Source of the DNA: Planctomycetia bacterium
GTDB taxonomy: Bacteria; Planctomycetota; Planctomycetia; Gemmatales; Gemmataceae
NCBI GenBank assembly: GCA_005799265.1
Contig: SYHD01000348.1
Location: 1-33,329 of the forward strand
DNA: 33,329 bases
Direction: 5' to 3'
Shown here: one piece after another, positions 1-33,329 of the stretch
How positions within the stretch are numbered: the stretch's first letter is position 1
Layout: each line of letters opens with the position of its first letter
Made by a program: the position numbers and the translations under genes
Notes under the pieces: generated by a model
Database searches by the model: none
Seen by the model: only the letters and a program-made list of their open reading frames with translations
Told to the model about the DNA's origin: nothing

Positions 1-373
1 GGGCCTCGCGCAGCCGCTGGGTCGAGATGCTTTTGATGCGCGCTTTGGTGTGGCTCGAATCGGTGACAATGCCGACCTGGGCGCCGGTGAAGCTGATCGC
101 CTTGTCGCCGAGCTCCTGGATCGCCATCGCCATGAGGGCGATCGAGATCTGTTCGCCGGTGGAGAGGAGCATGTCCATCTCGCGCGTGGGCGGATGTTCG
201 CTGATTTCCTTGGCAAGCTCGATGAGCTCGTCGGTCGTGTCGCCGCGCGCGCTGACGACGACGATGACCTGATTGCCCATTTTCTGGGCGCGGATCGCCT
301 TGCGGGCGGCGTTCATGATGCGTTCTTTGTTGGCGACGCTGGAACCGCCGAATTTCTGCACGACCAAAGCCAC
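1..373 (-). CDS. lysC: Aspartate kinase, N-terminal part (cut by window edge)
   Basis: Aspartate kinase phosphorylates L-aspartate, the first step towards lysine, threonine and methionine. Only about 124 codons are inside the window; the rest lies off the left edge. The start reads VALVVQKFGGSSVA, the classic K-F-G-G-[ST]-S nucleotide-binding motif of the family, followed by VIVVVSARGDTTDEL and a STGEQISIALMAMA stretch typical of the amino-acid kinase fold. I chose the GTG at 371-373 because GGAG lies six bases upstream and because family members begin almost exactly at this Val/Met-Ala-Leu. An in-frame ATG at 413-415 would add 14 residues but has no ribosome binding site. Recognition of the family is secure; the exact start is less so. 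Confidence 0.93.
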   Translation of the reverse strand, partial: MALVVQKFGGSSVANKERIMNAARKAIRAQKMGNQVIVVVSARGDTTDELIELAKEISEHPPTREMDMLLSTGEQISIALMAMAIQELGDKAISFTGAQVGIVTDSSHTKARIKSISTQRLREA

Positions 374-436
374 GGGTGTCTCCGCTTGCTGGATTCGCAG
401 GTGTTTCTCAGGCATGATATGATTTCTGGTGCAATC

Positions 437-517
437 GTCCGTGGTCCGTGGTCCCTAGGCCGTGGTGTTGCGAGTCGCAGAGAACGGGTTACTGAGTACG
501 GATCACGGACCACGGAC
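437..517. repeat. Inverted repeat between lysC and the peroxidase gene
   Basis: GTCCGTGGTCCGTG at 437-450 is perfectly complementary to CACGGACCACGGAC at 504-517, giving a 14-bp stem around 53 bases. Each arm is itself a tandem of GTCCGTG. It occupies most of the gap between the two divergent genes and ends 12 bases before the peroxidase promoter. It looks like a dispersed intergenic element rather than a terminator, because no gene ends here. Function unknown. Confidence 0.6.
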
Positions 518-528
518 TGGCATTTGAT

Positions 529-557
529 TTGTCGAACGCGCGCGTTGCCGCTATACT
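529..557 (+). promoter_or_regulatory. Sigma-70-type promoter of the cytochrome c peroxidase gene
   Basis: TTGTCG (529-534) and TATACT (552-557) are separated by exactly 17 bases. Transcription would begin near 564, leaving a leader of about 18 bases before the chosen ATG at 582. This makes the in-frame ATG at 564 an unlikely start. Confidence 0.55.
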
Positions 558-581
558 CGCCCCATGATTGCGAGGTTTATC

Positions 582-2021
582 ATGATTCGACGAAGCCTGC
601 TCGGCGCGCTTCTCAGCGCAATCCTGACATTGACATCCTGCGCGCGCGCGGAACGTTACCCGCCCGCGCCAGCGCCGAAAATGAGTAAGCCGGAACAGCG
701 GATCGAGGAAATCCCTTACGCCTTGAGCTGGATCGAGCGGCACGAAACGCCGGACGTGCCGATCGTGTTCGTGGCCCAAACGAGCGCCGAGTGGCCGGGG
801 CTCAAGACCTACTGGAATGAGCCGCCTCATCCCGCTGCGATGCGCTTGTCGCACGTCGGTCTGACGTCGCTGCACGCCCTGTCGGCCGTCGCCGCGACGG
901 AACATCAGGCGTCGATCAAGATCAAGGTCCCGCGCGGACTGCCTGATCCAACGCCGAACGTTCCGCCCACGAACCCGCTGACGCTGGCGAAATGGCAGCT
1001 CGGCAAGAAGCTCTTCTTCGAGAACATGCTCCGCGCCGGCGAGGACAGCTATTCGTGCGCCAAGTGCCACGATCCAACGACTGGGTTCACGGAGCGCGGC
1101 AAGGATAAGAACGGTCCGTCGCGCAATACGCTCAGCCTGCTCAACGTCGTCTACAATCGCCGGCAATTCTGGGACGGCCGTGTCGAGACTCTCGAGGAAA
1201 CGCTCGTCCGCAGTCTCGACGACGAGCGCACTGTCGCCAGCAACTTGCGCCGCGCCAAGGCGCTCGAACAACACATCTGGGGCGGCACGGTGGGCACACT
1301 TGCGAAGCGCCCCGCCTTCGTGCAAGAATTCAAGAGCGTATTCGGCGTTCGCCAGCCGACGCAAGACACGATTGCGCGGGCGCTGGCGACGTATCTGCGC
1401 ACGATCCTGTCCGGCGATTCGCTATACGACCGCATCGAAGAGATTCGCCATGCCAAAAAGGCGCCTGTTTTGACGCTCGATCAAGTCAAGGAGGCGCTCA
1501 AGGAGAAGGACAGCAACATCGGCCTGCGCGACCCGGAGGTCAACGAGGTCAAGGCCGAGGAACTGCCCGCGCGGGTGTTCCAGGGCTACGAATTGTTCAA
1601 GAAGCACTGCGTTCAGTGCCATCGCGGACCGCTGTTCACCGATCAGGACTATCACAACGTGGGCTATCTCGGCGCGGAAGCCCGCCCGAAGGATGCGGAG
1701 ACCGGACGCGTTGCGGCCGTGCCGATCGGGTTGAAGGGCATGCGCCTGTTCGGAGCGTATCGCACGCCGAGCTTGCGCAATTTGCCGCGTACGGATCCGT
1801 ACTTCCACGACTCGTCGGAACTGACGGCATCGCACTTCACGCTGATGCGCGTTGTCGAATTCTACAACGAGGGAGTGCTGCCCGGCCCGCATCTCGCCGA
1901 GGCGATGAAGGAGGACGGCAAAGCACGGCGGCTGGGCTTGACCAAGGCGGAACAGGAATCATTGGTGTTATTCTTGCGTACCCTCGACGGAACGCGGGCA
2001 CACGACGAACCGCAACCGTGA
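582..2021 (+). CDS. Di-haem cytochrome c peroxidase family lipoprotein
   Basis: This 479-residue protein belongs to the bacterial di-haem cytochrome c peroxidase/MauG superfamily, which reduces hydrogen peroxide or oxidises other substrates in the periplasm. Two c-type haem sites are visible, CAKCH (C159, C162, H163) and CVQCH (C343, C346, H347), about 184 residues apart. The N-terminus is a lipoprotein signal with the lipobox LTSC (Cys20), so it is probably membrane-anchored on the outer side. I start at ATG 582, which has GAGG six bases upstream, rather than ATG 564. A long segment between the signal and the first haem (about residues 30-110) is extra compared with minimal enzymes. The aquaporin-like gene follows 76 bases later and may be cotranscribed. 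I cannot tell true peroxidase from MauG-like function. Confidence 0.92.
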   Translation: MIRRSLLGALLSAILTLTSCARAERYPPAPAPKMSKPEQRIEEIPYALSWIERHETPDVPIVFVAQTSAEWPGLKTYWNEPPHPAAMRLSHVGLTSLHALSAVAATEHQASIKIKVPRGLPDPTPNVPPTNPLTLAKWQLGKKLFFENMLRAGEDSYSCAKCHDPTTGFTERGKDKNGPSRNTLSLLNVVYNRRQFWDGRVETLEETLVRSLDDERTVASNLRRAKALEQHIWGGTVGTLAKRPAFVQEFKSVFGVRQPTQDTIARALATYLRTILSGDSLYDRIEEIRHAKKAPVLTLDQVKEALKEKDSNIGLRDPEVNEVKAEELPARVFQGYELFKKHCVQCHRGPLFTDQDYHNVGYLGAEARPKDAETGRVAAVPIGLKGMRLFGAYRTPSLRNLPRTDPYFHDSSELTASHFTLMRVVEFYNEGVLPGPHLAEAMKEDGKARRLGLTKAEQESLVLFLRTLDGTRAHDEPQP

Positions 2022-2097
2022 GGGAACAGTGGATTCACGTATCGCGAGCGCGGCGCTCCACCACGGTCGCGGCTCGCGGTGGTCTTTGGGATTTGAC

Positions 2098-2859
2098 ATG
2101 GATACAAAAACGCAACGCATCTTGTTCATCGAGCTGGTCGGCGCCTTCGGGCTGGTCTTTTTCAGCGCAGGGCTCGTGTGCATCAACGTGACCACGGTCC
2201 CACCCGGCGCGACGCCCACTTCGCCATTGGCCTGGCATCAGCCTGGAGCGTTCGGCATCGCGCTGGGGCAGGGCTTGATCCTGGCGGCGCTGCTCGCGCT
2301 CACGGTCCCGGTGTCGGGCGGCTATCTCAATCCAGCGATCACATTGATGTTGTGGGTCTTCACGAAGCTTGAGACGCCTCGGGCCACGGGGTTGATCGTC
2401 GTGCAGTTTCTCGGCGGCATCCTGGCGGCGATTTGCTTGCGCTTCACGTTTGCCGAGGCGGTTTTGCAAAGCGCCCATCTTGGCGCACCGCAGATCAATC
2501 CGCTGTCTTACCCGACCTTGGGTCCATCGGCGCACCTGTCCGGCGCCGGTATTGAATTGCTCTTGACCTTTTTTCTCGTGTTCGCCATCTTCGGCATAGC
2601 CAGCGCGGATCCGCTCAGGCTCGGCGTCGTTAGCGGCATGATCGCGACCGCCTGCGTCCTCTTCGGTTTCCCGCTGACCGGTGCCGCGCTCAACCCGACG
2701 CGCTGGCTCGGCCCAACCCTGATAGACGGCATCCTGTCGAGCTCGGCACGCAGCCCCTGGGCGGACTCGCTCGTCTACTTGGCCGGCCCGATCCTCGGTG
2801 CGTTGTTGGGTGGGTTCTTTGTGTTCAAGATTTATCAGACGCCCTCGGAGAAGAAATGA
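2098..2859 (+). CDS. MIP (aquaporin/glycerol facilitator) family channel
   Basis: A 253-residue membrane protein of the major intrinsic protein family, which forms channels for water or small neutral solutes. The start ELVGAFGLVFFSAG is the typical first helix. The first half-helix motif is GGYLNPAIT (N78-P79-A80); the second is ALNPTRWLGP (N199-P200-T201-R202), with Thr in place of the usual Ala and Trp in place of Ser after the Arg. Length and the pattern of six hydrophobic segments fit the family. I start at ATG 2098; a longer reading from 2029 adds a non-homologous hydrophilic leader. It lies just downstream of the peroxidase gene; hydrogen peroxide passage is a possible but untested link. 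Substrate cannot be assigned from sequence. Confidence 0.88.
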   Translation: MDTKTQRILFIELVGAFGLVFFSAGLVCINVTTVPPGATPTSPLAWHQPGAFGIALGQGLILAALLALTVPVSGGYLNPAITLMLWVFTKLETPRATGLIVVQFLGGILAAICLRFTFAEAVLQSAHLGAPQINPLSYPTLGPSAHLSGAGIELLLTFFLVFAIFGIASADPLRLGVVSGMIATACVLFGFPLTGAALNPTRWLGPTLIDGILSSSARSPWADSLVYLAGPILGALLGGFFVFKIYQTPSEKK

Positions 2860-2865
2860 CATCTA

Positions 2866-3003
2866 CAATTATCAATTGACAATTATCAATTTCAAATTGA
2901 AATGCGGCACGTTGGGATAGTCCGCGTCGTCAATAGCAGTGCGTCGGGATAATCCGCCTCATCTATTTGAAATTGTAAATTGCTAATTGTAAATTGCTAA
3001 TTT
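2866..3003. repeat. AT-rich imperfect inverted repeat with internal direct repeat
   Basis: The left arm (2866-2902) is built from repeats of CAATTATCAATT and the right arm (2964-3003) from AATTGTAAATTGCTAATT, roughly its reverse complement. Between them lie two copies of a 25-base unit (2906-2930 and 2939-2963) sharing about 19 bases, around the core GGGATARTCCGC. Base composition differs sharply from the GC-rich genes. It may be a miniature mobile element or a relic; no coding capacity is seen. Confidence 0.55.
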
Positions 3004-3054
3004 CCCTCCGAAGCGCAGGATGCCATCGATTCGCTCACTGACCACGGATGGTCC

Positions 3055-3672
3055 ATGTTGCCGTTGACGGTGGATGATCTATTGCCGCTCGAAGAGTATG
3101 CGACGAAGCGCAAAGAATTCTTCGACGCGCATCGGCGCTACATCGACCGCTATCGCCGCATCCGCATCGGGCCAAAACTGACGCTCATCTTCGAGAATCG
3201 ACAAACACTTTGGTTCCGCGTGCAGGAAGTGATTCGCATCACGCGCTTGGCTGACGCGCACGAGGTGCAGCAAGAGTTGAGCCTGTATAATCGTCTGCTG
3301 CCGGGCCGCAATTTACTGCAAGCCGCCCTGCTCATCGAGATCGCCGACTCCACGCAGCTTGGTAAAGAGCTGGCGCCGTGGCGGACAATAACCGGCGAAC
3401 AGTTGAAGCTGCACGTCGGCCCTTTGATCGCGCCCGCATATCTGGTGACGTGCCGCCCCGAGGACCGTGCCGTCGGCACCGCCCATTGGGTGCATTTTGC
3501 GATGCCGGCGGAATCGCGCAAGCCACTCGCGAACTTCAGCCAGCGCGCCTTCTTTAGCTTCGAGAACGAATCCTACAAGCACCGCAGCCCCGTGTTGAGC
3601 GACGATTTCCGCCAGAGCTTGCTGGACGATCTGCAACTCTCGGATCGCGACGGCGAGAAGATGGCGGGGTGA
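3055..3672 (+). CDS. DUF3501 family protein
   Basis: A 205-residue soluble protein that I recognise as DUF3501 from its opening MLPLTVDDLLPLEEYATKR and the IGPKLTLIFENRQTLWFRVQE segment. The family has no established reaction. In other bacteria it is often found next to rubrerythrin and heterodisulfide-reductase-like iron-sulfur protein genes; neither is present here. No signal peptide or membrane segment is visible. The ATG at 3055 has GGA six bases upstream. The CmoB-like methyltransferase begins 30 bases after the stop, so the two are likely cotranscribed. Family call is good; function remains unknown. Confidence 0.8.
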   Translation: MLPLTVDDLLPLEEYATKRKEFFDAHRRYIDRYRRIRIGPKLTLIFENRQTLWFRVQEVIRITRLADAHEVQQELSLYNRLLPGRNLLQAALLIEIADSTQLGKELAPWRTITGEQLKLHVGPLIAPAYLVTCRPEDRAVGTAHWVHFAMPAESRKPLANFSQRAFFSFENESYKHRSPVLSDDFRQSLLDDLQLSDRDGEKMAG

Positions 3673-3702
3673 TCTTGGCGACGCGGAGAGGAAGCGTTCA
3701 CG

Positions 3703-4596
3703 ATGCGCGCGGTGAAGGATGTCCCAAGGGAAGACGCTCAAGCAGTTCTGCAAGCCTACCCCACATGGTATCACTCGATTGAACTGGCCCCCGACGTTGT
3801 CACGAGTGGGATCGCTCCGCTCGAACACTGGGAGGCATCGTTGCGCTCCTTGCAGCTGCCGGACATGCATGGAAAGTCGGTCCTCGACATCGGCGCCTCG
3901 GATGGCTTTTTTTCGTTTGCGGTCGAACGCATGGGAGCGGCCCGTGTCGTGGCACTCGATTACTACGCCTGGTCCGCCGACATGGCGGAGTACGCCAAGG
4001 ACTGGCGCGAATCGAAACGGACTGGCCTCCCGTTGCCGAGCCCGCAGGAATCGCGCCACTGGCGCCCCGACGAACTACCCGGCCGCCGGCCCTTCGACGC
4101 GGCGCGGGAGCTCTTCGCCAGCAAGGTCGAGCCGGTCGTGGGCGATTTCATGACGATGGACTTGACGCCGCTCGGGCGCTTCGATGTGGTGCTGTTCCTG
4201 GGCGTGCTCTACCACATGCAAGATCCGCTGGCGGCGCTGCGGCGCGTGGCCAGCGTGACGGCCCCGCACGGTTTGGCGGTGATCGAGACCGAGGCGATGG
4301 AAATCGCGGGCCTGGAGGACAGGTCGTTCTGCGAATTCTTCCCCGGCATGGAACTCAACAACGATCCGACGAACTGGTGGGCGCCCAACGCCACGGCGCT
4401 CGCAGGGCTCTGCAGCGCCGCGGGCTTTCGCGAAGTGACCATCCTCACGAAGCGGCCGGAACCGCGGAGGCAGGGACGCGCCAAAGCGCTGGGAAGTTGG
4501 CTCGCAAAAACGAGTATTGCGAGCAAGCTTGGCGTCGGCGCGATTGCGGATCATTCACCTTTGCGGTATCGGGCGTATGCTCATGCTCGGGTGTGA
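3703..4596 (+). CDS. CmoB-like SAM-dependent methyltransferase (DUF1698 type)
   Basis: A 297-residue class I SAM-dependent methyltransferase. The order of motifs resembles CmoB, which modifies uridine-34 of tRNA: a WYHSIEL segment at about residues 22-28, motif I VLDIGASDGFFSF near residue 60, an acidic ALDYYAW stretch after it, and FLGVLYHMQDPLAALR near residue 165. A GGAGAGG ribosome binding site lies about ten bases upstream of the ATG. No carboxy-SAM synthase (CmoA) gene is in the window, so true CmoB chemistry is not shown, and the protein may methylate another substrate. It follows DUF3501 closely and converges on the nucleoside hydrolase gene. Confidence 0.8.
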   Translation: MRAVKDVPREDAQAVLQAYPTWYHSIELAPDVVTSGIAPLEHWEASLRSLQLPDMHGKSVLDIGASDGFFSFAVERMGAARVVALDYYAWSADMAEYAKDWRESKRTGLPLPSPQESRHWRPDELPGRRPFDAARELFASKVEPVVGDFMTMDLTPLGRFDVVLFLGVLYHMQDPLAALRRVASVTAPHGLAVIETEAMEIAGLEDRSFCEFFPGMELNNDPTNWWAPNATALAGLCSAAGFREVTILTKRPEPRRQGRAKALGSWLAKTSIASKLGVGAIADHSPLRYRAYAHARV

Positions 4597-4613
4597 GAGA
4601 GCTTTGGTTACTT

Positions 4614-4667
4614 GAGCCTGAAAGGCTCGCAAAATCAGCCCAGGGCCGAGCACAGCGTCGCCCTGGG
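4614..4667. terminator. Hairpins between convergent genes
   Basis: Two hairpins fill the 84-base gap between the methyltransferase and nucleoside hydrolase stops. GAGCC-TGAAA-GGCTC spans 4614-4628 and is followed by a short A-run. CCCAGGGC (4639-4646) pairs perfectly with GCCCTGGG (4660-4667) across 13 bases. No long T-run follows on either strand. The position between converging genes suggests a shared transcription stop or repeat element. Confidence 0.45.
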
Positions 4668-4680
4668 TAGCGGACTCAAA

Positions 4681-6693
4681 CTATTTCTTTTCCGACGTGG
4701 ACGGCTCGAACAGCAGCAAATCATCGATCAAGAGCTGTGCGGTCGCTGGCACGAGGAAGTTCACCGCACGCACCGTGTCGCCTTTGCGGAGCTTCAAGCG
4801 GGCCGTCTTGTCCCAATCGACAGTCATCTCCGTCCAGTCTCCCTTCTTCAAGCCCTTCAGCTCGACCACGATTGGCTCGGCGAACTGCGGCGATTCGAGG
4901 GCGACCTTCATCGCGTCGGCGCCTTCGAGCTTGTAACGGAAAGAGAGATGCGTTGCGTCGCCGATGGGGCGGTCGCCGCGCAGGCCGACGTTGATCCAGG
5001 ATTGCTTTTCCCTCACCCCCAACCCCTCTCCCAAAGGCGAGAGGGGAGCCGGTATCGCCCTGGCGGCGCTGCCGAAGTAGCCGAGCTTCGGAGCGATCTC
5101 GAAGTTGCCGGGCCAGTGCACGCTCTGCTTGCCGGAGTCGAACCAGGCGGAGAAGAGGAATCCCTTCGGGTATGGGCGCGTCTCGCCCTCAATGGCTGCG
5201 TCGTACAGGACGATGTCGTCAATCAAGAGCTCCGCACGCGGATCGGCGTAGAACTGGATGTCGTCGATCCGTTCAAAGTCCTTCTCCGACAATGCGCCGC
5301 CCGTCCCGTCCGGTTTGCGCATTTGCGTCATGTCCACGTTGCCGTCCATCCATTTGCCCTCCGGCAAACCCTTGAGCATCAGGCAGCGATGATAGCCATT
5401 CGAGAGGCTGTAGAGCTGGACGCGCAGCGTGTCGGTTCCCTTGAGAAAATAGCGGAAGCTGAGGTGCGTCTTCTTGCCCATCGGCGGGCCGGGGACGGGA
5501 TTGAAGACAACTGCGGTGTAGAGCGTCTTGGTCTCGCCCTGGCGATCGTCGAAATCCTGCGTCAACATGCCGCGAATGGCGCGTTTGCTGCCGGGGGGGA
5601 CGTTCGCCGTCTCTGGCCGACCCGAAAGCCACCAGCGTTTCTCGATGTCGGTCTCGAAGTCCTCGAAGACGTGTACCCGATGCGGCATGTTGCCGCGTGC
5701 GACCATCTTCGATTCGTTGATGAAGCGCATCGTCGGCCATGACGCCGGCTGTGCCTTGATGAGGCGCTCGCCCAGCCAGTCGAGAAATTCGTCGGTCTTT
5801 ATGCTCGTTGCCACGCGCGCGTTCGCTTTGCCCGCTTCGACGATCTTCGTGAAGCCTTTGTCATCGACGTCGAGGGCCAGGTTCTCCATCGTGCAGAATT
5901 TTTCCGTATGAACCAGCGTGACCGCGACCGGGTCGTACAGGATCGGGTCGGCTTTCTCGCGCCAGAGTTGTACGAGCGCCTGCACCGAGAGCGTCAACAG
6001 CGAGCCGTGGCCGAACAGCGTCTTTTGGCGTTTGGCGTCAAGCGTGACCATCGCGGTTGCATCCAGTGGCGCGACCACAAGCGGAATGCCCGAACGGAAC
6101 ACGACCTGGGCCGCTTTCGGATCGGCGGCGATGTTGTACTCGGCCTGCGGTTTCGAGCCGTCGTTGTAGCCTCGGTAGACGGAGCCGCCCATGATGACGA
6201 GCCGTTTGATCAGCTTCTTGGCGTCCGGATAGTCGGTCAGCAGCTTGGCGATGTTCGTCAATGGACCGACGGCGACGATCGTCAGCTCGCCGGGACTCGC
6301 TTTCAGATGTTGGTAGAGAAACTCCGGAGCGCGCGTTTTGGCCGGCTTCGGGTCGCGAAAGTAGACCGAGGCGTGATTGCCGTACTGCACTTGCCAATAA
6401 TCGAGCGGCTTGAGCGGGCTTTCCGGGATGCCGGCGGCGACGAAGTCCTTTTTACCTTGGCCGACGGCGGTCAGGAAGCGCGACGCCATTTGCGCACGCT
6501 TAAACGCGTCGTGCCCAACCGTGGTGACGCCGCGCAGGTCGAGCTCCGGGCTTGCCAAGACCGTGGCGAGCGCGAAGGTGTCGTCGATGTCCTCGCCGAT
6601 GTCGAAATCGAAGAGGATCGGGATTTTTTCCTGGGCCGGGAGATTGCTCGTCCAGGCCAGGATCAAGAAAGCTGCGAAGACGAAAGTACGCAT
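4681..6693 (-). CDS. Secreted nucleoside hydrolase with two C-terminal beta-sandwich domains
   Basis: A 670-residue exported protein. After a signal peptide (about residues 1-21) comes an inosine-uridine nucleoside hydrolase domain, which splits ribonucleosides into base and ribose; the calcium- and ribose-binding motif DFDIGEDIDD is at 29-38 and VGPLTNIAKLL follows later. From about residue 340 two related beta-sandwich modules occur in tandem: HLSFRYFLKG (near 411) ending LLIDDIVLYD (near 490), and HLSFRYKLEG (near 581) ending LLIDDLLLFE (near 657). They resemble ligand-binding modules and are probably a duplication. I start at ATG 6691-6693, which has GGGGG upstream; a longer frame adds 14 unrelated residues. 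A palindromic repeat is embedded in frame near residues 548-562. Stand-alone enzymes are about 300-340 residues, so this one is twice the usual length. Confidence 0.87.
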   Translation of the reverse strand: MRTFVFAAFLILAWTSNLPAQEKIPILFDFDIGEDIDDTFALATVLASPELDLRGVTTVGHDAFKRAQMASRFLTAVGQGKKDFVAAGIPESPLKPLDYWQVQYGNHASVYFRDPKPAKTRAPEFLYQHLKASPGELTIVAVGPLTNIAKLLTDYPDAKKLIKRLVIMGGSVYRGYNDGSKPQAEYNIAADPKAAQVVFRSGIPLVVAPLDATAMVTLDAKRQKTLFGHGSLLTLSVQALVQLWREKADPILYDPVAVTLVHTEKFCTMENLALDVDDKGFTKIVEAGKANARVATSIKTDEFLDWLGERLIKAQPASWPTMRFINESKMVARGNMPHRVHVFEDFETDIEKRWWLSGRPETANVPPGSKRAIRGMLTQDFDDRQGETKTLYTAVVFNPVPGPPMGKKTHLSFRYFLKGTDTLRVQLYSLSNGYHRCLMLKGLPEGKWMDGNVDMTQMRKPDGTGGALSEKDFERIDDIQFYADPRAELLIDDIVLYDAAIEGETRPYPKGFLFSAWFDSGKQSVHWPGNFEIAPKLGYFGSAARAIPAPLSPLGEGLGVREKQSWINVGLRGDRPIGDATHLSFRYKLEGADAMKVALESPQFAEPIVVELKGLKKGDWTEMTVDWDKTARLKLRKGDTVRAVNFLVPATAQLLIDDLLLFEPSTSEKK
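5009..5050. repeat. Single family-1 palindromic repeat inside the nucleoside hydrolase gene
   Basis: The segment has the tail CCCTCACCCCCAA followed by CCCCTCTCCC and, after a short loop, GAGAGGGG. It is the same repeat found in pairs at 10763, 20770 and 27411, but here alone and inside a gene. In the gene's frame it reads PLSPLGEGLGVRE without a stop. Confidence 0.8.
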
Positions 6694-6781
6694 GATGAAC
6701 CCCCATGTGTCGCGTGATACAATAGTGGACAGCATTGCAAGTCGCGATGCAACTGGAATCTCGTGGCCGCGTTGCCTTCTT

Positions 6782-6823
6782 TTCGTTTAGCGCTCGCGCA
6801 CCGTCAAGCGAGCGTTCAACGAA
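6782..6823. repeat. Family-2 palindromic repeat (GTTTAGCGCTCGC type)
   Basis: CGTTTAGCGCTCGC is followed after about ten bases by GCGAGCGTTCAACG, its near-complement with mismatches. It lies between two divergently transcribed genes, in the leader region of the 1303-residue protein gene, so it is not acting as a terminator for either neighbour. Confidence 0.65.
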
Positions 6824-6850
6824 GACCTGGGCCATCTTGCGGAGAGTGCG

Positions 6851-9800
6851 ATGGCACAGGAAGATCCGTTCCCCGGCATTGATCAGGCGGTCGCGCTGCC
6901 TGCCTTGCTCGGCTATCTCAATTTCTCCGCAGGCCGGCCCGATGCACGCTTCCAGAAGAACCTGCACGATGCCTATGCGTTCATCGCCGGGTGCGGCTCG
7001 CCGAAGCCGTGGGAAGATCTCCATGCGATTTTGCAGGCGCGCTTGCTGGATCTGAACCGGAACGGCAGTGCGGCATTTGCCGACGCCACGCAGGCGGAAG
7101 CCGTGCTGCGCCTCGCCTTTTGGCACGTGTTGGCGGCTTATCGGGAGCACCATCGAGATCTTCTGTCGCATCAAGATGAGCTGGTCCTGTGGCAGCCGTT
7201 CTTTCTGGCGCGGGTGTGCGAGGCTGTTCTCAACCAGCGCGGGCCGTGGGCCGAGACCGAGCGAATCGTCAAAGGGGCGCTGAAGCAGCTCAACGATTAC
7301 GTCGGCCACCGCCCCGTCGCCGTCCTGGAAAACAAACGCCGCGGCGAGATTTATTCGCACGAACGCATTCGGCCCATCCCGCTCTACCTGCGCGGCGCCG
7401 GCGTCAGTCATGGAAAATACCACGAGCTTGTCGAACTCGCGCTCAAGATTCTCGAAGCGACGCCTGAATCGATCCGGGCCGACGCGTCTTTCGAGCTGGA
7501 ATTGCTCGACGAACTCGCGTTCGATCCGCGTGCTTACGACTTCAACCACCCGGCCGACAAGAGACCGAACTACTGCTTCGGCGAATGGGACCCCGATCAT
7601 CTCGACACGCAAGCTCGCTATCGCCGCTACATCGTGCGGCAAATCTTGATGGACGGCCTACATCAGCGCGCGGCGAGCGGCGCCGACGAAAATCGCGCCG
7701 AGCTGCTCTTCGAGTCCGCCGCCGTGCTCGCGGGGACGATCCTGATGGCGACCGGCGTGTGCGGGTCGGGGCCGCAGACGCACGACTCCAATGTCACGCT
7801 CGCAAACCTGGTTCCGCGCATCGCCAAATGCCGCGAGGCATTTTATGCACATCTGTTGCCGACGGTTGCTGGTAGGCATGGGGCGAGCCTCAAGAAGGAA
7901 GCACAGCGGCTCAAGCAGCCGTTCGGCGGCGTGCGGCAAGCCCTCAATCAATATCTCGCGAACCAGCGCGCCTTGCAATTGCAGCAACGGCATTTGGCGC
8001 TGTTGTTTGCGGAGATTGGCTATGCCTCGTCGGCGCGACGGCAAGCAGCAAGGCTCCCCGTCGTGTCGGTGCGTATTCTCACGGAGATCCAGGTTCTCCT
8101 GACGACTGGGCATCTGCTCATCGACGACGGCCGACTCGACGAAACGGCCAAGCACGTCAGCGTGATCGAAGACCTGCTCAAGCGCGGCATTCACTGCGGG
8201 GCGCTCGTCGATCCTTGGAACATCCTGGGCCTGGGCGGGCAGTATCCGCGTTTCCAGGCGATGGAGGACGCGGTGCGCGACACGCGCATCGACGATCTCG
8301 TTCACGTCATTGATCAGCTTTTCAATCTCTACGGCCGGCTCATTAGCGAAGGGGCCTCGGCGGGGACGTTCAAGCCCGACAAGGACCTCGCGAAGGAGAT
8401 GCGCCGCCTGGCCGAGTGGTGGGACCGCTTCGCAACGACGACCGTCAGCGACATCGAGCATGTTCATGGAGCCGCGACAACGAAGTCGGCCGAGCACGTG
8501 GCGACGTCCTTGACGAAATGGCGCGAGCGCGGCGCGGGCGCGGCAGACCTGGCGTTCTGGCGTGAACAGCTCGACGGGTTCAAGTCGGCCGAGGCGTTTG
8601 CCCTTGTTGTAGACGCGCTGCTGGCCAAGCAGGACTTTCGCGCCGCGGGTTCGCTGCTCGTGACGTGGGTCGCCCAGTCGGCCGAGGTGCCGTTGATTCA
8701 GGGGGACCATTCGTTTCATCAGCTCGCGCTGCGCTTCATGCTCGGCCTGGGCTTGGCCGCCGCCGACCCAGCCGCGGAAGGTCCATTGCTTGAGCTGGCC
8801 GTCAAGTTCTTCGACCATCTGGAAGCGAACGCCGACGAAAGCTGGAATGTGCCGCGGCTCGACATGCTCGGCACGGGAGAGGACGCGCCGGCGGTCAAGA
8901 TCGTCGAGGACGACGACGAGGATTCGATCTACAGTGCCGCCTACGAAGAGATGGTCTACAAGGACACGACCGACGACGACGTCGAAGGCAGCGTCATGGA
9001 TGCGGCGCCGGCCAAGGACTTTGACCTGCTTCACGAGGCGGAGCGGCTCGAGGGACGTTTGCAGTTTCTCTCGACTCTTGCGCGGCTGTGGAACATCGCA
9101 TCGCGCTGCTTGCGTTCTTCACCAACATTGCCGGCGAAGTTCTTGGAGTCGATCGCGAGCTGGCGCCGGCGGGCGCGCGTCAATGACAGGGCCCTGCGCG
9201 ACTTAATCGAAGACATCGACAAGCACGAGTTACCCAAACCGTCGGGCAATTTCGACTCGATGGTCGAGTACGATCGCCGCCGTTCGACGAAGGAACGGCT
9301 GCTCAATCAGGTGATCGCGACCTGTCTCGACCACACGCTGGCGATCGGGGCCATGCAGTCGCTCCGTGCGGATGCGTCCAGCGAACCCTCCGGCGAACGC
9401 TGGGCCCCAGACGCCTTGCGAATGGAACGCGCCTTGATGCGGCAAGAGACGGACGAAGCGCGGCGCGTCCTGCCCGAATTCATCCAGCAATTTCGCGAAG
9501 AACCGCTCTTGTACACGCCGCTTGTGCACGGCGGCAATCCGCAACTTATCCTCCAAGCGAGCCTCGCGCAAATGATGCTGCGCGGCCTCGTACACAATCT
9601 GCCCAAGCAAGGCATGCTGCGCGAGACGTATCAGCTCCTGCGCTTGGCCCGTTCGATGGAAGCCAATCAAACGCTGGCCGGCCCGCGCATCACCGAGTAC
9701 GATCGGCTGTTTCAACTCGGTCTGCAAGCGGCCGTCGAGGCGGTGATCGATGCGGCCCACAACGAGAGCGTCGAGCCATCTCGGCTTGTCGACGCGCTGG

Positions 9801-10762
9801 AATCAGTCGTCGAACCGTTCGCCGTCACCTGGCGCGATCACAGCCAAACCTTGCGCGTCGCCACGCTCGAACTCATCACCCAAGAGCGCGATTGGCTCAA
9901 ACTCACGGAGTTTATCAAACGCTATGGCCGCGAGCTGTTTCATGCCCGCTTTCTGTCGATGGGGAACTTGCGCGGCATCATGTCGCGCAGCGTCGGCGCC
10001 TACCTGAAGGATCTGGAAACGGAGCCGGACCCGCTGCATCCGCTCAAGCTCATTGACGAGCTAGGGGACATCATTCAGCGCGACGAGGCGGAGCGCATTC
10101 TGCACATCATCGTACAGACGTTGATCGAAAACTACGATCACCTGCGCGACTACAACGCCACGACCACGCAATCGGACTACGGCGACAATCTCTATCGTCT
10201 CTTCGATTATCTACGACTCAAAGCCCGCTACGATCGTGCAGCCTGGCTCTTGAAGCCGCTCGCCCTGGTGCACGAGGTGCTGGCGCGACGCGACGGCGCG
10301 GCGGCGGCGCTGTGGCGCGAGCGTGTCGAGTCGATCACGCGCGACGCGGCCGACAAGTACGCCAAGGAGCTCGCCGGGCTCGAACGGGCGCACGGCATCC
10401 GGCTCGCAACCATCCGCGATCGCGTCGGCGAACGCTTTGTCCATTCGCTGATGCTCGATCGGCTGTGCGCCCTGATCGAACCGGCGCTCGACCACGCCCG
10501 TTCCACGCTCGGACAGGACGACGTCAGTCCGTTGGAGAAGGAGCTACAGCCGCTCGCGACCACGCCTAGCGGTGTCGGTCTCGATGTGCCGCCGTGGCTC
10601 GTGCGCTTACAGAATGAACTGGAGCGGGTGCGGACCTCACAATCGGACCTGGGAAACCTGGCCGAGACGATGTTTCAGGTACCAAAGGCGGCGTTGGCGT
10701 TCGAGCCGCTCGTGCAGCAACTGGGGGATTGGGAGAAACGCAGCCGAGAGGAAATCGATTAG
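6851..10762 (+). CDS. Large conserved-type helical protein of unknown function
   Basis: This 1303-residue reading frame has no domain I recognise. It starts MAQEDPFPGIDQAV with GGAG six bases upstream, has no signal peptide or membrane segment, and so is probably cytoplasmic. The sequence is rich in Ala, Leu, Arg and Glu, with regular amphipathic patterns suggesting alpha-helical solenoid repeats throughout. A strongly acidic, probably disordered stretch with VEDDDED lies near residues 685-715 and divides it into two helical halves. Codon use matches the neighbours and the frame is uninterrupted over 3.9 kb, so it is a real gene. It stands alone: a divergent nucleoside hydrolase upstream and a convergent CvpA gene downstream give no clue. 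A scaffold role is only a guess. Confidence 0.85.
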   Translation: MAQEDPFPGIDQAVALPALLGYLNFSAGRPDARFQKNLHDAYAFIAGCGSPKPWEDLHAILQARLLDLNRNGSAAFADATQAEAVLRLAFWHVLAAYREHHRDLLSHQDELVLWQPFFLARVCEAVLNQRGPWAETERIVKGALKQLNDYVGHRPVAVLENKRRGEIYSHERIRPIPLYLRGAGVSHGKYHELVELALKILEATPESIRADASFELELLDELAFDPRAYDFNHPADKRPNYCFGEWDPDHLDTQARYRRYIVRQILMDGLHQRAASGADENRAELLFESAAVLAGTILMATGVCGSGPQTHDSNVTLANLVPRIAKCREAFYAHLLPTVAGRHGASLKKEAQRLKQPFGGVRQALNQYLANQRALQLQQRHLALLFAEIGYASSARRQAARLPVVSVRILTEIQVLLTTGHLLIDDGRLDETAKHVSVIEDLLKRGIHCGALVDPWNILGLGGQYPRFQAMEDAVRDTRIDDLVHVIDQLFNLYGRLISEGASAGTFKPDKDLAKEMRRLAEWWDRFATTTVSDIEHVHGAATTKSAEHVATSLTKWRERGAGAADLAFWREQLDGFKSAEAFALVVDALLAKQDFRAAGSLLVTWVAQSAEVPLIQGDHSFHQLALRFMLGLGLAAADPAAEGPLLELAVKFFDHLEANADESWNVPRLDMLGTGEDAPAVKIVEDDDEDSIYSAAYEEMVYKDTTDDDVEGSVMDAAPAKDFDLLHEAERLEGRLQFLSTLARLWNIASRCLRSSPTLPAKFLESIASWRRRARVNDRALRDLIEDIDKHELPKPSGNFDSMVEYDRRRSTKERLLNQVIATCLDHTLAIGAMQSLRADASSEPSGERWAPDALRMERALMRQETDEARRVLPEFIQQFREEPLLYTPLVHGGNPQLILQASLAQMMLRGLVHNLPKQGMLRETYQLLRLARSMEANQTLAGPRITEYDRLFQLGLQAAVEAVIDAAHNESVEPSRLVDALESVVEPFAVTWRDHSQTLRVATLELITQERDWLKLTEFIKRYGRELFHARFLSMGNLRGIMSRSVGAYLKDLETEPDPLHPLKLIDELGDIIQRDEAERILHIIVQTLIENYDHLRDYNATTTQSDYGDNLYRLFDYLRLKARYDRAAWLLKPLALVHEVLARRDGAAAALWRERVESITRDAADKYAKELAGLERAHGIRLATIRDRVGERFVHSLMLDRLCALIEPALDHARSTLGQDDVSPLEKELQPLATTPSGVGLDVPPWLVRLQNELERVRTSQSDLGNLAETMFQVPKAALAFEPLVQQLGDWEKRSREEID

Positions 10763-10910
10763 CTCCCCTCTCCCCATGGGAGAGGGGTTGGGGGTGAGGG
10801 CCGGATTTGCAATGGCAATCGAGATTCAATCAGCGCATGGCGGGCAAGAAGATTCACCGCGTGGCAACCGTCCCCTCACCCCCGGCCCCACTCCCAAAGG
10901 GAGAGGGGAG
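10763..10910. repeat. Paired family-1 repeat unit A (BIME-like)
   Basis: The left copy has the perfect 10-bp stem CCCCTCTCCC (10765-10774)/GGGAGAGGGG (10778-10787) plus the tail TTGGGGGTGAGGG. The right copy begins with the complementary tail CCCTCACCCCCGG at about 10873 and has the stem CCCCACTCCC (10886-10895)/GGGAGAGGGG (10899-10908), with one mismatch. Palindromes lie outside and tails face inwards. The unit starts directly after the stop of the 1303-residue gene and ends just before the CvpA stop, filling the convergent gap. It could also end transcription. Confidence 0.8.
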
Positions 10911-10914
10911 AAAT

Positions 10915-11496
10915 TCATTTCTTTTGCAGCTCGCCCTTGATGGCATCCAGTGCGGCGTCGGTGAGCCTTTTTTGGACCTGATCGCGCATTTCGTGAACAC
11001 CTTCGTCGACGTGATCGCGAAAATGCTGCGGGATCCAGCCGACCGCGTTCTGCGTGCCTTGGGCGAAATGCGGCGCCAGCGTTGCGTGAACGAACCAGTC
11101 CTTGAAGATCTGCAGATCGAGCGCGACCATCACCGCGCAGACGCACGCCAGGATCGCCCCCATCTTGACGGCGCCCAAGATTGCGCCGAGTACGCGATCG
11201 ACCGTCTCTAGCCTTGACGCCTTGATGGCCGTGTACAGCATGCGCGTGATGAAATAGAGCACAAGATAGGCGAAAATAAAAACGGCCACGAAGGCGATCA
11301 CCCGATTGACGGCAGGGCTGGCATCCTTCCATTGCAGGTTCAGCCAATTGGTAGCGCCGGTGTTCGCCATAATCGCCGCGTACAGCGACACGGCGAGGCT
11401 GACGACGCGCGCAACCTGCCACAACAGGCCGGTGCAGAACCCCATGGCCGCGCCGACGCCGAGAATGACCAGGATGAGGATGTCGAGCCAGTGCAT
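10915..11496 (-). CDS. cvpA: CvpA family membrane protein
   Basis: A 193-residue inner-membrane protein of the CvpA/colicin V production family. The opening MHWLDILILVILGVGAAMGFCTGLLWQVARV is the characteristic first helix and glycine-rich turn, followed by hydrophobic helices near residues 27-45, 64-85 and 105-125 (VDRVLGAILGAVKMG is the usual last-helix entry). A charged amphipathic tail follows (residues 150-193). The family is linked to envelope stability and biofilm-type phenotypes in other bacteria, but has no defined biochemical activity. A GGGGA ribosome binding site lies about ten bases before the ATG. It is alone, converging on the large gene. Confidence 0.85.
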   Translation of the reverse strand: MHWLDILILVILGVGAAMGFCTGLLWQVARVVSLAVSLYAAIMANTGATNWLNLQWKDASPAVNRVIAFVAVFIFAYLVLYFITRMLYTAIKASRLETVDRVLGAILGAVKMGAILACVCAVMVALDLQIFKDWFVHATLAPHFAQGTQNAVGWIPQHFRDHVDEGVHEMRDQVQKRLTDAALDAIKGELQKK

Positions 11497-11879
11497 GCGA
11501 TCGAAGGTCCCCAGGTTCCCAACATCAGGTTAGACGAAGGAAGCGGCGCATACAACGTGCAATGAAGAAATCGCGCCGGGTTCGCGTGCCGAGCGCGCCG
11601 CCTGTGCCGATAACTCCGCCTGTGCTGGCTCCTTGCGCGCGGCTGATGGATAATTCGGTTGCGAAGGCCCTGGATTTCGTTCGCCTGGCACAATCGAACC
11701 GGTTATGATAAGGGTAGGGCTGTTTAACGAATTCGTAAGTCAGGCTTTCCTGTCTGACGCCAAGCCCTTCAGCCTGGCAAGGCTGGCCCAGCGAAATCTC
11801 GCGCAAGCACCATGGACGTTAGCGTTTCAGAAGTGAGTCCAGGCGCGGAGTGTACCCGCCTGATCCAGGAACCCAAGCC
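11497..11879. other. Gap of 383 bases with two small hairpins
   Basis: No convincing gene is present. Two hairpins sit in the right half: GTCAGGC (11739-11745) with GTCTGAC (11752-11758), which pairs with one G-T wobble, and CAGCC (11770-11774) with GGCTG (11781-11785). They resemble each other in having a GCCTGG/GGCTG-type core and may be remnants of a dispersed repeat. A 48-codon frame at 11562-11708 (plus) has no ribosome binding site and is listed under rejected items. Confidence 0.5.
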
Positions 11880-12275
11880 ATGAGACGAGTTATAATTGCT
11901 TTGATTGCAATGACTTGCTTCTCAATCACCGCGCTGGTACAGGGGCGGCCCCAGACCCAGCCGAGCACGGCGTCGGTCGGGTTCCACAACCAGTCCGAGT
12001 TTTCGATCATCGTCAAAGGCTATACGGTTGTCAATGGAGTGCAGCGCGCCGGCCCCCTGGTTCATCTGAAAAAGGGGGCCAAAGGCTTCGAGAACAATGT
12101 GCCGTTGGGGACGCGCTATTACTCGGTGTATGACGCGAATCAGACGTCGCGCATATTGCTCCAGGACAATCCGGTGCCCATTCGCAATTCGATGGTGCTG
12201 CTCAACATCGTGCCGTCGCCGACTAATGCGAACCGCGTGACGATCGTGCCCGTCGGCGGAAGTCCCACCCCGTAA
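11880..12275 (+). CDS. Small exported protein of unknown function
   Basis: A 131-residue protein with a clear signal peptide: MRRVIIALIAMTCFSITALV, a basic start then a hydrophobic core, with cleavage probably near residue 22-26. The mature part (about 105 residues) has alternating hydrophobic residues suggestive of a small beta-sandwich: SVGFHNQSEFSIIVKGYTVV and a later YSVYDANQTSRILLQD. It has no cysteines in the mature region and no recognised motif. I start at ATG 11880, with AGGA upstream, because it places the signal peptide at the N-terminus; a longer frame from 11850 adds ten odd residues. Codon use and composition match a real gene, but no function can be proposed. Confidence 0.7.
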   Translation: MRRVIIALIAMTCFSITALVQGRPQTQPSTASVGFHNQSEFSIIVKGYTVVNGVQRAGPLVHLKKGAKGFENNVPLGTRYYSVYDANQTSRILLQDNPVPIRNSMVLLNIVPSPTNANRVTIVPVGGSPTP

Positions 12276-12385
12276 AACGTCGCGCCAATCTGTCTCAATT
12301 TTTATCTTGCTGATTGCGAAAGCGTCGGAACATCGCTAGATTGAGGCGATTGCAACACTGCCGACTCCCACCCTTGCGAGCAGCC

Positions 12386-13831
12386 ATGAGCATAGCCGTA
12401 GAAAAACCAAGCAACGTGCGTTACGGGGTCCTGGGCTTCGCGTGTGTCCTGTCGATGATCACGTATCTGGATCGGGTTTGCTTCGGCACGGTGGCGTTGA
12501 ACATCCAGAGCGAGTTCAAGCTGACCGAGAGCGAAAAGGGCTGGCTGTTCACCGCGTTCGCGTTTGCCTACGCCGTTTTTGAGGTGCCCACCGGCTGGCT
12601 GGGAGACAAGTACGGCGCCCGCAAGACGCTCATCCGCATTGTGTTGTGGTGGTCGGTGTTCACCGCGCTCACCGGTATGATCTATCCCTCGTTCGAATCC
12701 TTCAACCTATTCGGTTATCTCCTCCCGGGCGCCTTGGTGTCGTTCGGCCTACTCCTGACGGTCCGCTTTCTCTTTGGCGTCGGTGAAGCCGGCGCTTATC
12801 CGAATATCGCCCGCGCCTTTCACAGTTGGTTTCCCTTCAAGGAGCGCGGCTCCGCCAAGGGGGCCGTCTGGATGGCGGGCCGATTCGCCGGCGGCATCAC
12901 CGCGTTCATCGTTTATGCCCTCATGTATGAGACGACGAGCGCGGACGGCGCGGTGATTGTCCATTGGCGGCATACGTTCTACATCTTTGGCGGCCTGGGC
13001 GTCCTGTGGTGCGTCTTGTGGTGGTGGTGGTATCGTGATAACCCGGCCGACAAGGCGGGCGTCAACGCCGCGGAGATCGCGCTGATCCACGAGGGGGAGC
13101 GTCAGCACACCGACAAGCTGGTTGTTCCCTGGGGCAAATTACTGCGCAGCACCAACCTGTGGATCCTGTGCCTGATGTATTTCTGCGCCGCCTACGGCTG
13201 GTACATCAACATCACCTTCTTCACGGGCTATCTGAAAGACCCGCTGGGCATCGAGAGAGGCACGGAAAAATGGACGGCTCAGTTCTGGATCGCGGGCCTG
13301 ATGGCGGGATTGCCGTTGCTGGTCGGTTCGGTGTCCTGCCTGATCGGCGGCGTGTTGACCGACGCCTTCATCAAGCGGACCGGCGACCGCAAGTGGGGCC
13401 GGCGCCTGTTCGGCGTCATCGGTCACGGCCTGTGCGCGAGTTGCTATTTCGTGGCGATCTTTTACATGACGAGCCCGTGGATTTTTGTGCTCTTGATCGC
13501 CTTTGCCGCCTTCTGGAACGACCTCACCATGGGCGCCGCCTGGGCGAGTTGTCTTGACATCGGCAAACGATACTCGGGCATCGTCGCGGGCTGCATGAAC
13601 ACGGTCGGCAATCTGGGTGGAGCGTTGGCCGGCATTCTCACGGGCAAGATTCTCGACTGGCACACCGGCGACCTCGCACGCGGCACCGAGGCCTTCGATG
13701 TCGCCAAGAATCAGGGCTGGACCGTCAACATCTTTCTTTACGGCAGCTTCTACGTTCTCGCCGTGCTGTGCTGGTTCTGGTTCGACGCCACCAAGCCGGT
13801 CGCTCCCGACGAGGACGAACCAGCAGCATGA
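12386..13831 (+). CDS. MFS transporter, anion:cation symporter (ACS) type
   Basis: A 481-residue major facilitator transporter with about twelve membrane segments. It resembles the ACS subfamily that takes up hexuronates, phthalates and other organic anions: YLDRVCFGTVALNIQSEF in the first helix and loop, LFTAFAFAYAVFEVPTGWLGDKYGARKT covering helix 2 and the loop 2-3 motif A, and FLFGVGEAGAYPNIARAFHSWFP in helix 4 and after. The second half has NDLTMGAAWASCLDIG and GILTGKILD. I start at ATG 12386 (MSIAVEKPSN); the longer frame from 12314 adds an arginine-rich leader unlike the family. Substrate unknown; no catabolic genes adjoin. It is followed 87 bases later by a ferredoxin gene that has its own promoter. 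Confidence 0.88.
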   Translation: MSIAVEKPSNVRYGVLGFACVLSMITYLDRVCFGTVALNIQSEFKLTESEKGWLFTAFAFAYAVFEVPTGWLGDKYGARKTLIRIVLWWSVFTALTGMIYPSFESFNLFGYLLPGALVSFGLLLTVRFLFGVGEAGAYPNIARAFHSWFPFKERGSAKGAVWMAGRFAGGITAFIVYALMYETTSADGAVIVHWRHTFYIFGGLGVLWCVLWWWWYRDNPADKAGVNAAEIALIHEGERQHTDKLVVPWGKLLRSTNLWILCLMYFCAAYGWYINITFFTGYLKDPLGIERGTEKWTAQFWIAGLMAGLPLLVGSVSCLIGGVLTDAFIKRTGDRKWGRRLFGVIGHGLCASCYFVAIFYMTSPWIFVLLIAFAAFWNDLTMGAAWASCLDIGKRYSGIVAGCMNTVGNLGGALAGILTGKILDWHTGDLARGTEAFDVAKNQGWTVNIFLYGSFYVLAVLCWFWFDATKPVAPDEDEPAA

Positions 13832-13833
13832 TC

Positions 13834-13862
13834 TTGGCGGTCCCACGGCGTCGCGGTAAGAT
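13834..13862 (+). promoter_or_regulatory. Sigma-70-type promoter of the ferredoxin gene
   Basis: TTGGCG (13834-13839) and TAAGAT (13857-13862) are spaced by 17 bases, immediately after the transporter stop. The predicted start of transcription is about 50 bases before the ferredoxin ATG. Confidence 0.5.
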
Positions 13863-13918
13863 GACGTCAGACACACGTACCGGCTTGAAGGCGTGTCGGC
13901 GATTCGGGAGAAATCATC

Positions 13919-14302
13919 ATGGCCAAAGGTGCGGGAAAAGCTCGCAAGAAACTGCCGAAGGCGCTTGCCGTCGTCAATGCGGACAACTGCACCGGCTGCG
14001 AGGCGTGCGTTGAGGTTTGTCCGGTCGATTGCATCTATAAGGTGCAGGGGACCGACTTGCCGACGCTACAGAGCTTCGTCGATATCGACCTGGAGCGCTG
14101 TATCGGCTGCGATCTGTGCGAGCGCTGGTGTCCGTGGGACGCGATCGAGATGATCAAGCCGACCGAAATCGCTGACGCCGTCGCGATCAAGGGCGGACCG
14201 CCGGAATATGTCGCGGCGAAGCAAGATGAGCTCAACGTGGCGGCGCGGGCGATCCAGGATCTGGCGCTCGAACTGGCGGCCGCGAAACCAGTGAAGAAAT
14301 GA
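13919..14302 (+). CDS. Ferredoxin with two [4Fe-4S] clusters
   Basis: A 127-residue cytoplasmic electron-transfer protein. Cysteines 24, 27, 30 and 34 form the first CxxCxxCxxxCP motif (CTGCEACVEVCP) and cysteines 61, 64, 67 and 71 the second (CIGCDLCERWCP), the standard arrangement of 2[4Fe-4S] ferredoxins. The linker between them is longer than in minimal clostridial ferredoxins, and a basic N-terminal leader (KGAGKARKK) and a helical C-terminal tail of about 50 residues are added. An extra Cys38 follows the first motif. It is alone between a transporter and the convergent rarA gene, so its partner is unknown. GGGAGAAATCATC precedes the ATG. Confidence 0.9.
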   Translation: MAKGAGKARKKLPKALAVVNADNCTGCEACVEVCPVDCIYKVQGTDLPTLQSFVDIDLERCIGCDLCERWCPWDAIEMIKPTEIADAVAIKGGPPEYVAAKQDELNVAARAIQDLALELAAAKPVKK

Positions 14303-14345
14303 CCATCCTCATTTAGCGTTCGGGCGCACGCCAAACCGCATGCGG

Positions 14346-15590
14346 CTATTTCTTTTGGCTGCGCCATTCCGCCAGGCGATTCTTGATTACTTCCTCGTAG
14401 CCGCGTTCGACCGGCTCATAATAGCATCTCTCTTCCGGCAAATACGCCTGATCGACGAAGCCGCCTTCGTAATCGTGGCTGTACTTGTAATCCTCGCCAT
14501 GCCCCAATTCCTTCGCTCCCTGGTAATGTCTGTCGCGCAAATGCTCCGGCACCGCGAGCGTGCGGCCGCTTTTCACGTCGGCGCGCGCTTTACCGATGGC
14601 GAGCGTGGCCGCGTTCGACTTCGGCGCGGTCGCGATGTAGGTGACGGCCTGGGCGAGCGCAAGCTGACATTCCGGCAAGCCGACGAACTCGGTCGCGTGC
14701 ATGGCGGCAACGGCAACGACGAGGGCCTGCGGGTCCGCATTGCCGACGTCTTCCGACGCGCAAATGACGATGCGCCGGACGATGAAGCGCGGATCCTCGC
14801 CCGATTCGAGCATGCGTGCCAGCCAGTAGATCGCCGCATTGGGATCGCTGCCGCGCATACTCTTGATGAAGGCGCTGGCGATATCGTAATGGGCATCCCC
14901 GGTCGGGTCGAAGTCCATCGACTTGCGTTGAATCGAATCCTGCGCAACTTGCAGCGTAAATTCGATCGGCTCCTGCTCGATCGACAAGACGCCGACTTCC
15001 AGCGCGCTCAGAGCGCGGCGGGCGTCGCCATCGCAGATCTCCGCCAGGAAATCGAGGGCGTCATCGTGTGCGTTGATCGCTTTGGCGCCGAGGCCGCGCT
15101 CCTTGTCGCTCAGTGCGCGGCTCAGCAACTCCTTGACTTGCTGCCTCGTCAACGGCACAAACGTAAAGATCTGACTGCGGCTCAAGAGCGGCGAATTGAT
15201 CGCGAAGAACGGATTCTGCGTCGTCGCGCCGATCAAGATGATGCGTCCTTCCTCGACATCGGGCAACAGCACGTCTTGCTGGGCGCGATTGAAACGATGC
15301 AACTCGTCGACGAACAGAATCGTCCGTCGGCCCGAGTCCGCGAGCTCAACGCGGGCTTCTTCCAGAAGTTCGCGCACTTCCTTGATACCGACGGCGACGG
15401 CGTTGACCTGACGAAAGACGCACTGGGTGTGATTGGCGATGACGTGAGCGAGGGCCGTCTTGCCGCTGCCGGGCGGGCCGTAGAAGAGGACGGAGCCGAG
15501 CCGGTCCGCTTGCAATAGGCGCCGCAGCAGCTTGCCTTCGCCGAGGAAGTGCTCCTGGCCGACGAATTCGTCAAGCGAGCGTGGCCGCAT
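14346..15590 (-). CDS. rarA: RarA/MgsA replication-associated recombination AAA ATPase
   Basis: This AAA+ ATPase acts at stalled replication forks. Motifs in the 414-residue reading are RPRSLDEFVGQEH at the start, Walker A GPPGSGKT (38-45), Walker B ILFVDELHRF (near 92-101), GATTQNPFF sensor region, and the C-terminal HDYEGGFVDQAYLP segment typical of RarA. The coordinates use the first in-frame ATG, but coding clearly continues upstream: the frame reads DLFRQAHEANVKKAQPLAAR before that Met, and PLAAR just before RMRP is conserved in the family. No ATG, GTG or TTG exists in that extension; ATC at 15651-15653 has GAGGG seven bases upstream and would give [M]DLF. The true start is therefore probably 15653. 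Downstream it converges on the ferredoxin gene. Confidence 0.93.
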   Translation of the reverse strand: MRPRSLDEFVGQEHFLGEGKLLRRLLQADRLGSVLFYGPPGSGKTALAHVIANHTQCVFRQVNAVAVGIKEVRELLEEARVELADSGRRTILFVDELHRFNRAQQDVLLPDVEEGRIILIGATTQNPFFAINSPLLSRSQIFTFVPLTRQQVKELLSRALSDKERGLGAKAINAHDDALDFLAEICDGDARRALSALEVGVLSIEQEPIEFTLQVAQDSIQRKSMDFDPTGDAHYDIASAFIKSMRGSDPNAAIYWLARMLESGEDPRFIVRRIVICASEDVGNADPQALVVAVAAMHATEFVGLPECQLALAQAVTYIATAPKSNAATLAIGKARADVKSGRTLAVPEHLRDRHYQGAKELGHGEDYKYSHDYEGGFVDQAYLPEERCYYEPVERGYEEVIKNRLAEWRSQKK

Positions 15591-15665
15591 GCGCGCGGCG
15601 AGCGGCTGGGCTTTTTTGACGTTGGCTTCATGAGCTTGGCGGAAGAGGTCGATGAGTCGGCCCTC

Positions 15666-15707
15666 TTCGTTTAGCGCTCGCGCGGCGTCATGCGAGCGCT
15701 AAACGAA
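15666..15707. repeat. Family-2 palindromic repeat, perfect copy
   Basis: TTCGTTTAGCGCTCGC (15666-15681) is perfectly complementary to the sequence at 15692-15707, giving a 16-bp stem with a ten-base loop. It abuts the apparent N-terminus of rarA: the last arm supplies the bases just before the GAGGG, and a stop codon of the rarA frame (TAG) lies in the far arm. Confidence 0.8.
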
Positions 15708-15720
15708 TACAACGGAAAAC

Positions 15721-15758
15721 AAAAAAACCGCGGCGCGACGTGAATCGCCCGCGGTTTT
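15721..15758 (-). terminator. Rho-independent terminator of the LptA-like gene
   Basis: AAAACCGCGG and CCGCGGTTTT (15724-15733 and 15749-15758) form a 10-bp stem, extended by GCGA/TCGC in the loop, and on the minus strand it ends in seven T. It lies 18 bases past the stop of the gene ending at 15777. Confidence 0.85.
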
Positions 15759-15776
15759 CATTTTATCAAACTGCGC

Positions 15777-17159
15777 TCATGGCAACGCAATGTGCGAGAC
15801 GCGCAACACCGATTCGCCGGCGATTTGCTCGGTGGCGCCGTAGACGCTGATGCGCTGGCCTTCGTATTGCGCGAGCGTGCCGCCGTCGCGCGCCACCAAC
15901 AACACGAGCGACGTGCCGCGCGCGTCTTCGAGACGCCAGACCGTTTCGCCAACGTTCTTCGCCTTCTCTTCCGTGCGGCGCAGCACGCCCCACTGGGTCC
16001 ACTGGCCGCCTTGCGCGGGCGTCGTCTTCGTGGCCGGACGGACGGGAATGGCACTGCTGTTGGAGACTTGTTGCAAGGTGGATTGCGCCAGTTTGGCCGA
16101 CTGGAGCTCGCTGATGCGCAGGTTGAGCGTTTCGCCCTTGAGCTCGAACGACGCGGGCTTGGTGTCGCTGCCGTTGGTCGCTGCCTTCAAGATACGCACC
16201 TCGACGCCGCCTTCGAGGATCAGGCGGTCGTCGGTCAAGACGATGCCGAGCGTCTCGCAATTCCCCGTCAACGTATCGCCGGAAATGGCAACCTTGCCGC
16301 TGGCCTTGAGCAGGTCCTTGCCGGTGTTCAGCTCAAGGTTCTGGCAGATGAGCTTGAAGGTGTGCTTGTGATTGACCGTGCCCGTCACGATCGTTTGGCC
16401 ATCGATCATGTCGATGCGCAGACTCCACGGGCTATTCTTGAGCCCAGCGACCTGCTGGCCGATGGGGACGATCGGCGCAACGGGGACGGTGGGCAGCTCG
16501 GTTGTTTTCGGATCCGGTTTCAGCGGAGAAGACGGCAGGCCGGTCTGTGGCCCGGACGGTTTGACTCCGGTCAGGGTCAACGGCCCGTCGCCGCTCACGC
16601 CTGGACTCGTGGGCGCCGGCGAAGTGAGCGCAGCGGGAACGGCGCTCGACGGAAAGACCGGATTGAACGAAGGAATCACGGGTTTGGTCGGTGGCAGGCT
16701 CACGGCTGGCAGGTCTTTGTCAACCTTTTTCGGATCGACTGGAGTGTCGAAAGCAGCTTTCGGATATCCCGGCGTCTCATAACGAAGTGGATCCGCTTTC
16801 GTGTCCTCGCCGACCGCGGGCTTAGGGCCAGTCGGCGCCGCGGGCGGCGCCGCCACCGGCTTCATCGGCGGATGACCCAGCACCGCCGGTTTCGGAAGGT
16901 CCTGCGGCTCGCCCGTCTTGAACGGCGCCAACGACGGCGGTTCAATCGTGATCGGCGCCGGCGCGGGGATCACGAATTTATCGTCCTTCACCGTCGGCAA
17001 CGACGGGATGACCGGGACCGCGTCCTTCTTCGGGGCCTCCACTGTCTTCTGTGCGTTCTGGGCGTCCTGGGCACCGCACAGGCGGTTGAACACGCGTTCG
17101 CCCGCGCCGATTCCGACGATCGCCATCACCAACAGGCCGAGGTAGAGTTTTGTACGCAT
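15777..17159 (-). CDS. Proline-rich exported protein with LptA/OstA-like domain
   Basis: A 460-residue protein. Residues 1-22 form a membrane anchor or signal (KLYLGLLVMAIVGIGAG). Residues 35-235 are a low-complexity, proline-rich linker. About residues 240-323 look like the LptA/OstA beta-jellyroll repeat: TVNHKHTFKLICQNLEL, LKASGKVAISGDTLTGNCETLGIVL, LILEGGVEVRI. That fold in LptA carries lipopolysaccharide across the periplasm. The last 75 residues (WRLEDARGTSLVLL ... YEGQRISVYG ... ESVLRVSHIAL) resemble a small OB-like barrel. The ATG at 17157-17159 has AGGA upstream, its own promoter and a strong leader hairpin. It sits at the downstream end of the envelope gene run. Family call for the jellyroll is by eye, so moderate. 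Confidence 0.72.
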   Translation of the reverse strand: MRTKLYLGLLVMAIVGIGAGERVFNRLCGAQDAQNAQKTVEAPKKDAVPVIPSLPTVKDDKFVIPAPAPITIEPPSLAPFKTGEPQDLPKPAVLGHPPMKPVAAPPAAPTGPKPAVGEDTKADPLRYETPGYPKAAFDTPVDPKKVDKDLPAVSLPPTKPVIPSFNPVFPSSAVPAALTSPAPTSPGVSGDGPLTLTGVKPSGPQTGLPSSPLKPDPKTTELPTVPVAPIVPIGQQVAGLKNSPWSLRIDMIDGQTIVTGTVNHKHTFKLICQNLELNTGKDLLKASGKVAISGDTLTGNCETLGIVLTDDRLILEGGVEVRILKAATNGSDTKPASFELKGETLNLRISELQSAKLAQSTLQQVSNSSAIPVRPATKTTPAQGGQWTQWGVLRRTEEKAKNVGETVWRLEDARGTSLVLLVARDGGTLAQYEGQRISVYGATEQIAGESVLRVSHIALP

Positions 17160-17196
17160 CGCATGCTTCCTTGCTCAAAGAGTGGGATCGATTCCT

Positions 17197-17256
17197 CGTG
17201 GCATTCGATTCCAATCGTGTGCGGAACCCATCACACGATTGGAATCGTATGCCACG
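17197..17256 (-). repeat. 25-bp inverted repeat forming a 5' leader hairpin
   Basis: CGATTCCAATCGTGTG (17206-17221) pairs perfectly with 17232-17247, and CGTGGCAT (17197-17204) pairs with ATGCCACG (17249-17256), with one mismatch between the two blocks: 24 of 25 pairs around a ten-base loop. In the minus-strand transcript it would be at the very 5' end, ending 37 bases before the start codon at 17159. Role could be RNA stability, regulation, or it may be an inserted element. Confidence 0.75.
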
Positions 17257-17261
17257 GCGAA

Positions 17262-17291
17262 ATTCTACCAAAGAGGCACTCCGCGTGTCAG
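17262..17291 (-). promoter_or_regulatory. Promoter of the LptA-like gene
   Basis: On the minus strand CTGACA (17291-17286) and TAGAAT (17267-17262) are 18 bases apart, and TGG precedes the -10 as an extended -10 element. Transcription would begin near 17255, at the base of the leader hairpin. Confidence 0.6.
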
Positions 17292-17390
17292 CATCAATTG
17301 ACATCGGCGCATCTTGTTTATTTGAAGGATGTTACAGAAAACGGCTCGCCTTGAGAGGAACAGCCACCGTTCAAGGCCGGCGTGGATGTC

Positions 17391-17434
17391 AAAAAGAAAC
17401 GCGGACGCGATCACTGCCAAGATCGCGTCCGCGT
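17391..17434 (-). terminator. Rho-independent terminator of the methyltransferase gene
   Basis: ACGCGGACGCGATC (17399-17412) pairs perfectly with 17421-17434 around eight bases; on the minus strand it ends in TTTCTTTTT. It lies 39 bases beyond the stop at 17474. The remaining part of the 314-base gap (17292-17390) holds nothing I can recognise. Confidence 0.88.
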
Positions 17435-17473
17435 CTATTCGATTTCGTCCAGTTCCGCCGCTGAGAATGCTAT

Positions 17474-18205
17474 TTACGGGCGGCGCAATTCCACGATGAT
17501 CCCGCCGAGGCCGAAGACGCGGTGCAGCTTGGTGAAGTAGAGTTGCCGCTGCCAGATCAGGCCGCATTCCTCGCACGAATTCCGCAGTTCGGTGCGATTG
17601 TAAGTTCGGCAGTGCCACAGGTTGCTGCACATGGCGCCGGCGAAGGTGTCTTCCGTCGTCATGAGGAGCAGTTTGCCGCCGGGCTGAAGAATGCGGGTTA
17701 ATTCACGCAGTCCGGGACGCGGATCGGGCAGGTGTTCGAGCACCCAGCCGCAGACGATGGCGTCGAAGTAGCCGTCGGCGTAGGGCAAGCGCGTCAGATC
17801 GGCGGAGACGTAGCAAACCCGGTCGCTCTTCAAGCGGCGGTGCGCCCGTTTCAGCATGCGCTGCGATAGGTCGAAGGCGTGAATCTGGGCGTCGGCGTCG
17901 GCGCGGCGGAGCATGTACTTGACGTGCCGGCCGTTGCCGCAGCCCGCGTCGAGAATGCGCTTGCAGCCGCGCAGATCGAAAGCAGGGGCTTTCAACACCA
18001 GACCGGCCAGAATCGCGTGCCCGGTCAGAAAGCCGGAGACGCTGGTCAGCTTGCCGGCGAGGCCGTCGTAATGATGCTGAATGAAGCTGCGATACTCGGG
18101 AAACGATTGTTCGCTTGGCCGTTGCGATTCGAGCGCCTTCTGCATGACGCGCGTGAGCGGGCCTTTCGCTTCGACGGTTTCGGGCAGCGATTGCTGGGTT
18201 GACAT
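17474..18205 (-). CDS. Class I SAM-dependent methyltransferase (Methyltransf_11 type)
   Basis: A 243-residue soluble methyltransferase. Motif I is ILDAGCGNGRHVKYML, followed by the acidic IHAFDLSQRML, the motif II-like YFDAIVCGWVLEHLPDP and LQPGGKLLLMTTED; this is the UbiE/Methyltransf_11 arrangement. The N-terminal 70 residues, with a conserved-looking PEYRSFIQHHYD segment, are extra. The substrate is not evident. It lies downstream of GT2 and GT39 genes on the same strand (147-base gap), and is followed by a strong terminator, so it is probably the last gene of that group and may modify a lipid or sugar product. Start at ATG 18205 is the first available and gives a full domain. Confidence 0.85.
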   Translation of the reverse strand: MSTQQSLPETVEAKGPLTRVMQKALESQRPSEQSFPEYRSFIQHHYDGLAGKLTSVSGFLTGHAILAGLVLKAPAFDLRGCKRILDAGCGNGRHVKYMLRRADADAQIHAFDLSQRMLKRAHRRLKSDRVCYVSADLTRLPYADGYFDAIVCGWVLEHLPDPRPGLRELTRILQPGGKLLLMTTEDTFAGAMCSNLWHCRTYNRTELRNSCEECGLIWQRQLYFTKLHRVFGLGGIIVELRRP

Positions 18206-18352
18206 GGAAGGGCCTGAAGGAAAAAGGAGCCGTTGTTAATGTTCGTCGGGGTGGCCGGAAAATCAGCCTGAATGCCGAGCGCGCACATCGACGTTACCAA
18301 GGATATGGAGAACGCAAGGAAAGAAAAGCGAAAAACTTGGACGGGCGCACAG

Positions 18353-19171
18353 TTAGCCGACAGGCCGACTCTCAAGCGCAAGCGGCGCGGCGGGTGGATA
18401 CGCTCCGAAATCGGGATTTGTGAACACGCGCCACGCATCGGCGCCGAACGGCAATGCTTCGTCTCGCAGCGCCGGCGTCCAAGCGACCGGTTCTTCCGCG
18501 AGCAAACACGAAAGGTGATTCGCCTTCGCCAGCATTTCCACCGTGACGAACGAGCCGCTCGATTGGATCGGCAGACGCTGGAAGATCTCGCGCCGGGCCA
18601 GGCGAAACGGGCACTCCGGATCGGCAACACGTACGCCGAAAACCCAGCGCGCCGCCAGACGTCGTCCCCAGCCGGCCGCGCCCAGCCAGCACACACGCGG
18701 CTGGAGCGGCACGCCGATGAGCAGCCGGCTCGCCAGTCCGATGATGACGTCGAGCAAGACGCGCCATGGTGGCGGCGCACCACCCGTTCGATAACCGACG
18801 ACCAGATCGACCTGATCGATCATTTTGAGCATGCGGTCGAGCTCCCCCGGCTGGTAGCTCCGAGCGCACGGGGCGAAAGCCAACAGCGGATACTGGGCCG
18901 AGCGAATCGCGTCGTTGAGGGCTTCGCGAAATCCGATCGCCCGCTCATGCGGAAAAATCCGCAGGCGCGCCGTCGCTGTCGCAGGTTCGTTCGCGCCTAG
19001 GTCCGGCCGTGTTTCCTGGATCAAAATTATCTCGTAGGGCCGATTGAGCGTATCGAGATAGCGCCGCCACGCCTCAAGGGCCTCGGGCGCATCGGTCGTG
19101 AGTGCCTGCGCAAACAGGATCACGCTAATCGGCGCCGACGCAATGGCAGGGCGAGGACTTGGTTCCGACAT
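18353..19171 (-). CDS. GT2-like glycosyltransferase with degenerate active site
   Basis: A 272-residue protein with the fold signature of family 2 glycosyltransferases of the dolichol-phosphate-mannose-synthase type: PISVILFAQ start, YEIILI at 46-51, ELDRMLKMIDQVDLVVGYR at 110-128, and PECPFRLARREIF followed by SFVTVEMLAKAN. However, the usual Asp pair after EII[LF]V is replaced by QETRPD (52-57), and the DxD metal-binding motif is replaced by FAPCARSYQP (99-108). It therefore may not transfer sugar nucleotides in the normal way. It is followed by the methyltransferase and preceded, 62 bases away, by the GT39 gene; GT2/GT39 pairs elsewhere make and use polyprenyl-phosphate sugars. Confidence 0.78.
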   Translation of the reverse strand: MSEPSPRPAIASAPISVILFAQALTTDAPEALEAWRRYLDTLNRPYEIILIQETRPDLGANEPATATARLRIFPHERAIGFREALNDAIRSAQYPLLAFAPCARSYQPGELDRMLKMIDQVDLVVGYRTGGAPPPWRVLLDVIIGLASRLLIGVPLQPRVCWLGAAGWGRRLAARWVFGVRVADPECPFRLARREIFQRLPIQSSGSFVTVEMLAKANHLSCLLAEEPVAWTPALRDEALPFGADAWRVFTNPDFGAYPPAAPLALESRPVG

Positions 19172-19233
19172 GATTCGTGGGTTTTCTCTGCGGTGAGAAT
19201 ACCGGCAGACAGAAATGTCTGCCCCAGGAAATT

Positions 19234-20760
19234 CTATGGGTTTGCCGGCAACTTGCCTCGGCTGCGCAGCACTACCAACGGCCTATCGCGTTTGCCGGTC
19301 GCGTAGTCGGTCGTTCGCAGCACCTCTTCAAGCGCGCCGGCCGGCAGATAATCGCGCCACTGGCGGGCGCACGCTTCGGGCATCACGAAGTAGACCGGGA
19401 ACGGACGACTTGCCCAGATCGCGAGGTTTTCCCACTCCAGGATCGTGTCGAGCGGCTGACCGACATGGAACGCCAACACGTGCGATTCGGCGCGGAAGAA
19501 GATCACCGGACCCTGCGTTTGGCCGCGAATTTCTTGCGCCATCACGCGGTACGATTTGTCCGGATCAGCCGCGCTCCATGTGCTGTGAATTGTCCAGGCC
19601 AAAGCATAGACGACGAGGCTGGCCAGGAAAATCGTCAACCATGTGCGCGAGCGCGTGAATGCCGGGGAGAGGACGTGGTCGGCACTGACGCCCAGGAAGA
19701 TCGCCAGGCCCGGATACGCGGGAAGCAAATAGTCCGCGCGTTTGAAACGCATGCACGAAAGGAACAGCGCCATGGCCGCAAACCAGAGCAGGCCCGTCCA
19801 GGCGTGCGGATCCTTACGTGTTTGTTCGTAACGAACAAGAACGTAGAACGCCGCGGGGACGCTCACGCTCCACGGCAATAAATCGACGAACGCGCGCGGC
19901 CCGTAGAACCACCACGGATGCGCGGCGAGCGACTCGGCGCCGCCCAGGCCGCGCTCGACATTGTGATACCAGAAGAAGACTTCCCAGAGTTGGTTGTCGG
20001 TGCGGTGATTGGCCCAGACGAACCACGGCGCCGCCAGCGTCAACAGCCAGGGCACGCCCCACCAGAGTGTCGTTCGCTGTCTTGACGAGCCGCGCGCGTA
20101 GGCGACAGGAGAGACGAACACAGCGCCGCAAACCAGCGCCGGCAGAACGATTGCAATCGGCCCCTTCAGGAGCACGCCCAACGCCAGGGACGTGTAACCG
20201 AGGGCGTGCCAGCGCGTCCGGCTCCCCGTCTCGACGTTGCCCAGATGGAAAGCGCCCAGCGCGAGCGTGATCGTGAAGGTGAGCGGCATATCGATGCGGC
20301 CGACGCGCGCCAGCCAGGTGAAGTGCACGCAGGTCGCGAGGATGAGCGCCGCCAGCAATCCCGCGCGTGGCTTGCCGAGGCGCACGCCCAGGAAATTGAG
20401 AAAAAGCACGCAGCATAGTGCCGACAGCGCCGCCGGCAGGCGCACCGCCCAGGCATCGACGGTCCCGCCTTGCAGCCAGCCGATCAGCGCGACGAGCCAG
20501 TAATAGAGGGGCGGTTTTTGCAATTCGAGATGACGATCGAAGAGCCGCGGCACCAGCCAGTGGCCTTGGTCGAGAATGGTCTGCGCGTTCTGTGCGGCCC
20601 GTGCTTCGTGGCTGCTCGTCAGCTCGCGTTCGCCCAGACCCCAGAGAAAGAGAATGCCGCAATAGAGGACGAGACCCAGTGACGCATGCAACGGCTGAAG
20701 GCTGCGCGCGCGTCGTGGGATGGTCCAACAAGCCGAGGGATAGGTCGGGGCAATGCTCAT
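19234..20760 (-). CDS. GT39-like (ArnT/PMT family) membrane glycosyltransferase
   Basis: A 508-residue polytopic membrane protein related to ArnT and protein mannosyltransferases, which move sugars from polyprenyl phosphate onto lipid or protein on the outer side of the membrane. Seen are the first-loop region ELTSSHEARAAQNAQTIL (residues 46-63), KPPLYYW near residue 82, about ten hydrophobic segments, FKRADYLLPAYPG, and a soluble C-terminal domain of about 120 residues. The catalytic Asp-Glu of the first loop reads His51-Glu52 here. The ATG at 20758-20760 has GGGGAG nine bases upstream, and that sequence belongs to the neighbouring palindromic repeat unit. A short SPVAYARGSSRQ loop around residues 217-228 looks foreign. 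Confidence 0.83.
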   Translation of the reverse strand: MSIAPTYPSACWTIPRRARSLQPLHASLGLVLYCGILFLWGLGERELTSSHEARAAQNAQTILDQGHWLVPRLFDRHLELQKPPLYYWLVALIGWLQGGTVDAWAVRLPAALSALCCVLFLNFLGVRLGKPRAGLLAALILATCVHFTWLARVGRIDMPLTFTITLALGAFHLGNVETGSRTRWHALGYTSLALGVLLKGPIAIVLPALVCGAVFVSPVAYARGSSRQRTTLWWGVPWLLTLAAPWFVWANHRTDNQLWEVFFWYHNVERGLGGAESLAAHPWWFYGPRAFVDLLPWSVSVPAAFYVLVRYEQTRKDPHAWTGLLWFAAMALFLSCMRFKRADYLLPAYPGLAIFLGVSADHVLSPAFTRSRTWLTIFLASLVVYALAWTIHSTWSAADPDKSYRVMAQEIRGQTQGPVIFFRAESHVLAFHVGQPLDTILEWENLAIWASRPFPVYFVMPEACARQWRDYLPAGALEEVLRTTDYATGKRDRPLVVLRSRGKLPANP

Positions 20761-20769
20761 GTTTCAAAT

Positions 20770-20897
20770 CTCCCCTCTCTCTCTGGGAGAGGGGTTGGGG
20801 GAGAGGGCTGGCTGGCCTGCGGCGTTTTGGGTGAGACATGGTACGATCGCAAGGCGAACCCTCACCACCGGCCCCTCTCCCAGAGGGAGAGGGGAGA
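20770..20897. repeat. Paired family-1 repeat unit B (BIME-like)
   Basis: Left copy: CCCCTCTC (20772-20779)/GAGAGGGG (20787-20794) with tail TTGGGGGAGAGGG. Right copy: tail CCCTCACCACCGG from 20859, stem CCCCTCTCCC (20872-20881)/GGGAGAGGGG (20885-20894), perfect 10 bp. Palindromes outside, tails inside, as in units A and C. It fills the gap between the ABC transporter stop and the GT39 start. Confidence 0.8.
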
Positions 20898-20903
20898 AAA
20901 ACC

Positions 20904-22937
20904 TCACGCCACCATCCGCTGCTGCTGCACGTCGTGCAGGCGTTGATACAACGGGCAGGTTCGCATCAGCTCGGCGTGCGTGCCGATGGCGGCGACGCGG
21001 CCTTCGTCCAGCACGACGATGCGATCCGCGACCTCCAGCGTGTGTAGGCGATGGGTAATCAGCAGGATGGTTCGGCCCTTGCGCAGCTCATGCAAAGCGC
21101 GATGGACGTAGACCTCGGCTTCGGGATCGTTCTGATTGGTGAATTCATCGAGAATAAGGATGGTCGGATCGGCCAGAAAGGCGCGGGCCAAGCAGATTCG
21201 CTGTTTTTGTCCGCCCGATAGCCGTTTGCCCTCGGCGCCGACCATGTAGTCGTAGCCGCCTTCCAGATCGTTCAGGATGAAATCGTGCGCCTGGGCACGT
21301 CGCGCCGCCGCTTCGACCGCCTCGCGCGAGGCATGCGGGTGGGCGTAGGCGATGTTGTTGAAAACGGTGTCGTCGAAAAGGAACATGTCCTGCGTCACGA
21401 TCGCGATTTGCTTGCGCAGCGAACGCAAATTCACCGTGCGAATGTCGAGACCGTCGATGAGGATGCTACCGTGATCGGGATCATAAAAGCGAGGCAACAA
21501 ATTCAGCAGCGAGGTCTTGCCGCAGCCGTTGCGGCCGACGAAGGCGACGATCTCGCCGTGTTTGATTTCGAGGTCGACGCCTTCCAGCAACACCTGGCCT
21601 GGAGTGTACGAAAAGCAAACATTGCGAAACTCGATCCCCTTGTGATGATGAGCGAGGACATGTGACTCGGCGTCGTTGTGGATTTTTGGCTCCTGGTCCA
21701 TGTGTTGGAAGACGCGGTCGGCTGCGGCGCAGCCGGACTGGATGCGCGTGTAGACGTTCGACAGCCGCCGAATCGGGTCAGCCGCCGCCGCCAGGAGAGC
21801 ATAAAGCTGCATCAGCGTCTCGGCCTCCAGCGGCTGGTCGGCGATGGGGAATCCAAGGAGGTGCGTCGGTTTCTCCAGCACCAGATAGGCGCCAAAGGAA
21901 AACACGACCGCGACGGCGAGTACCGTCAGCACCTCGATGATCGGGCCGGTCATCGCGTCGAGCGTCACGACCCACATCGCCTTGTTGTAGCAATCGCGCG
22001 TGACGTTGCGGAAGCGGCGCCGTTCGCGCGGCTCGCGCGCAAACGCCTTGACGATGCGTATTCCTTGAAACACTTCTTGCGAGAGTTTGTAGATCCCCGA
22101 AACGCCTTCGAGGAGACGGCGCGTCGCGCGCTTCATCGTCCGACCAAAGCGTGTCAACACGATCAGCGCGAAAGGAGTAATCACCAGGCACGTGATCGTG
22201 AGTTGCCAGTTGATCCACGCCGCCACGGCAATGCACGCGACCGCTTTCAATGGCTCGGCGATGACTTTGCCGAAACTGGTGCGCATCCCCTGCCCGATCA
22301 GATCGATATCGTTGGTGAGACGCGTGGTCAGCTCATGGGTGCCCGCTTCACCAAAGTGGCTGACATCCAGCCCCAGGCAATGGCGAAAGAACGTATTGCG
22401 CAGATCGAATGTCGAGCGATTGACGACGGCGCCGACCAACGATTCCTGCCAAAACTCGAGTACACCGCGCAGCACCACCGCGACGATCACCAGAACCAGA
22501 ACGGCCATCAAGGTTTGGAATCGGTTTGTCGGACAGTAGTTGTCGATGTAACGCTTGGCGACATGATAGCGATGCAGGTCGCTGCGCGCGTTGTTCAAGT
22601 CTGATTCAAACTTGGCGGCGGCGTCGGCGAATTTCCGCTCCAGTCTGGCTTTGTCATCCTCATTGGACTCATCTATCTTCCGCTGCCACTCGGCTTTCAC
22701 CTTGATCATCTGCTTTTCGGCCGGCTCGACCTGTTCCTTCTGACATTTGTCGATGGCCGAATCGATCCAGGTTTGCAAATTTTGGTCCTTGCCGAAAACT
22801 TGCAGTATCGGATAGAGAGCCGTGAAGTTGAGGCTCCAAAACCCAGCGGCGAGAAGCGCGCAACCGATGGAAATGCCAAGGCGAAAACGGTAGGGCCAGG
22901 CGAAACGCAGAGCGCGGAAAAAATGCCTCATCCCCAT
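20904..22937 (-). CDS. MsbA-like ABC exporter with periplasmic coiled-coil insertion
   Basis: A 677-residue half-transporter: an N-terminal six-helix permease domain fused to a C-terminal ATPase. ATPase motifs are Walker A GRNGCGKTS (near 465), Q-loop VTQDMFLFDDTV, signature LSGGQKQR (near 570), Walker B ILILDEFTNQND (near 590) and switch His LITHRL (near 627). This arrangement matches lipid-A/drug exporters of the MsbA type. Between helices 1 and 2 a charged segment of about 80 residues (52-135, with EKQMIKVKAEWQRK and DDKARLERKFADAAAKF) is inserted and looks like a coiled coil outside the membrane. I start at ATG 22937, which has AGGA eight bases before it; the longer frame adds 18 residues. 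It heads the GT39-GT2-methyltransferase group. Confidence 0.92.
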   Translation of the reverse strand: MGMRHFFRALRFAWPYRFRLGISIGCALLAAGFWSLNFTALYPILQVFGKDQNLQTWIDSAIDKCQKEQVEPAEKQMIKVKAEWQRKIDESNEDDKARLERKFADAAAKFESDLNNARSDLHRYHVAKRYIDNYCPTNRFQTLMAVLVLVIVAVVLRGVLEFWQESLVGAVVNRSTFDLRNTFFRHCLGLDVSHFGEAGTHELTTRLTNDIDLIGQGMRTSFGKVIAEPLKAVACIAVAAWINWQLTITCLVITPFALIVLTRFGRTMKRATRRLLEGVSGIYKLSQEVFQGIRIVKAFAREPRERRRFRNVTRDCYNKAMWVVTLDAMTGPIIEVLTVLAVAVVFSFGAYLVLEKPTHLLGFPIADQPLEAETLMQLYALLAAAADPIRRLSNVYTRIQSGCAAADRVFQHMDQEPKIHNDAESHVLAHHHKGIEFRNVCFSYTPGQVLLEGVDLEIKHGEIVAFVGRNGCGKTSLLNLLPRFYDPDHGSILIDGLDIRTVNLRSLRKQIAIVTQDMFLFDDTVFNNIAYAHPHASREAVEAAARRAQAHDFILNDLEGGYDYMVGAEGKRLSGGQKQRICLARAFLADPTILILDEFTNQNDPEAEVYVHRALHELRKGRTILLITHRLHTLEVADRIVVLDEGRVAAIGTHAELMRTCPLYQRLHDVQQQRMVA

Positions 22938-22981
22938 TTGGCAAATCCTTTCGGGTGATCGGGGCGCGTCCATTCGCTGGG

Positions 22982-23011
22982 GTTGTACCACAAGCGTGAA
23001 GGTAGGGACAA
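22982..23011 (-). promoter_or_regulatory. Likely promoter of the ABC exporter gene
   Basis: On the minus strand TTGTCC (23011-23006) and TACAAC (22987-22982) are 18 bases apart, with TGG before the -10 as an extended element. The leader would be about 40 bases. Confidence 0.45.
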
Positions 23012-23063
23012 GAGGTGTTGCCGCGGGGGATGCCCCATTTTTCCGGGCTTGGCCGAACTGCGC

Positions 23064-23126
23064 CGCTTGCGGCTTAGCGTTCGCGTGGAAGTGTCAAATC
23101 ACCGATGCTTCAACGCGAGCGCTAAA
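23064..23126. repeat. Family-2 palindromic repeat with CCGCTTGCGG head
   Basis: CCGCTTGCGG followed by CTTAGCGTTCGCGT pairs over most of its length with ACGCGAGCGCTAAAC near 23112-23126. It lies directly after the stop of the LolB-like lipoprotein gene (23131), the position expected of a terminator on the minus strand. Confidence 0.6.
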
Positions 23127-23130
23127 CACT

Positions 23131-24039
23131 CTACTTTTGGAACCCCTGCACCGGCAGGACGCCGCGCGGCTCGGGGCGGCCCGTCGCGAGGTTGAACGGT
23201 TCGACGCCGTCGATCGGTTGACGCACGAATGCCGTCGCCGCGATGTTCGTGTTGACGGCCGCCCCATCCAGCTTTAGCGCCATGCGCATTTTCTGCGCCG
23301 GCATGCGCAGCTCCATCTTGTAGGGCAAGATGGCCCCAGTCGTGCGATCGACCGCGGTGGCCGTGATGTGCGCGGAGCAGATTTCCTTGCCGGTCGCCTC
23401 GTCGATAAGCAGAAACGCGGTGACCTGCGGCGTCGGTGCTTTCACTTCCCGACGATTCATCACAATCACCTTGCGCACCGGTTGACCCTGCGGCGAACGC
23501 GTCTTTTCAACTAGACGAATCGTCTGATTGTCCCCGGGTTCGAGTGTGTATTTCTCGGCGACGTACGGACCCAGGCCCATCGCTTCCATCACCCAGTCGG
23601 GCTGAATGGGAATCGGCATCCCCTTCACGCGGCCCTGGTTGAGGTCGTCGTAGCTGCAGTAATACTGATAGGGTTCGGGGTTCTTCGCCGCCCAGAACCA
23701 GAACTCGTCACGGTTCGAGCCGATGTCCACTTCGTCCTTGCCGAACGGGCTGACGACCTTCATGCGAAAGTTGCGCGGCCCTTCCGCATAGATTCGGCCG
23801 CGCAGACCGATAGTTTGATTGCCCATCGTCGCATCGATCGACATGTCATCGACCCGTATGGACTTGATGCGACGCGCATTATCGTTGAGATACGTGACGA
23901 GACCGGCCGTCGATTGCGAACCGGCCCCTTTGCCGGCGACATCGTTGTTCGGTTTGAACCAGTTCCAGCGCGTACTTTCGCAGCCTGCCAACGTCACGGC
24001 GAGAAGGCCTAACGCGATCATGCGGAGATTGGCTTGCAT
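23131..24039 (-). CDS. Lipoprotein with LolA/LolB-like fold
   Basis: A 302-residue lipoprotein: signal MQANLRMIALGLLAVTLAGC with lipobox LAGC (Cys20). The region after it (AGLVTYLNDNARRIKSIRVDDMSI, LRGRIYAEGPRNFRMKVVSPFGKDEVDIGSNRDEFWFWA) has the repeated long beta-strands and 'F.M.V..P.G..E...G.N....W.W' pattern of LolB/DUF4292-like proteins that bind lipids or lipoproteins at the outer membrane. GGGAG lies eight bases before the ATG. It is preceded by a small conserved gene and followed, after a repeat, by the MsbA-like exporter, all on the minus strand. Fold assignment is by resemblance; localisation to a membrane is firmer. Confidence 0.75.
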   Translation of the reverse strand: MQANLRMIALGLLAVTLAGCESTRWNWFKPNNDVAGKGAGSQSTAGLVTYLNDNARRIKSIRVDDMSIDATMGNQTIGLRGRIYAEGPRNFRMKVVSPFGKDEVDIGSNRDEFWFWAAKNPEPYQYYCSYDDLNQGRVKGMPIPIQPDWVMEAMGLGPYVAEKYTLEPGDNQTIRLVEKTRSPQGQPVRKVIVMNRREVKAPTPQVTAFLLIDEATGKEICSAHITATAVDRTTGAILPYKMELRMPAQKMRMALKLDGAAVNTNIAATAFVRQPIDGVEPFNLATGRPEPRGVLPVQGFQK

Positions 24040-24082
24040 TGTAAGGTCTCCCGACCGCTTTGCGTTTGCCGTGTTACGTCGA

Positions 24083-24116
24083 ATCGCGGGCGCTGCAACA
24101 CGAGCGCTAAACGGAT
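24083..24116. repeat. Degenerate family-2 repeat
   Basis: CGGGCGCTGCAACACGAGCGCTAAACGG contains the GAGCGCTAAAC arm of the repeat and a weakened left arm. It lies between the lipoprotein start and the stop of the gene at 24122, again at a gene 3' end. Confidence 0.45.
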
Positions 24117-24121
24117 GCGGT

Positions 24122-24604
24122 TTATTTCCAACCCAGCACGCGGAACACTTCGTCCTGGACCTCGTTCATCTCGGCGTCGCTCAGGCGTGGATTGACGACT
24201 TCATGCTTCGCGCCGGTTCCCATATGCGTGAGCATGATCTTCTCGGCGCCGTCCACCAGCACGGATGACTCATACCGTAAGCGCCGTCGGCGCAGCAAGA
24301 GCAACGCGACGACATAGCGAAAATTGATGCGCCCCGGTTCGGTCTCCCCTTGCAGCCGTTGGAAGCAATCTTCCAGGAGATCGTCATCGAAGCGCGGCCT
24401 GACTTTCTCGGTGCCGGCCTGCACGCGCCCCGTCCAGAAGCTGACGGCATCCGTGGGGGGACCTACCCAGGCTTCCACGCTGAAGTCCTTGCGCACGAAC
24501 TGCCTATCTTCTTCGACCAGCGCGGAGAAATAACGCTCGCCCACCTGCAAATCCCTGCCGGTGACGGCACAACGCCGCGAGTTGGGTTGAATCTGGTAGT
24601 CCAT
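24122..24604 (-). CDS. Conserved-type protein of unknown function
   Basis: A 160-residue soluble protein without signal peptide or membrane segment. It opens MDYQIQPNSRRCAVTGRDLQVGERYFSALVEEDRQFVRKDF, a pattern (CAVTG, GERYFS, VRKDFS, then GPP and FW) that I associate with planctomycete conserved hypotheticals; function is unknown. The single Cys-x-x-x-Gly does not make a metal site. The C-terminal half is helical and charged (EAEMNEVQDEVF-type ending). I start at ATG 24604 because the sequence before it reads poorly; a longer frame to 24655 exists. It is followed by the LolB-like lipoprotein gene 82 bases downstream. Confidence 0.68.
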   Translation of the reverse strand: MDYQIQPNSRRCAVTGRDLQVGERYFSALVEEDRQFVRKDFSVEAWVGPPTDAVSFWTGRVQAGTEKVRPRFDDDLLEDCFQRLQGETEPGRINFRYVVALLLLRRRRLRYESSVLVDGAEKIMLTHMGTGAKHEVVNPRLSDAEMNEVQDEVFRVLGWK

Positions 24605-24903
24605 ACCGACAGTCCCGGGATTTTCCGGGCCTTCCACAGCGCCAAAGGTGCTCACGAATACGGCAGCTTCAATAGGGTGTTCGAGGTCTCAATGGCGCAT
24701 TACTTTACATTCTCATCGTATCGTCTCATGCTTGTAAAGAGCAAGATGTCCGGTAGGACATCGCCATCTTGAGCGAGTTGGCAGGAGTCGGGCGTTACCG
24801 TCGTTTGCAACGTTCCGGTTGCGGAAAGTTGAACGAATGCACGGGCTAGCTCGTGCGGGTAAATTGCGACGACCAATCGAGCCGGGCCAAGAGGAAGCGG
24901 GGT
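24605..24903. other. Gap of 299 bases with two short palindromes
   Basis: No gene is seen. GATGTCC-ggta-GGACATC (24745-24762) is a perfect 7-bp hairpin that can refold with the flanking CAAGATG/CATCTTG (24742-24748 and 24765-24771). GCACGGGCTAGCTCGTGC (24839-24856) is a palindrome with a single G-T pair. Both look like dispersed short repeats. CTTTACA and TGTAAAG flank 24717-24734 nearby. No clear promoter was found. Confidence 0.5.
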
Positions 24904-26373
24904 TTACTCCTTCTTTTGACACTTCTGCAGCACGTCATCCAGCTCAAACGGCGTCGGGATGCCCCAGCCTGTTTGCGTGAAGGAGACTAAGCCATCGCTG
25001 TCGATGACGACGATGCGCGGCGTTTGCTCGACGCCGAAGGTCAAACGCATGCCGTTACCGTCGTGGATCGGGAACGTCAGCCGTAAATCCTGATGCTGCT
25101 TGCGGACGGCGTCGCCATTCGGTGCAACGGCCATGGCGAGAATCATCACGGGCGGCCCGTTTCTTTCGCTGAGTCGTTTCGCGTAGGCGAGGAGTTCTTT
25201 GCCAAGTTCCGTCGCCGGGTTGTAGAAGAACACCAGCGTCGGCTTGCCGTGCTTGGCCTTGAACTGAGTCGCGTGCTCTTGCGTCAGAGCGCTGAGGACG
25301 AAATCCGGTGCGCGATGGCCGATGCCCAGGCCGCGCATGGGAAGATGGGCCGGCTCCTCGGCGACGTGCGGCACGGGTATCTCGCCCTTCTTCGCGTTTT
25401 CGAGAATCGACTTGAGATGGACGAATACATGACGGTAGGCGGAATTTTGTGCCCGGTCGAGATGCCCCGTCAGGCGTTGCAGTTGAATGTCGATCTGCGT
25501 GCGGTTCTGCGCTGGCTCTTTGATGAGCATCTGCGTCGTGTCGTAAGTTTCGCTCGCTTTGAGCATCTCCTGCATGCGCTCCTGGAACAGGATGTTCGGA
25601 TAGCGCAAATGGCTCTCCAGCTCATAGCGGACACTGACGCGCTCGGTCGGGTGTTCGCGGGCCGGGTCGCGGCGTTCGATGATGCGTTCAACTTTTTGAG
25701 CGACGTTAAGCTGTGGGTGCAGCCAGACGATGTCGCGCCGGCGCCAGGCGACCTGATCGGCGCGGGCGCGGTCCCAGTCCTCGGTTTTTTGCTCGCCTAC
25801 CACTTTGATGCACGAGATGCCGCCGCTCGATTCCATGCCGACCACTTGCCAGCGCATGAGCGGCCGGCCTTCCTCGGGAACCTCCCACGTATAATTGCGG
25901 CCAACTTTTGTCAGCGGCACGGTGACCAGGAAGCCGCATTCGAGCGTCGGCGGACCCTTGAGCGGAATCTGTACGAGGCGTTTGTCGCGATTGCGGATGC
26001 GGCCTTGCAATTCGACCTGGGCGAGTTCGAGGCGCAGCGAGGTTGGCCCGTCGTTCACCTTTTCCTTGGGCGCGGCGACCGGTATGATGGGAAGTTTCTT
26101 GGCCAGTGGGTCGCTGCCGTCGTGCAAACGCAGCGAGGTCAGGAAGGCAACGCGCCAATCCTTGACGCCGGCTTCGAGAACGAGCAGGTTGGCGTCGAGA
26201 CGATAACGCGTCTGCCGCTCGAAATTCTGGCCGAGGACTTCGTCCATGAACTCGCCGCGATAGATCAGTTCAAGGCCGGGCGCGATTTGCGGCGTCAATT
26301 GCCAGTCAGCGCGATCGCCGCCGGGTTGGGCCAGCATCAGGGCGCAGGAGAGCAAGCAGATCGACGTGTGCAT
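24904..26373 (-). CDS. Secreted protein with cysteine-less thioredoxin-like domain
   Basis: A 489-residue exported protein. Residues 1-16 or so are a signal peptide. The central 330 residues (beta-rich, then helical) match nothing I know. The C-terminal 140 residues are a redoxin/TlpA-type thioredoxin fold: GHRAPDFVLSALTQEHATQF, KPTLVFFYNPATELGKELLAYA, VMILAMAVAP, GVEQTPRIVVIDSDGLV. In TlpA-like proteins the position of NPATELGK carries a WCxxC active site; here neither cysteine is present, so it is unlikely to be a disulfide oxidoreductase. The ATG at 26373 is preceded by GGAGG and its own promoter. The gene stands alone; the divergent membrane protein gene starts 210 bases away. Confidence 0.82.
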   Translation of the reverse strand: MHTSICLLSCALMLAQPGGDRADWQLTPQIAPGLELIYRGEFMDEVLGQNFERQTRYRLDANLLVLEAGVKDWRVAFLTSLRLHDGSDPLAKKLPIIPVAAPKEKVNDGPTSLRLELAQVELQGRIRNRDKRLVQIPLKGPPTLECGFLVTVPLTKVGRNYTWEVPEEGRPLMRWQVVGMESSGGISCIKVVGEQKTEDWDRARADQVAWRRRDIVWLHPQLNVAQKVERIIERRDPAREHPTERVSVRYELESHLRYPNILFQERMQEMLKASETYDTTQMLIKEPAQNRTQIDIQLQRLTGHLDRAQNSAYRHVFVHLKSILENAKKGEIPVPHVAEEPAHLPMRGLGIGHRAPDFVLSALTQEHATQFKAKHGKPTLVFFYNPATELGKELLAYAKRLSERNGPPVMILAMAVAPNGDAVRKQHQDLRLTFPIHDGNGMRLTFGVEQTPRIVVIDSDGLVSFTQTGWGIPTPFELDDVLQKCQKKE

Positions 26374-26399
26374 GGGGGCCTCCGTAAATAGGGCGCGGG

Positions 26400-26427
26400 A
26401 CTATAACATAGCGGCTCTTTTCGACAA
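26400..26427 (-). promoter_or_regulatory. Promoter of the thioredoxin-like gene
   Basis: On the minus strand TTGTCG (26427-26422) and TATAGT (26405-26400) are 16 bases apart, leaving a short leader of about 20 bases. The -35 hexamer is identical to that of the peroxidase promoter at 529. Confidence 0.55.
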
Positions 26428-26507
26428 GCGACGTTTTCTGCCGCTTGTCACCTAGCGCTCGGAATGGAGCACGGGGGCCCTAAGCCGCAAGCGACACGCC
26501 AGCATTC

Positions 26508-26536
26508 TTGGCCCACTTGTGGGAATCGGCTACAAT
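26508..26536 (+). promoter_or_regulatory. Promoter of the membrane protein gene
   Basis: TTGGCC (26508-26513) and TACAAT (26531-26536) are 17 bases apart. Transcription would begin near 26543, about 42 bases before the GTG start. Confidence 0.55.
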
Positions 26537-26584
26537 GCCCGCATCGCCGAGCTTCGTCTCCTATCCGAAATTACGGAGTCGATC

Positions 26585-27400
26585 GTGCTAGGGTTGTTCT
26601 TCATCCTTGTTTTGATGTTCGCCACCTTGACGGTTCTGCTCTGGGCGGGCTCATATTTTTTCCAGGGCTACATCTACACCGAGCCATCGCCGGGGATGTT
26701 CTGGCAGGCGCCCGCCGCGGGGTTCTTGTTGACGATCGGCTTCGCGATCTGGGCGTTAGCGATCGCCATGGGGGACCGCTCAAGTCCGACGAATCGCCCC
26801 ATTGACACACTCATGCGATTCAGCCCGCGCGACGAAATGCTCGACCGTCCCGCGCCGCTCATCTGGGCGGTCAAGGCCGATCGCCGCAAGCCCGGCGAGT
26901 TCAAGGACGGCGAATCGACGCTCTACGAAAGCAAACGCGAGGGTCCGAACCGGTTTCAATACAAGGACAAGACGACCAATCCGCGTCCCTGGCAGCCGCA
27001 GGACATCGTCGCGCTGGATGTGGAAAAGAACGACGGCACGAAATGGCGATTCAATTACGTCCCCGGCGGCGAAGGCGCATACGGCTATTTCGTCAGCCAG
27101 GACGGCTGGGTCATCGAGGTGGACAAGTACAATGCGCCGACCGGGATTCCGGTGAAGTTTTTCTACGGCCGGCTGATCTGGAACCTGGCCTTCAACTTCG
27201 GCCATCTGTTCGGCTGGTTCATCGCGTTGTGGGTGGTGTTGCGTTTTCAATGGCCGCATGCGCTAGGCTTCGCGCTGGTGCTGTGGGTGCTGTTCACCCT
27301 CATCTTTCTGCCGATGCTCCTGGGCTACGCCGGCGAGGTCGCGGTGAGCCGGCAGACGCGCGCGGCGCTGGTGTATTTTTTCCTGCCGCTTGCGGCTTAG
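26585..27400 (+). CDS. Membrane protein of unknown function, four or more helices
   Basis: A 271-residue integral membrane protein. Two hydrophobic segments at the start (LGLFFILVLMFATLTVLLWAG and a GFLLTIGFAIWALAIAM segment), a soluble domain of about 120 residues (KDGESTLYESKREG to IPVKFFYG) and two more helices at the end. No family recognised. I start at GTG 26585, with GGAG six bases upstream and a promoter at 26508; the frame also has an ATG at 26519, but it lies upstream of the predicted transcription start. The last codons and stop (CTGCCGCTTGCGGCTTAG) match the head of the family-2 repeat, so the C-terminal LPLAA seems to be repeat-derived. The copper-amine-oxidase-like gene follows on the same strand. 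Confidence 0.72.
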   Translation: MLGLFFILVLMFATLTVLLWAGSYFFQGYIYTEPSPGMFWQAPAAGFLLTIGFAIWALAIAMGDRSSPTNRPIDTLMRFSPRDEMLDRPAPLIWAVKADRRKPGEFKDGESTLYESKREGPNRFQYKDKTTNPRPWQPQDIVALDVEKNDGTKWRFNYVPGGEGAYGYFVSQDGWVIEVDKYNAPTGIPVKFFYGRLIWNLAFNFGHLFGWFIALWVVLRFQWPHALGFALVLWVLFTLIFLPMLLGYAGEVAVSRQTRAALVYFFLPLAA

Positions 27401-27410
27401 CGCCGTATTT

Positions 27411-27522
27411 CTCCCCTCTCCCCTGTACTCAGGGGAGAGGGGCCGGGGGTGAGGGGGCTGGCACCCGCGAAAAATGCACCCCTCACCCCAACCCCTCTCC
27501 GCCGATTACGGGAGAGAGGGGC
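27411..27522. repeat. Paired family-1 repeat unit C (BIME-like)
   Basis: Left copy: CCCCTCTCCCCT (27413-27424)/AGGGGAGAGGGG (27431-27442), perfect 12-bp stem, tail CCGGGGGTGAGGGGG. Right copy: tail CCCCTCACCCCAA from 27479 and stem CCCCTCTC (27492-27499)/GAGAGGGG near 27514-27521. Orientation is the same as in A and B, with the shortest spacer, about 20 bases. It separates the membrane protein gene from the copper-amine-oxidase-like gene. Confidence 0.8.
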
Positions 27523-27568
27523 TTCTAAAACAGCTTCCAAGCCGCAACAAAAGGGGGGGCGAATCGTC

Positions 27569-28723
27569 ATGACGTGGTCGCGCAGTATTGCCTTGACGTT
27601 CTTCATCACACTCGTCGGCCTGGCGGGCTTCACGGCAACTCCACAGCAGCCCGCGCCGAAGGATCCGCCGAAGCCGGCCAACGAAGTGATCCAGACGTTC
27701 CCGTCGAACGACGTGGCCCAGACCGCGTGGAAGGTGCGCTGGGCGACCGCCGCGGGCTACGGTCTCATCATCCAGGACGCCTGGTTCCAGCGCGGACCCA
27801 AGGAACCGTGGATGCAAGTTCTCGGCGACGCCCGTCTGGCCGAAATGTTTGTCCCCTATCACTCCGGCAGCCCGCGCTTCTGGGATGTGTCGTACAATTT
27901 CGCGCTGGTCACGCTCAACAAGGAAGCCGCCGGTCCGTTCGGCAAGTTGCTCAACGAGCCGGCCAACGTCGTTCACGAAGTGCGCGACCGCGGCGTCATG
28001 TGGGTCGATACCGCGACCGGCGTGCGCCGCGGCCAAAAGCTCGTCCTCTGGGCCTGTCTCGACGCCGCCAACTATCGCTACATCATCGAGTACGGCTTCC
28101 AGGACGAAGGCACCGTCACCTTCCGCGTCGGCTCCACAGGCCGCAATTACTCGTCGCGCGAGTTCGAGGGGCACATGCACAATGGCCTGTGGCGCGTCGA
28201 CGTTAACCTCGACGGCCCGGCCAACAACTCCGTCAATGTCATGGAACACATCGAGACGCCGGACGATCCAGGCAAGGCCAAGACCGTGATGCGGCCGTTC
28301 AACAAGGGAATCGAAGGCCCTGAGGATTGGCACGCCGACAAGTTCACGATGCTCAACATCAGCAACGACAAGAAGAAGAACATTCGCAAAATGTCGATCT
28401 CCTACGACGTGGTGTCGATGCGCATGGGCAACGCGCGCCATTACGGGCAAGGCGAGCAATGCACGCAGCACGACTTCTGGGTGACGGTCAATCGCAAGGA
28501 TGAGATGTACTACCCGAAGGTACACGAATACGCCAAGAAGGGAACGAAGATTACGAACGCTGACGTGGTGCTCTGGCACAGCACGCCGTGCCATCATGAG
28601 CCGCGTTCGGAAGATGGCGAATTCCGCAAAGACGATTTCGTCGGCACCACGCCCGTGAACTGGGCGGGCTTTGATTTGCGGCCACGAAACGTGTCTGATC
28701 GAACGCCGCATTTGGCGTACTGA
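27569..28723 (+). CDS. Short secreted copper amine oxidase-like protein
   Basis: Copper amine oxidases deaminate primary amines using copper and a topaquinone made from a tyrosine. This 384-residue protein has a signal peptide (about 1-23) and then only the catalytic beta-sandwich; full enzymes are about 650-760 residues. Landmarks line up in order: AEMFVPYHSGSPRFWDVS (base-Asp region), AANYRYIIEYGF with the putative quinone tyrosine Y169, HMH at 202-204 followed by WRVDVNLDGPANNSV, WHSTPCHHEPRSED with H342/H343, and RPRNVSDRTPHL at the end. Asn-Tyr is kept but followed by Arg, not the usual Asp/Glu, so cofactor formation is uncertain. ATG 27569 is preceded by a G-run. It is a lone gene after repeat unit C. 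Confidence 0.75.
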   Translation: MTWSRSIALTFFITLVGLAGFTATPQQPAPKDPPKPANEVIQTFPSNDVAQTAWKVRWATAAGYGLIIQDAWFQRGPKEPWMQVLGDARLAEMFVPYHSGSPRFWDVSYNFALVTLNKEAAGPFGKLLNEPANVVHEVRDRGVMWVDTATGVRRGQKLVLWACLDAANYRYIIEYGFQDEGTVTFRVGSTGRNYSSREFEGHMHNGLWRVDVNLDGPANNSVNVMEHIETPDDPGKAKTVMRPFNKGIEGPEDWHADKFTMLNISNDKKKNIRKMSISYDVVSMRMGNARHYGQGEQCTQHDFWVTVNRKDEMYYPKVHEYAKKGTKITNADVVLWHSTPCHHEPRSEDGEFRKDDFVGTTPVNWAGFDLRPRNVSDRTPHLAY

Positions 28724-28732
28724 TTGGTTTTT

Positions 28733-28787
28733 GTTTAGCGCTCGCTACCGCGCGACAGTTGCTGTAACGCATCAGCGAGCGCTAAAC
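28733..28787. repeat. Family-2 palindromic repeat at convergent gene ends
   Basis: GTTTAGCGCTCGCT (28733-28746) is perfectly complementary to 28774-28787, a 14-bp stem around 27 bases. It lies between the stops of the amine-oxidase-like and yidD genes, which converge, and is preceded by a T-run (GGTTTTTG), so it may also end transcription from either side. Confidence 0.75.
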
Positions 28788-28795
28788 GAATTCCA

Positions 28796-29041
28796 TCACG
28801 GCGGATCATACCCCCCGCGCGTCCACGGCCCGCAGCGGCAGATCCGCCAGATCCCCTTCGCACACCCCTTGCACGGGCCGTCCTTGCGCACCGCCTCGAT
28901 GAAATACTCGCTGCAACTCGGATAATAGCGGCACACCTTCGGCAACATCGGCCCCAGAACGATCTGGTAGAAGCGCACCGGCAGAATCAACAGCAAGCTG
29001 AAGCTCCAGCGCACCAACATCAGACACCAGCCGAGCATCAC
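28796..29041 (-). CDS. yidD: Membrane protein insertion efficiency factor YidD
   Basis: An 81-residue protein with a single N-terminal membrane segment (VRWSFSLLLILPVRFYQIVLGPML) and the family signature CRYYPSCSEYFIEAV, followed by RCGPWTRGGYDPP at the end. YidD assists YidC in inserting membrane proteins. Here the middle contains two extra cysteines (KDGPCKGCAKG) compared with the usual KHG..KG. Its ATG overlaps the rnpA stop by four bases, so the two are translationally coupled. No yidC gene is within the window. Confidence 0.92.
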   Translation of the reverse strand: MMLGWCLMLVRWSFSLLLILPVRFYQIVLGPMLPKVCRYYPSCSEYFIEAVRKDGPCKGCAKGIWRICRCGPWTRGGYDPP

Positions 29042-29397
29042 GATTTTTCCTTGGGCGTCAACCTTCGCGCCAAGGTCGGCACGAGCGTGGAGAGCGCGTC
29101 CTTCACGTCGTCCAGCGTCGGCTCCTTCGACGAGCGCGGCAGTAGGATCAAGTCATACCCCGCCGGCAACTCGGCGCGCGTCGCGCGGAACGCTTCGCGG
29201 TAGAGGCGCTTGAAGCGATTGCGTGCCACCGCGTTGCCGATCTTGCGCGACACCGACAGGCCGACGCGCGAGTGGCCGAGCTCGTTCGCCAGGCCGTAGA
29301 CGATGAGCCATTGATTGCTGACGGAGCACTTGCGCTCGTACACGCGCTTGAAGTCGGTGGAGGAGCGCAGGCGGTCTTGCTTACGAAACGTCAACAT
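29038..29397 (-). CDS. rnpA: Ribonuclease P protein component
   Basis: A 119-residue basic RNA-binding protein, the protein subunit of the ribozyme that matures tRNA 5' ends. It begins FRKQDRLRSSTDFKRVYER and carries the invariant RNR motif as ARNRFKRLYREAFR, then YDLILLPR. The gene is three bases from the stop of the DnaJ-like gene and overlaps yidD. In most bacteria rpmH (ribosomal protein L34) lies directly upstream; it is not present here. Confidence 0.95.
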   Translation of the reverse strand: MLTFRKQDRLRSSTDFKRVYERKCSVSNQWLIVYGLANELGHSRVGLSVSRKIGNAVARNRFKRLYREAFRATRAELPAGYDLILLPRSSKEPTLDDVKDALSTLVPTLARRLTPKEKS

Positions 29398-29400
29398 GGG

Positions 29401-30300
29401 CTACTCCCAGGGCGGCCCCACGCGCGGCTGCTGCGGATGGCACTGAGCGAATTGCTCGATCAGCTTGCGGCTTTGCTCATCCGGCGCGGCGGGAACAACG
29501 ATCTTGAGCTCGACATACTGATGCCCGCCCTTGACGCCCTTGCCCTTGAGCCGCAGACGGGCGCCGCTGGAGGTGCCCGCGGGAATTTTGACGGTGAGCT
29601 TGCTGCCGTCGAGCGTGGGCACGTCGATCTTGGCGCCGAGGATCGCTTCGGCAACGCTGATCGGCGCGGTGAGCAAGAGGTCGTTACCCTCGCGGCGGAA
29701 GTAAGGGTGTGCGTCAATGTGGAGCTTCAGATGGATATCGCCGCCGCCGGGGCCCTGGCCCGCGAGGCGCAAGGTTTGCCCCTCGTCAACGCCAGCGGGG
29801 ATCTTGACATCGATGCTGCGTTCGTTGATGGACAGCGAGAGTTTGCCGCCGAGGACCGCGGTCTCGAAGGGGATAGCAATTTCATGAATACTCGGCTCGC
29901 GCGGTTCGGTGCGTCGGCCGCGTTTGCCTGAGCGGGAGCCGAACGCGTCCGCGAAGCCGCCCATCCCGCCGAAGCGGCCCAGGATTTCGTCGAGCTGGCT
30001 GGGGTCGATGTCCGTCGCCTGTCCGAAGCCGCCGCCGAAAGGAATACCGCCTTGCTGGCCGTTCCAGCCGTCGGGCATATCGGGACCGACGCTGCCGAAG
30101 CGATCATATTTGGCGCGCTTTTTCTTGTCGCTCAAGACGGCAAACGCCTCCTGGATTTCCTTGAAACGCGTCTCGGCCTGCTTGTCGCCGGGGTTACGGT
30201 CGGGATGATGTTCGCGCGCCAACTTGCGATAGGCGGCCTTGATCTCGGCGTCGCTGGCGTCCTTTTGCACGCCCAGGATGTCGTAGTATTTGGTTGGCAT
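29401..30300 (-). CDS. CbpA-type DnaJ co-chaperone (no zinc finger)
   Basis: A 299-residue J-domain protein that stimulates an Hsp70 partner. It has the J domain (residues 1-68, with HPD at 32-34 in [11 protein letters not shown]), a Gly/Phe-rich linker (about 70-120, with GGGFGQ and [11 protein letters not shown]) and the two beta-barrel substrate-binding domains ([20 protein letters not shown] and [21 protein letters not shown]). The cysteine-rich zinc-finger region of DnaJ is missing, which places it with CbpA. I start at ATG 30298-30300 ([11 protein letters not shown]), the standard start; two ATGs further upstream are in frame. It is the first gene of the operon with rnpA and yidD. Confidence 0.93.
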
Positions 30301-30364
30301 CTGCATTATTCCGTTTTTTTTCACGCGCGAGTGGGCGAGCGCTCAACTACAAGCGGCATTGACT

Positions 30365-30373
30365 ATTATACCA
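30365..30373 (-). promoter_or_regulatory. Extended -10 promoter of the dnaJ-like/rnpA/yidD operon
   Basis: On the minus strand TGGTATAAT is a perfect -10 with the TGn extension. The region 17 bases upstream has no good -35, as is common with extended -10 promoters. The leader would be about 60 bases and contains a remnant of the family-2 repeat (GAGCGCTC near 30339-30346). Confidence 0.5.
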
Positions 30374-30425
30374 GTCTTCTGATTCAATCGGGAGTGTCGT
30401 AAAATTCGTCCCGGGAACGCTGCCA

Positions 30426-31745
30426 ATGACCGCTGCCACCATGGAAGGAAGTGACATCGCCGTCTCGCACCGGCCGAAGCACCTGACGGTGCGCCTGTCG
30501 GTGCTCATCTTCATCGGCTTTGCGATCATGGGGTCGTGGGTCCCCGTCTTTTCGCTGCATCTGAAGAACCTGGGCTTTTCCGCGGAAGCGACCGCGTGGG
30601 CCTCGGCGACCAGCGCGCTCGGTTCGCTCATCGCGCCCTTGATCTGGGGCCAAATCGCCGATCGCTGGCTGGCCATGGAACGCTGCATCAGCCTGTGCGC
30701 CCTCGCGTCCGCTGTGGGCCTGCTGCTGATCCCGCGCCTTGCCGACCCCTTTCAGCCGTGGGTGATCTTTGTGGCCTGCCTGGGGCTGTGGATCTTCTTG
30801 ATCCCGACCATCGGCCTGACCAGTTCGCTGATCTTTCGGCAACTGGAGCATCCCGAGCGCGATTTCGGCAAGGTACGGGTGTGGGGGACGTTGGGTTGGA
30901 TCGTCATCGGCTGGTGCTTGACGGGCTGGTACACCCATGCGCATGCTGGCGCCGAGGCGGACACCCCGGCCGATTTCGCGGTCAGTATGCACCTGGGAGC
31001 TGCCGCCGCTTTCGTGCTCGCCTGCTATGCGTTGACGCTGCCACACACGCCGCCCAATCGACATGTGTCATCGGGGACGCGCAGGCGTTCCTGGCTGGCG
31101 GGCGTGGCGGATGCGCCGCTGGCGGCGTTGCGGTTGTTTCGCGAGCGCTCGTTTGTCGTCTACTGTGTGAGCTTCTTCGGGTTATACGTGACAATCCCCT
31201 TCACGGCGCAGATGAACCCGCTCCTGCTTGCCGATCTGGGCATCGAACGCGCCGCGTTGCCGATGGTCTTGACGATCGCCCAGAGCACGGAGGTCATCTT
31301 CCTGTTCCTGTTGCCGGTAATGCTCGGCCGGCTCGGCGCCAAAACGACAATGGTGCTGGGCATCGCGGTCTGGACGGGCGAGCTGGCGTTGCTAGGGCTG
31401 GATTTGCGGGTTGGCGTGATCCTGGCGGCGTCCGCAGCGCATGGCGTGTTCATTTGCTGTTTCCTGGTGGCCGGGCAGGTGTTCGTCAATCGGCAGGCGA
31501 CGCATGACATACGCGCCAGCGCCCAGGGGATTTTGCTATTCATCAGCGGCTCGGGGCTCCTCTTGGGGCACGTGGGCGTGGGCTGGATTCGTGATCTGAC
31601 CGGCGAGAACTATCGCCTCGCTTACTTTGGCGCATCCGTTCTTTCCGCGGCGATGCTCCTGTTGTTCCTGGCCGGATTCGTCAGTCCGCGGCGACGGGCA
31701 ATTTCTTCGCAAGAAACGCTGGTTCCGGGTTCGGAGATCACGTGA
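30426..31745 (+). CDS. MFS transporter resembling nucleoside:H+ symporters
   Basis: A 439-residue major facilitator protein with about twelve membrane segments. The opening LSVLIFIGFAIMGSWVPVFSLHLKNLGFSAEATAWASATSALGSLIAPLIWGQIADRW resembles the NupG/XapB (nucleoside symporter) branch, as do VRVWGTLGWIVIGW and the TAQMNPLLLADLGI and QGILLFISGSGLLLG segments. The central loop is rich in Arg. The nucleoside preference is inferred from resemblance only. The window also carries a secreted nucleoside hydrolase, but 24 kb away. The ATG at 30426 has GGGA about nine bases upstream. Confidence 0.82.
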   Translation: MTAATMEGSDIAVSHRPKHLTVRLSVLIFIGFAIMGSWVPVFSLHLKNLGFSAEATAWASATSALGSLIAPLIWGQIADRWLAMERCISLCALASAVGLLLIPRLADPFQPWVIFVACLGLWIFLIPTIGLTSSLIFRQLEHPERDFGKVRVWGTLGWIVIGWCLTGWYTHAHAGAEADTPADFAVSMHLGAAAAFVLACYALTLPHTPPNRHVSSGTRRRSWLAGVADAPLAALRLFRERSFVVYCVSFFGLYVTIPFTAQMNPLLLADLGIERAALPMVLTIAQSTEVIFLFLLPVMLGRLGAKTTMVLGIAVWTGELALLGLDLRVGVILAASAAHGVFICCFLVAGQVFVNRQATHDIRASAQGILLFISGSGLLLGHVGVGWIRDLTGENYRLAYFGASVLSAAMLLLFLAGFVSPRRRAISSQETLVPGSEIT

Positions 31746-31859
31746 AGGAACCGCTTACAGCTCCCAGCCGAAAAATAACGGCAGTGCCACGAACCAGAAA
31801 CGCAATCTTCGCACGGCAGATAGCGGATGCTCAACGCCGATCGTCGCGCATTTTCTTAT

Positions 31860-31880
31860 GATGGCAATATCTTTGCCATC
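31860..31880 (+). promoter_or_regulatory. Leader hairpin before the YyaL-like gene
   Basis: GATGGCAA and TTGCCATC (31860-31867 and 31873-31880) form a perfect 8-bp stem with a five-base loop, 18 bases before the start codon. It overlaps a -10-like TATGAT (31857-31862). The distance to the start suggests a possible effect on translation, but nothing proves it. Confidence 0.4.
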
Positions 31881-31898
31881 TCCTTGCGGAACCCTGCC

Positions 31899-33329
31899 AT
31901 GCACGACACCTCGCATCATCCGAACCGCCTTGTCAACGAAACCAGCCCGTATCTCAAGCAGCACGCCCATAATCCCGTGGCCTGGTTTCCCTGGGGCGAA
32001 GAAGCGCTGACGCAAGCGAAGACGCTCGATCGGCCCATCTTCCTCAGCATCGGCTATTCGGCGTGCCACTGGTGCCACGTGATGGCACACGAGAGTTTCG
32101 AGGATCCCGAAGTCGGCAAGATTCTCGATGCGCACTTCATCAGCATCAAAGTCGACCGCGAAGAAAGACCCGACCTTGACCAGATATACATGACCGCGGT
32201 GCAACTGTTGACCCAGCACGGCGGCTGGCCGATGTCGGTTTTCCTCACGCCCGATCTCAAGCCGTTCTTCGGCGGCACCTATTTTCCGCCGACGGATCGC
32301 CACGGCATGATGTCGTTCAAAAAGCTGATTGTCGCGCTTGCGGACGCCTGGAAAAATCGCCGTGCCGAAATCACGACGAACTCCGGACAGATCACGGCCG
32401 CGATTCAGGAATCGATGAAGCTCGAAGCAGAACCAGGCACGCTCGATCCCGATGTGCTCCGGAGCGCCGCCAATCAACTGCGGCGCATCTTCGACCCGAC
32501 TTACGGCGGTTTCGGCCGAGCTCCGAAGTTCCCTCACCCAATGGAGCTGCGGCTGTTGTTGCGCTGCGCGCGCCGCTTCAAGGACGACACCTGCCTGGAG
32601 ATGGTGACGAAATCGCTCGATCACATGGCCATGGGCGGCATCTACGATCAGCTCGGCGGCGGTTTTCATCGCTATTCCACCGATGCTCAATGGCTCGCCC
32701 CCCATTTCGAAAAGATGCTTTACGACAACGCGCTGCTCATGCTGACGTACACCGAAGCCTATCAGGTCACGGGCAACAACTATTATCGCGAGATCATCGA
32801 GGAGACTCTCGGCTATGTCCTACGTGAGATGACGGCGCCGGAGGGCGCGTTCTTTAGCACACAGGACGCCGACAGCGAAGGCGTCGAGGGGAAGTTCTTC
32901 GTCTGGACAGTCAAGGAAGTCGAAAGTCTGCTCGGCCCGGACGAGGCGAAACTGTTTTGCGCGGTCTATGACGTGACCGGCCTGGGCAACTGGGAGGGGC
33001 ACAATATCCTGAATCTGTCGCGCCCGCTCCATGTCGAAGCGAAGATGCAGCATATACCCGTCGCCGAGTTGAAACGGCGTCTGCGTGAATCGCGGGCGAA
33101 GCTATTCACCGCGCGCAGCCGACGCATCTGGCCGGGGCGCGACGAGAAGATTCTGACGGCGTGGAACGCGCTGATGATCGACGCGTTCGCCAAGGCAGCT
33201 CAGGTGCTCGAAGCGCCCGAATACGCCCAGGCCGCGGTTCGCGCCGCCGACTTTCTGTTGACGCACATGCGTCAGGCCGATGGGCGATTATTGCGCACCG
33301 CGCTCGTGTTAGCCGGACGCGCAAGCGAC
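31899..33329 (+). CDS. YyaL-type thioredoxin domain protein (DUF255), cut by window edge
   Basis: The visible 477 residues start [23 protein letters not shown], typical of the family. The N-terminal thioredoxin-like domain has [13 protein letters not shown] with C56 and C59, then FEDPEV and [13 protein letters not shown]. An (alpha/alpha)6-barrel of the N-acylglucosamine-2-epimerase type follows ([47 protein letters not shown]). Cellular role of YyaL proteins is not established. The ATG at 31899 gives the expected length and no in-frame alternative lies nearby. From about residue 465 the reading turns to [13 protein letters not shown], where family members continue with a DG..N.GFIDDYA segment; the DNA here (GTTAGCCGGACGCGCAAGCG) looks like a repeat. 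Confidence 0.92.

Follow-up and report, generated by a model that had tools for sequence, protein, structure and literature searches.

Inverted hairpin pairs in a Gemmataceae genome match the intrastrand triplex motif, with DUF559 nucleases as candidate partners

What are the paired hairpins that lie in three unrelated gaps of a planctomycete contig, and what spreads them? The window, by which we mean the whole 33,329-nucleotide stretch analyzed here (GenBank assembly GCA_005799265.1, contig SYHD01000348.1, Gemmataceae), contains the pairs A, B, and C. A preliminary description had reported them as paired hairpins with inward-facing tails and had proposed that they are mobile units moved in trans by a RAYT/TnpA-REP-type transposase. 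The sequence agrees with the three pairs as reported; a fourth, single copy at 5010-5046 had been overlooked.

Paired hairpin units and their identity

Each half-unit of A, B, and C, as read from the window, follows the design CTCCCCTCTCCC-loop-GGGAGAGGGG-NN-GGGGGTGAGGG, in which CTCCCCTCTCCC and GGGAGAGGGGNNGGGGGTGAGGG form the stem and NN is the linker. The units (TM, after the triplex motif identified below) and site C as a whole are as follows.

5010..5046, - strand: single TM unit, in frame in gene 4681-6735(-), encoding PLSPLGEGLGVRE; the ortholog in congener G006 lacks the unit
10763..10800, + strand: left TM unit of A, linker TT (A-type), directly 3' of the stop codon of gene 6851-10762(+)
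10873..10911, - strand: right TM unit of A, linker CC (B-type), 3-4 nt off the 3' end of gene 10915-11496(-)
20769..20807, + strand: left TM unit of B, linker TT, tail GGAGAGGG
20859..20897, - strand: right TM unit of B, linker CC, 6 nt off the 3' end of gene 20904-22991(-)
27388..27552, no strand: site C, where the TM pair is nested in another palindromic repeat family with arms CCGCTTGCGGCTTAGCGC and AAGCCGCAA (compared with L145, L148, and L149)
27411..27455, + strand: left TM unit of C, linker CC, loop CTGTACTCAG, 10 nt past the stop codon of gene 26519-27400(+)
27480..27522, - strand: right TM unit of C, linker TT, hairpin CCCCTCTCCGCCGATTACGGGAGAGAGGGG partly degenerate

The halves of each pair are inverted, with their GTGAGGG tails pointing inward across tail-to-tail spacers of 72 nt (A), 51 nt (B), and approximately 24 nt (C). 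The consensus hairpin or tail is slightly off in one or both halves of every pair, and the exact hairpin pattern occurs 3 times in the window versus 0 times in 100 dinucleotide shuffles. A second palindrome family (TTCGTTTAGCGCTCGC/GCGAGCGCTAAACGAA) occupies other gaps of the window, at 6772-6826, 15663-15717, 23072-23127, 24057-24112, and 28725-28795; the gap at 28724-28795 measures only 18 bp in genomes G003 and G005.

Judged by its sequence, the motif of A to C is the published intrastrand triplex motif, TM or TM_ECO, and hence an already known kind of repeat. The units follow the TM_ECO pattern CCCTCTCCC..GGGAGAGGG..GGGTGAGGG given in Table 1 of PMC4666352, with linkers 1-2 G longer than in TM_ECO. 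A sequence-independent triplex finder, defined by a pyrimidine stem, a complementary purine stem, and a mirror-symmetric G-rich third strand, hit each of the seven window units and had no further match in the window, and no Rfam family matches the units. Each unit comprises a C-rich/G-rich hairpin with a G-rich tail able to align with the hairpin as its third strand. We take these motifs to be the repeats also named PIT elements. TM are known from E. coli and over 260 further genomes, and triplex folding of TM_ECO was demonstrated in vitro (Holder et al. 2015, PMC4666352); by analogy with that study, we infer that the planctomycete units would fold in the same way.

Across the 6.47-Mb assembly we counted 196 exact hairpins and 154 exact copies of the hairpin foot plus tail, and reversed-pattern controls in the same assembly gave 0 matches. 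A profile search of 1.63 Mb of this genome (121 stretches) recovered 103 units in 76 clusters, of which 24 are '><', one is '>><<', 28 are '>', and 23 are '<', with no '<>' and no '>>' cluster among the 76. The tails therefore point inward in 25/25 multi-unit clusters, which have the inverted arrangement and short spacers of REP/BIME/REPIN elements; a stricter regular-expression version of the search gave 22 '><', one '<>', and one '>>'. Most spacers fall into two classes, short (23-35 nt) and long (51-81 nt), some with conserved ends. The preliminary description had suggested a genome-wide search for the paired structure and its orientation, and this search showed that the inverted-pair design recurs and is strongly non-random. 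It had also held that mostly single copies or a random orientation would count against a mobile pair; about two thirds of the 76 clusters are indeed single units, whereas the orientation of the paired ones is strictly inward. Across the genus, copy number ranges from 3 to about 160.

Dispersal between and within genes

Units A to C are absent from the orthologous gaps of congeners, which are empty or filled differently, and at site B genomes G003, G005, and G006 contain no palindrome of any kind. Congeners are approximately 77% identical in genes and saturated in intergenic DNA, so this comparison reads presence or absence and not exact insertion ends. Similarly, no target-site duplication is evident at A to C or at locus L025 (described below), where congener intergenic DNA is too diverged for exact empty sites. 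In the orthologs of gaps 10763-10914 and 20761-20903 (L160-L164, L168, and L181), the palindrome families differ or are missing altogether, which points to repeated colonization of a few gaps. Because copies are nested in another repeat at site C and also lie in coding sequence, they disperse as discrete insertions. This much of the earlier mobile-unit inference holds up; its choice of RAYT as the mover, considered below, does not.

Genes were called with a simple codon-usage gene caller, by which 34 of the 76 clusters overlap genes, 26 of them (a hand count) with a clear coding signal on both sides. Whole pairs of 100-148 bp lie within glnE-type, DNA polymerase I (polA), purL-type, asparagine-synthase (asnB-type), and glycoside hydrolase 18 genes. 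The polA insert lies in the stretch that links the 3'-5' exonuclease domain to the polymerase domain, and the ten planctomycete orthologs compared lack it. The closest named relatives of this polA are Gemmataceae assemblies, and domain scans find the planctomycete domains PSCyt1, PSCyt2, and PSD1 in the genome's proteins; three PSD1 proteins carry a unit at a homologous spot. Of the motif's three forward frames, one is interrupted by a TGA stop, and the tabulated in-gene peptides all avoid that frame. In-frame insertion with absence from orthologs, the pattern of Rickettsia palindromic elements (RPE), is found in polA, in gene 4681-6735 compared with G006, and in the domain scans. The in-frame copies in polA and further core-enzyme genes show a way in which repeats can extend essential proteins by new segments. 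Intragenic REPs were also listed by Di Nocera 2013 (PMC3733652).

Further in-gene repeats were observed alongside these. In three planctomycetes (L143, L197, and L198), the exonuclease-polymerase linker of polA is occupied by in-frame palindromic repeats that are unrelated to one another; the L198 repeat resembles the palindrome family flanking the RAYT gene of L128, and the polA of L197 has a single TM at another place. Two TM units also lie in frame in a protein of 1668 aa (L139:4663-9669) that combines DUF4011, AAA_11/AAA_12, and MTES_1575 nuclease domains.

A DUF559 gene between inverted copies

At locus L025 of the present genome (G000), inverted copies at 2079-2116 and 2590-2627, with tails inward and 474 bp apart, enclose a 110-aa ORF (2165-2497) that Pfam assigns to DUF559 (E=6e-38). 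The ends of this arrangement are identical over 47 nt, a length obtained by hand reading of the two ends, which suggests a recent unit of approximately 550 bp. An enzyme-coding element with the same ends, as expected for the source of MITEs, is thus present as the DUF559 gene at L025 (approximately 2078-2628). The genome has four other DUF559 matches, and the flank result covers L025. In the congener G001 (C28), a DUF559 gene at 10320-10634 has inward-facing copies (10278-10300 and 10666-10688) at distances of 20 and 32 bp. In G299 (C3), motifs stand 50 and 40 bp from DUF559 on both sides and face outward, the opposite orientation. Copies face the gene ('> gene <') in G000, G001, Sphingomonas, Sinorhizobium, and Pseudanabaena and face away from it ('< gene >') in Synechocystis, Deinococcus, and G299. 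The flanking motif is lineage-specific, for example CCTCCCCCC..GGGGGAGG-CT-GGGAGGGGGG in Deinococcus and CCCCCC-AGAATT-GGGGGG-CTA-GGGGGG in Pseudanabaena. In E. coli, the DUF559 gene is ycjD, and a TM copy lies close downstream of it.

The association extends across phyla. Thirteen DUF559 loci had been selected out of 43 plasmid-collection records prior to any reading of their flanks, and TM lies within 200 bp of DUF559 in 11/13 at stem 7 and 10/13 at stem 8, with finder thresholds that were fixed after several flanks had been seen; the Picosynechococcus and Shinella loci did not pass the triplex test. We compared DUF559 genes with neighboring ORFs in eleven named records from three phyla, using a neighborhood of approximately 30-40 kb in each. 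TM lies within 200 bp on either side of 8/11 DUF559 genes versus 12/285 control ORFs (p=1.4e-8), and on both sides of 5/11 versus 2/285 (p=5e-7). Among 294 Planctomycetota genomes, the motif occurs in 28/43 with a strong DUF559 match (E below 1e-20) versus 29/251 without (OR 14, p=4e-13). The association is maintained when each family is counted once (16/19 versus 18/74, p=3e-6; the total of 93 families is a hand count). Twenty-nine of the 57 motif-bearing planctomycete genomes lack a strong DUF559 match, and in the congeners G002 and G006, which have 75-83 exact copies, a DUF559 gene was not detected. No DUF559 relatives were found in viral contigs.

In the E. coli sapF-fabI interval (L229-L233), the match spans 80% or more of the ycjD query in 3349 of 5313 matching genomes, and in the three short-match strains inspected, efflux-pump genes take the place of ycjD. 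We had considered strains without ycjD as empty sites and rejected them as such: an efflux-pump locus occupies the gap (PMC12817139), so these strains are not simple empty sites.

PD-(D/E)XK enzymes are nucleases and are not known to act as stand-alone transposases. DUF559/YcjD is a member of this superfamily whose profile detects Vsr (PMC1189080), and the Caulobacter DUF559 protein VsrA is needed for a DNA-damage response in methylation mutants (PMC12907096). We found no report tying the DUF559 family to palindromic repeats in the literature searched, which omits most subscription journals, such that a prior report is possible.

Explanations weighed and compared with known systems

Taken as a whole, the best explanation is probably that A to C are short non-autonomous copies of TM, in the form of MITE- or REPIN-like inverted pairs, and that DUF559 is their candidate trans-acting partner. 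By analogy, DUF559 would stand to TM as RAYT stands to REPs. Points that weigh against this candidate are the motif-bearing genomes lacking a strong DUF559 match, the varying orientation of the copies around the gene, and the family's character as nucleases rather than known transposases.

The proposal of the preliminary description, in which a RAYT (a Y1 tyrosine transposase) mobilizes the pairs in trans as REP/BIME/REPIN elements, draws on genuine resemblances to REP dimers, namely inverted pairs with 20-100 bp spacers, high copy number, and intergenic bias; moreover, the genome has nine Y1_Tnp genes, and 13% of the genome is missing. However, a check of the flanks of every Y1_Tnp (PF01797) gene identified in this 87%-complete genome found the motif beside none of the nine, whereas two of these nine are flanked by other palindromes unrelated to TM: the gene at 9389-10028 of L128 has TCAGAGCCTGAAGCG on both sides, and the gene at 1-729 of L132 has CCCGCGCAGGCTCGCTGCGCTCG on both sides. 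These two loci, which display the classic RAYT/REP arrangement in a planctomycete, serve as a built-in positive control: the flank test does recognize a RAYT accompanied by its repeats. In G001, only 2/11 Y1 genes have an exact copy within approximately 1.1 kb, and none of the 11 is bracketed by exact copies at 500 bp or less. Also, the outer and inner flank profiles of the motif lack the unpaired REP tag GTAG or CGTC at one end of the palindrome. On the 87% of the genome available, we therefore rejected RAYT as the mover of TM pairs and consider this origin highly improbable.

Two further explanations dispense with a dedicated mover. TM could spread through triplex-provoked instability and error-prone repair, with DUF559 merely settling in the same permissive gaps. 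In line with this idea, E. coli triplex motifs have been connected with rearrangement (PMC4666352), copies persist where DUF559 is absent, and orthologous gaps in sister species hold unrelated palindromes, which implies that some gaps are simply permissive. Random repair, though, would not give a strict inward orientation and conserved spacer classes, nor would it be expected to bracket DUF559 with identical inverted ends, and TM at DUF559 flanks exceeds that at neighboring ORFs of the same records; we regard enzyme-free spread as unlikely. Alternatively, the pairs could be kept for a function at gene ends, such as transcription termination, protection of mRNA 3' ends, or insulation between genes. 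Intergenic copies do lie very near stop codons (median approximately 16 nt) and farther from start codons (approximately 95 nt), and another palindrome is often found in the same gap of sister species. Yet the stem has no following T-run (its right flank is GGGGAGAAA) and no call of a terminator-like site falls on A, B, or C, for which reasons an intrinsic terminator was rejected; a known RNA family was likewise rejected, given the absence of any Rfam match. In addition, G003, G005, and G006 do without any palindrome at site B, and approximately one third or more of clusters lie inside genes. We give a gene-end function little credence.

Returning to DUF559 as the candidate partner, we considered how it could act on the repeats. 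The nuclease would recognize the folded hairpin or cruciform and nick it, and the nick would allow excision, copying, or repair-driven spread of the repeats; such action on folded pairs may be what drives their dispersal. Within a pair, the linkers are mostly of different type (TT versus CC), with identical linkers in 2/21 pairs versus 6.6 expected (p=0.004), and E. coli pairs are mixed in 5/5 cases (p=0.02), so a folded mixed pair would carry T-G mismatches. Vsr cuts T-G mismatches, and those of a folded TT/CC pair may, speculatively, be the kind of substrate that it cuts.

More broadly, and only tentatively, TM repeats and DUF559 nucleases might form a separate class of mobile DNA across phyla, parallel to REP/RAYT, in which the folded repeat would be the substrate of the nuclease, with the T-G mismatches of mixed pairs as a possible site of action, and short pairs would be non-autonomous and also insert in frame into essential proteins. 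If true, this would be a second repeat-plus-enzyme partnership beside REP/RAYT and would provide a function for a widespread protein of unknown function. The candidate partner gene is found even in E. coli, as ycjD, which makes the spread of TM testable in the laboratory.

Among known systems, REP/BIME/REPIN elements with RAYT (Nunvar 2010, PMC2817692; Di Nocera 2013, PMC3733652) share with the repeats described here the inverted dimers, the intergenic bias, and a gene bracketed by a pair of inverted repeats, as has been described for RAYTs. They differ in that here there is no GTAG/CGTC tag and no flanked Y1 transposase, and the flanked gene encodes a PD-(D/E)XK nuclease. RPE are likewise palindromic repeats read in frame inside conserved proteins, but they have another sequence and occur in another phylum, and here whole pairs (approximately 48 aa) are inserted besides single units. 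The DUF559/YcjD/Vsr-like nucleases (PMC1189080), including Caulobacter VsrA (PMC12907096), belong to the same protein family as the gene at L025, with PDB 3hrl as a relative. The closest match is TM/TM_ECO itself (Holder et al. 2015, PMC4666352), which is near-identical in sequence, has the same hairpin plus third-strand tail, occurs in many genomes, and shows both linker types (TT/CC) and inverted pairs of mixed type. Unlike TM_ECO, which in that study was always intergenic and for which no mobility gene was found (PMC4666352), the planctomycete repeats lie in frame in genes in at least 26 of 76 clusters and enclose a DUF559 gene between inverted copies.
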